Shown: positions 1 to 64,000 of the stretch, piece by piece
Layout of the letters: each line of letters begins with the position of its first letter
How positions within the stretch are numbered: position 1 is the stretch's first letter
Assembly: GCA_951394405.1 (NCBI GenBank)
Contig: OX596346.1
Location: forward strand, 186,001-250,000
DNA from: Coprinellus micaceus
Taxonomy: Eukaryota > Basidiomycota > Agaricomycetes > Agaricales > Psathyrellaceae
Direction of reading: 5' to 3'
DNA: 64,000 nt
Notes under the pieces: model-generated
Databases searched by the model: none
Seen by the model: only the letters and a program-made list of their open reading frames with translations
Told to the model about the DNA's origin: nothing
Position numbers and translations under genes: made by a program

Positions 1-3000
1 ATCCTTCAGCAAAGATTGACGGGTGGACCCGCATATCCGCTCGAATTTTACCGGATGACACACTTCGAATCGCACTCGCAGTAGGGGGTCTCATGTAAGT
101 CTCCACCAACTTTATCGCCAGCCGCCATACTCAGCGTCTCCTCGATCAGGATCACGGTGTATGACATCGACCCTTGCCGACCTTCCCCAGCCTTCCGGTC
201 TATTGCCACCCTTCTTGTCAACTCTACTGGCTACCCCTGTGTTGACCAATCCTGCACGGCGCTCTCACTCTCGGATGATGTTGTCCTATTCGTCGTTGGC
301 ATGTCGTATCGTTCACTCGCTTGGAATTTCAGTGAAGGATGGCATGGCTTTGGGCCAAAACGTAGCTTCATAGCTTTCAATCACGTACGTCTGACGGTAA
401 CCCGCAATTTCCCCCGTTCATGAATCCCCCTTGAAAATAGGTCATTACAAGTGTCAATATGGTCATCGAGTGCGATAACGTTACAGCCGCAATTTGGAGC
501 GCAGAGAGGGATTCCCTTCACACCTGGCCTGTCAAGAGGTGTTGCCGATTCAGATGGCGCTTCGACCCTGAGTCGGAAACTTCCGAGCGACGGCAGGTGC
601 TCGGCGACAGCAAAAGGCCATCGGTTCGAGACGATGCCGCGTAGCTGCCGCTTCCGGCGAGTTGGGAGTCGGGATGGGCCTTGGCTAGTAAGAGTTTGAA
701 GAAGATTTACGACGGAGGGATATGACACACTAGAATAACGCTCATGTGTTTAAAATACAAATTCAAGAGGATGACCAGGTACTGGCGTACCCAGGGCCGG
801 AGAAGCCAGTGAGAACGAAGACTTGAGAGGTCGTCCAATAGCAGGAACGCCGCGAGGAGGGGAGGGGTTGCCTTGATCAACTCCTCGCGGTAAACCATGC
901 GAACTGTATTTCGGGCTATCGATGGGCGACTCCAGTGGAAGTCGCGTTCAAATGCGAGTAGACGACGATTGACTGCAATTAAGACGATGACGCGACGAAC
1001 AGTGGGTCGTGGCTGATCAACGGCAGCACGCTGGCATCTCGCTCTTTGCCGTACGTACCTCCCTGCCGTTGCCATCAAGAATTTCCCGATTTGGGGGGTG
1101 TCTCAATACCTCACCCCCCATCATTCCTTCCATGATCTGAATCGGCAACACCTCTTGCTCACCCCGCGCGCTTCACGCCGATCCCCATGCCCAATCGCGC
1201 TCGCCGACTCTCCGGTCCGCAAGGCATTCACAACTCCCGGACAGTCGTATATACAAGCATTTCACACAACGACAGCGACAGTGTCCTGTGCGACATGCTG
1301 TTCGATGACAGTACCTTGCAGACGAGAGGTACCCAGCGAATGCAGCGACCAATCCGGGGATATAGATTTAGGCTCAGACCTATTCGACGACCTGGTCAGA
1401 GCGAAGTATACGAGGGTGAATTTTACCTCGAAGCACGGTTCAACCTCCCACCAAATTACGATATTTACCATCCACAAGGGGTTCAACTTCCCGGTAGACG
1501 GGGATCTGGGTCAATATATGGCTCCACGGCCTTTGTTGACGGTATTCGAGGGAGCTACGGGTTCTACCGCTTATACTCACTCCCAAACCGTTTGTCAGAC
1601 GCCTACAATCCGAACTACGTGACTGAAGGGATCGCCGAGGGTCTGAGCAATAACCCCGAGCTGTCTGACCGTGCTGTCATACCCGCAGGACTGACGTGCC
1701 TCTGGACTACGGTTGGCGGGAACGTCGTGGTTCAAATTCACGCGCGCGACCAAGATTTGATGGGATGGCCGCCGAAAGGCAATAAGCGCCGGGGCTTATG
1801 TCGAGCTTCCTGGGCGGTGTAGAGTCACCCTTAGGCGGGTCAATGAAATATAGCACTGTAATCGTCATTCTGGCAAGGCCGCTGCCAGGATGCTCCCTGG
1901 GGGGTCGCGAGTTGGCCGGCCATCAGCAGTACTTGCCTGATTTGGGACGCGCGCAAACGGCGCCGCCTTCATGGTCGGGATTTTCCTGCGTCAATAGGGC
2001 CACTTCCGGAAGATTTAATAAATTTCTTGGGTAGGATAGGTGTGCTACTGCACACAGTAGAAATTTCAAATAGTTCTGCGCAGAGGTGCACTGGGTGTAA
2101 TTGCTTTATTTGCTTGAATCACAGAGCTACAAACAGCCAGCACAAATGCAGGGAGATCTGCGAGGGCTTGGGCCTTGACAAGAGTGTCCCTCTCACCAGG
2201 ATCGCCGAGGACACCCCAGAACCTGCCAAGAATAAAAAGCGGTTGAAGAGTCCGACTCAGAGGAGGAAAATGGGGCTGGGGAGGACTGAGGGCCCCAGTT
2301 CAAATCCTGTATACCTTTATTCTGTGTATATTCTCTGGACCGATGCATCTAGACTACACCGTACTCGTACTCGTAAGGGTGATACCAATCTATCGACAGG
2401 AACTGCGCTAAATGAGGTAACAGGCACATTTCAAGCGCAATTCGCATTTCCTCCTCTTATGAATGTCTTTAAACACGATATAATAACGCAATACGACGCT
2501 CCGAGCCCCTTACGTTGTGATTTGGTTGAATACGGACTCGGAAACCGTTTAACAATCCTCCAGGTTCTCACCCCCCGGTCAAATGGTGTGAGGCAAGCGC
2601 ACCCGGAATTCCTCCCAGCTTGTACTTCATTAATAATTCATTACAACTGAAACGTGTAGAGACACATCGTCTCTACGTGTACATACCCTCTACATGTTCC
2701 CGAGCCGAAAATGGAGTGTTCCGGGAGCGTGCAATTTGGTGATGTAGACCCCTGGCACAATAGGTCCACCAGGGGGCACCCTTGTTCGACGTGCTTCCCC
2801 GAGTGCAGTGGGCTTGAGTAAGAAATTCTGACCATATTTTCGTGTCCTATACATCCACATCTACCTGTTTACGTGCTCCATATGAAGGCCTCTCCAAATC
2901 GTAGTCCATAACGGCGACGACCAGGGCAAGAGCCTATGCACGTGATGTGGCCCCGCGCGGGCCCATTGGCGCTCGCGCGTGAAATCGAACCACGACGTTC

Positions 3001-3446
3001 CCGCCAACCGTACTCTGGACAGGGGGATCCGGTAGATGGCGCCAAATTTGCACAGCATCCGGTCACCTCTTCGTTATGGAAGGCGAAGATTTCACTTCCT
3101 GTCATGTCTATGACTTCCTTCGTCCGTTGAACCACATAGATGCCGTTTGAGACGAGTACCTCGACGTTTGTATCCAATTCTTCAATATGTGGCCCACTCT
3201 TTCCGGACATATATGCACTCGAATATCACTATTCTCGTTTGTAGAAACTTGAAACTTATGGCCCAACGCCCGACCCACGCGTTCTATGAGTCTGTCGCGA
3301 TTTTGACATCCCTCGCCATTCTTGGATGGTACCAACCACGGCGAGACCCTCTTTAGGCCGGTATGAATGAATAGATAGAACCAAGTTCTTAGTGTACAAC
3401 ATAGAGAGGAAACATGCACCATCTAGTACTAGAAGGCACAAACCAT
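1..3446. other. Gene-poor stretch, no supportable gene
   Basis: I see no recognisable protein family here. Long open frames exist at 1187-1822 (+) and 2027-2650 (+). The second encodes a Cys/His-rich patch (CTGCNCFICLNH, then QHKC), but neither frame shows splice-supported extension, a family motif or a paralog in the window. The open frames at 2869-3210 and 3108-3422 on the minus strand lie just downstream of the two-exon gene at 3447-4195 and could be a further, unrecognised piece. The stretch may be decayed accessory DNA. Confidence 0.4.
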
Positions 3447-4195
3447 CTACGCAGAGACAAGTGGCGGGATCCCGAAGAACTCCTTTCCCTGAAGCTCATC
3501 TCCGCGCAGGTCAAGGATAGGCAGATGCTGGCCGAGGAATGCTCTACCCAGCTTGAAAAATCCGGTAGCATATCCCTGCTGGTCATGCCCCATTATGAAA
3601 GCATCACAGTGAATCTTCAACGTGCCCGAGATACTGTCGACAGCGCAGCTCTTATCCATGTAGCGGTACAGTAGTTGGGATATCCATAGGCCCTATGTAG
3701 TATATGAGTTAGCATCGCAGATAAGACGAGAATATAGGACTCGAGACATACCTTAATAAATTCATCAATCTCGTGTTCCATGCCGAGATCGACCGCGTTG
3801 CTCAGCTCAGCCTTAAGATCGGTGATACTTACGGCCTTGGGAACCTGCCCAAGGTACACCGCAGCAGCCATATCTCCGTTCCGGGTATCGCGCTCATTAC
3901 CTCCTATCAACGAAAGCCGTGCGCACGAGATTCCCTCCGCTGGAGTGTGAGCGCTCGTCGGCGCGAAGTCTGTGATGAGGAACTCAAGTCTATACGCGGT
4001 CATCCTGTAATCGGTTTGGCCAGCCTTCAATGCGACGAGATAGAGCCTCTTGAGTCCGGGAACGGGAGGGGTATGCTTCTGCGGGGAGGAAACAGCCTTA
4101 GCGGAAGACCTCTTGGTGACGAGGGCGATGGCCTTGTCGCGTAGGCCGGCGCAGCTTTTCCGGAGACGCAGGCTAGGAGTGGTGAAGTCGGACAT
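3447..4195 (-). CDS. Uncharacterised two-exon protein, 229 aa
   Basis: The start is the ATG at 4195, 75 nt downstream of a TATATATA box. Exon 1 runs 4195-3752. A 59 nt intron (3751-3693, GTATGT donor, GCTAAC branch-like site, CATAG acceptor) joins it in frame to exon 2 (3692-3447), giving 229 residues. The N-terminus (about 1-45) is basic and Ser/Lys-rich. The rest mixes hydrophobic and charged stretches (LKRLYLVALKAGQTDY; IDEFIK then GLWISQLLYRY across the splice) and ends in FFGIPPLVSA. There is no convincing signal peptide or transmembrane helix. I do not recognise the family. Because splicing, the TATA box and frame all agree, I believe it is a real gene. An upstream in-frame extension exists but would include the TATA region, so I reject it. 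Confidence 0.6.
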
Positions 4196-4270
4196 GATGA
4201 AGGCGTACGAGTATTCGATGAGTGACAAGAGGCAGCTGGGTGGTGAGGAGGGCGCATGGAGTGTGCGGGA

Positions 4271-4278
4271 TATATATA
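4271..4278 (-). promoter_or_regulatory. TATA box for the 3447-4195 gene
   Basis: TATATATA read on the minus strand lies about 75 nt upstream of the chosen ATG at 4195, a usual spacing for a fungal core promoter. Confidence 0.5.
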
Positions 4279-6549
4279 AGGTTAGCAGAACGGAGGGCTT
4301 TGAGCATGCGATACGTGGTCGTGGCTTGACCTCGTCGTAAGGCGACGCGGGCCTGTAAGCGGACGAATGGCATTCGCCATAGTCATTCGATGTGGCTTTG
4401 CTGGGAGCGCTTAGAGCCACGCTTTGACCTCTGGCTACCTTAATGTCTCGCTTGGGCTCTGCGCTATTTCGGGAGTTGGTCAAAGCAACTCCTCGGAGTC
4501 TTAGAACTTACGCGACAAGACGGGCCGTAATCAACCTTCGAGATAGGTGAGTTACGGTTGCGGACGGCTTATGGGCCGGGGTCGTCCATAGGTACTGTCC
4601 ACGTGGATGTCCACAGCCTCAGGAGCTTGGTCATTGTGGGCTTGGTCGAGTAGTTGCGTGGGGTCGTCCTCGTTTCTCTCAGCCACGACGAGGCTCGCGA
4701 GTGCGATATATCCAAGCTGAAGAAACTGGGCCTCGTCATGGTTGGGGTATTACTCTACTGGGCGCCTGTCCACGAGTGAAGGTATATCAGCGTTGTCAAT
4801 GCTCGGGCAGTAGAAAGGATGAGGAAGTCTTACCAAGGGAACAGAGGAACGGTCACCGCTAGCCGATGGCACTCCAGGGTCAGGACCCATCCTCTTTCAT
4901 CTCGCTTTCTGCTCGGAACCTGCATTCCAATCTGGGCGAGTAGAGTCATCCACGGAAATGGTCGCGCATCACGCATGTCTTATCCACCCAGATAGCTATG
5001 CCGTCCAACTGGATCAAGCTGCGGGACAGTAATTCATTCTATTCGAGAGGGAGTGAAAGCATTACGAACCTTAGGGGTACCCAGTTGATTGGCGGGTAGA
5101 GAACGCTACACTGAATGCCTTGAGCAAGACATTTCCGCAGCGAGGCTAGAGCAGCTGGAGGGGAGGAATTAAGCGATCCTGGACCTTCCGAACGACTAAT
5201 AAAGTATTAAAGTGAGCGAGCAGACGTGAGGGGTGGTATGGTTTCGTACAGTAAGAGGGTTTGGGTCGTGGATTTCGAGCGATTTCGCTCCATATCTGAC
5301 GCTTGCCTAGCCCCGAGAATTAGACGCCCGTCCGTCACACAGGTACACAGCCCGCGTATCTCCTGTTCGATCATCACCCCCGCTGTGCACAGATTCCAAA
5401 GGTAGTTGAAACCCGCTCCACGGTGCAGGTCGTTGGTTCTTTAGAATGTATCAAGTGAATACGGGCCAAGGAGGGAAGGACAGCCTCGAGGACTGCTTTC
5501 AATTTGAACATTGAGAGACAGAGCGGGCCCGAGAACGCGGATTTGACGGCTATGATCAACAGAATCTAGCTTTGTATGAGCCGCAGACCATTAAGGGTGT
5601 CCGAAACTTGAGTATGGAGGGGATGATGATACAAGATGCGAGCCCGGTTAAAGTTCAGTGACAACTGCCCCGTGTTGACCTATTTAGCCGCCTTTTCTGC
5701 AAAGAGGGAATGTAATTTCTTATCAGAAGTCCTAGCCCGACTCGACAGAATGTGAGCGTTCGGCCTACCAACGGCTTAGGCAGGGTAATTAGGCGCCCAT
5801 AGGACCGTCCGCAAAGATAGCCATCCCACAAGCCTGCTGTCAATTGCTGGTCCTCGCCCTATGATTTCCCCAAAGTCAATTGAGTTTCCTGGACGACCCA
5901 TCGAGGGGGCGATCCGACTCGGAGGGCTCTCAGTTTCTCCACGCATAGATGTAGAGGACCCCACAAAGTGGGGCCAAGGGTTATGACGCCTTGTCATGCT
6001 GTACATCGATCCACAAGAGGCGAAGAAGAGCGGATGAGTGCTAACCCCTGTCCCGAGTCACCGGTCTTCGGAGTCTGAATTTGGTCGAGTACAAACAAGA
6101 GTTGGGTGTACAAACAAATCCCACACAACGATGACTTCAATGGCTTTGTCCGGGCTTCTTTCGGGAGAGCAATGCGGTCCGTTGCATGCCGATTCGGGTT
6201 CCTTCGCTCTCTTTCTCGACCCGCGATCCGAATCAATTGATCAAGGTTCCCTCCAAACAGGGCGTGTCAGCGGTCGTGCCCTACATTCGTCAAAGGACGG
6301 TGATCATACAATAATGTTCCCTCTGCCATTTTCACTCACTAAACGCACCGCTGATGCTTTGACCAACCCTTGTCAAAGCGCAAAGACACTAGGACTCATT
6401 GATGACGACTCCTTCGACCAAGAATGGTGCAGGTGGCGTATATGTCAAAGCGCATCCTATCAAAGCAATTGTGCCGAGGCATGCACGCCGCCCCATAAAG
6501 CGCGTGCATGCTACCGTCGACGCCCCCATTACATTCTGTCGACCGTATC
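4279..6549. other. Long intergenic stretch
   Basis: About 2.3 kb with only short overlapping open frames in all phases and no recognisable motif, RNA gene or repeat. It separates the minus-strand gene at 3.4-4.2 kb from the plus-strand gene starting at 6550, so it contains both promoters. Confidence 0.4.
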
Positions 6550-7869
6550 ATGGGAGCCCAAGTAAGTCAATCGCAGCCAAACGCACCCCATCCAGACGAC
6601 ACCAAAATGCACTCCTCCGACATGGCCAGCCTCTGCACATGGACTCTCAGAGCACTGGACTTTGGGACCCACCGCGAAGATATTGGCAAACCCGACCGAA
6701 CGCTTCACTGTCCAGATCGCATTCCGCAAGACGTATACTACGGGGCCCTGCAACTCCTGAATCGATTTGTTGCGCATGTGAGAAATCAAGTGGAGATAGA
6801 CCCTCTCGACGACCTACCACTGGAACTTACGTTCTATCTCGCGCTTGCGAAGGTAATGCGCTCCGCGTCTGGGGAGTCAAACGACGGCAGAGGGGTGGAC
6901 TTCGGCATTTTTGGATTCCCAGACCCTCTCCAATGTCCTGGCGCTTGTTTCTACCACAGTGCTCTACAGGAAAAAGAAGACAAGGAATCCGTCAAGGAAG
7001 CGTTCCCTGACACCGACTTATGTTGCGGCCCAAGGGTGTGTACACATGGTATGGGGTTTCTCTATGCCGACTTCGAGGACATTGTGAACCATGAGGTGGA
7101 CACCATCCCATATGAGTCTATCGAACACTTCAAGGCTCATGTTGTCCAAGAACGATCCATTGCCTACCTCTGCACCAAGTACTTGATAGCCCTCGACCTC
7201 GGCAACAAGGAAGGGCTTCTCAAAAATCACGAGCGGGCCATCCAGACTGTGTGGGCCCCCGATACGTTCACCCCCTGGACGTATACCCTCGCACTATACC
7301 TCCTGCACAGGTACCGGGAATCAAGTCGCTTTGATCCGGCAGCACTCAGCGATATTCCAACGGAGCATACGTTCTACGCAGCACTGTACATCGCCGCAGA
7401 CTTATTCAACGAGGACGACGATCTCTACGTCCCGGAAGTAATTTTCACCCGATTAGGCTTCCCCCTCCCAAGGGAGCGACAGAGCGATCGAGAGGTGTGT
7501 AGGTCGCACATCGCCGAGCTAGAACGAATTACAAATATGCAGGAGAACCGAATGGAGGAAGAGGATACCGTGCGCGAGCTTGGAGATCGAGACGCGGCGA
7601 TCACAGAGCTCAGCGACAACGAAGGGATCGTCATTGGGCCGGACATCGTCACCAGGGGTATGCGGGCGAAGGAGTACATGGGATGCGACAGGGGTGTTGT
7701 GTGCACTCGGGGAATGTTACGCTTGAAGGAGTATATCCTGGATCGTGTATTCCAATGGGACGTGAACTTCCATACTGCAACGGAGCGCCCTAAGCTTCTC
7801 GAGTTCTTGAAGGGGTTGGAAGTGGAATTCGGGATACCCCTTGGCAATGAAATGCAGATTCTTGGATAG
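6550..7869 (+). CDS. Protein with two degenerate cyclin-box-like halves
   Basis: An intronless frame of 439 codons from the ATG at 6550; this ATG has a purine at -3 and G at +4, unlike the in-frame ATG at 6508. The protein is an internal duplication. Residues about 61-200 and 242-425 align: YYGALQLLNRF with YTLALYLLHRY, PLDDLPLELTFYLALA with ALSDIPTEHTFYAALY, GFPDP with GFPLP, and HGMGFLYADFEDIVNHEVD with RGMLRLKEYILDRVFQWDV. Each half has the layout of a cyclin N-terminal box: a helix ending LLxR(F/Y), then TFYxALxxA, then an R/K-E-x2-L-like helix before a WDVNF-type end. That suggests a tandem, diverged cyclin fold. The family assignment is inference; the duplication is seen directly. No signal peptide or membrane segment. 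It lies about 0.5 kb upstream of the F-box gene on the same strand. Confidence 0.7.
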   Translation: MGAQVSQSQPNAPHPDDTKMHSSDMASLCTWTLRALDFGTHREDIGKPDRTLHCPDRIPQDVYYGALQLLNRFVAHVRNQVEIDPLDDLPLELTFYLALAKVMRSASGESNDGRGVDFGIFGFPDPLQCPGACFYHSALQEKEDKESVKEAFPDTDLCCGPRVCTHGMGFLYADFEDIVNHEVDTIPYESIEHFKAHVVQERSIAYLCTKYLIALDLGNKEGLLKNHERAIQTVWAPDTFTPWTYTLALYLLHRYRESSRFDPAALSDIPTEHTFYAALYIAADLFNEDDDLYVPEVIFTRLGFPLPRERQSDREVCRSHIAELERITNMQENRMEEEDTVRELGDRDAAITELSDNEGIVIGPDIVTRGMRAKEYMGCDRGVVCTRGMLRLKEYILDRVFQWDVNFHTATERPKLLEFLKGLEVEFGIPLGNEMQILG

Positions 7870-8373
7870 CTTGCCCTATGACTACTACTATTTATCACCT
7901 TGTAGAACTTAATGTTCCTTGATAGACATCTCAGGCTTTCACAGGAATCGAATGCGACCTCCTAGCGCTTCGCTTGGGCGCTCATTTTAATTTCGGCCGA
8001 CCCCGCCGGCCTTGGTGTAATCGGTGCCTAACAGTGTCAAACAGTTGGATAGCCGATCGCCATTTTCATCATTCACTCTTCCTTCTCCCTGTCACCCTCT
8101 CCCCAAGGGTGCGCCTCAGATTTGGACTAATCCAAAGGACCGGAGTCAATGCTTACCATGCTTTTCATCCAATGTTCTAGGTATCTCAACAGCTTTGCCG
8201 CCATTCGAGGATTCTGGCGCCCCAGAGTAGGTTCTCGTACGCTCCAAACAGGTAAGTATGCAAGGACATCGCCACTTGTCTTCCAGCGTTCATACATTAT
8301 ACCTCATCCCGAAGGCCGATACAGCAATCTAGCACACCAAACCCCCCACCCCCCACCTCGTTTCCTTGTCGTC

Positions 8374-9775
8374 ATGTCCTGGGGACCCCCTGTGAGTCTC
8401 AGAGATCGTCGATTTCTGTTCCCGATCTCAAAGGAATGTGCAGAAGCGCGAGCCCGCCCCCGAATTACCTGTGGAAATCCTCCGCCCTATCCTCCTATCT
8501 GTATACCCAGACCACGTGGAAAGGTTCAGATGGAAGGATTCGGTGCAGTGGGATAATGACTTGGCCAACCCAAGCATCACCCCGAACTCCTATGCCTCAG
8601 TTTGCAAGTGGTGGGGCATAGTCATGAGTGGGATCACTGAGTTCTGGGCGCATGTCATCGTCCACATCGACCACCCTCACCATCTCGACCACCTTCAACT
8701 CGCTTTGGAATCCTCCCGCCGTGAAGACATCAAGACAGTTACAATCCTCCATTCAGACCAAAGTGGGGAAATTGGCGAGGAGGTAGAGCGGGAAGAGTTG
8801 GAACGCATGCTCTCTCAACTGCTCCAACCCGAACACAAGTCGCGCATTCGATCCCTCGCGGTGAGGGCCCGTTGGAGTGGGTCACTGCCCATTACCATGA
8901 TCCATCCTTGGACTGGGCTCCGCACTCTGAAGCTGGAGAGCGAGCGGCGTAGTGTAAACCACCTCCCTTCGCAGATCGCCCCACCTATCCCATCGACCTT
9001 CTCCCTCTCGTTCCCACTTAGCGCCCTAGGCCTGACCGGCCCAATGTTCGCCAACCTCTGGCGCTCAGGTGATGGCAGAAAGGCAATGAAAGATGCTTCC
9101 CTCCTTTCACTCACCGTCTGCAATTTGCGCGAAGAGGACGGGGACCAGGAGCCGTTTACCTTCCGCGAGCTTGCAGAAGCGATAGACGCGTTCTGCGGGG
9201 CGAGGAGCCTCACCCTTATCGATATCGATCTCCCAGTTGGGGACAATGCCCCTGCCCTAGCTCCTTTCGTTGAGGTCGAAGGGGAGCGCGTGAATGCGCT
9301 CAGATTCGACACGATTCCTCTACGTCTCATAATCCACTTCATCGACTCCCTGTGGCGCCCTGGTCGCTACGATGATCTAGCCTTCTTCAAAATTCACCAC
9401 TGCGGCGAGCTCTCGCCTTCAGAGCGGACAGAGATCCAAAGAAATACACCCGGCAGCATCACGGTGCTCTACGCGGAGTTTGTGGGCGTCTCTCACCCCT
9501 CTGACTTGACACTCCTGTTGAGGAGGTTCAGCGCCAATGATATCCGTATCCAGCACTGCGCCGGTCTCACAGATGAGGTTCTCGGTGCAATCGCGGCAGG
9601 TCAATTGGCGTCCCTGAAGAGGGGTCAAAGGCTTCACATCGTCGACTGCACCAACTACTTGCCGGCCAGGCTTGAGGCACTAGTTGGGTCAAATTCTCGC
9701 GTAGCTCTGGAAATTCAGGACAATGTCACCACTCTATCTTGGCAAAGGCAGATGCACTGGATATACAACAATTGA
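8374..9775 (+). CDS. F-box/LRR-type protein
   Basis: Exon 1 is a tiny coding exon, MSWGPP (8374-8391). A 52 nt intron (8392-8443, GTGAGT to GCAG) joins it in frame to exon 2 (8444-9775), giving 449 residues. The F-box is at about residues 12-62: PELPVEIL, then YASVCKWW and TEFWAHVIVHID, matching the usual LP-x-E-I-L ... VC-x-W ... LW pattern of basidiomycete F-box proteins. The rest is a degenerate leucine-rich region (for example LRTLKLESER, LRFDTIPLRLIIHF, ALGLTGPMF). The F-box should bind Skp1 in an SCF ubiquitin ligase and the C-terminal repeats should select substrates; this is family knowledge, and the substrate is unknown. A start without the 5' exon at 8438 would need a GTG codon, so the spliced start is preferred. 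Confidence 0.85.
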
Positions 9776-10269
9776 TTTCCAATGAACGGACCTACATTCC
9801 TGTTCAATTCAGACCTCAGGCTTGGCTTATGTATATAGTCAGTAACATGTTTTTTAGTTCTCATGTTCTCCGTCGTTTCCTTCCCCAGCACCCACGCTCC
9901 CCAGGGTCCAGACCGACAGTCCTCCATTCATCCCAAAACACTGCTTGGAGCCCTTTCATACCCGTTTTCCCCTGACATCCCCACATGGAATCATCCTCTT
10001 GCACAACCATCGTATTGTCCACGACTTTTCTTTACAGCTCTGCGTCGCCTTCAGAGTCCTGATGGCAGTTACATCCTCCATCCGGTTGTCTACCTCTCGA
10101 CTCCCGCTCCGACTAGTGAGGGTCTGTTTGGGAGGCCTTGCACTCATCCCACCAGTGCACTCAGAACGGCCGGGTCCGATGGACTGTAACCCTGTCGACC
10201 TTCCCATCGACCTCTCGCCTCCGCGTTGAGTATACAACTGTAGCCGATTGGGTATCAGGAGGGTGACAC
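9776..10269. other. Intergenic stretch after F-box gene
   Basis: 3' flank of the F-box gene and of the inverted F-box relic. I see no gene or repeat in it. Confidence 0.4.
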
Positions 10270-10515
10270 ATTTTCACCGATCGCGGCCCAGATGAGCGAC
10301 GAGACGTTTTTAAAACTCTGGAAAGTTCGAGAGAACGGCACGCCACAATAGACAGACCACGGAGAGGGGGTTCGGCGGATTATCATTAGGTCGGCGAAAC
10401 CTTCATCGCTGGAAGGTGTACCTTGGAACCTGAACCTCTGAATGTGCTCCTTCCGAACGAGATCGAAAATTTGCCGGGGGATTTGAACGGGAAGATTGGC
10501 GTCCGTCTGCATCGC
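10270..10515 (-). pseudogene. Relic of an F-box gene
   Basis: On the minus strand the frame reads LPVQIPRQIFDLV, then KEHIQRFRFQG, and further on SSLIWAAIGENV. This lines up with the intact gene 1-2 kb away (LPVEILRPILLSV, DHVERFRW, TEFWAHVIVHID). The middle helix with the VC-x-W motif is scrambled, as expected after a frameshift or small deletion. No LRR region follows before the end at 10255. I read it as a broken, inverted copy of an F-box gene; whether it descends from the neighbour or from another family member cannot be told from the window. Confidence 0.5.
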
Positions 10516-11045
10516 ACGATTCTGCGCAGTAGCGATCGCCCGCCCCACGGAAATACCACTCACAAAGCACCTAGGGCCGTTTGTCATGATCCTGTGGTGC
10601 CGCGATGAGGACGACCATCGTTGGAGGCAATGACTCTGAGTGGTACGGGAGCGACCACATGATTCACTTCCCTTCCGATGACTCCGACGGATAGGCCACC
10701 CTGATGATGGGTATAGCGCCATCAACAAACGGCAAGATTGATATCAAAATAAGCGCTTGTGATGAATGTATGGCTGCTGCTGAACTAATTTCAGCATGCA
10801 ACATCCTCGCTAGGTGGTAGAGCAACCCCCAGAGCATCACCGCCTCATTTTATTCTGGTGGAGTAAGAAGACAGAAACGACCGCCTCTTACGGGGCCTCT
10901 GTGGGCGAGGTCGATACGTCATACCAAGTTTAACGTTACCCGACTAAAACGGGGAGATTAACCTTGGGCTCTCATGAGCTCGACCTTCGCTTTCGGCACG
11001 CATCACCCGCCTTCATCGCCCCTATGACTCACACCGGACATAAAG

Positions 11046-11129
11046 CAAATCATTTGCGCCTAACGAAGTCCAGGATAAGCAACGAAATAACTTGGTTGTT
11101 CTGAAGGTTATTTCGGACCAAATTATTTG
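11046..11129. promoter_or_regulatory. Paired CAAATnATTTG palindromes upstream of esterase gene
   Basis: CAAATCATTTG at 11046-11056 and CAAATTATTTG at 11119-11129 are two copies of one 11-base palindrome, 73 bases apart. A third, imperfect copy (CAAATTATTCA) follows near 11208. They lie 226-309 bases upstream of the esterase ATG. The spacing and symmetry suggest binding sites for a dimeric regulator; the factor is unknown. Confidence 0.4.
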
Positions 11130-11296
11130 CCCTGGTAAGACAACTTCGGGGGGAATGCGGTCTGTTTCTGGCAATTTGCCGTCAGCAAAATAAGGGGGGA
11201 ATAATCAAATTATTCAGTGTGATATGTAACCAGAAGTTCTCAGCTATCGCCATCGGTTCCGGTAAGTTCGGACTGAAGATCGTGCCTTCTTGATGG

Positions 11297-11304
11297 TATA
11301 AGTA
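11297..11304 (+). promoter_or_regulatory. TATA box of first esterase gene
   Basis: TATAAGTA lies about 58 nt upstream of the ATG. The same octamer with a similar flank (GGTATAAGTA followed by CACG) precedes the paralogous gene at 13872, so the core promoter is conserved between the duplicates. Confidence 0.6.
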
Positions 11305-11354
11305 CCACGGCGAGTCCGAAGGACCCCTCATCCAACCCCCACATTTCCTTCTCA

Positions 11355-13574
11355 ATGCTTTTCACGCGATTGGTGATACCTATCCTTAGTTTTTCTCTGT
11401 CATTGGGGCAGAGCGAGGGTGGAGGGATCACCCCTCAAGTCGTCGACTTGGGTTATGCCAAGTATCAAGGCGTTCCGAGCGCCTTTGGCAACACGAATTT
11501 CTTAGGTGTTCGCTACGCTGCACCTCCTACCGGTGAGATCCCTCTTCAACTCACCTGTAGCTTAGCATTGAATAATCCCTCCAGGCGACTTGCGATTCCG
11601 CGAGCCGCATCCGCCGAGCAAGACGTCCGGAGTCAAGGTGGCCGACACCCACCCGTACAGATGTCGAAACGGAGACGAGAATACGACCTCGACTCTGACC
11701 AGGAGAGACTTTAACCCCCCTCCGAACGACGAGGACTGCTTGTTTCTCAAGTAAGTTAGTCGACGTATTGTAAGGTAAATGTCGACTAATGCTCCTTCGA
11801 TCGGAAAGCCTCGTCGTCCCCGGAACCGAGATAAACCCCTCTGCCAAGCTTCCTGTCGTCGTGTGGATTCATGGGTAGGGAACTCCCCTATCGCTCATTG
11901 AAGTCGTACTCACGCCTTGCCTCAGGGGCGGATACTACACCGGTTCTGCCTCATACCCAGGACAGGGCGGCGAGGACGTCATTTTCGATGGAAATGATCT
12001 CGTGCAACTCTCAGGTGGGAAGGCTATAGCCGTCCTTATACAATACCGCCTGGGAGTCTACGGCTTTCTTGCTGGGGAAGACGTAAAGAAAGACGGTGCC
12101 CTGAACGCAGGATTGCGTGAGTACCTCCCAACTCCTCAATTTATACCATCTAACGCGGATCATTCACACTTAGTCGATCAGCAATTCGCTTTCAAATGGG
12201 TTCAGAAACATATATCCAAGTTCGGAGGTGACCCTCGGCGAGTAACTCTCTGGGGAGAATCTGCCGGTGCGTACCCCTCAGTCCTACCTCCACGGCCTTG
12301 ACCTCAGAAAACCCTAGGCGCTGGATCTGTTCTCCAGCAACTCATCGCAAACGGAGGGCAGACCAGCCCCCCGCTGTTCCACTCTGCCATCCTGAGCTCG
12401 ATCTACTACCCACCTCAGTATAACTATAATGATCGTATCCCTGAGGCCGTATATAGTGAGGTCGTTCAGAAAGTTGGGTAAGTCGTTCTCGTTCGTCGGA
12501 GAGTCCCCTAGATGACGACTGATGTACGGCAGATGCGACAAGAGCAGGGATCGGCTCGCATGCCTGCGCGGCGCTGACGCCCTCCAGTTGGATCAGGCTG
12601 GAAAGGAGATCACCTTCGGTGGCTTCTACTTTACTACCTATATCCAGCCAGTAATTGATGGAACCTTCATTCGCGAGCGGGCTCTAACAGCGCTAGAGAA
12701 ACGCAAAGTGAACACCGTGAGTCCATGCCTCCATTAAAAACGATCTCGCGCTAACCAAATCTATAGAGGAACGTACTCGCCGTGGCCAATACTAACGAGG
12801 GTTCCATCTTCGTCGATCCCACATACTCGGGAAACCTCACGAGCTACATCTCCGCGCTTCTGCCTACCATCTCTCCGAGTGACGCGAAGCTCGGGGTTTC
12901 GATATACGAAGGACTCGGAAGCGTGCTAGACCAAGCAATCAAGTTCAACGGGGAGTGTGAGTCTCTCAATACGACCAATATATTGCCCAAGAGTGACTGA
13001 CGTTTGGTCGTTGGACAGTCATTTTTATCTGCCCCACTTACGCTTTGTTGCGATCTCTGAACGGTCATGGATACAAGGTGGGAGCATTGCCCCTATTCCC
13101 GGAACTAGTATTGATGTTGAACTCTTGATAGGGTCACTTCGCAGTCCCTCCTGCAGCTCACTACCAAGACGCTCCCTACTACTTCCCCTCGTAAGTTGAC
13201 CTCAAGTTGACCCGCAAAGAATAAGCTGAGCACGTCACTATTAGGTCATCTGCGACTGGCGCGCCTCTTTTCAACAACAGCGTGTTTATTAACACCTTTG
13301 GCGGGTCCTTCCTTGACTTTGCTGTTCAGGGAACTCCTAATGCCAATCGCACCGGCTCTCTGCTTCCGTACTGGCCAAAGTGGAGTGACCCAAGCCAAAA
13401 AGAGGTCATCTTCAACCGCACGGAGAGTTTGGACCCAGACGTACACGTTTCGCGGACTCCCCCCGATTTGCTCGAACGATGCAGGTAGGCGACTCCCAAC
13501 CTTACCTAGAATTATTGCCTGACTGCCCTCATTCCAGGTTCTGGGACAGCATCGGCCAAAGCGTTGGACATTAG
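11355..13574 (+). CDS. Type-B carboxylesterase/lipase, secreted
   Basis: Twelve exons (11355-11532, 11585-11750, 11809-11874, 11926-12116, 12174-12266, 12318-12477, 12533-12716, 12767-12956, 13019-13077, 13132-13190, 13245-13484, 13538-13574) sum to 1623 nt, giving 540 residues with no stop. This is the normal length of the alpha/beta-hydrolase carboxylesterase family. A hydrophobic N-terminus (MLFTRLVIPILSFSLSLG) predicts secretion. Family marks appear in order: NFLGVRYAAPP, the EDCLFLN signature, the oxyanion-hole loop HGGGYY, the nucleophile elbow GESAG (Ser230), NTNEGSIF (Glu357) and AAHYQDAPYYF (His439). The Ser-Glu spacing of 127 residues is the classical one for this family. It should hydrolyse carboxylic esters outside the cell; the substrate cannot be read from sequence. 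It is the intact member of a tandem pair. Confidence 0.93.
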
Positions 13575-13931
13575 ATAAATTTACAGCTCACTCATACTAG
13601 ACTAGAGAGTAGAATATACCGTAAGGACCATTTTGCCCACTTATGTCCAACGATCACATCGAAGCCCGCCAAGTTGCAGTGGCGATCGTCTCATCTCCCG
13701 AGTTTCCCTTCACCCGAGATCATCACTTCTCCCTTAACCAGAGTCTTTGGCAGGCTTCCAGAGGAAAGAACTCCCAGGAACCGCGAAGTTGAGAACCCTG
13801 CCGTGACTCTCTCACCCGCGCTAGTCACCCGACCTTTCGTGGCCTCATCTCACGATAAGAACCTGCTTTGGTATAAGTATCACGCCGGACCTCAAGCTTC
13901 CTGCACTTGAACCCCCTCAAACCCCTTTCTA
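13575..13931. other. Spacer between the esterase duplicates
   Basis: 357 bases holding the terminator side of the first esterase and the promoter of the second. TATAAGTA at 13872-13879 is the TATA box of the second copy. Nothing else is recognisable. Confidence 0.5.
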
Positions 13932-16900
13932 ATGCTACGCTTACGGCTTGCGATATACTCCCTCGCACTTGCGATTCATTTCACGCGGAGGGAAGGTGGA
14001 GTAATGGGCTCGCCTCCAGTGGTCGACCTGGGTTACGCGAAGTATCAAGGCATTCCAAATGCCCTCGGCAACACAAACTTCTTGGGCGTTCGTTATGCTG
14101 CAGCCCCCGTCGGTTAGCACCTCCTCGTTCTCGTTGGGGTTGTGAGTCTCACTCCAGACATGTCTACCAAGGCGATCTCCGGTTTCGAGAACCGCGACCC
14201 CCCGGGCCGAGGGAGGCGCAGGGGATCACCGTAGCCGACAGACACCCAGATAGGTGTCACAATGCCGGGGCCAGCACCATCAGGAAAAACCTAAAAATCA
14301 AAATTGGACAAAACCGATCAAATTCGGGCAAATCGATCAAAGTTCGGCGAGATTGGACACAGTTCGGCCCAGGCAGTTTCCAATCGCATCCAATTTGTTC
14401 CAGCTGGTGTCGAATTTCATCGAGTCGTGTCCTGTTGTGTCGAGTTCAAGCCAAGTTGTCGCCGCCAGTCGGGGGTGGTTGAGGACGTGGGTGGGGAAAT
14501 GGCATCTTGGCTCAGGGTATATTTGCGAGTCTTATGCGTTACCAAAGGCAACCATTGAAACATACTGGGCGCTAGTCAATCCGTGACTGGGAGCGTCTGG
14601 AGCAACCGCGTCCATGTTCGGGTTACACAGAGGTGGCTCTGACAGCGACTGTCCAGTCGCTGTATCCACGGATATAAACCCTGAGTAAGGTAAAGAACGC
14701 AAATTACATTTATACAAGACGCACACCTACGAGACGAGAACAGGCGGCGGGGCGCATGAAGGGAGGGAGTCCAAGGTAGGTAGGCGGATCGAATTGCTCT
14801 AAGTCGTTTCAAAGTCCGCCGACCCACGACCCGGACACGTGGGATCCGCTGACGGTGATGATGGCAGTGGAAGCTTTCGTTTTTCCTTCTTTCCCCACCA
14901 CGTCTCTCACAGGCTTACAGCGTCGCCCGCATCTTCAATGCGTCGACGCATTCTGGTCGCTTCACGCGTGTTAGGTTAGAGGACGTTCATGAGGTGCGTA
15001 GTCCTATTGCGCCGCTCGAGTGCTAGGGTGCTCGGTGCCGCTGTGACGTGGCGCCGACTCCGCTCAGTGCTCGGGATGAACGTCTCACTACTGATTGCCT
15101 TCCTATCAGTACAAAACAACGGCGCGCTTGCCTCGTCGGACGTCGTAGTCACGAGCACCACACCTACCTCGTCGGCCATCACAACCACGCTTCAGCATCT
15201 CTCCGCAGACAACCCCGTGCCGCGTTGCGGTCCTTCACCGTTCTTAGCACCTACTGCAACAACCCCCACCACTGCCATTGTTCCTCTGAAGCCCCCACCC
15301 AGTCGTCCCGTTGTGACGAGGCTCGGCCTGTCCCACGCTGGCTCGATCTACGATGAACTGACCCTTACTCTTTCTTAGAGCCATTCCACAACGGGTCAGC
15401 TGCTCGGACCGTATAACCACATCCTCAGAGTCAGTTAGGGTAGTTCATGTCGGGTTCTCTGACTTTTTTTTGGCCTCCCGTCTCTAGTCACCCGTTCGAG
15501 CCATATTCCGGCAACCGAGAGGCTCAGTAGACTTACCCACGTATCTTGCATAGAAATTATGTAGCGCCTAGGGAGCTCACGCCCTACTGTTACAATTGGT
15601 CTCCTCGTCCCTATATCAAACCTTGTCCATCGCTGTTGCTAGGCCCTCATGTACCACCCCTGTAGGCTGTAGCCGATGTCGATACCTTGCTAATACACTT
15701 GTTTAAACAACTTCACACCTGAATGTCTCATGAGAAACTGCCACGAAAGGAGGGCCAAACCCGTCAAAAATCTCATTCCAGTTGTGTCGGATTGTGTCGA
15801 GTTCGATCCAATTTGGTCCAGTTGGACGGGGGGACTTCGCAGATTGACCCAACTCGACCAAGTGAACTAATTCGACCGAGCTCGATCCAACTCGACAAAT
15901 TTGTGTCAAATTGGATCCAATTTGAAATTTGGGTTTTTCCTGATGACACCTACTCCGGATCACAAAGCCACCTCGCATTTGAACAAAAGACGGTTTGAAC
16001 CCCCTCCGATGTCAGAGGACTGCTTGTTTCTGAAGTTAGTATGGAGTTCGCGTTCGGCACCGTCGGTGAACAGATGCACACTGAACTTTGCGAAGCCTCG
16101 TAGTCCCAGGAACTGAGATAAATGTGTCTGCCAAGCTTCCCGTAATTGTGTGGATTCATGGGTAGGTCTGTCGTCCATTTTCAATCGCATAGCAGGTATG
16201 GCTGATTACCTCAGGGGTGCATACTCCATTGGTTCTGCATCGTACCCAGGGAAAGGCGCCGGAGAAGTCCTTTTCGATGGAAATGACCTCGTTCAGCTCT
16301 CCAATGGAAAGGCCATTGTACTGCTCATACAGTACCGACTTGGGGTATACGGCTTCTTAGCTGGAGAGGACGTAAAGAAGGGTGGTGCACTGAATGCCGG
16401 CTTGCGTAAGTCGCATCCCAATCACTATGTTGACCGCTCCCCAATGCCATAACCATGGGTAGTCGACCAGCAATTCGCCTTACAGTGGGTCCAGCGTCAT
16501 ATATCTAAGTTTGGAGGTGATCCTCGACGAGTTGCTATCTGGGGTGTATCTGCAGGTACATATCCACCCTTCAGATCTTTCGAAATCCGAGTCAACCAGT
16601 GCGAATCCAGGTGCCGGGTCTGTGTTCCAGCACATCGTCGCCAACGGAGGCCAGACGGAACCTCCACTCTTCAACTCCGCCATTTTGAGCTCACTGTACT
16701 ATCCACCGCAGTACAGTTACAACGCTCGCATTCCGGAGAAGGTATACAGCGACATCGTACAGGGAGCAGGGTAAGTTTAATTGGTCTGGTAAACCTCGAT
16801 GTCCCTCGCAATTGACGGTTGTCATGTTGCAGGTGTGATTCAGCGAAGAATAAGCTCAACTGTCTGCGCAGGATCGACGCCCTTCAGCTGTACGCGATCG

Positions 16901-17883
16901 CCGATGAGGTCACATCCGGCGCCTTCTACTTCACGTACCCCCTCCAACCAGTCGTTGATGGTTCCTTCATTCGCGAGCGTCCCCTCAAATCCTTAGAGAG
17001 GCGTAAGCTGAATACTGTGAGCGCAACTGACGGGGCCCCGCAAAAAGGTTTTAAACTCATGTTGCTGACAGAGGAACGTGCTTGCCGTGGTAAACACCAA
17101 TGAAGGTTCTATCTTCGTTGACCCAGTAGGTGCCGGGGACGTGTCCTGTTACATCTCCCAGCTACTGCCCAATATTTCGCCTGGCGGTGCGAATCTCGCA
17201 GCAAATTTGTACCAGGGACACGGCAGCGTCTTGGACCAAGTCATTCAGGCCCATGGGGAGTGTAGGTTCCCCTCAATCTTATGTGTTTCCTGACTTTCAC
17301 TGAAACTGCGAGACCGACTATTAGTTATCTTCATCTGCCCTACGTACGCCTTGCTACGCTCCATGGACAGTCACGGATATAAGGTACGACCACAGAAACC
17401 ATCCACAATTTATATGCTAATCATCCAATAGGGTCATTTTGCGGTACCCCCCGCTGCCCACTACCAGGATGCCCCCTACTACTTCCCCTCGTGAGTCGAA
17501 CTAGACTCGATGATCACTGAACGAGCTTTCGCCGAGCACAGCACTAGGTCGTCTGAGATTGGCGTCCCACTCTACAACAACCCCGCGTTCATCAGCACTT
17601 TCGGCGGGTCGTTTCTAGACTTTGCCGTGCATGGAACCCCTAACGCAAATCGCACTGGATCTTTGCTACCCCACTGGCCCAAGTGGGGCACGCGGGCGCC
17701 TAAAGAAGCCGTCTTCAATCGGACCGAAAGTCTGGATCCAGACTTTCATATTTCAGACACCCCCTCGAGTTTGCTTGAACGTTGCAGGTGAATAATATTG
17801 TGATATACAAAACGGGATACATACTGATTTCTACTTCGCTCCCTAGGTTCTGGGACAGCATAGGAGAGACCGTCGGACATTAG
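13932..17883 (+). pseudogene. Second carboxylesterase, split by a transposon
   Basis: Paralog of the gene at 11355-13574 with the same intron positions. The start is MLRLRLAIYSLALAIHF (signal-peptide-like). Exon 1 ends at 14112. Exon 2 (14172-16034) is interrupted after the codons for GAS by a 1668-base element (14278-15945). Downstream, every exon is open and aligned: EDCLFLK, HGG, NTNEGSIF, AAHYQDAPYYF and the terminal SIGETVGH. Taking out the element plus one AC repeat leaves the two halves of exon 2 in the same frame, so the break is recent. Exon 2 would then be 27 nt longer than in the paralog. The nucleophile elbow is GVSAG rather than GESAG; the serine is kept. The intact downstream exons argue against long decay. 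Splicing out the whole element is possible in principle but its ends are not GT-AG. Confidence 0.88.
14278..15945. mobile_element. Non-autonomous DNA transposon with terminal inverted repeats
   Basis: The ends are inverted repeats. The left end is CATCAGGAAAAACC and the right end is its reverse complement GGTTTTTCCTGATG; similarity continues inward through AT-rich TCAAATTGG-like sequence. A 2-base AC flanks both sides (14276-14277 and 15946-15947). This duplication is supported because removing 14276-15945 rejoins the esterase frame. Both arms (about 150-250 bases each) are packed with short motifs such as GTGTCGAGTTC, CAATTTG and TTGGAC, typical of subterminal transposase-binding repeats. 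The interior has a 130-codon open frame at 14989-15378 rich in Ser/Thr/Pro that does not look like a transposase. I cannot assign the superfamily; a 2-base duplication that is not TA is unusual. Confidence 0.75.
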
Positions 17884-17979
17884 GAACTTGACATGGGATC
17901 TAGGACTGGAGGCAGTTCCCAACACAATAAACCAATACAAGATGCGCCTCGCTTCGCTCCGGCACCAATATGTTCTTCC

Positions 17980-19621
17980 TCACTCCCTCCCAACAACGAC
18001 GATAGCCTTCGTCCCGTCGATTGTTCCGTTCATCGTTCCCACAAACGCGTCGTCGAATGAGCCTAACCCCTCGAAGCGATGCTCCTTGTACTTGACCTTT
18101 CCTTCAGCGACGAGCTTGGGGACCTCGGTGTAGAATTCCGTAGCCCACTTGGGCATCAATAATGCAACGTTGAGACCGTAGATGGTGATGGACTTGGCGA
18201 TGAGTTGCATAAGGTTCTGAATAATGAAGACTGGCATCAAGGGCTAGTGAATGAGCAGTGCACCAGAGTACGCACCTTGACGGAAGCATCTCGAGTATTG
18301 TACGCCGAGATCATACCGCACGACTGAGGAGAAACCAGCTGTCAGTCGCAGTAGGAGATAATGTGAACGACAGAGCTTACGATAAAGCGTGCATTGGTGG
18401 CAGCATGAGCGAGAGCCGAGTCCAAGGTCTTCGTCCCGACGTTATCCCAATAGCTTCCCAAAGTAATTCAGCCAAATACGGACCAGAGGAGTCTGAGTAG
18501 GAAGCCTACTCACATATCAAGCGGACCCTCCTTGTCGAGAACCTCGTCGGTACTCTCTTCTTTATAGTTAAACGCAACGTCGGCTCCGATTTCCTTGATG
18601 TAAGCGACTCGCTCTGCCGAGCCGGTGCTGGCTATGACCTTGCAGCCGTCGAGTTTCGCTAGTTGAACGACGAAGCTATAGGATGGAGGTGATTAGGGCT
18701 AGGTTAATAGGGCATTCGAGAGTAGACTCACGATCCGACAGCGCCTGTCGTCCGCATCAACGTCAGCGATGATACCCAAGTGGAATTTGTGAATCGGATA
18801 CGCACCAGCTGCGGTGCTAACAAACACGGTCGAGCCCTAGCACAAGAGTAAGTTCACCACTCAGCTAAACCAAACCCGCAAGATGGGCTCACCTTCTTGG
18901 CGGTACCGATAAACTCCTTCCACGCCATCCAGGCAGTCATCCCTATCTCCTAGCGTTAGATAACAGGAGGAGAAAACATCCCTAGCGACGTACCCGCGAG
19001 ACCAGCGACTCCCAGGTACGCAGACAACGGGATGTTGTACTGATTCTGGATGATCATAAGGCCTTCTTCGAGAGTGGGCTTGACGATATAATTCTGGGCC
19101 GCTGAACCCTCTTCCAATCAGCCCGCCGCACAACTTGGAGAAGGAAGGTGAACTCACGCAAAGCACCGCAGATGTAGTCCCCGACCTTCACCTCCTCGGT
19201 CTCTGAGCGCACGACGACGCCAACGGAAGGCGCAATAATCGATTCCCCGAGGATGAAAGGCGGCTGTAAATTCAATTTCAAAGTGGGTTTTCATCAACGA
19301 AAGCACTGTGATAATTCGCGCCGAAGGGGACATACGAAGTCGATGAGAGCCGGCTCGCCTGGCGCGACCATGAGACCGCGCAAGTACGGGTCTGGGGCTA
19401 CGAAGAGGATCTTGAGGAGGAAGCCGCCGTTGAGAGCGACGGTGTCGACGTCGATCGACTGGGAGTTGTCAACGGCGAGAGTCTTTCCGGGCTCGAAGGG
19501 GCCTACGCGAACCAATCAAAGTCTTAGCCTCAAAGAAATCCCTTCGGGGCGGGGGAAGGTGGTGCGTACCTTCACCGGGAGGCGAGTTGAAGATGAGACG
19601 ACTGTTAGTGACTGGTGCCAT
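17980..19621 (-). CDS. NADP-dependent MDR reductase (alkenal/enone reductase type)
   Basis: The start is the ATG at 19621 (MAPVTNSRLIFNSPPGE), with a TATAAA 46-51 nt upstream. About eight exons read on the minus strand. In order: ALNGGFLLKILFVAPDPYLRG (the substrate-domain signature of this group), ILGESIIAPSVGVVVRSE, YLGVAGLAG then TAWMAW, the Rossmann dinucleotide loop TAAGAVGSFVVQLAKL, KVIASTGS, IGADVAFNYK, WDNVG, CGMISAYN, and an end of TKAIVVVGRE at 17980. No zinc-ligand cysteines are present, so this is the zinc-free medium-chain reductase branch (leukotriene B4 dehydrogenase/prostaglandin reductase-like). It should reduce the C=C bond of alpha,beta-unsaturated carbonyls with NADPH in the cytosol. 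It converges on the disrupted esterase, 96 bases away. Two paralogs and a relic follow within 12 kb. Confidence 0.9.
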
Positions 19622-19666
19622 TGGGAAGGTACCTGCGATACGAATATCAAGTCAACCCTCCCCCTC

Positions 19667-19672
19667 TTTATA
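19667..19672 (-). promoter_or_regulatory. TATA box of MDR gene 1
   Basis: TATAAA on the minus strand 46-51 nt upstream of the ATG at 19621. Confidence 0.5.
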
Positions 19673-20394
19673 CCCCAACCCACCTATTCAATCGTGTATG
19701 ACCTCGCCCCGCCGAAGAGCCCAGTGCTGCTGCCTCAGCACCCGTCCTAATCCGTCAAATATGGGTAGACCCGAAGGAAGGATTTCAGCAGGGACGCGGA
19801 ATGGGCGCTAGATTCTGTGTAAGCGGATATCTCCGGTGGCCTGATTAGGTCTTTTTAGACTGCTGGGACGCTTCAGAATGGCTGCGCTCCCGTCATTAAA
19901 GGAGAGGGTGCTTACCGTCGTCGCCGAGGGCTTTATATATAGCTCACGAGTAGAAAAGCACTGACCGTTCCGTGGAACCCTAGCGGATGCATGGCTTGCG
20001 TGAAGGAGAGGACTCGGAGAGAGCGACGCAGTTATGACGTACCCAAAGGGATTGTGCTGTGGAACCCCAAGAAGACTCCACAGGGTTTCTCGGCTTTGGA
20101 GAGTCCTATAAGCAGGTAAGCTTTCGACGACGAACCGAGAAGACTTGCACGTCTCATCGGCATCATGATCAATTTCTTCGGACTTTGCCGTGCCCCACAC
20201 CCTGGGGAGTACGAGGTTCTCGGATGCGCGAATTCCCGACAACAGAGGGTCGGAGCCGTCGCTGACTCGAGTTAAGGTTATCCAACCCAACCAAAGGTCC
20301 CAAGTACCCAGGGTATCATAATCATCTATAGTCCCAATGAATAGTAAATACATACAATTATAACATATCCTCCAACCCCCCAACCCATTCAAAA
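19673..20394. other. Intergenic stretch between MDR gene 1 and DUF6533 gene 1
   Basis: About 720 bases. It holds one copy of the recurrent octamer AGCGCCCA (19802-19809, minus orientation) and a second TATATATA-like site near 19930-19938. No gene is visible. Confidence 0.4.
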
Positions 20395-22317
20395 TCAATC
20401 CTCCGCGACACTCTGAAACCGAATCGTCGACATCGGGTCCGTCTCCGTGCTCGTGAGGTTATCCAGCGCGATACCCTGGGTTGGGGTAGCCTTATCCCCT
20501 GATCTCCGGAGGTTGAGGAGCATGTGAGATCCCTATTTAAAAGGGTGTGATCAGACAAGCTTCTTAAGGACGGGGAGGAGGATGACTCACAGCCATCGAG
20601 TACATCGACCATATCCACCTGTGATATATTTAGCTTTGGGGTTCTACACAGCGATAGGACGAAGGCCCTGCCAGTGGACTTACGCATTCGTCGGAAGTGT
20701 ATACAACGACCCCTCGTAGATCGTAGCGAACCCTTTCAAAAGCTGCGTGATCGCAATCCTATCACCCAACGCACCAAAATCAGTTACTGTAAACTCGAAG
20801 GACTCCATCGGTGTACATCTCCACCGGTGACACAGGTCCAGGAATACAAAGAATACAAGTGACAGGAACAGAAACTCACAAAACGAAATAGAACGCCCCG
20901 TCTCGAACGAAGACCTTGAGGAGCGGGGAGACGATGTGGAATCGTTCGCCGGTGTGGGGGTGGGAGTGGTCGATGCGGGAGGACATGAATGTTTGGCGGA
21001 GTTTCCAGAATGTCGCGATGAGGAAGATTGCTGGTGATTCATGGGGGCGTCAGTGTGAGGACGAGGGGGAGGGGAAGGGGAAGGAGGGTACGTACTGGAG
21101 ACGACGAGGGCGGGTATCCTACCAAGAACGAAAGGAGCGAGCATGTAAGTTAACAATGTGCGTACCCGGGTTGCATGATTGAGTAACTGAAACTCACCAC
21201 CCCGCAATCGTCTTCCCCACTTTTATACCAACCGCCAACGTCACACACCCCGTCCACTTCGGCAGTGGCGGCGGGATAACGCTTTTAACCGATAACTGCA
21301 GCACCCAACTGATAGTGTAGATCTCCACGGCGAGCTGGACTGCAGTCGTTCGGCGGATCAGCATAACGCCGGGTGAGGGGGGAGGAGGGGAGAGGGAGGG
21401 GGAGGGCTTACTGAGGTATAATGTGGAGAAGAACGCGAGGGCTGGGCGGGGACGGGTTAGTTAAGGAGGACGTGCGTAGGGGGAGGGAAGATGTAAGCGT
21501 ACCTCGCCGACTTCGGCCGTAGAGAGCGTATAGCCGGAGGATAAGGATGATGTTCAGGATGATCTCCATCGTGGACATGAATCCGCTGCGAACTGCGTCG
21601 TCGGCGTCGACATCGGGGGGAGCAGGGGGATCTCACTCACAAGATCATCACCCATAGGTATGCTTGGCAGCTGAGGGTGGGGAGCGGTATGAGTTGCGTT
21701 TAAATTGAAGGGGGTTGAATGGACGGGTATGCTCACAACTGAATCGTGGCTTTGGGTTAGTGGGTGGGAGATAGGTGGGGAGGTGCGTGCGTACTGCGAT
21801 CGAGTGTCTGTGTCTATCCGCTGCCAAAATGCCCCTCCATCAACATCCCTGGTCAAAGGTCAACGTCTCTGGAAGACGCACATATTAGGGCAATCCTATA
21901 GGTTATTAGATGTTTATCATGAATGATGATAAGAGGACGTACAGAACGATGAGAATCCCGTAGTACCGCGACGCTAGGTATAGAACCTTCGCTAGACTCC
22001 ATCGCGTACTATCCGCGCAGCATCTTCAGAGCGATCCTCCTTCTCAACTAACGCGAACTCACGGCCAGATATATCGAACCTGGGGTCGCACGTCAGTTCA
22101 ATAATGAATTCTCAGTTCTGAACGAGAACACGCACCTCATCCGAGAAGTTGTGCAAATAATCGCACAGAAGGAAGGTGAGGGCCGCCGCTATCGTTTCCA
22201 CCTACGTCAAAATCTCCTCTTCCGCACGGCACAACCCAACTCACCCTGCGACCATCCCGTATGGATCTGGATCTCGAACGCCTTGAACAGCAGCGCCAGC
22301 GGATTACTTGTATCCAT
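20395..22317 (-). CDS. DUF6533 multi-pass membrane protein 1
   Basis: The start is the ATG at 22317 (MDTSNPLALLFKAFEIQIHT). About ten short exons follow on the minus strand. The N-terminal domain reads AAALTFLLCDYLHNFSDE, VRYIWP, then WSLAKVLYLASRYYGILIVL. This is the DUF6533 pattern: a helix ending in D-Y, an acidic E before V-R-x-I-W, then W-x2-K-x-LY-x2-RY. Further hydrophobic segments are MEIILNIILILRLYALYGR, ALAFFSTLYLS, the TAVQLAVEIYTISWVLQLSV region, and LLKVFVRDGAFYFVL. A late conserved segment YEGSLYTLPTNA precedes the tail ending STIRFQSVAED. Expected to be a roughly seven-helix plasma-membrane protein of unknown function, found in large numbers in mushrooms. Two paralogs lie at 34518-36356 and 39207-41094. 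Confidence 0.85.
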
Positions 22318-23196
22318 CGTCGTGTCGTAACGGGTGGTCGTAAGCGGCGGGGAAGGGGTGCCCGGGGTGGTGGGAGGAACGAAGAGGAGGGAAGAGGAAA
22401 GAGGAGGGAGGGAAAGGGGAAACGAGCGTGGCCACGGTCGTCTCCAATGCCCTCGCGATTTTGCCGTCCCCAGAGCTAACTTGGGGGTAGATAGCGTCCG
22501 ATGCACGCTGCGAGGACTGTTCCATACGGTGCGGTGATCAGCGGAGGAGCATCATGGAAGAAGGATCATAGAGCTGGAAATCAGGGAATCGAAGCTCTCT
22601 TCCTACTTACCCGTGCTTAAGTTCATCAAGGGGCCGGTGCCTCTCCGCAGTCTCCGCCTTCAAGCGCTTCTGGCGTCCAGGCGAACCTGGGGTGGGGGAT
22701 GAGGAAGCTGGGCGGGTGGGTGACGGTGACGAAGGAAAAACAAGCGAATTGACATGCTGGCACGTTGACAACGGGCGATTAGAGAGCGCTATCTCCGCTG
22801 GTGACATCACGCCGGCAAAAGTCCGCCGCGGCTGCAGTAAGCGCCCAAAAACGTGTCTCCGATGCCTCCGTGCTGATTATCAGGTGGACATTGCAGCCTC
22901 CTGGCGTTTGATCGGATATTCCCCCGCTGATTCGGGGTATGCGAGATCTTTACACATCAGAGAGATAACGGAACCAAGTCCCTCAGAGCACGATCATGGG
23001 GTGATTTAAGCGCCCAGGAGATGGACCTTTGTTGGGAATGATTATGATGCCGCTGCTTGTTCCCGTCTCTATTCACGACCTACTTCCTACGGTGTAACGA
23101 ATGCCCGACCACAGTCGATGTCGAAGGTGCGAGTCTTTCGCCACATGGTAGGTTAGATTAACGTTGACTCGCTACAGATGAACTCCCCTCCCCATA
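22318..23196. other. Intergenic stretch with two TAAGCGCCCA sites
   Basis: Upstream region of the DUF6533 gene and downstream region of MDR gene 2. It carries exact copies of the decamer TAAGCGCCCA at 22838-22847 and 23007-23016, about 520-700 bases upstream of the DUF6533 start. A G/A-rich purine tract lies around 22340-22430. No gene is visible. Confidence 0.45.
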
Positions 23197-25069
23197 TCAA
23201 TCATCCCCCAAAACAACAACCCCCTTCCCCACATTCGCACCCCCAAACACATCCTCCAACGCCTCCGCCACGCCCCCGAATCCCTTATACACAACCTCCC
23301 TATACTTAATCTCGCCACCCGCGATGAGGCCCGGAACTTCTTCGTAGAACCGGTCGAGGTACTTGGGATAGAGGGAGGTGACGATGAAGCCGTGCATGGA
23401 GATAGATTTGTTTACGAGGTGGATTAGGTTCTGGGGGAGAGGGGGCGTTAGCTATTTCGAATGAAGGGGTCGTCGTGGCTGATGCCAATGAGTAGGCCTA
23501 CCTTGATGCCCACATGCCCCGTATTATAACCTGTCCAAGTGGAAAGGGTAAGTGAGAACCCCCGAGCCGGTTGGCGGATGAGACGAACGTACCTCCAATC
23601 ATACCACACTCAACGAACCTCGCCCCCAAATTCGCCGAATACAACGCCGCATCGAGGGTCTCCCCGCCAACATTGTCCCAGAATCTACCCCGCGTCCCGT
23701 TTTCAGTACCTCCTCCAAGTCATTCCCATTCCCCTACCCTCATTCGCATACACAATATAGAGTAACAAGTACTCACATATCAACCCCACCCTCTCTCTCC
23801 AACACCTCCCCCACACTCTCCCTCTTATAATTGAACACGACGTCCGCGCCCAACTCGTCCTTGAGGTAGGCGAGCTTCGCGTCTGAGCCGGCGCAGGCGA
23901 TGACTTTGAGGCCGTCGCGTTTCGCTAGTTGGACTACGAACCTTCATATGATGTGCATTTGAGTTATGAGAGCGTATGAAGATATGGGGAGGAGATGGAA
24001 GGGGAGAAGAGAGGAGAGAGTGAACGTACGACCCAACAGGCCCCGCAGCCCCACTCACAAACACTGTTTCGCCCTACAACGTACGCTGGTCAGCACCACC
24101 CGCATATCTCTTTTCGCAAAAATGCCACACAACAACAACACAAACGCCGTCACGCACTGAACGCAATGCAAACGAACTAGGAAAAACGAACCTTTCTCGC
24201 CCTCGCATACTCCCTCCACCCCATATACGCCGTCTGCCCCGGCATACCCGCAGCCCCGACGTACGCCGTCCACGGGAGGCCGGCGTCGTTCGGGAGGGGG
24301 AAGAGGGTGTCCGCGTCGGCAGTGGGGAGGAGGACGTAGGTTTGGTACGCTGTTCAAATTTCGCGATGTGCAAAAGTCATCGGGAGTAGATGTAGATAGG
24401 TAATACGGACAAGGTATCAGAGCATAAGTAGTACTCGAGTAGGGAAGAGCCCTTTAAACCGTGACTCACGAACAAATGCATGCACATGCGTCCCCGGTTT
24501 GAGAGTTGGGATCTCGGAGCGGACGACGAGGGAAACAGCGAACCCGGTTATCCTAGCCGTCGCTCCCTTAGCCCAGTCTTCCTCCTGAAAAGAGAAGGGA
24601 TGGGTGCTTACGGCTCCCCGAGTTTATAGGGGGGCTAGTAACGAGTCGAAGCATTGAAGCACAGTTTAGCCCCAATGATCTATGAATGAAAGGAGGAGAT
24701 GAAGATAGATAGAGAGACTGACCAAATACGACTTCACACTCGTCGGGCCCTTCATCAACGTTCTCAGAAAGGGATCGGGGGACACCACGATCAGCTTTAG
24801 CAGGACGCCTCCGTTGAGGGGCGCGGTGAGAGGATCGATTGTCGAGGAGGTGTCGTGGAGAAGGTCGGTTGGTTGGATGTGGCCTGGAAGTCGAAGTGTG
24901 TGGTGTGTGGTATTTAGTATGTAATACGAGATGTGTGGGGAGAGTGTGGGGAGGGAGAGGGGGAGTGTGAAGGAGAGAAAAGGAAAGAAGAGGGAGAGGG
25001 GGGGGAGGGTGCGGACGGACCGTTGGGTATGGAGTTGAATATGAGGCGGCTGTTCGGAACTGGTGCCAT
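23197..25069 (-). CDS. NADP-dependent MDR reductase, paralog 2
   Basis: The start is the ATG at 25069 (MAPVPNSRLIFNSIPN). A tandem pair of TATAAAG boxes sits about 80-93 nt upstream. In exon order: APLNGGVLLKLIVVSPDPFLRTLM, a middle domain containing GFAVSLVVRSEIPTLKPGTHV, AGLPWTAYVGAAGMPGQTAYMGW, the cofactor loop ETVFVSGAAGPVG, VQLAKRDGLKVIACAGS, LGADVVFNYKRESVGEVLEREG, WDNVGGETLDAAL, ECGMIGGYNTG, and the end GKGVVVLGDD. No zinc ligands are seen. It has the same enzyme class as the genes at 17980-19621 and 29771-31267. The shared MAPVxNSRLIFNS start with paralog 1 marks these two as the closer pair. Several introns are longer and purine- or pyrimidine-rich, so exact exon ends in the middle domain are less certain. 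Confidence 0.85.
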
Positions 25070-25148
25070 CTGAACACAACTTATAAAACGCGATAGAGAG
25101 AGAGTTTCAGAGGTACGATGGCCATTCCCTGTTGGCTACAGGGTCGCC

Positions 25149-25162
25149 CTTTATACTTTATA
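25149..25162 (-). promoter_or_regulatory. Tandem TATA boxes of MDR gene 2
   Basis: Two adjacent TATAAAG heptamers on the minus strand (25149-25155 and 25156-25162), about 80-93 nt upstream of the ATG at 25069. Confidence 0.5.
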
Positions 25163-25849
25163 CTTACTCAGCGTCCTTCGTACATTTCCTTGTCCAGACC
25201 GCCAAGATACGCTCCGTGACTCTGTCCATCGGAGGCGAGCCCGAGCCGTCCTTTGCGGGCCTCTCGACAAAGTTCGTTCGTTCGTTCACCCAGATAGGGT
25301 CTCGTCCAGGAGAATCGATCTCTAAAGGAGATATAGAATTGGAACCCCAGGGAAAGCTTAGTCAGGCTCTAAGCGCCAAGGACCCGTCGAGGAGGACTGG
25401 GGATTGGTAAGCCGCCTTGGGAGAGGACATTCCAAGACTGCTTTTGGTGACGAAGGGGGAAGGAAATAAGCACTGGCAGCCGAGTTGGAGTTGGGGTTGG
25501 ATTATAAAGCACAGACTGGAGCGAGGGTGGATTTCGGAATGTAGAAATGCCGAGGAAGTACAAGGTCCCTCGTGGAGAGAAAGACTTGAAGCTCTTGCTG
25601 CGTTCCGGCGGACACGTTCGTATGTGCCCTTGAATCTCGGAACGCCTTTGCGTACCTATCTGTCTGAAAACCAGAGGAATTTTTGGAGGTGATAGGCCCA
25701 GCAATTTCCGGCGGTAAAGATAGTTCCAACATGGAACGCCCAGAGGTTGCATTATGGAGCAGACTCAGGGCCATGGCAGGTGGCGGCAGGGGCGGTTCCG
25801 GTAATAAGTAACGGATGGTAACAAGCCTAGGGTCTCGGGGAACAATCGA

Positions 25850-25912
25850 ACCCTCTCTCTCCAACGCCAGACCCACGTTCTTAGCCTTGTAAGTAAACAC
25901 CACATCCGCCAC
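25850..25912 (-). pseudogene. Relic of a fourth MDR reductase
   Basis: The minus-strand frame reads ADVVFTYKAKN, then LALEREGSI. This matches the cofactor-domain segment GADVVFNYK ... VLEREGPID of the neighbouring reductases. On either side the frame loses all family resemblance: no Rossmann loop upstream and no WDNVG downstream. Only one block of about 20 codons survives, so this is a fragment, presumably left by a deleted tandem copy. Confidence 0.55.
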
Positions 25913-26442
25913 TCCTCCAGGAACTCAAGCACTCAGTACTCAAGCTTCGAATACGACCCGCTGCCAATGCATCGGCGGGTATTTGGATAAACGGAACAAC
26001 TTGAAGGAAGAAAGGCGCCGGGTCCCTGTCTGTACCGAGCGAGCAGAATGGCGTCCATGGAGCTGCATAGCACTGGACGCAAGAGTTCGGTTAGGAGGAG
26101 TGGCTCGTCGACCGTGGACGGGGACATTGCCAGTGTGGGACTCCAGGTAGAGTCAAGGGAGGTGAAATGCGTCGAGGGTGCGGTTATAAAGGTCAAAGGC
26201 GAACCATCGATCGTATTCGAACGTAGGATGCTTGAGGCGCCAAGGGTCCGGGAGGGCTTTGCGCCACGCCGAGACCTCGTAAGTTCCTGCGGATTCCGGA
26301 CGTTTGTACGAGCCGTGAATCATGAAACACCAGCTTCAGTCTAGGTATAATTATCGTCAAAGTCCCGCCAGGAGAAGGCCTGAGGTTATAGCGTGAAGGA
26401 AGAGCGGACAGAGTCCGGCCGAAGGGATAGTATCAAATTGCC

Positions 26443-26588
26443 AGAGCGAGTGTCCAGGGAGCCTCTGAGGGCAAAGGGAGAACATCCGCGAGCCCCAACT
26501 GCAGACAGTGCAGAGGTCGGGGAAATGAGAACACGCAACAGAGACATAACGAAGTTCCATAGCGAGAGTCCAGGCAGTATCTGAGGAC
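26443..26588. repeat. Diverged tandem duplication, about 118-base period
   Basis: A segment near 26443-26470 and another near 26561-26588 share a pattern of GCGAG-GTCCAGG, a short variable stretch, then CTGAGG. The period is about 118 bases. Copies are only partly alike, so the duplication is old or the match is limited to the ends. Confidence 0.3.
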
Positions 26589-26992
26589 GATCCAGCCTAG
26601 TTCTGAGCCTCGATGCTAACGTAGAACCTCCCGCTGGATGCCAGTGGTGGATGGAGGAAGCAGAAGGGCCGTCGGAATTTGAAACGCTCACTGCGGGTAT
26701 TGAGCCGGAGCTTGAACCTCCGGCAATTGATTTTGCCGAAAGCCCCTATCTCGCTCTCTCCCCGACTACGATGTACGTACCTCCCCGTTTACATCTACAG
26801 CCCCACCCACTCCTCTTCACACAGCCCCCTACCCCTAGCTTGAGAACGATGGTGTCTTTGAAAGACTCTCGAGGAATACAAATCCAAATTGACATTTGGA
26901 TGTCAATCAGTGCGGCGCGGACGTAGAGAGGAAAGCTTGACAGGAAGAACCCACAACACACCTTCTTCCGCTCTTACCACCCCACCACCACG

Positions 26993-27720
26993 ATGCTTCC
27001 TTCCCCACTCCTCCTTTCCCTCGCTCTCCTCTCCGCAACATTTGCCTCTCCAACACCTCAAATCCCCGGCGACTCCGGGCTCGCTGGTACAGGTAGGCGC
27101 CGAACTCAATACAGCGATCGCTTAGGCTCAGACTAAGGGGATTGGAATAGAACCACCGTCGGGACCAGCGTCGTGCACGCACCCCTTCTCCTGCCACCCT
27201 CAAGACGCCCAGGGGAACCACCTCGTTCGAGGCGTACCGGGCGCCATATCGCCTGCGTCGTACTACTCGATCTTTGAATGTGTGTATGAGGGACCGAGGA
27301 CGGAGGAGGGCGTGAAGACGACGAATACGTGTAGTTATGACAAGGTACGCTTCGTCTCCTCCCTTCCTTTCCCTCTCTCCCTTCAATCCTCCTGGTATAC
27401 AAGAACCTAACCACCAAGGAACACAGATAACCGGAACCCGCTCCCTCCGCCCCCTCCCCGACACGCTCTGCCAACCCACCGCACTCCCCTGCGCCTCCGA
27501 CCCCAACTTCAACCCGCACCCCGTCCCCGTCCCCATCCCCACTCCCACTCCCGACGACGCTCCGCATCAGACTGGGTCTACAGGGGAGCCGGCGAACACG
27601 AAGGTTATCGTGCCGTTGTTCTCGAGCCAGGACGAAGGGGGGAAGGAGGTGGTGTATGAGGTCCCGCCGTGGATGCCGATGGGGAGGGACTTGATGAGGT
27701 TGAAGATGGAGCATCAGTAG
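26993..27720 (+). CDS. Small secreted protein with six cysteines, 195 aa
   Basis: Three exons (26993-27092, 27151-27344, 27427-27720) sum to 588 nt and close in frame. The N-terminus MLPSPLLLSLALLSATFAS is a clear signal peptide, with cleavage likely near residue 19. The mature part has six cysteines at residues 42, 48, 77, 94, 113 and 120. After them comes a Pro-rich linker (PVPVPIPTPTP) and an acidic tail ending LMRLKMEHQ. Length, signal peptide and even cysteine count fit the broad class of fungal small secreted proteins. I do not recognise a named family. It lies just upstream of the tRNA-Lys gene. Confidence 0.75.
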
Positions 27721-28061
27721 TGGGAGGGCGTGGGTGTGGGTAGGTGAGTTGGACGGTTCTTTAGGTGCGTGTGCGTTTACGCTGGTCGGGGTGGATCGTG
27801 GCTCATGATGGGGCCTGTACAGTTCATGTACTCGATTGCGTGGTTGCAATGATACCCCCGTGCCTTCTGCTTTCGCTCCTCGCCTAGTCGCCCGAGCTCA
27901 AGACGCCTGGTACGCATCTCCCCCTCCTTTCCTCCTCACCATCCTCCTTCTCTCTCCCCTTCTTTTCCTCCCTCCGCCCTTCTTTTCTCCTTTCCGCTGT
28001 TCTCTTCTCTTCTTGCCGCTCGCCCACCCTCAAACTCGCCAAAACCAAGCTAAAGCCAACA

Positions 28062-28147
28062 GCCCGCCTAGCTCAATCGGATAGAGCGTCAGACTCTTAT
28101 CACTAGGCGGTATCTGAAGGCTGCGAGTTCGACCCTCGCGGTGGGCT
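28062..28147 (+). tRNA. tRNA-Lys (anticodon CTT), intron-containing
   Basis: A full cloverleaf can be drawn. The acceptor stem is GCCCGCC with GGTGGGC. The D-arm is GCTCAATCGGATAGAGC. The anticodon stem is TCAGA/TCTGA with anticodon CTT at 28096-28098. The T-arm is GCGAG-TTCGACC-CTCGC, with T at the discriminator position. A 12-base intron (28100-28111) sits one base 3' of the anticodon, the canonical place for nuclear tRNA introns. It decodes AAG lysine codons, which fits the C-ending or G-ending codon bias of the genes here. Confidence 0.95.
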
Positions 28148-28155
28148 ACTGTTTC

Positions 28156-28161
28156 TTTTTT
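28156..28161 (+). terminator. RNA polymerase III terminator
   Basis: A run of six T residues starts nine bases after the tRNA-Lys end, as expected for a Pol III terminator. Confidence 0.75.
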
Positions 28162-28440
28162 GTCTTTTGGGTCTTCTCTTTTGCCGGGGTTCGAAGTTGT
28201 GGATTTGGTCACTGGTGTTCCTCTACTTTTTTCCTTCTAGTGCCTCAGAAGAGGAGCTGCGGTACGAGGGGGAGACGCAGTTACTACGGCGCTTAACGAC
28301 CCTTGGTCTCCTTGTTCTTTCTTCTCTCGTTTGCTGGGTCTCCTTCTCGCCGTAACCCACGGCGACCCCTTGGGGGACGCGCAGCGGCTACGCCGCTCCA
28401 CCGCCCACCCCTTCCCCTCTCTCCTTCCGTTTACGCGCCC

Positions 28441-28780
28441 TCCCCTTTCGGAGGTTTTTTTTTTTCTAAAAAATCGAGTCTTCGACTTTTTAAAGAAAAA
28501 ACCTACGATCTGGGAGTGCGGAGGGAGGGAGGAGGATGGATGGATGATTGACGGGGTGATGAAAGGGGACTGGGAGAACGGGTAGGAGGGGTGCCTATCC
28601 ACCGCCCCTTGTTCGTTTCCTTTCTTCTCTGTGTCCTAGGTCGAACGTTGTCCCTTTTCGGAGGTTTCTTTTTTTTTTTTAGAAAAGATCAGGAGTCTTT
28701 TTTGAAGAAAAACCTGCGATTTGGGACTGCGGGGGAGGGGGGGAGGATGTCGATGGATGACGGGGTTTTTGAGAGGACCG
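28441..28780. repeat. Two copies of a hairpin-forming repeat, 210-base period
   Basis: Copy 1 starts at 28441 and copy 2 at 28651, each about 130 bases. Each begins TCCC(C/T)TTTCGGAGGTTT, then has a T-run/A-run inverted repeat (28451-28504 and 28661-28715) closing on AAAAACCT, then CGAT(C/T)TGGGA(G/C)TGCG and a G-rich run ending in GATGGATG. Copy 1 has an inner stem (GAGTC TTC GACT). A third, partial match (CCTGGGACTGCGGAGGGGG) occurs near 29640. The repeats start about 300 bases after the tRNA. They may be remnants of a small mobile element. Confidence 0.5.
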
Positions 28781-29770
28781 GACCCGAGGCTCAGTGGCTA
28801 CGGCGTTTTCGCGTTGGGCAGGCAGGCTGCGTGCTGCGGCGTGGGTGTCTACGCATTGGTCGGTGTTTTGCGTCGGGAGTTCGGTTTCTCGTTTGCATTC
28901 TCACCTCGTTTTGTTCTTGTTCAGACGTTAGCGTATCGGTGGAGGGCCGTCGCAGTTCGAGCAGGAGACGCAGGGCTTCCGGCGCTTACGACCCATATTG
29001 GACGCTCTGCGCCCTTGGCGCTTATGCGCTGCGCCGGGTTTCACCGTCTCGTGGCTCTTCATCAATTATTCGTCACATTCGACGTGAGGTCTGCAGTTCC
29101 GTTTATCCAGCCATGTGTTCAGGGTTTTGACACTGAAGTTCGAAGCGACGGTCGATTCGCAGATAAGGGGTCAGCAGACTCTACTTACGAATTGGTACTA
29201 TTGAGTCGGCAGGGACTGTGGGGGATCGGCTTGTCGTAAACTTTTCATCTTCCTGTCACTGCAAACTGCGCTTACTCAGTCCATCCTAGGTCTTCCTCGA
29301 GCCAAGGCCTGCCCCTGCGCTTCTTGTATAGATTCATGTACTCCGAGTTGGGGGCACGGTCGCTATTTACTGGCAAAGAAGGGCGGTCAACGGCATTCAA
29401 CTTTGTACATCGAACAAGTCGTCTTTGTTCTCCACTCAAAACCGAGTGCCGATTGGCTCCCCCTTGCTCAGCATCCCCATCGCTGCTTAGAAGTGGGCAA
29501 CTGTCTATACACACGCAGCCTCGTTTCTCTCTTTTGTCGTTGCGACATGAGCCTGCGGCGTGGTCTTCCTGCCCAATAAACTTCAGCGTCAACGTAAAAA
29601 TCCGACACTGCGGCGTATGCGGGGGTTCGCTAAGGTTAAGCCTGGGACTGCGGAGGGGGTATATATAGGTGGGGTAGGGGTTGTCGATGGGTATCACGAA
29701 CCGAAAGCCTACTCACCTGCCTTCGAAGAACAGCCAGCTCCGCCTGCCCCCTTGAACTCGAACAACCACA
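28781..29770. other. Intergenic stretch upstream of MDR gene 3
   Basis: It carries a partial echo of the hairpin repeat and a second short repeat pair: GAGACGCAG followed by GGCGCTTA-type sequence near 28270-28306 and near 28965-29000. TATATATA at 29660-29667 lies 104 bases upstream of the reductase start and is its probable TATA box. No gene is visible. Confidence 0.45.
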
Positions 29771-31267
29771 ATGGCATCCGATACAGTCAACAACGGCACG
29801 GTCATCTTTGCCGCTAGGCCTCAAGGTACGTTTTCGCTCCTTCCCCCTCCTCCCTTTCAACCGTTTCCCTGGCTGACCCCTCGACGCCCTCGTGCCCACA
29901 CTCTAGGCGTCCCCGTCCCAGGCAAAGACATCACCTACGCCCCCACATTCTCTACCATCAGTCCTTCGACCGTCGAGCTCAATGGCGGGGTCCTCCTCAA
30001 GCTCCTCGTCGCCTCTCCCGACCCGGCGTTGAGGACGCTCATGGCCGAGCCGGACCCTAAGAAACCTATGGTTCCGAACTACGTTCCAGGGCATCCGTAC
30101 GTCCCCTTCCCTTCTCCCCTCCGCCTTCCCCTCTTTCCTCCTCACCCCAACTCACCACTATATTCTCTCTGCAGACTTGCTGGCATGGGCGTCGCCCTCG
30201 TCCTCCGCTCCGAAGTCCCCTCCGTCGTCGCCGGGTCTCACGTTACCGGCTTCATGCCGTTCCAGGAGTACCCTCTCCTCCCGAAGGAGATGGCGGGGAT
30301 GCTCATGCCGCTGAGTAACCCGAGGGGGTTGCCGTGGAGTACGTTCGTCGGTGTGCTTGGGGGGACGGGCCAGACGGCGTGGATGGCTTGGGAGGAGTTT
30401 GGTAAAGCAAAGAAGGTACGTCGTCCTACAATGAAGTACGAGAGGGAGGAAACTGACTTGGGGGAATGCGGTGGTAGGGAGAGACAGCGTTTGTGACGAC
30501 GGCTGGGGGCGCTGTTGGATCGATCGTGGTCCAGATCGCGAAATTGGCGGGGTTGAAGGTTATTGCGTCGACTGGGTCGGATGATAAGGTCGCGTATGTC
30601 AAGGGACTCGGCGCGGATGTCGTTTTCAACTATAAGACGACCGATACCAAGGACGTCCTGGAGAGGGAAGGCCCGATTGACGTGTACGTCCTCCTACCTT
30701 TGCCCCCACTCCCTCCCTCTCGTCTCGTCTCCAATCCCCCAATTCACCAGGACCATTGAACAAATTATTGATTCTACATCAGGTTCTGGGACAACGTAGG
30801 CGGCTCCACCCTCGACCTCGCACTCGACAACGCCAACACGGGCGCCCGCTTCATCGAATGCGGCATGATATCCGGGTACAACGCGCCCGACCTCAAACCC
30901 GCTGCGCCGAAGAATATTATGAAGGTTATTGAGAAGTGTATCAGCTTGCATGGGTTTATCTTGCCGTTCTTGTTTGCGAAGGAGGGGCTGTTGGGGAGGT
31001 TTTGGAGCGTTATGCCTGGGGTGAGTTTTCGGTTCTCTTTGTGCATCCCTTTCCTGTGTCTTCGGTTTCTCCGATTTATTCTTACTCTACCCGCTTGCAA
31101 TGGTGAACTGACTGTTCTTGTTGTGATATCCACAGCTCGTCGAAGAGGGCAAGGTTAAGGGGAGAGAGCAGGTATGGCGTGGGTTGGACACTTGGGGAGA
31201 AGCGATGCATGCGGTCCTTACTGGTGGGAATACTGGGAAGGCGGTGGTGGTTGTCGCGGACGAGTGA
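29771..31267 (+). CDS. NADP-dependent MDR reductase, paralog 3
   Basis: The start is the ATG at 29771 (MASDTVNNGTVIFAARPQ); exon 1 ends at 29825 and exon 2 starts at 29907. Then follow VELNGGVLLKLLVASPDPALRTLM, GMGVALVLRSEVPSVVAGSHV, LPWSTFVGVLGGTGQTAWMAW, the cofactor loop TTAGGAVGSIVVQIAKL, KVIASTGSDDKVAYV, LGADVVFNYK, VLEREGPID, WDNVGGSTLDLAL, ECGMISGYN, and a terminal exon LVEEGKVKGREQ ... GKAVVVVADE ending at 31267. No zinc ligands are seen. Expected activity is the same as its paralogs: NADPH-dependent reduction of activated C=C bonds, often in detoxification of reactive aldehydes. It is on the opposite strand to paralogs 1 and 2 and is the most diverged at the N-terminus. Confidence 0.9.
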
Positions 31268-31645
31268 GTTGATGAACACCGATGGACATACTTGACGTGG
31301 ATAGGAAGGTCGAAGTCCCGGGTGTTCAACAACATTCGAACCGTCATTGTGTAACAAAGCTAAAGTGTACTTGGAATTCAATTGGAATGGTTATGTCTAG
31401 TTTGACGGTGTAAGGTCCAAGCGCGGGCGAACTTTCATTCCTATCACTCCCAATGGGATGCTCTATTGTCGTTGTGGAACAAGGCTGGGTGTCTCGTATT
31501 ATTGTCGCTAGAAAGGGCTCCTGGGTTCGATGGGCCATTTTACTTGACCATCGAAACCTTTCTCCGCTAACAGCCATGGGGGTTAGGTCCCACCTTAAGC
31601 ACCAACGTTCAACGTTCAGGCTTACCGTGACATCGATACAAGTCT

Positions 31646-32505
31646 ATGGCGATCCCTTCCATAGTTCTCTCTACGCCCCTTCCCTCACCTGGACCTCAAC
31701 CTCTCCAGCACCTCGCCCTCGACCCCTTCCACCCACCAGGGACTGGTGAAGACCAAGATTGGCTTCGTACGCTCACCAAGCTCGGGAAAAACACCCAGTC
31801 CCTCCGCATCTCTGGACCCCGAATCACACCCTTGGGCTGGGAGGACGACTTCTCGAACATATTCGTGTCTTCCCTGCAGAACATGCCTCACCTACGGTAC
31901 CTCTCTCTGAGTTCCACTGAAGGTTTGGAGGTGGAGACAGTTTACCGAGTACTTTCAGCCACACCGCAGACCACAACACTCGATGCGGACTTTGGGGTCG
32001 GCCAAGATGCGTTGCTGCGACTTTTGACCCTGCGCATGTCGCAAGATCTGAAGAGCGAGTTCCCGTGGCACCCAGTAGAAACTGGCGCTACATGTCCAGA
32101 CATCCTACCAAACCTCGATACTCTAGTGCTGGAGGTGGGTTAAAGTACACATGGCCTACTTTCAGGAGACCCCATCATACTGACAACACACCGTCTTTTT
32201 CCCAGGTTGGGGAACAGCCGCTCAACCCAGCCGCCATGGCCGCGTTCCTCACAAGCCGACGCAACCCAGAATGGTGCCTAAACTCACGCGCCCGGCCTCT
32301 TCGCAAGCTCGTTCTCTACTCTCGACGTGAAGAGTGGATATCCAACGCCCAAACCTTCACGGTTCCTATCCGGAGCTATATGGACGGTACCTTTGGGAGG
32401 GGCCTGGAGTTGGGGAGGTTCCATATTCCGGGGACGGGGAGGAGTCGGTGGATGGATAGGGATCCTTACTCTCCTCGGTGTAATGTTACGATATTTTCAA
32501 CGTAA
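31646..32505 (+). CDS. LRR-type C-terminal part of an F-box-like protein
   Basis: Two exons, 31646-32134 and 32206-32505, with a 71 nt intron (GTGGGT to CCCAG) that joins LE to VGEQPLNP in frame, giving 262 residues. The sequence has leucine-rich units typical of mushroom F-box proteins: LQHLALDP, TQSLRISGPRITPLG, MPHLRYLSLSSTEGL, LPNLDTLVLEVG, RPLRKLVLYSRREEW. No F-box precedes it: upstream of 31646 there is no LPxEIL motif in any phase within several hundred bases. So it is either a 5'-truncated gene or one with an unusual, unrecognised start. Its transcription is uncertain. Confidence 0.5.
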
Positions 32506-34517
32506 ATCGTGTTTTTTACCTTGCTCTATAGAGTCGATCTGCGTTTAAATATGCGATGGGCACTTGTTGCAACAGGAGGAAATCTTATCTTATCTCGGAC
32601 CGGACACCCAGGCCCGACACTTCCCACGGCTGTCGGGTGTTCAAATCCGACAGCCTGATCTCTTGGAGGTTTCTCCGCTAGTCCGTCACTCCGAGTCAGC
32701 TCAAAAACGTCTTGCCGTGTAACATCAGGCCTCTCCTTCTCCACTGAACGCAAGACCCCGTTATCCTTATCGTTGCAATAACCGATGTTCGGCAGCCAAC
32801 ACTTGAAGTGCGACACCCAAACATCCCCAACCGCAGGAGCATCCAAGACAGGGTGGCTTGCACGCCCAAGTCTGGAGGCTTCACCACCTGGAAATGTGAG
32901 TGTTTTAAGACCGCACTCAAAACATAAGGTGCGCATAGGTACTCGGGAGATTTGTTCATGGCACTGAGGGGCTCGTTTCAACTTCCAAGTTTTCGTCCAA
33001 GACTCGTCGCCTTCTTCGCTGCTACAGCACTCCAATTTGGGAACGATGGACCAAGGTGAAAAGGTCTTAGCACAAGGACTACCTTTTGCCTCCTCGCCGC
33101 ATAGACGCCACTTGTGCGGTTTCAGGGGATGAAGAAGCTCGAAGCTCAACCGTGACGACCTCGAAACCCAGGAAGAGCTTCGAGCATTCATTTGAAGGGT
33201 GAACGTTAACCCTTGAATCTTCACAGGAAACCCCGCTCGACGGGTTTCAACCTCAGGCGGGGGAGACTTTGATACCTGACCCAGAATGTGATGACCGTCG
33301 GCGGTTTCCCTCAAATCCCCCGCCGGCGGTTAGGCTGAAAAGAGGACATACGCCACAGTTCTCTGGCTACTGAACGCCATGCGACCCTCCGTTTTTGTCG
33401 GCCTCAAGTGTCTGTGTGGCTGAGCCTATGGGATCTCACCGTACCATCGAGAAGCTCTTGAAAGCTGGGGCGTTGCTTTTCTCCGGGTGTTCTAACGTCA
33501 TGCGTCTCGTAGATCACAGCCTCTCTTCGTTGTGTTAGGTGACCCACCTTCAAACGCAACGCACCTGTATCTACTTCTCTGGGCGTCGCGGTACATTTCC
33601 GGACACTGCGTCCTCTCCCCTTTTTGGGTATTGCTCTCCCAAAGGTCTCCGCGCCCTCATTCCCCCTCTCCGACGTCCAGCGTTTCCCCTCGCCCTCCTT
33701 ACGCTCTCCTCATGCTCCCCTTCGTCGCCCTCGCTCGCCACTCCAGATAGTCTGCACCCTAGGATGCTCGGCCAGCCGGTACCTTGATAACGGCGATGGC
33801 TTCTCTCGTCTTCTTGGCCCCGGAGGCTTTGAAGAAGCCGTAACCTGTTTCTTCCTTCTGCAGTCTTTTATTCGCACCGAATTTCCAAAACCCTAGAAAG
33901 TCGAAACAAATTCTCACCGCCAACGCGTATTCTGCGCCCTTCCTTCGCACCTACGGGTTCCCCGGTGATGGCCCCCTTGACGCTTCTTAGGATGGCTTTG
34001 TCTTCGCCTTTGTACGCACCATTTACTAGGCGCCTAGATCGTGGGCATCCCATTTATCAAGAGAAGACGATGAGGGTAGTTCGCCGCTTCACGCAACTCC
34101 GCCGTTTCTGAGTGACGTACGACGATAGCTGGGGTGTTTCGGGTTGTGTTGTATTTCATGATCTCCCAGCATTATAGATGCGGACCAGCACACTGTGATG
34201 GTTTCATCGGACTGAAAGAGGAGTGCGCGGAGGCCGTTAGGCTTGCATTGGACACTCCCAGCTGTCATACCGTAAAACTCGAATCGGTGGCTACTGAATA
34301 CTAGGGCTATCAGCGCTTAAGGCACGCTCTTCCCCTGTTGTCGTTGATTCGCGTTGGGGGGACAATGTTCTGATGTATCGATGTTTTGATGCTGGGCGAT
34401 TCTTAATGGCAGCGTTCTCTGGATGGTTGCATAAGTAAAAGAGGCTTCTCCTGCGAGAAGAAGCACCGTTCCAATCCCTACTTCCTCTCACAGATCGTTT
34501 GACAGTGAACCGCAAAA
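32506..34517. other. Intergenic stretch, 2 kb
   Basis: It holds a double GATA site (GAGATAAGATAAGAT on the minus strand, 32582-32596). An open minus-strand frame of 262 codons at 32526-33314 and two short ones at 33759-34053 are present, but no motif, paralog or clean splice path supports them. Confidence 0.35.
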
Positions 34518-36356
34518 ATGTCCGAAATGTCAGAGGAAGAGTTCGTGCAGGCTCTCAGTGAGGCAGTATCGCAGTGGCGGATGCAGGAGGTACGTCGCCA
34601 TATTCGCCCGTGACCTTCTCCATGCTGACGACGGGTCTTTCAGTATGTCGAGAGTGAGTACGATTAGTGCGAGGGGTTGCTGAAAGCTGACTTTGGGATT
34701 GCCAGTATCGTTCTACGCTTTCTACGTATGATTTACTTCCAGTTCATATGCTCGCGGGATCACTAACAGAGACCAGATCTACTATGTCTTGATCACGATG
34801 GACAAAGACGTACGTACGGCTTGTGGTGGTCGAACGATCGAGGTAGCTCAGATCGTACCCTAGGTCTCCATTATATTCCCTCAACGATGGAACCGGGGGA
34901 AGGTTCTATACATCGTTTGTCGATATGGCATGCTGGTTCACATCGCTCTACACCTCGCAAGTGAGTACAGGGAGCTCACACCTTAGACCTACCTCCGTTC
35001 ACGGCTTCTGACGACTCAATGTAGGAGATTACCGGAATTATTTCGTAATAAGCCCTGTAGTGCGTATGAGTTCTCCTAGTCGCGTGCCCCACTGTGTCCT
35101 CTGGTTGTGTTCTATAGCTGACGCTTTCTAGAACTGCAAAGTCCTCCAGGTTATTTATGACTGTGCGCCCTATATTCCGACTTTTCGTCGAATGTGTGCT
35201 AACCTTGATCTACACAGTCGCCCTGTGGTTCGTTTTCCTTGCAAGCGATGGTGAGCACCATGGATCCTCAGGGATTTATGTCTCCGTTCTAACCCTATCA
35301 CATAGTGGCGCTGGGCCTCTGCCTCAGCGCATTACTCGGAGCGGGAAAGCTGTTTGCGATCATAATACTCTTCCTATTTGCGGTACGTTTAGCAAGCCAG
35401 TTCGACTCCCTTGTGACCTGTGTGCTGAAGTATATTGACAGGGACCTTCATTCGTTTCTTTCTTTTTTACGACAGTGGGAGGAATTCAGGCCCCTGGTGA
35501 GCGCTTTCCCGCACTGGGGCGTGTCGAGAACTGGGCTAATCTTGTCATTATACCATACTTAGCCGACCCTATCTCTGAACTTGACGAAGAGTTGGGCTAC
35601 CCATGCTATATTACCTCGAGTGAACAATGGGAGACCACTATCGCCGTCATCGGCGAGAAGCCTCGAGCATATGTTAGTCTCGGTGTCACCGCGGGTTCGT
35701 CTCGCTTTGGGCTCTGGGGGAATACGAAGCGACTCACCTCACTTCACAGTTCTGGTCTTATTGGCTTTCGCCACTGTCGCCGTGCGGTATAAGAACCAGA
35801 CCAGTCGGCTATTCCAAACTATCCGCCGTGATGGTGGACTGTATTACTTCTCCCTGCTTGGTGTGTCGTGGCGCTCTCACTGTAAGGGACGTTGTACTAA
35901 GCGTGGTGAACAGCCCTTAGACTGGCCTCGGTCATTCTAAGGGTAACAGGCCAGGCCAGGCTAGAGACTAGCCCCCCTGCCGCCATGTACGCACATTTTC
36001 TTGGGTTCCTTCCCTCATAAACTGACTCAATAACGTACGCTCTCAGTCTCTACTCTGCGTACGTCATATGCACCCTCGAACGTCTCGATGGAAACTCATA
36101 ACACTTTCACAGCATAAGCGATGTACTGATCCCAATACTCGCCCAACGCCTCATGATCAACATGCGAAAAGTCGACTACGTCGGAACGCGACCGTATGCG
36201 TCCACCCTCCTCTTCGCCCACTCTCCACCAGGGTCGGAGTACGTACCCAACAAGATGGGCGACTCACTGGAGCTGCACTCCACGTCGTCGGCCATGCACC
36301 ACAAAGGGAGTCAGGTTGCGACATCGGAAAAGAGTGACACGAGGACGTTCGTCTGA
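34518..36356 (+). CDS. DUF6533 multi-pass membrane protein 2
   Basis: The start is the ATG at 34518 (MSEMSEEEFVQALSEAV). Many very short exons follow: the N-terminal domain is assembled from pieces ending in YVE, SFYAFY, IYYVLITMDKDVSIIFP, and RWNRGKVLYIVCRYGML. This has the same layout as the other two family members (V-x-I-x-P, W-x3-K-x-LY-x3-RY). Later hydrophobic exons include TLIYTVALWFVFLASD, VALGLCLSALLGAGKLFAIIILFLFA, and VLVLLAFATVAVRYKN. The last exon reads ISDVLIPILAQRLMINMR and ends at 36356 with TSEKSDTRTFV. The L-x-QRLMINMR segment matches the final helix boundary of the family (compare SGSHMLLNLRR and MLLNIRR in the paralogs). Exon borders in the middle are approximate. Function unknown. 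Confidence 0.75.
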
Positions 36357-37183
36357 TTCAGAAGTAGGGGTATGTGTATCGGCTTCATGTGCTCGCGTAT
36401 CCATTGACGCCCACCCCAGGTCCCAGGGGCAGATTCACCTTTGACTCCGGCGCTGTGATTTCCAGATGACGCAATATTCTGCTCAAGTTTGTGTGTAGGC
36501 AGGACTACAAGCACATACCATCTATCTTTCCTTTCAAAATGCGGTCTCAGGGGGATGACATTTGTGTCCAACCTCCTTGCTTTCCCTGGAAGCAGAGTGT
36601 CCTTCCCTTGGGCGCTTGTTTTCATCTCCCATCTAATCTTATCTTCGACGCGTGACTGATTTACGCACGGGCCCGCACAGCGACTGACGCCGACCCGGCG
36701 GCAGTGTAAGGGTTTCCTCATTGTTCCCTTGACCTTGAACGCCCATAAACGCCTGAAAATTTCCAAGCTAGCGCCATGCCTACCGATACGCAGCCTTCTT
36801 TGAAGGACGAGCCATCTCTAACACCGATGTACAGTCGGTGTTCAAGGGAATGAGTCCCCTGTATCGTAGCCCCACTCCAATATAGTTGGCATCGCCTCGA
36901 AGGCTCGAACCCTCTTCAAGGGTCCATGATCGCCACAGAAGACCTCATGTCGTCTGCGGTGGACACCTGGACGTTCCCGCAGCCAATGAAAACATTCGAC
37001 GGGTTGAGACCTGCCTCGTGCCGCTCACCCCAACCTCATTTCAGGTGCCCGTCACGCCGTTGACCCTCGCTTTTGGAAGTGACCTCCCGATCTGACTCTT
37101 CAACGCTTTGGGACCGTGTTCATTCCTTCTTTCCTTTCACCTCCTCTATTTCCGAGAGCTCCCGTTCGATCCTCAAGGCGAAC
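36357..37183. other. Intergenic stretch upstream of mucin-like gene A
   Basis: One AGCGCCCA octamer (36609-36616, minus orientation) and a TCTTATCTT GATA-type site near 36641. No gene is visible. Confidence 0.4.
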
Positions 37184-38886
37184 ATGGGCGCTTTCTCTGT
37201 TGTCGGTAAGCACTCGAAGCCATTTTGGTAGAGCCGAAGCTAAACCCAATACAGACTTGTTCCTGCAGCGAAGGCAGGATGTGAGCACGACTGGTGCGGG
37301 CGGCCCAACTGGAGGAGGCGCGACCGGAGGGGGAGGCACACCAACTGGAGGAGGTACGACTGGGGGGGCTACACCGCCAGGAGGAGGTACGACAGCTGCT
37401 GGTGACCCATCGCCAACAGGAGGCTCTACCAGCGCTGGCGACTCGCCGCCTGGAGGAGGTACTTCTGGTGGAACTGTAACTGACGCACCACCCACAGGAG
37501 GAGGGACCACACCACCATCCGGAGGGGGTACGACCGCACCTCCAGATGGAAGCACCCAAACTCCTCCAGGTGGTACGGTCACGCCTCCGGGAGGAGGAAC
37601 GGCAACTCTGTCGGATGGAGGGACAGCGGTCCCTTCAGGAGGGACGAATACCTCTGGAGCAGGAACGATTACGCCGACCGATGGAGGGTCGAACACCTCC
37701 GGGGCAGGAACGACCACACCGCCCGATGGAGGGGCAACGACACCAACGATCACTACGACAACTACTCCCAGCGGGGATACCACGACCACCCCCATCGCTT
37801 TGCCGGTTACGACGACAAGCAGAACCAGGACCTGGGACGTGACGAGCACCTGGTGCCCTCCCGAACTCTCGAAGGATCCACAGTACGCCGCTCAGCCGAC
37901 CTTCACTGGAACGACGGTCATCGATGGGACGTCCTGGGTCCAAACTACACTCGATGCCCCCCTGACCACGGTATACACGACGGAATCCTTGTGCGCCTCC
38001 ATACACCTTTTTCACTTGAACAATGTGCTGACTCACTGGATCTTTCGACATGCAGATACACGGAACATGGGCAAGCTATGACCAAGTATATTCCAGTGAC
38101 GACTGTGATTCCTCCAGGGACGGTCGTCATTCGGCACAACCTTGCTGTGGGCAAGAAATCGAGCAAGGTCCCGATTGTCGCAGGTGCTCTCGGCGGTACG
38201 TCTTGTAGTGCCGCTTCCCGTCCTCCCAGAAGATTGACGTTGTCTACCTAGGTGTCGCCGCCCTCATTCTTATCGGAGCTCTCGCCTTCTTCCTGGTCAA
38301 GCGTCGACGACGTCGCGAAGCAGCGAGAAACCTCCAAATCGATATCGACCCAACCACACCCACTCACAATCCTCCCTATCCCGGTCTTCCTCCATTGATG
38401 TCCGAAGCCACAGGCAATAGCCATCTCCTTCAACCTTCCACGACTGGATCGACGCACTATGGCGGTGTCGTCGGCGTTCAGGGCCGCCCGTCGATGGACA
38501 CAGCTTCCATGGGTGGTACTTCGTCGATGTACGCCTCGACCAACTACGGGCGTAGCACATCGCCCAACATCGTAGGCGCACAGCATATGCACTATCGATC
38601 ACCCTCTGCTGCGTCGGGTGGGAGCGTACCCGCACACCAGATCGCGCCTTCGATGGCTTCTCACATGTCTATGGCCCACTACCGAGCAGAGAGTGGGTCG
38701 ACTCCGATCGGGATTGTCCAGGAGGATGATCCTTTGCTCGGCCCGTTCAGCGATAGCAACCGCGTTCCGACACCGTCGAGTGTAATGCCGCTAGTACATG
38801 AGGATGCGGGGAGCGTTCGGAATGTGGAGGTGGGCGGGGTGTGGTCGCCTCCTGCGTACGATGGGGGAGGCTCATCGAGGATGTGA
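37184..38886 (+). CDS. Mucin-like single-pass membrane protein A, PPxY tail
   Basis: Exons 37184-37205, 37255-37990, 38056-38195 and 38252-38886 sum to 1533 nt, giving 510 residues. A 22 nt micro-exon (MGAFSVV) leads to DLFLQRRQD, a dibasic site followed by QD. Then comes a Gly/Thr/Pro stalk (about residues 17-220) built on GGGTT and TPPGGG units. The ectodomain end is conserved in the family: STWCPPEL, PTFTGTTVI, WVQTTLD, TTVYTTESLYTEHGQAMTKY, IPVTTVIPPGTVVIRHNLA. A transmembrane helix (GVAALILIGALAFFLV) is followed by KRRRRR. The tail carries YPGLPPLMSEA, DSNRVPTP, VHEDAGSV and a C-terminal SPPAY (PPxY). It should sit in the plasma membrane with its stalk in the wall; a sensor or anchor role is inference. 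No signal peptide is visible in this start. Confidence 0.85.
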
Positions 38887-39206
38887 GCCCTGGCCCTTGT
38901 CATGGCACAGTCCGTATTCCTGCTTTCGCAGTTCCCTCCGTTCACGACCCTGTATCGCAGCACGATTATTTATGTCATTTCACGCTCTTGGATGTCTGTT
39001 ACGTTTCACTGGGACTGTAAATCGGACATTGTTTATTCCTTAGTTATATCGTCGAGTATACCTTTGAATGAGGATGTATGTTGTCGGGTTAGATAGCCCG
39101 AAGCATTGTCCTTAATGTTGATCCTTGCATAGTCGTAAAGAATTTGCGTACAGATGATAGGCGCAGAAGCCAGTCTGAGCCACGCCTCATCCCAAAAACA
39201 CAATCT
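38887..39206. other. Convergent 3' spacer
   Basis: 320 bases between the stop of mucin-like gene A (+) and the stop of DUF6533 gene 3 (-). Nothing beyond AT-rich 3' flank is seen. Confidence 0.4.
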
Positions 39207-41094
39207 TCAAGCCCAGTCCTCGTCACCGACCTGTGTCGCCTCCCGCCCTCTCGATCCACTCACACGCGAAGAAGATCCGAAACGGACGGTAGACACTGAA
39301 GATCTCCCTAATCCGCCTGCCACTGCGCTGAGAGCGTAGCGATCGGAATCGGAGTGGACTTCGGTGCTGCTTCGTCCAGCCGAGCGACGAATGTTGAGGA
39401 GCATGTGGCAGGACTGCCCAGAGTTTGGGGAGGAGGTTTATTTTGGAAGTCTAAGGAGAAGGGATGGGGTACTCACGGAGACGGAGAATACGGCTTCGAA
39501 CCATCTGTTATCGGTGTTGAGAGGTGTAATTAAGCATATTGAGATCCTTGGGTAGAATTTAACTTACGGATTGGCTGGCAAAGTGTACAAGGACCCTTGG
39601 TAGAGGGTAGTGAACGCCTTCGCTATGTAACAGGCGGTTACACTGTAGTTCACCATGGGGAACACCGTCATTAATTAGTCTGGCGCGGTCTGAACGTTCC
39701 TCAACGTACATGGCGAAGTAGACCGTTCCGTCTCGCAGAAATACTGTAAGCAGTGGAGGAACCTGCAAGCGGCCTTGATTATCCTTCGATCTTGACCTGA
39801 CCCATTGATCAAGGATATCTGGCTTGAGGGAGCGTCTAAGCTTCACGAGCGTTGCGATCAGTATTCCGGCTAGATTTCAGAACGATCAATCCAATGCCCC
39901 CCAAATTACGTTCGCAGTCCAAGCGGAGTACTCACTTGAAATGACCAGGACGGGGACCCTAAGGTTTAATGGGGATTATGTGCGTGAGCCGCGAGGTATC
40001 AGTGCAGGGAGGAGATGTATATGCGTACCAGCCTGCGAGAACCTTCAGCATGTTCAGATTCAGGGCGTTCACCACACAGCCCGTCCACATCGGCACGGGG
40101 GAGGGGATGATATTCACGACCGCGACTTTCGTCACCCAGATAATGGTGTAGAGTTCAACTCCGAGTTGGCCTAGCTTTGCTTTAGTGCGAGACAAACTAA
40201 GGGAACGCAGCACAAGGGCTACGTACACGCGTAAAGTGCTGCGAAGATAGCCAGCGCTGGGAAGGGGGAAAGGGCTGAGAGAGCAAAGCGAATGCAAGAG
40301 TGGGGAAACTAACCTCTTCTGCTTTGCCCGTATAGCGCATATAGGCGAAGCATGAAGGTGAGGGATAGGGTAACCTCAAGTGAGTACATCCCGCCCCTGC
40401 AAAGCAATCTTAGATGGACACTTGTTGTTCGTAGTACGTTTTAGTCACTCACAGTGTCATCCACCACATATAGCTTTTGCAGCTTGATTTGAGGGAACGT
40501 GAGTGTGGTGCTCATTGAGGAAGTAGCCCAGCGCTTACTACTAAAGGCCGTTTTGGTAAGTACCGTATCGGTCTGTCACTGGCATCTATGGGATGGGTAC
40601 TCACATTTTCCGAGTGGTGGCTTCTATCAGAGACTAGAAGGGATCTGCAGCGCAGGAATTAGCTAATACTAAAGTTGAGTTGTGGGGTGCGGGCGCACGT
40701 TAGGACTCCGATCCCATAGTACCTGGAGAATAGGTAAAGGAATTTGGCCAAGCTCGGCCGAGCTCTGAACTCAATCTCCGTCAGACAAACACCGAGGGCA
40801 AGACGATCTTAGTAGTACTTACGGCCAAATATACCGGATCTGTGGGTTTGACACATCAGATAGAACCTTCGACGACACGACATGGGACATACCTCATCGT
40901 GAAGGTTATGCAGGAGGTCAAGGAGAAGGAATGTCAATGCAGCGGCTGGGAGAAGGCAAGGTCAGGATTTAAAATCAGGACCACGAATATAATCAGAGGT
41001 CAGATCGTGACGCCTCACCTTGGGAGTAGCCGGTTTGCAGATTGACCTCCACGGCCTTGATTAGGAGCTTGATCAAATCTTGCATAGAGCTCAT
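39207..41094 (-). CDS. DUF6533 multi-pass membrane protein 3
   Basis: The start is the ATG at 41094 (MSSMQDLIKLLIKAVEVNLQTGYSQ). The first exons match DUF6533 gene 1 closely in structure: LIKAVEVNLQT beside LFKAFEIQIHT, and the first donor follows the YSQ/WSQ codons in both. Further exons encode an AAALTFLLLDLLHN-type helix, a VRYIWP-type turn and a W-x-KFLYLFSRYYGI segment. Then come PPLLTVFLRDGTVYFAMYVE, FTTLYQGSLYTLPANP (compare FATIYEGSLYTLPTNA in gene 1), and the last exon MLLNIRRSAG ending EATQVGDEDWA at 39207. Seven or so helices are expected. The two TAAGCGCCCA sites 520-700 bases upstream of gene 1 and the one 475 bases upstream of this gene suggest shared control. Inner exon borders are approximate. 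Confidence 0.8.
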
Positions 41095-42429
41095 TTCCGG
41101 GATTTCTCAGTGTGAGCTGGTTCTGCGGAGGTGGGGGGGGGATGCTTGGGTCTCCAAGCGCTCATTGATTATGGTTCTGAAGGCTTTAACCTCCTTACGT
41201 TGAGCGCCCATTTGATCTCGCAAGTGGCGTTTTTGCGCTTTGTCTGATGTCAGATGGGTCGATCTGATTCTACTGTGACTGCCCATCGAACAGAGATTGT
41301 TGATAGTACTCGTAAATGGCGCCGTATGGCTTGGTATTGTGGGGGTGGAGCCGATGTCGTAAGATCCAAGATGAAAAGTTGGCACGGAGGATGATCTTGT
41401 TCGCCGTTCAACAAACAATGAAGGCTGTTGTACTCTGTTGTACTTAACTTGTAGAATACCTCCGCTACACCATCACGTCTCCGTTAATCCCGGTGCTAGC
41501 GAGTTTGCCGTCACGGAATCAGGGTATCTGGGCGCCTGCCGGGGGTGCCAAGACCCCGGGTACCGGATTAAGCGCCCAAAATGCCGGGATTGATCAAGCA
41601 TCTGCCAGGCACCCACTTAGAGAACACTGAGAGGGATGGCCACATATTGAAAAGTGCTGCAACTGCCTTGTACTGGAACACTCACGAGATTAGAGCGATG
41701 ATCAACCTCGGAATAGCCTCAAGCACCACAGGAAGATGGCACGCGGAGGAGCTCCGGGACCGAGCTGCGCGACACCAGCAGCAAAGAGGTCGGTTCTTCG
41801 ATTTGGCTCCGAGAAATGGTCCTAGCCATATTACAGAAATCAAGAGATTGGGTCCGCCCCTGCGCTCTCAGGGCATGCCAGTGATGATGCCCTCACCCTG
41901 CCCAGGACAGAAAGTACCACTTCCTGCACCAGCCAGACACCAGAATTTCAAGTCTCACTATGGAAATATCCCACCACAGTCACCTCGTGCTTTTCATCCT
42001 GTGCCCCAAATCCACGCGATACACCGTCTCCAATGTCTCATAGCAAGGAGACCAACCAATCTGCGTCGGGGGACGATGAAGCTCGCCTCAATTTTCACTT
42101 CCCCAAGCTCAAGGCGGTCCAAAGCACTCTCCCGCCATTCCCTGATTCGAACTGTTACTGATCCTTCCTGAAGTCCTTCCCTCTGGCCAACCCCCCATGG
42201 TGTTCGTCCACCGTTCAGACCTTCGAGGTTTCGGGTACAGAGCGCCGGATCACTCGATGAACCGGATCAGCCCAATCAGCCCCAATTCAAATCAAGGGTT
42301 CAGGGGACGCGACTTGAACTCGAATCGCCATCTTCAATTGGCGTAGCGATGAAAAGAGGATTCCTCGCACGCGCAGTAGGACTATCCTTGCTACTATATA
42401 GTTCTCATATGACTCACCATACGACAGAT
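41095..42429. other. Intergenic stretch upstream of DUF6533 gene 3
   Basis: It contains TAAGCGCCCA at 41569-41578, 475 bases upstream of the DUF6533 start. An open frame of 196 codons at 41581-42171 (+) has no motif or paralog I can name and I do not call it. Confidence 0.35.
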
Positions 42430-44566
42430 CGACTCAGGACAGACAGTTGCTCCCCCAGAACGAAAATTTATTCCACAACTGGAGCTCGAGGCTGCGACCA
42501 CCCTACGCAATGCGTTCTCTCAACTCAGGGTGACCAAGACACCCGTGAACCCCCGAGTCACCCTACCAGAAACTGCGGCAGAGGTGAAGCGAGATATCTC
42601 TCGGATTTGAGAGGCCACGGAGGATATTATGCGATCTATCAACATCGCGCTCACGAAAGACCATCGGCCACATCCTCGCCCCAATATTCCACGCCAACCT
42701 ACCCCTCATGCTCAAATGGTTCTTCTTTATCTGTCGAGAATCGTCTTGGGTGTACTCCGACCTCCCCGTGTTCGAGGCAGGCTGGCTTGGGTTGCGAGCG
42801 GCGTCAGAGTGTCTCATGAATTTCTACTACCGCTCGCCACGAGAACTGCAGATCGCTTTGACGGACTTGCCCAGCTTCACCGATCTCATGCTTTGGCTGT
42901 GGGCTGGCGTGGGCCCATCGACGGGAACTCGTTCTCGTTCCAAGCGGCGGTACAGAAGCGCGATTGCCCGGTCATCGTGCTCCTGACTTCTATCTTGAAC
43001 TTTTCGGACGAGACGACACACAACTTCCATCAACATGTCGCTGCGCTTTCCCCTGGACGACACCGGCGGTTTATCGAGTCCGCGGCGGCGCGGATCGACG
43101 AGTGCTCGGAGTTAGCCATACTGGTGCCTGGTTTCAAGGCTCATATGGATAATCAGACTGGCGATGAAGTTCATCGATATTCCTTCGTACTCCCGCGAAT
43201 ACGCTAAAGCCAAGTTACCGGCACGTGTTTTGGAAGTCGCCGTCGAATACAAGAAACTGAAGGCGTCGCCCGACTTCGACACAACTGAATCAAGAAAGCT
43301 TCCCTTTGCCGTCACGGTGTCCGCCAAATTCTTTCCTCCTCAACCCGGCAAAACAACGATGCAGCTCGTCCGTGAGACGCTTCCCGACTTGATTCGAGCT
43401 GGGCTTCTTGAGGTGTTCGTCGACCGCCTGTTGTCACAGTCGGAGAGCACACCGTTCCCGTGGTCCGTATGGGTGTACCAGGACCCAACTAACCGTCCGT
43501 TCACGATTGTCACATTCTTGTGCGTTCATCTCCCGATTTTTAAGGCGACGCAGGCGGCGATAAAGAAGCTTCCAATGCTCAAGATCAAGATGCTCGAGAA
43601 GGGATGGCGCGCAAAGCATTGGACGCCGTGGATGAAGACCTTTAGGCTCTATGAAGAGGTTTGGGAACGGAATTTGAAAGAGGTTGGGACAAAGAAGGTC
43701 TCGTTGTGCCATGACCTAAACGTAAGGGTGCCTTTTTGTCAAAGGCCGTGACTAACCGTCGCTGCAGCACCATTTGAAGAAGGATATCACAACACCCTTC
43801 GCCCCGAAGGAATGCTCCAACTGAAAACTAGCAGTCTATTGCTCAGAGGAGTGCCAGAAAAAAGATTGGGCCACCTTCCACAAGGCCGAATGCCCAGAAA
43901 GTCGGTGCTATCGTATCGGTAAGCGCCTCCCATCCCCCACTACATCTCCGCACGACTCACCAATCACCAGATCGCCAACTTGCGTCCTCCTGGCTCCCAC
44001 ATCACCATCGCGCATTCTTCCTCTCCCTCATCCACCAGGGCGTACTGAGCTGGGAAGTCGGCATGCCCGCAGACTCCATCCTTCCCCTCACCTCACCCAC
44101 GTCGTCCGCCCCCGTCCTCGAATACACCCATGCCCCATTCACCTCCGACCACAAGGCTAAACTCGAGTTGAGCAAGAATCTCGTCATGCAGTGGAACACG
44201 CTCTACTCACCACCGAAAGTCATCTTCAATTCCATCGCCGCGTTCCTCAAGTTTACGCATGGGGGTGTCCCGGTGTATCGCGATCCTAGGTGGTTGGAGA
44301 TGTACCGCGACTTGCTGGCGAGTACGAGTGGGGTTGGGAACGTGAAGGGCAGGCCGGCGAGTGTTAGAGCGGATGACGGAAGGAAGAGGAGGACGAGGTT
44401 GGCGCTCTGTGTTGCGTTTGATGGATTATATTGGATCTACGTCCTGGGAAGGTTTGCCGTTGTGAACGAGGAGAGGAAGACGAGGGTGGAATTGCTGAAT
44501 GGGTATGTGAAGGTGGAGGAGAGGGATAAGATTGATGAGGGCATGATCTCGGATAGGATTGAGTGA
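42430..44566 (+). pseudogene. Decayed MYND-finger gene
   Basis: Coding-like sequence runs through in pieces: an N-terminal part (PERKFIPQLELEAATTLRNA, ETAAEVKRDISRI), then IMRSINIALTKD, then PLMLKWFFFICRESSW, then RDCPVIVLLTSILNF, FVDRLLSQSES, the finger, and a C-terminal part ending at 44566. Breaks are visible. There is a TGA at 42608-42610, an extra base at 42661-42662 after ALTKD, and frame changes near 42915 and 43150. A TGA at 43822-43824 sits inside the zinc finger, where the pattern CSN-x-KLAVYCSEECQKKDW expects the second cysteine of the C-x2-C pair. The rest of the MYND finger (CxxxC, then FHKAEC) is intact. MYND fingers usually bind proteins; mushrooms have many such genes. Sequencing errors could explain one break but not all five. 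Confidence 0.65.
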
Positions 44567-45055
44567 AGGAGCCAGGCTTCAGGAGGAGGAGGGCTGGAGC
44601 GTAATTTGGATTGGCGCCCGTTCCGCGTTGAAGACCAGGAATAATATCGGGGAAACAGGAGAAACAGGAACCGAGGCGGAGCTTAAACGGTCCTTAACCT
44701 CATACCCCCACCTCCTTCCCAAGATCTCCGCGACCATCCGCAGTAGAGTCGCAGGAAACCGCTCCCAGTTCCGAAGAAGTTTTCTTGTCGGGAACTCCGC
44801 GGTTCAGGAGGCCATGTCCGGGAGCTGGGGACGAAGGAGACCCGCTCTTGATGCCAGAACTCGGTGGAAAAGGGGACCGTCATACTTACACGAAGAGAGG
44901 GAGAGAAGCATAGTTTAGGCACGTCCTTCTGGCGGTTTAGACCCGGGACTCATCTAACGCTCGACCTTACCCCCGCCAGGGTGTCCGTAGCGCTTCCATA
45001 GACGTGATAACAAGCAATACATCCCTATTTCCAACACGATTCCAGGCCACCCTGC
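44567..45055. other. Spacer after MYND relic
   Basis: About 490 bases between two convergent 3' ends. No gene, repeat or RNA is visible. Confidence 0.4.
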
Positions 45056-45598
45056 TCAAATACCCTGCTCGAGCTTCTGAAGAGCCTTCAACGCATCCTT
45101 CACCACGATCTCCATCGCACCACTTAGCGCATACTTCGTCCCCACTTGGTCCAGCTCGTCTACCCCAACCCACGCAAACGCATCGTGCTCCTCCGGGTTG
45201 AGATTAATCTCCACCCCACCGTCTACATTCCCCGCGCCGCCTTCAACCTCTACCAAGAAGTTAAACTGAACACTCTTCCCCTTCCCTGTCTCGTATTCGA
45301 ACCCGTCGAAGCACCCCAGGATGCCTGTCACCTCCAGCCCTGTCTCCTCCACCGTCTCCCTCACGACGGTGTCGATGAGCGTCGTGTCTTCACCTGCCTC
45401 AGATCCGCCCCCGGGGAGCTCGTAAAGTCCAGCGAACTCGGACTCGGATGCGGCGCGGCGGACGATGAGGATTTTGCGCGGCTGCGTTGGGGAGACGGTC
45501 GCTGCCCCGATTACGAGGCGTTTGGAGGGATATTGGGATTGAAGCTCGGCCAGCGGGATGGTGTAGGGCGTCGCGGAGGGGTGGATGGTTGGAGGCAT
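45056..45598 (-). CDS. Nudix hydrolase, 180 aa
   Basis: A single-exon frame with start ATG at 45598. The Nudix box lies at residues 63-90: PGGGSEAGE, then RETVEETGLEV, matching G-x5-E-x7-REUxEExGU except that nine residues instead of seven separate the first glutamate from RE. The metal-binding core RETVEET is intact. Family members hydrolyse nucleoside diphosphates linked to another moiety (oxidised nucleotides, NADH, ADP-sugars) in a Mg2+-dependent way. Size and the single domain fit a small MutT/ADP-ribose-type enzyme; the substrate cannot be read. No targeting signal is seen. It is divergent from the GH92 gene, with 619 bases between starts. Confidence 0.9.
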   Translation of the reverse strand: MPPTIHPSATPYTIPLAELQSQYPSKRLVIGAATVSPTQPRKILIVRRAASESEFAGLYELPGGGSEAGEDTTLIDTVVRETVEETGLEVTGILGCFDGFEYETGKGKSVQFNFLVEVEGGAGNVDGGVEINLNPEEHDAFAWVGVDELDQVGTKYALSGAMEIVVKDALKALQKLEQGI

Positions 45599-46217
45599 GA
45601 TTGACTGTGGTGGACAGAGGAGAAGATGGGCTGGAGAACGCCCAGCTAGGCTTCAGGGCTGTCCTGGTTTACCTTTCGGTGACTCGAGCTCGGCGATCAG
45701 CTCTTGGCTTCGTTGCGGAACCGAGGAGCACATGGACCATGTGGAGAGATGGGCGACTATAGAAGCTGGCTGGGGTCGCCCTACACCCCTCGCCGCCGCC
45801 ACGGCAAGTGCGTTCTTACTACGCCCCTGCAGGTTGTGGTCGGAAAGCCGTGACTATGATAACTACAACAAGTTTCTCACATGACCCTCTTGGAATGGCA
45901 TTTCTTCCTCCCATCCTTCCTTCGATTTCTCACATTTTGTTCTTTTTTCTCCGCGTGAGGTCAGAGACATGCTCTGCTGACCGTTCTCAAGCATGCTTGA
46001 CGTCGCATAGTGCGGTCATTCAGCTTCTCAACGACGAGAAGGCTGTCGGTTATCCTACTTCTTGACGAGAGGATTGTCGGAGATGTTGGGCTTTGAAGCG
46101 CAGGAATTTGAGAAGGAGCCATTTCGTGGTTCTCCAATGTCTTCTCTCTTTTCCCCTACCTTTTATATTTAACCTCGGTGTGCTGTACGATCTCTTTTCT
46201 CGTGCTTCGCTTTCACG
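45599..46217. other. Divergent promoter region, Nudix and GH92
   Basis: Shared 5' flank of two divergent genes. TATATTTAA at about 46164-46172 lies about 50 nt upstream of the GH92 ATG and is its probable TATA box. Confidence 0.5.
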
Positions 46218-49200
46218 ATGGGATGGTTGGCCCTCATTATCTCATTATTCACTTATCTGTTCGCCTTGTCCAGCGGCGTCCGAGCACAGCCTGGATTTGC
46301 GCCTCCCCCGAAGATAGCTGACCCTGCTAGCTATGTAAACCCATTTATCGGGACGATTAACGTTGGTCATGTCTTTCCTGGTACGTCTTCCCCACCGCTT
46401 ACCAGCGCAACCTCACTGATAATCACCTTTAGGTGCTACCCTCCCACACGGTATGATCAAGGCTGGAATGGATACTGACTCCCCTGGTAATGTGAGTTGG
46501 TTCTATACTACCCTAAGACAGTAGCCGACATTCACTACAAAAACCTGCATTCAGCACGCTGGCTACGACGGCGACCCAAAATACAACGTAACAGGGTTCT
46601 CCCAGCTCCATGACAGCGGCACCGGCGGGTCCATCCCCCTCTCCAACTTCAAGCTCTTCGCATATGCCTCGTGCTCATCTTTCGAGAAGTGCCCAAGCTC
46701 CATCGCCAATCGGAAGCTGCTGAGGAAGACGCTGGCGGATGGGAATCCGGACGATGCTGCTAGCCCGGGGTATTTCTCAACGAACCTCGTACGTCCTTTC
46801 CTTCCTTCGGAATAGGCCGTGGAGCTGAAGTTAGGGCCACACAAACAGACGAACGGGATTCGCGTGGAGCTCACGGCAACCCGGCGTACTGCCCTGCATC
46901 GGTACACCTTCCCTCCGGGAACCAAGCAACCACGCATCTTAGTCGACGTAACGAACGACGGGCAAAGGAGCTCAACGAAACCCCTGGTTACGATCGACAA
47001 CCTCGAGGGTAAGGGTACCGGGAGGATTGTCGGCGGAGCGGAATTTGCTGCTTCGTTTGGACCGGGGAGGTACCAGGCGTTTGTATGCGCGACGTTTCAG
47101 GGGGAGGGTTATGAGCTGGGGAAACCGACGGAGTACGGGATTTGGTTGAATAATTACCCGACGACGGGGACGACGAGCAGTACGCAGGTGTATATGGGTG
47201 AGTACCTGATGCATCCAGCGGGCCCAAGCCTGACAAGCGGTTCAATAGGATTTCAACCAGAGCTCGGCGGTATATTCACTTTCAAGCCAAATCCAACATC
47301 CGAAGTTACATCCATCCTCGCTAGGGTGGGCGTATCCTTCATATCTTCCGCACAAGCATGTAAGAACGCCGAAGAAGAGATCCCTGACTATGACTTTGGG
47401 AGAGTTCACAAGGAGGCAAGGGGGAGCTGGAATGAGTTGTTAGGGAGAGTGCAAGTCGACCCGACGGGGGTGGAGGAAGAAACCGTAGAGTTGTTTTATT
47501 CTTCGGTGAGTAGCGTCTAAGAGCATGGAGGGTGAGGGGCTGATTGTCTCGTTTTAGCTTTATAGGACGCATATTGCGCCTGCGGATTGTGAGTATCTTA
47601 CATCGCTTTCGTAGCGGTACCCACTCCACTGTATTGACGACTTGTTCCTAGATACCGGAGAAAATCCGAACTGGAAGTCTAGGGAGCCATATTACGACTC
47701 TCTGTACTGTAACGTGAGTCGGAATCGCATCTTCCCTTTACCTTCGTAGGCTGATAATGGTCGTGAAGTGGGATACCTACCGAACACTTTACCCTCTGAT
47801 GTCGCTTCACGACCCTGCCAGATTCGCCGATATTGTCCGTGGCATGATCGACATCCAGAAGCATGAAGGTTCGTCATACCGGTCTGCCCTACTTTAGTCC
47901 CGAGCTAATGTCACCTTCAGGATGGCTACCCGAATGCCGAGGTGCAACTGTTCAGCACTATATGCAAGGAGGAAGCAGTGCGTGCCTCCCGTTCCTGCTA
48001 TTCGTAAACGCCCTGCTCAGATTGTCGTTCGATAGACGCAGACCCGGTTCTGGGAGAGTTCTTCGTTAAGTACAGCAAGCAAGCTAGAGCTCTTGGAGTG
48101 TCGCCGGAGGACCTGTATACCGCACTGCTCGCAGACGCAGAGAAACAGCCTCAGAATTGGAATTTGCAGGGGAGGCAGGTGGATGTTTGGAAGTCGTTGG
48201 GTACGTCCGGCTCTCCACCTCTTGTGGCTACGGCGATTGGGTGTTGACGATATCAATTTAATAGGTTACATTGCACAGGATATGTTCTCCCCCGGCGGGG
48301 CGAACTCGAAGTGGGTCTCTAGAACTCTTGAAGTGAGTTATATCCCGCTCTTAGTTATTCGAGGCGGTTGATTGACGCTGGCTTGCATAGCATGCTTTCA
48401 ACGACTTCTCGATTGCTCAGGTCGCTAAGCTCCTGGGGAGGAAAGGGGATACGGCCAAGGTACGGTCGTACATTTCTTGCAATCTGAGGCATCGCTCTCA
48501 ATTCGGCGGCACAGTACATTAAGCGGGCGCAAAACTTCCTCAACGTCTGGAACCCGAACGTCACCATACCAGACGAGCCTAGTATTCAAGGAATGGTGCA
48601 GGCAAGGCCTTGGTGTTTTCTTCAGACTGCCGGGGTATCTGACACGTCGTTGCCTCTTGCAATAGCCTCGGTTCGCTGATGGGACATGGAACTATACCGA
48701 CCCCCGGCACTGCAGCATCCACGATCCGGAGAAGGCAACCTGCTTCCTGAATGCGGCCAGGAGGGACGGATTCTATGAAGGGTCTCCCATCGTAGTACGC
48801 CCTTCATCGATCTCATCCATTCGACCCTCACTAACCGTGTCCGTATTCAGTACTCCCAATACGTTCCTCAGGACACTGCAAAGCTGATAGAGCTTCAAGG
48901 CGGAGCTGACGCCTTTATTAAGCGATTGGACTACATCTTTACCCATGACTACTTCGAGTCGACGAATGAACCTTCTCAACAGATGCCCTTCATGTATCAC
49001 TACGCGAACCGACCTGGGCTGAGTACACAACGTTCACGACAGGTGTTGGCCCAGTTCTTCAATACGACGAAACATGGGCTGCCTGGAAACGATGGTACGT
49101 GGCCGTATTCGCCATTCAGAGCGTCCAAACCTAAACCACGGACCTCTTCCTCACAGATTCGGGTGCCATGGGGAGCTATGCCGCATTCTACCTGGCTGGA

Positions 49201-49579
49201 ATGTACCCGCTTCCAGCAACACGCCAATTGCTGTTGTCATCTCCGTTCTTCCCGCAGATATCGTTCTATAATCCAGTCTACCAGAAGACAACGACCATCA
49301 AGGTGTTAAACTTTGAAGCCAATCCGATCGATGGAACTGGGGGGAAGGTCTTCGTTCAAGTACGCCTTGCTAGTTGATACGACCAGGGAATTTGGCCTGA
49401 CGGGATCCTAGAACGTTACCATTGACGGCGAGCCCTGGCACTCTAGCTGTTACATTGAGTGGGAAGCGTTCGAGAAGGGGTCGGTCATCGAGTTGACGCT
49501 GACTGATGACATTAACGTTGGCTGCGGAGATGCGGAGGCAGCGCTACCACCATCTATTTCTACAGGAGGATACGATTAG
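46218..49579 (+). CDS. GH92 alpha-1,2-mannosidase, secreted
   Basis: The start is the ATG at 46218 with a signal peptide (MGWLALIISLFTYLFALSSGVRAQ). Many short exons run to the stop at 49577-49579. Order of family blocks: YVNPFIGT, ATLPHGMIKAGMDTDSPGN, AGYDGDPKYNVTGFSQLHDSGTGG, ASPGYFSTNL joined to TNGIRVELTATRRTALHRYTFP, RTHIAPADY, WDTYRTLYPLMSLHDP, GWLPECRG, VLGEFFVKY, RRDGFYEGSPIVYSQYVPQD, NEPSQQMPFMYHYANRPG, and the GH92 hallmark GND then DSGAMGSYAAFYLAGMYP near the C-terminus. GH92 enzymes are Ca2+-dependent, inverting exo-mannosidases acting on alpha-linked mannose of glycoproteins or wall mannan. The ending (INVGCGDAEAALPPSISTGGYD) is complete. All exons are open, so it looks functional. 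Confidence 0.93.
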
Positions 49580-49643
49580 ACTGAAGCACGTCGAACTGTA
49601 CTCCGAAGTTACCATGTAATAACAACAGAGCACCGACCACCTG

Positions 49644-51857
49644 CTACTTCCTTCGCGTAAATGTCAGATTCATTTTGCCTTGCACCGCAAACGACAACCC
49701 ATCCTGAGCAGCCGACTCAAGCACCCTCGTCGCATATTGCTCTCTCGTCTCCCCGTCCTCCAATGCCACGTCCAGCTTCCAATCCCTCAAAACGGATGCA
49801 AGGAAGGTCAGAGCTTCAGTCTGGGCGAACTTCCTCCCTATGCAGAGACGAGGACCGTATCCAAACACCGGGAGCTTGTAGTCAGAAAGGGTTTTCCACC
49901 TTGAGGGCACGAAGTCGTCGGGGCGGTCGAATGTATGTGGGTTTCGTACTGCAGCATGAGGATGTCAGAGAATTAGAGGGAAGGGGGAAGATAAACAAAG
50001 AATGGTCACTGACACATATTAATCATGTCCATGGCAATCTTGGTCCCTTTTCTGAGTACAACTCGAGCTGGTGCGGGGCGCTGGACCTCCACGATGGCAT
50101 CCTCCGTCAGGACCCGATTTAAGAGAGTGCCGGGGGCTAGTAAAGGCCAAGTTTCCATCAGCATCAACACGGTAGACCAGCTGTTTCCGACATACGATAT
50201 AACCTCGCTCCTTCAAGGAAGCATGCGTAGAGGTGCTTGAGCCGATCTAGCTGATCCAGAGACTAGGGACCATTGATGCCTGTGAGGGGGAGACGCACTT
50301 GTATATGACTCTAAATACTGACCGGCTCATCTTGGTCTCCAAGTTCGGAGAGCAATTCTTGGTATGCGAGTTCCTGCTCCTCCTGGTGAACGGCAAGCAA
50401 GGTGAGGGTCTCGGCCAGGACCATCGCAGTTGTTTCTGCCCATGCGGCCGTACTAATCAGTACCACCGAACGGGCGATTAGACTCTGTGAGACTCACCGT
50501 TGCCGGCAAACATGAGGAAGAATAGGTTACCAATCTAGGTAGGGTCAGTCGGTGGGGTTATGGAATAAAAATGAGGGGGGGTACGTGCCACTTCTTCGTC
50601 AGCGAGTGATTGCTTATCGAGGCCTTTATTCGCGACGATCAGTCGACTGAAGATGTCGTGTCTGTCTCCTAGTGCTCCCAGGTCGTTTGCATCATTTGTA
50701 TCTCGAGAATCTTCCAACTCTCGAACCCGTTCGGCGATAGCTTTGCGTGCAAAGCCCCGGAGAAGCGTGTCCCTCTCTGCCAGCTCTTTGAATCTATCAC
50801 ATCCTAGCGTTAGCGCAGTGCACTGCTGGAGGGGCTTGGGCACTCACGGGGACAGCTTGTAGGCCCATTCTGGGATAAGCACACGGGCTATAATGCTCGC
50901 GAGCCTGAACTCCTTCATAAGGGCGGATTGGATAGCTTGACCTTCCGGCTCACTTCCAGAGCTGGAGCTGACTGCGAATGCGTCGAGCTTCCAGGGTACT
51001 TGAAGACCAAACCCGCATCGTGCTATGAGTAGAAAGCCCAACTAATGCGAGAGGTTACATAGAGGTAAGCCAACGAAGACAGGTTACACAACAGTAGGCG
51101 GATACGCACCCTCCCTGTAATCGTCTTGACGTCGACCATGAACGAACTCTTATCAGATCTGGCATCATCCTCTAGCATTTCCTTGTACGCCGAACGGGTT
51201 TCATGGAGGACCGCCTCGTACCTGACACCATGTCAACGACACAGGAAGAATGCGGAATAAAGGCTCAACTCACGTCTTACGACCGAAGGCAGGGGTCATG
51301 ACGCGCCGATGACGCTTCCAGTCATCTTGACTAACCACGAAGATGTTTGGTCCCCAAGTTCTACAGAGACGGATGTTCAGCCTTGGCATGAAAATGTATG
51401 ACCTCGAGGCTTACTCACGCAACCCCAACGCTGTTGTCCTCATCTTTAATGAGCCCCTTTTCCGTTCCGATGAGCTGATTGGTAACCTCGGAGGAGCTGA
51501 TGTAACAACTTGGTTTTCCATGGATTATAGGGATGACTGAGATCATATCATGCGTCTTGTTGAAGTACGCCGTCTTGTGGATATCCCAGGTCCAATTGCT
51601 ATTGAGGTTCCACCAGCATGTAGGTACTAAGGCTCCGAAGAGTGACAATGGGGGGAAGAATGGTCTGTATCCCGGCATGTGGTCGAAATGCTACAAAACA
51701 GTCAACTTCTGGAACACCGGCGCTTTTAGAAGCAATGAGCGCCTACCTTCAGCATCTTCCAGTACCTCAGCGACAGGTGCACGACTGAGGCGCATACTAG
51801 AGTTAGGACTGCGGGAAAGATGAGAGCCTTGTCAGCAACCATCGCTGGTATGGACAT
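49644..51857 (-). CDS. Cytochrome P450 monooxygenase
   Basis: The start is the ATG at 51857 (MSIPAMVADKALIFPAVLTL, an N-terminal membrane anchor). About a dozen exons read on the minus strand. Marks in order: NIFVVSQDDWKRHRRVMTPAF (C-helix W-x3-R), DIFSRLIVANKG, the I-helix FAGN-ETTAMVLAETL across an intron, LEGARLYPPGTLLNR (K-helix E-x2-R), NPHTFDRPDDFVPSRW, and the haem loop FGYGPRLCIGRKF with its cysteine ligand. The last exon ends at 49644 with NLTFTRRK. All signature residues are present, so it should be an active ER-anchored monooxygenase. The overall architecture and PERF-like FVPSRW are those of fungal class-II P450s, which depend on a reductase encoded elsewhere. Substrate unknown. 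It converges on the GH92 gene with 64 bases between stops. Confidence 0.92.
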
Positions 51858-51888
51858 GATGGGAGAAAGCAAAGGTCCACGTCGGTGG

Positions 51889-52032
51889 AGCGCCCATCAG
51901 CCTTTGCGGGCAATGAGGCAACATGGGCGCTACATCCAAAGGCGGTGCAAAAACGTGCCTGGAGAAGTCGGGAAATGACGCCCACAGCGGCGAAGATCAG
52001 CTGCACATGGGGGTAAAGTGACTGGGCGCTTA
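51889..52032. promoter_or_regulatory. Cluster of three AGCGCCCA octamers upstream of the P450
   Basis: AGCGCCCA occurs at 51889-51896 (+), 51924-51931 (-) and 52023-52032 (-, as the full decamer TAAGCGCCCA). These are 32-175 bases upstream of the P450 start. No other promoter in the window has three copies so close. It suggests a binding site for a regulator used widely in this genome; the factor is unknown. Confidence 0.45.
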
Positions 52033-52417
52033 CCAGTCGCTGGTGGGTTCAAGTGGCTCCCAACGATTATAGACAGCCTTGGGGATTCAGGAAATAGAAA
52101 CAGCAGCGCAAGCGAAATATCATGTGAATCAAACCTAGGAATTCCATTTGAATGCAAAATATAGATGATAGGAAGAGGAGCGGGTCGAGTCTCGACGGAG
52201 TCGGGGGGAAGTAAGAAACGTTCGGGGACAGCCCGCATTGATGCGGCGACATAGCTAAAAGATGAGCGTATTCCGGAGTGAAGAGTCCGAGCAAGCATTG
52301 TGTCCAAGAAATTTTAGGGGTGAAATATGGGTGAGGCCATGATCATCATAAACGGCTCGTAAATAGGATCAAAGAAACCCAGGAAAAGCAGAGGTCGGAA
52401 GAGACACGCGGTCTATC

Positions 52418-54808
52418 TTAAAACCTCGAAGAACTCCCATAACGGTATTGAGGAGGTGTCCCACCACCACGGACGTCGAGGTCCCGAATGCTACCTCCAT
52501 CTTCGTGAACGAACACGCCCTGGGGGGTCGGCACTCGGTTCGAGTCCGCGAAAGGCCCTCCATCTTCTTCGTGAACCATCCCCATGTTGGCTGATGTTGT
52601 TGCTGTGCCAGCTCCTCCTCGTCGGTTGGGCTGGAACAAGGACGAAGCAGAAGGGGTTTGGTGTACGGATGCTTCTCCCGACGCAGCAGATGGCGTTCGG
52701 GTGTGGGTTACACCCATAGGGATGGCCGACGGGTTGGGTAGGTTGCTAGTGGAAGCGTACATCGACGAGGAGCCACCAGAGAAAGTGACATCCACTGAGG
52801 TCGGAGTCGCTGAGTGATACCTCGTGGGGGCGGCGTGCTGGTTCGCAGCAACGACTCCACCGTAGCCCGTCGAGGAACCTCCAACGATTGGGCCTTGGGC
52901 ATGGTCCTGGACCTCAGACATCGACGGCGGAAGACCAGGGTAGCGAGAACGGATGGGTTCCGGTGAGCCTATACTGAGATCGACTTCCGGTTGTTCACGA
53001 CGCCGATGACGTCTCAAGATGAAGTAGACAAAGATACCAAGAAGTATCAAAGCGGCCACTCCTGTGAAAACTAATTGGTAGACTGGACTCGCAGATAAGT
53101 AAACGCACATACCTCCCAGAACGCCTGCAATGATTGGGACCTTGTTCACCTTCCTAACCTCTGCTAGGTTGTGCCTGATGACTACCGTTCCCGGGGGAAT
53201 GACGGTCGTCACTGGGATGTACTTCGTCATAGCCTGACCATGTTCGGTGTATCTGGATATTTAAGTCCAAGTGGTCAGTGTGTGATCAAGCATACAGAGA
53301 ATGAAAGCACTATCTCACAAAGATTGAGAGGTATAGATTGTCGTCAATGGGTAATCCAGAGTAGTCTGAACCCAAGTCTGCCCCGCAATGATGGTCGTCC
53401 CCGTAAAGGTCGGTGTCTCAACAAATTCCGCATTAGTCGTCAGCTCGGGTGGAGCCCAGGTACTGGTGGGGATCCAAGTGCTCATGAACGAGGAAGACCA
53501 CGTTTCGTCGGATTGGAACGGAATCGTGACTGCTTCGGCAGTTCCGGATGACGGACGATCTGGGGTAGTAGCGAGGGGCAGAGGGTCATTTGAGCTTGTC
53601 ACTGGGGGAGCTATTCCAGCGGTGGTTGCGGGAGGCGTTTCGTCTGGGTGGCTGGCTGTCAGAGGAGGTGAGGCTGAGGGGGTTACCATCGGGGAAGTGC
53701 CTTCTGGGATGGTCACGATGGGTGTCGTACCTTCAGAACTCGGTACTGGGGGTGGTGCCATGGAAGTAGTTGCACCATCGGGCGTTGGTGAGCCCCCTCC
53801 TTCGGTTGGTGTAGGTTGACCTTCGGTTGGTGTCGGCGAACTCACCCCACCAGTAGGTGTGGGCGAAGCTTCGGTTGGGGTCGGTGAGCCCCCTCCACCA
53901 GTGGTCGTGGGTGATCCTCCACTGCTGGGTTGAGGCGATCCACCACCCTCTGTGGGTGTGGTTCCTCCGCTCGTGGGCGTGGGCGATCCTCCACCTTCTG
54001 TGGGTGTGGGCGACTCCCCTCCGCTAGTAGGAGTAGGCGTATCTCCTCCACTCGTTGGCGTCGGCAACCCTCCCCCATTTGTCGGCGTTGGCGACCCTCC
54101 ACCATCAGTCGGTGTGGGCGAAGCTTCGGTTGGGGTCGGTGAGCCCCCTCCGCCAGTGGGTGTCGGTGATCCTCCACTGCTGGGTTGAGGCGATCCACCA
54201 CCCTCTGTGGGTGTGGGCGATGTTCCTCCGGCCGTGGGCGTGGGCGACCCTCCCCCGCTAGGAGTAGGCGTATCTCCTCCACTCGTCGGCGTCGGAGACC
54301 CTCCCCCGTCCGTTGGCGTTGGTGACCCTCCACCTTCAGTCGGTGTTGGCGAACCCCCTCCAGTTGGTGTTGGAGGTCCAGTTCCTCCTCCATCGGTGGG
54401 AGTCGGCGGAGCTTCCAGAGTGGGCGTGGGCGATCCACCACCACCTGTTGGGGTCTGCCCTCCACTTCCTCCTCCGTCTGTTGGTGTAGGAGGGGCTTCT
54501 CCCCCTGTCGGGGTCGGTGTGGGAGGGATATCTCCTCCACCTGTCGGTGTTGGTGTTGGAGGCGTGCCTCCTCCATCCGTCGGGGTGGGCGGGGTCTCCC
54601 CTCCTCCTGTAGGTGTTGGCGGCGCTCCTCCAGTAGGAGTGGGAGGGGTTCCTCCCCCATCTGTGGGCGTGGGAGGAGCCCCACCACCACCACCACCACC
54701 ACCCTCATCCTGCCGTCGTTCGAGTCCAAAGTCTATTCGAAAAAATTCAACAAAACGGATCGCCTAGTGAGCTGCTGCCAACGTACCTTCCAGTAAGAGA
54801 ACACCCAT
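52418..54808 (-). CDS. Mucin-like single-pass membrane protein B, PPxY tail
   Basis: Exons 54787-54808, 53319-54732, 53113-53252 and 52418-53061 sum to 2220 nt, giving 739 residues. The micro-exon (22 nt, MGVLLLE) and the third exon (140 nt) have exactly the same lengths as in protein A. After DFGLERRQD comes a stalk of about 300 residues made of (GGG)(S/T)PTPT(D/E/S) repeats, then a less repetitive Thr/Pro region. The conserved end follows: STWIPTSTWAPPEL, PTFTGTTII, WVQTTLD, TTIYTSQSLYTEHGQAMTKY, IPVTTVIPPGTVVIRHNLA. The membrane helix (GVAALILLGIFVYFIL) precedes RRHRRRE. The tail has YPGLPPSMSE, FADSNRVPTP, VFVHEDGGSI and the C-terminal TPPQY (PPxY), then GSSSRF. It was probably duplicated from a common ancestor with A and C. 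Confidence 0.9.
53750..54715 (-). repeat. In-frame coding minisatellite of gene B
   Basis: Tandem units of about 24-36 bases encoding GGGSPTPT-type repeats (PTPTDGG, PTPTEGG, PTPTSGG). Unit length varies in multiples of three, so expansion keeps the frame. The array is long and near-identical in parts, so allele length should differ between strains. Confidence 0.75.
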
Positions 54809-56420
54809 CGTCGTTGCCAAGAACCCAGGCACGAAGGCTCAAGGTGGAAGACGAAACGCAAGAGGAGGCCCGTGGTATGGCCGTATCGATCGCCTCGAGG
54901 ACGAACCCAAATCGAACGTCGACGGTATGACGGGACGCCTCCTGCCTATTACGCAGACCCAATCGAGTGGATGGACGGCACGAGGCGTTCCTTCATGTTT
55001 TGCTGGTCGATCAACATTCTGATTAGCTGGATGTAGACCAGGTGGCCTCCGCAGACAACTGCAACCTGGGTGGCTGGGCTCGGATCCCGAGAGGGGCGTC
55101 GAGGCTATGTTGAAGGTGAATTGGATCTAAATTGAAATCACTGAGGATCTCGTTTCGTTAAATGAAACGCGGATAGATAGACGTACCCTCGAATCCTACT
55201 GGAATTCGGAGAACCCGTTTTGGCTGCTTATGTTGGAAATATCCAGGGTCTCGTATCATCCTTGACCGCAGAAAGACAGCGGCCTCTCCTATCGTCACAG
55301 GAGGAAAACGAAGTGTCTGACTCCAAGACGTAGGGGACTTCTAGAGCCTACGAGATCGCCCCATGAATGGAGAGAACACAGTCAAAGCCGGGTGAGTGGA
55401 ACCTGTGTGAACTGCAAATATCAGTCGGCACTCTCGTGCTAAATGGAGTCTAGGCTGAAACATACCCTAAACGGTCCTTTCTAATGCCCATCTAATCCTT
55501 ATCTTGAACAGAGTCATGATCAATGCCTGGTATTCCATCGCGAACCCATTCCTACAGGCAGAGATCACTACCCGTCGTCATGCGCCCTGCCATGGTCGCC
55601 GACTTCGACTGCCTTCATCGTCATCGACCCCCTATCCACCACTCTCTATGGATGATGTACCCGTATTGTGTCGACAGGGCAGAAGTTCCGCAGTCAGGAG
55701 TTTCAGCAGGGCTGGAGATTCGTCCAAACTCAATAGCGCCAAATGACGGGTATAGGGCGCTTCGCAGCCGAATCAAGGGCTACCCTCGATGGCCACAAGA
55801 ATACGCGGAGTCCCATAGAAGCGGGACGCTGTTCTTTATCCGGTAATTCAAGGCTGTGAAACAAGGATTGAGCGATTCCCTTTCATGTAAGCCTAGCCCG
55901 CACGCACCTTGGGTCCATTGCTCCTCTCCCCCGCGACGGTATACTCCCAATTCAGATGCCCTCAGACTTCTCCCCTCCTCCCGTGTTGTCTATCGCCGCA
56001 TGGCATTCCTGGACGTCGCCAGACAAGGTGGAGCCTTGATGTCTGACGGGATGCGTCAAGCGCCAACTGCGCAGTCCAGACTGTTAAATTGTTCGAGGTC
56101 GGCAGGTCTACGTTGCAGGGACCGAGGTTGACGATCCTGTAGACGAGGAGCAGAGCAGAACGGGTTCGTCGTCATCGGTGATCGAGTCCAAGTCGCGTCG
56201 CCGTCTCCAGTCCCGCGTGACGATCTCTTTTGGTCCGTGCGCAGATCGGCATCAAGATCACCGGAATGCGATTAGATTAGATTGTCGCACAAGCGCCCAA
56301 GAAACATTGCGGTCGGCGCAAAGGTACCTGTGCAGCGCACCCAACGAACATTAGGCTCAGGTATACGTCCCATGGTTACAATCGGAAATAAATTTCTAGA
56401 CCATGTCCTAGGTGAGGTCT
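54809..56420. other. Intergenic stretch between gene B and GMC gene
   Basis: It holds the 5' flank of mucin-like gene B and the 3' flank of the GMC gene. One AGCGCCCA (56292-56299) is present. Open frames near 55504-56131 overlap in several phases and have no family motif. Confidence 0.4.
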
Positions 56421-58728
56421 TCACCACGAGTCCCGAATGAGGTCGGACGCTCGTTCGGCGAGTATATACACTGGTGCTTGGGTATTCGCTGAAGGAATGT
56501 AGGGCTTGGCGTAAAATCGTCAAGATAGACCCCAAAGTTATAGATCAAGTACTCACAAACACAGACGCATCCACGACCCTTATTCCATCAGCGCCCTTCA
56601 GCCGCAACTCCCCATCCACGACGCCTTCCTTCGAATTCTTCGCAGACATTCGAGCCGTCCCAACCGGATGCAAGAAGGTAATCGCAGTCTCCCGAACTAC
56701 CTTCTCGAATTCTTCATCAGATAGTACGTCGGGGTCTGGGCCTGCAAACCCCGTAATATATCCGTCCCAGGCGGGTCCTGAATTCCATCGCTTCATGATA
56801 CGAACGGATTCCTTGAGAGCTTCGAGGTCGAAGGGGTGCGAGAGTAGGTTGAGGTCGATGGCTGGAACATCGAATGGATCGCTTGACTTCAATTTCAAAG
56901 AACCACCTTGACCGAAAGTCAGCGGTTGGGCATTAGAGAGACTGGGCTTCTGCACTGACGGGAGTAGGGCGTCACCAGCCCAACGCTCTGACCTCCGGCG
57001 GGCTGTAATGAACCGGTGGGTACACCACGTTGTATTCCCCAAGAAGGGCATAAATCGGGGCTCACCTCGACACTAGCCTGGAAATGCGGAGTTCGAGGCC
57101 CAGTAGAAGGATCCTCGTAGGTTTCGAACACTGACCAGTTCGTCGGCAGCCTCGTAAACAGGTTTTGTTGACCGAAACGCTCGGTGAACGGCCCGGTTCT
57201 ATTTTCGACCCACATCTTCATGGCGACACCGTCTGGTATTCTATCACAAGTTAGCAATATTTAGACGGTACATGGCATATATCGGACTCACGCAGTCACA
57301 TTGAGAGGTACGGTCGTCCATCTCATTGGAATCGCGACGTGTTCCATGAGGTTCCTGCCCACGTCTGGAATGTTGAGCACGGAAGGTATCCCGAGTTGCT
57401 TCAGTTCAGTCGCGTTCCCGATCCCAGAGTTGAGCAGGATTTGAGCACTGCCGATGACACCCCCGGATAGGATCAGCTCTTTCTGGGCGCGGATGGTCTT
57501 CCTCACCCCTAGAGACGAAGGTCAGTTTTTGATGATGTCTCTTGAATCAAATGCTCACCCCCTGCGCGAGGAGCTATCTCAACCGTCGTTATAAGAGGCT
57601 TTGTCCTCGCACGAGGCGTTGGAAGGACACGGGTAATGTACGTATTCAGTAGAATTGTTAGGTTCGGCCTCTCTCGCACGTCAGGTGGAAGGTATGCCGT
57701 CGCCGCACTGCTTCGCTCCCCGTGCCCAATGGTAGACTGCTTAAATCCTGGGGTCGAGGCGTGAGTCCATGTGCCAGTCAAGAGTCGACACCAGACGTAC
57801 CTAAGCCGATGAAAGTCCCAGCATTCCAGTCTAGTGCAAAAGGGAAGTCTTTCTGCAACTCCGTATTCCTGATAGCGCGCTGCTGGACCTCAGTTGGGCC
57901 GCTCCAAGGAAGCGATGTCAGGACCTTCCCCTTGTATCCGTGTGCCTTGGGGTCGTATTGACCTGTGGGATCGCGACCTCCAGCCGGCGGAGTCCACCTT
58001 TCGCTCTAAATGGAAGTCGGTGAGCATCTGGAAAGGCGGCCACAACGCAAACGTACCCTCATAATGTACGGCCACAGTGCCTTCCAGCTCCATCGTCGAT
58101 CGCCTGTCACTCGACCCCAATTATCGTAGTCGTCTGCGGAGCCCCTCGTATATACCATAGCATCTGAGCGACGTTCGTTAGCAAAGGGGGACATTGGCGT
58201 TGAACGCCGTAGGTCACGCACTGACTGAACTACTGCCTCCCAATACATGCCCCCGTGGAATCGCCAACGTACGACCATTCAGCCCAGCCATCGGCTCTGA
58301 GGTATAATTCCATCTCCACTGCCCCGCTGTCGACCACGCCGGGATCGTGAGGTTTAGAACGCCGAGGTTACTGTGATGGTTTACGAGAGTCGATCAGGTT
58401 GGTCGACCGGGGAATAAGCGTAGATATAGACTAGACTTACTCAGACCCCGCCTCGATGACGAGCACATTGAATCTCTTCACTTCTAAGAGACGACTCGCA
58501 AGTACGCAACCTGCCGTTCCACCTGGACGCAGACACGATACATGTTAGTCAAACCGAAGTGCAAGGTTTGTGTATGAGCTGATCCTCGAGGAAATGCTCA
58601 CCGCCTGCTATGATGAAGTCGAATGGCCCGAACTCGGTGGGGAGTTCGTCGATCCCATAATAAACCTTTCCGAGTGCGCCCTGGCACGCCAATAGCGCAG
58701 CAATACAGAGGAAATGGAGAATACACAT
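56421..58728 (-). CDS. GMC oxidoreductase, aryl-alcohol-oxidase-like
   Basis: The start is the ATG at 58728 with a signal peptide (MCILHFLCIAALLACQGALG). Exons give, in order: FDFIIAGG joined to GTAGCVLASRL (FAD-binding GxGxxG), VLVIEAGSE, LAIPRGHVLGGSSSVN joined to AMVYTRGSADDYDNW, ERPNLTILLNTYI, KELILSGGVIGSAQILLNSGIG, VGRNLMEH, then AITFLHPVGTARM with the first active-site histidine. The last exon is PYIPSANTQAPVYILAERASDLIRDSW, joined after DASVF by a GTGAGT intron. The second active-site position is Asn (SAN), so the pair is His/Asn, as in choline-oxidase-like members. It is a secreted flavoenzyme expected to oxidise alcohols to aldehydes with H2O2 release, a common partner of peroxidases in wood decay. 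Substrate unproven. Confidence 0.93.
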
Positions 58729-59440
58729 ATCAAGGTGAGGAGATGCGCTGTCCAGAATGGACGGGGCTTATACGCAGATCCCAGGAAGTGCTTCGGCACA
58801 ACCGTGGCTCGACGGATGGCCCCGTGCGCCATATACCACCTGGCACAGGGCCAAGCAAGCCCCAGAAGTTCTCAAGAAACCAGAAGAAGCGGCCGCCCTT
58901 GAGAAAATAGCCGGTAGATCCAGCAGTTTGCGTCCTAATTGAATACCCACAGGTCAGACGCCTACCCACTCGGAGCTCCTGGCATCTGTGTGAGATGAAT
59001 CGCCCGAAAACGCTGGGTCGAAAGGGAATAAGCAGTCAACCGAAGAACAAGAGTCACACAAAATGGGGAAAAGGGAGAAAGAGCGGGCGTCAATCATGGT
59101 CGGTCGGGGGTTCCGGTATTTGGCTCGCGTTGGATTCGCTTGGAACAGAGGACGATGACAAACTTGGGCGATTAAGCGCCCGTGGTTCACTGGCGATCAT
59201 GATTAAACACAAGATTTAGTGTGGAGGCAATAGAGCGATCATGACAGCACGTAAGAGAAGGGGAAGGGAGTAAAGTTGTCCGTAATATGTCATCCAAAAC
59301 ATGAAAGCGCATGAGCAGTCGTAAAAAGGAATGTCAAAGCAAATAACATCATCCACTCGAATGACCAAAATAACGCGAAGCCAGGCAGGAGGTCCAAGAA
59401 AAGAAGGTTCGAGAAGAGGCATAAAACTGACAGGGGAGGA
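58729..59440. other. Intergenic stretch upstream of the GMC gene
   Basis: 712 bases with the GMC promoter and the 3' flank of mucin-like gene C. It holds a near-palindromic TGGGCGATTAAGCGCCC at 59161-59180, a variant of the decamer seen elsewhere. No gene is visible. Confidence 0.4.
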
Positions 59441-61634
59441 TCAATCAGGGCTCAGACGAACCTTACGATCACCAGTCGGGGGGACGTAGGATGATGCACT
59501 CCCATCCTGGAGATCGGGCACGCTCCCGCCATCTTGGTGAACATACACACCCGCTGGAGCCGGCACGTAATTGTTGTCCGCGAACGGGTCCCGGTATTCT
59601 TCTTGAACCACGTCCATCCCGACAGATGGACCACCCCCACCGCGATTGGGCTGATAATGTGAAGCAATCGACGACTCTGGGTACACAGAACCGGTAGACG
59701 CCGCGGATGGCGACCGATAGTGAGTTGGACCTGCAATGTTTGGCGAACCGCTACGAAGATTGCTGGCTGAGGCGTACATCGACGATGCCTCTGTCGCGGC
59801 GGCTGTCGTGCCTCGGCTTGGGGATCGATACGTCACGGCCATGGCGTTTTGAGCGGCACCACCCCCGCCAAAGCCAGTTGAACTCCCCATTCCTCCGTAG
59901 CCAGCCGAGTTACCCGCACCTCCGTAGCCAGTCGAAACTCCGCCGATTGTTGAACCAGTGGCCTGAGCATGAACCTGCGTGTTGCCCTGCGCTTCAGACA
60001 TCAAGGGAGGGAGTCCTGGGTAGCGATCCGGTCGGACAGGTTCTGGTGAAGCGATAGGGACGGGTTCAGGTGGGGCTTGTTGTCGGCGGCGCTGGCGTCT
60101 CAGAACGAAGAAGATAAGGATACCGAGGAGGATTAATCCAGCAGCACCTGTATTGAAGAAATCAGCATATCGAACTTGTATTAAAGGGCGTCATTCATAC
60201 CACCAAGAGCTCCTGCGATAATAGGGACTTTGTTCGACTTTTGCGCGACGGCCAGATTATGTCTGATAACGACAGTACCAGGAGGGAGCACGGTCGTCAC
60301 CGGAATGTACTTCGTCATCGCCTGTCCACGTTCCGTATACCTAAAAGTCGAAAACATTCGCATTGAGCGGATGGAACGCGACAAGGAGGGAAACACGTAC
60401 AAGGATTCTGAGGTATACACAGTCGTGAATGGACGATCGAGCGTCGTCTGAACCCAAGTTTGCCCTTCGATCACAGTCGTCCCGGTGAACGTCGGCGCAG
60501 CAGCAAGGTTTGCATCCTTCGTAAGCTCAGGTGGGCACCAAGTAGTCGTCGGGATCCAAGTGCTCATCACACTCGCAGGCCACGTTTCTTCAGGATAGGT
60601 TGTAATCTGTCGAGTAGTCGTCACTCCTACTGCCACTGGGGTGACTGTGTTGCCCGCCGTGATTGTCGGTGTGTAATCTCCTGGTGTCACAGTTGGGGTG
60701 TTATCTCCAGCGGTAATGGTAGGAGTTCCTCCAGGACTTGAAACAGTATCCGTCGGGGGCGTACCTCCTGGGCTTGACATGGTGACCGTTGGGAGTGTCC
60801 CTCCTGGGCTTGAGATGGTCGGGGGAGTGCCTTCAGGACCCGTGACGGTAGGTGTACCTCCTGGTACAGTGTCAGTCGGGGGCGTTCCTTCGGGGCCAGT
60901 CGGGGTAACAGTCGACAGCGTACCTGCAGGGCTTGTGTCTGTAGGTGGCGTGCCGACAGGACCCGTCACTGTGTCCGTTGGGAGCGTACCCACAGGGCCA
61001 GTATCCGTGGGGGGTGTTACTGTGTTTGTCGGTGGTGTACCTGCTGGTCCAGTAACTGTCGGGGGAGTTCCACCCGGGCCAGTGTCAGTTGGCGGTGGGT
61101 CTTGTACGGCAGTAATTGTGGGAGGAGGCGTACCAACAGGACCGGTGACGGTGGGCGTCGCACCACCACCACCTCCGCCTCCCCCAGTCTGACTGCCCCC
61201 ACCACCAGCGGTCGCCCCTCCCCCACCTCCACCTTCACCACCAGCCGTCACTCCACCTCCTCCGCCAGTTGCTCCTCCACCTCCACCAGTTGCTCCCCCT
61301 CCACCACCGCCGCCTGTTGCGCCGCCCCCTCCACCTTCACCACCCCCGCCAGTGGCACCACCACCCCCACCAACGCCACCTCCTCCAGTCGCCCCTCCAC
61401 CTCCTCCGGTCGCCCCTCCACCTCCTCCAGTCGCCCCTCCACCCCCTCCGCCGCCAGTCTCCCCACCCCCTCCGCCAGCGCCACCACCCGTACCTCCCCC
61501 ACCAGTTCCGCCACCAGTCCCTCCCTCATCCTGACGTTTGTCGAATATCCAATCTGTACGAAATCGAGTCAGTTATTTCAGGTCACTTCACGTGTCGAAC
61601 CGAACGTACCTTCCACTATAGAAAAAGCGCCCAT
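59441..61634 (-). CDS. Mucin-like single-pass membrane protein C
   Basis: Exons 61610-61634, 60401-61553, 60201-60340 and 59441-60147 sum to 2025 nt, giving 674 residues. The micro-exon is 25 nt (MGAFSIVE); the third exon is again 140 nt. DWIFDKRQDEG carries the basic-QD site. The stalk has two repeat zones: an N-terminal glycine array (GGGGGAT units) and then TVTGPxGTPPTDT units. The shared ectodomain end follows: STWIPTTTWCPPEL, PTFTGTTVI, GQTWVQTTLD, TTVYTSESLYTERGQAMTKY, IPVTTVLPPGTVVIRHNLA. The membrane helix is GLILLGILIFFVL, followed by RRQRRRQQ. The tail has YPGLPPLMSEAQGN, DPFADNNYVPAP, GVYVHQDGGSVPDL and ends YVPPTGDRKVRLSPD, so the PPxY of A and B is missing. Confidence 0.9.
60650..61510 (-). 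repeat. Two in-frame coding repeat arrays of gene C
   Basis: About 61250-61510 encodes GGGGGAT-type glycine repeats. About 60650-61150 encodes TVTGPxGTPPTDT-type repeats. Units keep the reading frame. The two arrays differ from each other and from gene B, though all sit at the same place in the protein. Confidence 0.75.
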
Positions 61635-63555
61635 CGTAGCTTAGGACGCAGAACCCAAGAGAAACTCGATGTGAAGGAAAGTAGGAGTGAAGGGAAGAAA
61701 AGGACGAGTTTGGCGAAACTCGTCGTATCACCCCAATTGAGGGCCTTTCCAAAACCGAAGGTTGGCGGTGTGACACTTTGCCTGCAGGGGCACCCCAATG
61801 CCTGGAACGAATTTGGGTGGGCGGCACGAGGCTAGGGTTCATTCTGCTCAAACCCATTCGTTTTTACGAATATCCTGATTGGCCCGAGGCGGACTGGGGA
61901 CTGACCGCACACGAACGAAAGGGCGTGTGGCTGGGCTTGGTTCCCGAAGGCGTAATCGAGGCTATGCGAATTGACGAGCTGGGTGGAATGGGTTAGTTCT
62001 TCGGGTCTTGTCCAAATGAAATCCGCTGATAGGCGTACCTTTGACTCGGGACGCCGTTTCGTTGGCTTTCTCGAGGCCCATGGACACGACTGAGCGCTCG
62101 AATCAACGGCAATAAAGGGAAGACTTGGCTAGATTGTACCTGATCGAGACGATTCTGGTCAGACGATCATGTCCTCTCCACAGATGCGCTTAAATTAAGA
62201 CATCCCAATCCTTTGGGAAAGAAGCGTCTACATGGAGTGACAAACGCAGGGGATTGCGTCCCGCTGGTTGAGAGCAGGGAAAAACACTCGTTCATCGTTC
62301 TATCCCGCCGGGAAGAATGTTGAGTTCCGCCTGTCGCTTCAGCAGTCTGGCGACTCCTCGAGGCCTTCGCTTAGGGTATTGAGGCTCAATTGAGGCTGTC
62401 ATCCGTCCATCCGGTGAACCGATAACGGGAGTGTGTACCCCATCGATGGATTCGAGGCTATACGAAATGAATCCAGGAACACGGGTCAATATGAGCACAA
62501 CAACCAAAGAGGGATGAACGCCGGAATGCACGCACCTCAAGGCCTCATTCCTGGCCCTTCCTCCTTGGCACCCTAAATGGATCCATCCGGCAGACGTCGT
62601 TGCCACACCTCGAGTGCTCTCTTCTTGTTGTGTTCGGTCGACGACGATTCAGACTTCCATTTGCCGCCCAAGTGCAGAGCAGTCTGGGGAGCACTGTGTT
62701 GTGTACAGACCTGAGCTGGGTGAGAACGTATGCGTGTTCTCTGTTGTTTGTGAGGCACGCTTCCCATCTGCGAAGACCTGCTCGTCTTCGTAGCCGTCGT
62801 CGTCGTGGAACGTGTTGAACGCGGGACGCCGGCGATCGGCGTTCGTGGAAACCGAGGTAGGCTTAGTCAGTCAGAGATAAGATAAGATCTCTGCGACCTT
62901 AAGCGCCCAAAGCTGTAGGGCTCGCAGTCACCCCCACGAGCACTTCGCTTGACTAAACTGACCGCTTGACAGGCCACGTTATACAGCTGTCTTGTCAGAG
63001 TCTCTCGAAATGATACTGCTCGAACCCCAGGATAGACCGGTTAGGGAACTAGAGTTTGTCTGATGCTGATCAAAGGCGAATGAGTCTTCTGCAGCTACAT
63101 GCATGTAGAATAAGCGGGATATATACATGGCGTATCATATATGCCGACCGAAAGTCCATTTGAGTCCGTGGAATTTGTAAAGAGCACCGGGGATATGGAG
63201 GATCGTACAACCAGAACACCAGAGGCCGCGGAAAACGAAGAGTACTGTCTGCGATAGAGGGGGACAGGGGTAAGCCATACGGAGGGAAACATATCGAATG
63301 AGAGTAGTCCATCAAATGGAGTCCGAAGTCCGAGAAGAAGAGCTGAAGCAACGAAGAGGATCACGGTCCAACAACGAAATATAAACACACTGGCAGCTAA
63401 ACGAGGGGTCCACAGGAATACCATAGGTTCAAACTGTCTTGAGAGTTCGAGAAACGCGGGAAGGGAAAAAATACGGAAGGCCTATCGAACGAAATCATCC
63501 AGACGTACCAGCACCCACGAACCGACAACAAGTGTCAAAAAGGCACCACAAGCGA
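61635..63555. other. Intergenic stretch between genes C and D
   Basis: 1.9 kb. It holds a double GATA site (GAGATAAGATAAGAT at 62874-62888) and the decamer TAAGCGCCCA at 62900-62909, only 12 bases further on. No gene is visible. Confidence 0.45.
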
Positions 63556-64000
63556 TTACTGCGACGGTGCAGGTACGCGATACCTATCATGGAAGGGATT
63601 CATCCTATCCACGTCCCTGAGCGTCGCAGCACTCGCATGTCCACCTAACATACCTCCCATATATCCCGGATCGCCCCTCATCTCTGACATGGCGATCCGA
63701 GCATCTGGGTAATGTTGAACGCTAGCTCTACCCGCTGCTGGTACGATGACAGCGCGACGTCGCCGGCGCTTAAGGACCAGGAACGTGACCAGGAGGATCA
63801 GTGCGACGACAAAGATACCTGTTCGCGTGGATTAGTTAGAACAGTATTCAGATACTTCCAAGGAATTTTCCGTGAGAGCACATACCACCAAACGCGCCAG
63901 CTACAATGGGAGCTTTGTTCACTTTCTTCTGCACCGCGATAGGCCGATAGACGAGGTCGCCTGGGGGAATGACAGTCGTCACAGGAACGTACTTTGTGAG
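63556..64000 (-). CDS. Mucin-like membrane protein D, cut by window edge
   Basis: The last part of a fourth family member; the stop is at 63556-63558, and the gene runs on past 64000. The upstream exon gives LTKYVPVTTVIPPGDLVYRP, IAVQKKVNKAPIVAGAFG; this matches the shared MTKYIPVTTVIPPGTVVIRH ... VPIIAGALG block but lacks the usual VVIRHNLA. After an intron the membrane helix (GIFVVALILLVTFLVL) precedes KRRRRR. The tail is short: YPDARIAMSEMRG, then NPFHDRYRVPAPSQ, which matches the DPFADxNRVPxP block of the paralogs and then stops. So the VHEDGGS block and any PPxY are missing. The stalk and N-terminus are outside the window. Confidence 0.85.

Follow-up and report, generated by a model that had tools for sequence, protein, structure and literature searches.

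A clustered family of mucin-like, single-pass candidate surface proteins in Coprinellus micaceus

Four paralogous genes of Coprinellus micaceus, here called A to D, lie clustered in the latter part of a 64,000-nucleotide stretch of contig OX596346.1 (positions 186,001 to 250,000; hereafter, the window), and judged from their sequences they are a real family with one modular plan. We propose, with confidence that stands about even, that their products are lineage-restricted single-pass surface stalk proteins, oriented N-out without a signal peptide, endocytically recycled and perhaps acting as wall-contact sensors.

Splice models gave four exons per gene, with GT..AG introns of 49 to 67 nt whose phases were 1,2,1 in all four genes, and bore out the extents of A, B, C and a partial D given in an earlier note on this DNA. 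Gene A (37184-38886, plus strand; product of 510 aa) opens with a 22-nt micro-exon (37184-37205; MGAFSVV plus 1 nt) placed by splice model and upstream scan, followed by exon 2 (37255-37990), which encodes an RRQD site (37269-37280), the stalk (37281-37841) and the beginning of a pre-helix block (from 37842). Exon 3 of gene A (38056-38195) holds the end of that block and the start of the membrane helix, and exon 4 (38252-38886) holds helix, basic run and tail. Gene B (52418-54808, minus strand; 739 aa) consists of a 22-nt micro-exon (54787-54808; MGVLLLE plus 1 nt), exon 2 (53319-54732) with RRQD at 54707-54718, a 413-aa stalk and the start of the block, exon 3 (53113-53252), and exon 4 (52418-53061) with helix, basic run and tail. 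Gene C (59441-61634, minus strand; 674 aa) has a 25-nt micro-exon (61610-61634; MGAFSIVE plus 1 nt), exon 2 (60401-61553) with KRQD at 61528-61539, a 326-aa stalk and the start of the block, exon 3 (60201-60340), and exon 4 (59441-60147), again with helix, basic run and tail. Gene D (minus strand, low end at 63556) overruns the window end and was completed from adjoining contig sequence (G000:C13:248501-258000) to a product of 532 aa. Its exon 4 (63556-63818) encodes helix, basic run and tail, its exon 3 (63886-64000) continues for 22 nt beyond the window, and the two upstream exons are wholly beyond it, exon 2 at G000:C13:250087-251263 and exon 1 at G000:C13:251331-251352.

Exon 3 was exactly 140 nt in A, B and C, as the note had claimed, and 137 nt in D, and the micro-exon start that it described as common was present in all four genes. 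A pattern of ATG, 16 to 33 nt, an intron and a [KR]R[QN] site, picked after the genes were seen, had four matches on both strands of 110 kb (2.5 kb of which was counted twice, as the loci overlapped the window), and the four were A to D.

The part before the helix is rich in S+T (25-32%), P (12-20%) and also G (16-28%) in A to D, and the term mucin-like, used earlier for the family, holds in this compositional sense. The G/T/P/S-rich stalks vary from 187 to 413 aa, and that of gene B contains tandem repeats with periods of 24 to 54 nt. A basic-QD site had been described for all four proteins; it was found in A, B and C, whereas D has RRNN. The block before the helix is 89 aa long in A, B and C and 63 aa in D, which lacks both PTFTGTT and WVQ, motifs that had been claimed for the ectodomain end of all four. 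Among the copies, dN of the block was 0.12 to 0.25 with dS near saturation, so the likeness of A to D goes beyond chance. Moreover, dN/dS was 0.07 to 0.13 in the block (the five of six pairs whose dS was finite) versus 0.25 to 0.63 in the tail. We conclude from these substitution rates that the pre-helix block is under strong constraint. Each protein has one membrane helix of 23 aa (best 19-residue KD mean, 2.6 to 2.9), and the basic run expected after it is present as KRRRRR, RRHRRR, RRQRRR and KRRRRR in A, B, C and D, respectively.

With A as the query, tblastn in the organism's own genome returned A (E = 3.6e-28), B (7.0e-23), C (2.5e-21) and D (3.4e-13), as well as six weaker matches elsewhere (8e-6 to 8e-4), all of which cover part of the helix region. 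Thirteen homologues were found, and all seven with a named source (NMY22_g1050, NMY22_g15466, DFP72DRAFT_1072536, H1R20_g1716, H1R20_g1490, H1R20_g1619 and EST38_g12205) are hypothetical proteins of Psathyrellaceae, four of them annotated as partial; the search was word based, such that absence elsewhere is not provable by it. The check set by the note, matches confined to Agaricomycetes, was thus narrowed, within the reach of that search, to one family of that class. One of the homologues, P0001, probably comes from a merged gene model, and in a seven-sequence alignment Ephemerocybe angulata P0002 is without most of the pre-helix collar. Pfam scans of the exon open reading frames of A, B and C and of spliced A and D found no family at cut-off, no enzymatic or signalling domain and no WSC domain (PF01822), the last in agreement with the earlier note. 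The pre-helix block had no match to characterised families in homology searches, PDB matches centred on membrane segments, and structure models, of low confidence, cover Candolleomyces relatives rather than A to D. The note had set a match to a named family as the outcome that would count against a separate family; the Pfam and homology searches returned none. Our best reading of the sequences is that the family is lineage restricted, its named sources so far being only Psathyrellaceae.

The tails are 195, 198 and 219 aa long in A, B and C and 71 aa in D, and those of A to C keep YPGLPP-MSE, SSMYAS and VHEDGGS blocks. The first of these, claimed for the whole family, lies at 38377-38406 in A (YPGLPPLMSE), 52913-52942 in B (YPGLPPSMSE) and 59993-60022 in C (YPGLPPLMSE), while D has YPDARIAMSE; the third lies at 38794-38814 in A (VHEDAGS), 52490-52510 in B (VHEDGGS) and 59522-59542 in C (VHQDGGS) and is missing from D. 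The block DxNRVPxP named by the earlier note (YRVPAP near the C terminus of D) abuts PFxD, a motif not named there, and forms its downstream half. Exact NPFxD occurs in D (NPFHD, 63586-63600) and in E. angulata P0002, DPFxD in C (DPFAD, 59576-59590) and in two Candolleomyces tails, P0003 and P0010, and GPFxD in A (GPFSD, 38740-38754) and B (GPFAD, 52544-52558). Thus, [ND]PFxD is found in 5 of 10 non-redundant tails and is absent from those of A, B, P0001, P0007 and P0011; shuffled tails gave a mean of 0.014 and never reached 5 in 5,000 shuffles, which, the tails being homologous and the motif having been picked after they were seen, indicates a kept motif rather than independent gains. Only three columns are invariant when 13 sequences are aligned, namely the P and F of PFxD and one downstream P, and the D of the motif belongs to a set of six columns conserved at ≥90%. 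In the 7-sequence alignment P and F vary, because the short tail of protein D is placed elsewhere. In addition, PPxY is found in the tails of A (PPAY, 38848-38859) and B (PPQY, 52445-52456).

No signal-peptide-like core was found by hydropathy in five complete N termini, in which the 12-residue KD maximum was 0.07 to 1.42 (0.55 to 1.42 in A to D), whereas four presumed signal peptides of the same genome, used as controls, reached 2.25 to 2.40. A scan for upstream first exons, reaching 1.5 kb and allowing one intron with GT[AG]nG donors, gave 3, 3, 2 and 4 candidates in phase with exon 2, none exceeding 1.42. Moreover, the start seen in A to D recurs in E. angulata P0002 when translation is taken from the second Met (MCPSSFE-EFRIQRRQD). 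The absence of a signal-peptide-like core suggests an N-out protein without signal peptide. The charges next to the helix are mixed: the six residues after it carry +6, +5, +5 and +6 in A, B, C and D and the six before it +2 (by eye), but the 15 residues before it are net +4, +3 and +4 in A, C and D and +3 in B (by eye for B). In B the 15 residues that follow the helix carry no more than +2 (by eye), and at this window width the charges of B favour the opposite orientation. Human N-out anchors show a negative-outside bias (PMC13220792), against which windows positive on both sides of the helix, and reversed in B, count against an N-out orientation, and translocation of an N-terminal part of 292 to 518 aa without a signal peptide would be demanding.

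In the preferred reading such a protein would lack a cleavable signal peptide and reach the surface in type III (N-out) orientation, with the helix itself serving as reverse signal-anchor. The N-terminal part, consisting of the stalk and in A to C a collar of 89 aa for which beta strands are predicted, would then lie outside; the stalk would carry O-mannose and extend across the inner wall, and the [KR]RQD site would perhaps be trimmed en route by a Kex2-type protease. PPxY motifs recruit Rsp5-type ligases, and those of A and B may do so. According to one source (PMC7889276), endocytosis via the SHD1 domain of Sla1 is signalled by NPFX(1,2)D and, less effectively, by DPFxD, NPF or DPF. GPFxD is outside this documented set, and A and B may accordingly have a weak signal or none. 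The genome has one SHD1 (PF03983) locus (E = 9.1e-31, profile search), and a presumably cytosolic tail would offer NPFHD in D, DPFAD in C or GPFxD in A and B to an adaptor of this type, such that at least D and C may be taken up and recycled to growth sites, as proposed for NPFxD cargoes. The most likely role would be that of polarised wall-contact or wall-stress surface proteins whose copies differ in stalk length and uptake strength. The most detailed version, in which lineage-specific wall-contact sensors pass a mucin-like N terminus through the ER translocon by a reverse signal-anchor, undergo Kex2-type trimming at KR/RR-QD, recycle by NPFxD at hyphal tips and are tuned among paralogues by stalk length and tag strength (NPFxD, DPFxD, GPFxD), is unlikely to hold in every part.

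Alternatively, the proteins could be a passive glycocalyx or spacer, with variable stalks as a surface coat and a tail that controls turnover only, through NPFxD and PPxY. Varying stalk lengths and repeats beside a kept pre-helix block and PFxD, and the lack of a recognised enzymatic or signalling domain, fit this account, but the three blocks kept in the tails of A to C seem to exceed the needs of turnover, and we consider it somewhat doubtful. True wall-integrity sensors, functionally equivalent to Wsc and Mid2 and using the helix to relay tension on the stalk to Rom2-Rho1-PKC, would explain the overall plan, as an S/T-rich outer part, one membrane region and a tail make up the wall-sensor plan in passages of a review (PMC9148135), which also describe Wsc- and Mid-type sensors as varying among fungal species and treat Rho1, not surface sensors, where they concern basidiomycetes. 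Some tails also carry an NPFxD-type signal, as does Wsc1, and six of the eight WSC matches in the genome fall in two loci (four on contig C8 and two on C11), which from sequence look like proteins with several WSC domains each and not like sensors with one; the other two are single matches on C5 and C1. However, all eight are on contigs other than that of A to D, which lack a WSC domain, an evident signal peptide and a Mid2 match over cut-off (the best genome match to PF04478, at E = 0.17, is elsewhere on C13), and NPFxD marks endocytic cargo generally, including Drs2, Dnf1 and DnfA (PMC7889276), making a true sensor rather unlikely.

The remaining alternatives concern orientation. If an exon encoding a signal peptide was missed, A to D would be ordinary type I proteins resembling signalling mucins, which in fungi typically have signal peptides according to parts of the review (PMC9148135), and the gene models are indeed sequence-based predictions. 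Yet the micro-exon start agrees in four of four paralogues and in E. angulata, and the upstream scan yielded no hydrophobic first exon within its reach, so that a missed exon seems unlikely. Conversely, in a type II orientation the G/P/T-rich part would be cytosolic and the tail outside, consistent with the lack of an evident signal peptide, the net charge of +3 to +4 before the helix and the excess of charge before it in B. This orientation would leave five to six basic residues facing outside and NPFxD and PPxY on the wrong side, and repeat regions rich in P/T/S typically face outward; we regard it as very improbable. We retain recycled N-out stalk proteins as the preferred reading. The family provides testable candidates for surface proteins of Psathyrellaceae, explicitly predicted to be taken up and recycled, and, if the topology holds, the route by which these mucin-like proteins are exported would be unusual.

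Compared with known systems, A to D resemble Wsc sensors (yeast Wsc1-3; Aspergillus nidulans WscA and WscB) in an S/T-rich and probably outer part, one helix, a tail and, in some copies, an NPFxD-type endocytic signal, but differ in lacking the WSC cysteine domain, an evident signal peptide and sequence match. With Mid sensors (Mid2, Mtl1) they share an S/T-rich outer part and one helix without a WSC domain, and differ in having no PF04478 match over cut-off and no evident signal peptide; Wsc and Mid sensors both have signal peptides. Thus, the likeness to Wsc/Mid2 sensors that the earlier note saw extends to the plan and to the signal in some tails and stops at the signal peptide and the profile match. 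With the signalling mucin Msb2 they have in common a repeat stalk, mucin-like by composition, and one helix, whereas a signal peptide and sequence match are not evident; compared with the short tail of Msb2, the tails are about 200 aa in A to C but 71 aa in D. We conclude, as the best reading of the sequences, that A to D are not Wsc, Mid2 or Msb2 members. According to another source (PMC6685044), Wsc1 is bound by the SHD1 domain of Sla1 and thereby enters endocytosis, and although binding in A to D is predicted and A and B carry GPFxD instead of the cargo motif, D and P0002, with NPFxD, and C, P0003 and P0010, with DPFxD, share on a presumably cytosolic tail the mark of such cargoes as Wsc1, Drs2, Dnf1 and A. 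nidulans DnfA.

Gene models for A to D, four paralogous genes for mucin-like membrane proteins, were obtained by enumerating frame-keeping GT..AG introns and taking the top-scoring combination; two acceptors tied for intron 3 of B, and the one preserving the GG-V junction, as in A, was chosen. The start codon of D lies outside the window at C13:251352 (C13 is contig OX596346.1, one of 17 in a 50.3-Mb genome), and D was completed from the adjoining stretch. Each gene had four exons, introns of 49 to 67 nt, and intron phases of 1,2,1 (4/4 genes). As an earlier note had claimed, exon 1 was a micro-exon in all four splice models (22 to 25 nt), and a 110-kb scan for a micro-exon plus [KR]R[QN] gave 4 matches, namely A to D. 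The same note's third exon of exactly 140 nt held for A, B, and C; that of D was 137 nt.

The encoded proteins share one plan. A start of 12 to 13 residues (MGAFSVVDLFLQ in A, MGVLLLEDFGLE in B, MGAFSIVEDWIFD in C, and MSALPMEDLAIE in D) is followed by a dibasic KR/RR site, which we take to be a putative Kex2 site; it reads RRQD in A and B, KRQD in C, and RRNN in D, such that the basic-QD site proposed earlier is present in the first three only. The stalk that follows (187, 413, 326, and 359 residues in A to D, respectively) is G/T/P/S-rich and carries local tandem repeats (the repeat scan covered the stalks of A to C, that of D lying beyond the scanned stretch). Next come a pre-helix block (89 residues in A, B, and C and 63 in D), the expected membrane helix (23 residues) with five to six basic residues directly after it in all four, and a tail of 195, 198, 219, and 71 residues in A to D, basic run included. 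The block of D is short by 26 residues, 25 of which form a single gap spanning the PTFTGTT and WVQ segments, and these supposedly common segments are thus missing from D. Between paralogues, the block had a dN of 0.12 to 0.25 with dS near saturation and a dN/dS of 0.07 to 0.13 (the 5/6 pairs with finite dS); tail dN/dS was 0.25 to 0.63. AlphaFold2 models of the Candolleomyces relatives P0003 and P0010, built on shallow alignments of 7 and 9 rows, predicted beta strands in the block at low confidence.

Three protein searches (E ≤ 0.01, 0.01, and 0.1) matched 4/2123, 7/7997, and 9/7994 scored candidates, giving 13 distinct homologues; P0012 and P0013 had marginal E values (0.018 and 0.086) yet carried the tail blocks. 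Seven of the 13 had a named source, Coprinellus aureogranulatus (2), Ephemerocybe angulata (1), Candolleomyces eurysporus (3), or Candolleomyces aberdarensis (1), and six came from ena, jgi, and lgn. Membership in the Psathyrellaceae was confirmed by look-up for the first three species, and C. aberdarensis was placed there from its genus. P0005 was almost identical to B (tree branch lengths, 0.0045 and 0.0033). Pfam scans of spliced A and D and of exon ORFs of A, B, and C gave nothing over cut-off, in line with the earlier suggestion of a possibly undescribed family. What sets A to D and their homologues apart is that no named family was found for them, that their known distribution is narrow, and that their start is unusual; single-pass, mucin-like surface proteins that carry an endocytic signal are, as a general kind, already known. 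P0001 (C. aureogranulatus NMY22_g1050) is annotated as one protein containing HAM1_N and a family member, probably two genes joined by the annotator. Six weak matches in the own genome (L011 to L015) appear to be other single-pass proteins with a common helix and basic run.

Other genes lie near or between the family members: minus-strand exons of a cytochrome P450 (window 49644 to 49964) and a GMC oxidoreductase (56545 to 57072), and a minus-strand NUDIX ORF (45056 to 45652). Between A and B, exons at 46173 to 49309 (+) match GH92 (alpha-mannosidase), and the N terminus of this gene is hydrophobic, resembling a signal peptide. It is possible from these matches that a mannan-trimming enzyme adjoins the mucin-like genes, perhaps by coincidence.

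The maximum 12-residue hydropathy near the N terminus was 1.42 in A, 1.07 in B, 1.12 in C, 0.55 in D, and 0.16 or 0.07 in the E. angulata protein P0002 (first or second Met), versus 2.25 to 2.40 in four control proteins of the same genome whose signal peptides were judged by eye; by hydropathy, A to D and P0002 thus have no signal-peptide-like core. Read from its second Met, P0002 shows the same start pattern, MCPSSFE-EFRIQRRQD. Within 1.5 kb upstream, ATG exons joining exon 2 in phase numbered 3, 3, 2, and 4 for A to D, micro-exons counted, and none exceeded 1.42; two candidates of D (0.87) outscored its micro-exon. Because no signal-peptide-like start was seen, the helix is the only candidate targeting signal evident. 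Charge in the six residues flanking the helix, counted by eye, was +2 before versus +5 or +6 after, which favors an outside N terminus (N-out). The 15 residues before the helix were also positive (A +4, C +3, and D +4, computed; B +3, by eye), and over 15 residues B carries more charge before the helix than after (+2, by eye). According to PMC13220792, human N-out anchors show a negative-outside bias, and helices adjoining long translocated segments are handled by Sec61. We take N-out as the likely, predicted topology.

The tail contains a conserved PF motif. In a 13-sequence alignment, only P383, F384, and P393 were invariant, with S308, D386, V417, H420, D422, and G424 at ≥90%; the PF columns were not invariant in a 7-sequence alignment because the short tail of D aligned elsewhere. 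The contexts were GPFSD (A), GPFAD (B), DPFAD (C), NPFHD (D), NPFSN (P0001), NPFID (P0002), DPFHD and DPFIE (P0003), SPFDD (P0007), LPFRN, GPFAD, and DPFVD (P0010), and DPFDP and DPFIG (P0011). Second PF motifs occur in the Candolleomyces tails of P0003, P0004, and P0010, and P0003/P0004 have a second VHEDGGSI block close to the C terminus. Among 10 non-redundant tails (after removal of near-duplicates or fragments, namely P0004, P0005, P0006, P0008, P0009, P0012, and P0013), exact NPFxD occurred in 2 (shuffle mean, 0.006), [ND]PFxD in 5 (0.014), and PFx[DE] in 8 (0.35), counts reached in 0/5000 shuffles each. PPxY, a WW/Rsp5 ligand, occurred in 5/10 (shuffle mean, 0.66; 1/5000 reached 5). Since these are homologous tails, read before the motif was chosen, the shuffles indicate a motif that is kept, with a putative function. 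According to PMC7889276, NPFX(1,2)D marks proteins for endocytosis, with DPFxD, NPF, and DPF less effective; Sla1 recognizes such motifs via SHD1; and Aspergillus nidulans DnfA with a mutated motif loses its polarized location. This genome has one SHD1 locus.

A to D may be recycled surface stalk proteins, the copies of which would be graded by stalk length and by uptake tag. By analogy of plan and endocytic tag, a role in sensing wall stress is plausible; Sla1 SHD1 binds Wsc1 and sends it into endocytosis (PMC6685044, citing Piao et al. 2007). Elsewhere in the genome, C8:2603479-2604818 contains four consecutive WSC-domain matches with T/S-rich linkers and, by sequence, looks more like a protein with several WSC domains than like a sensor with one. 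Both Wsc-type sensors and Msb2-like mucins carry a signal peptide. PMC9148135 supplied the Wsc, Mid, and mucin descriptions used for comparison. A to D differ from Wsc-type sensors in having no WSC domain in the Pfam scans, from Mid2 in having no PF04478 match over cut-off, and from Wsc-type sensors and Msb2-like mucins in having no signal peptide by hydropathy; because these defining features were not found, we do not class them as Wsc, Mid2, or Msb2 members, and the Wsc/Mid2 resemblance drawn in the earlier note stands as one of overall plan.
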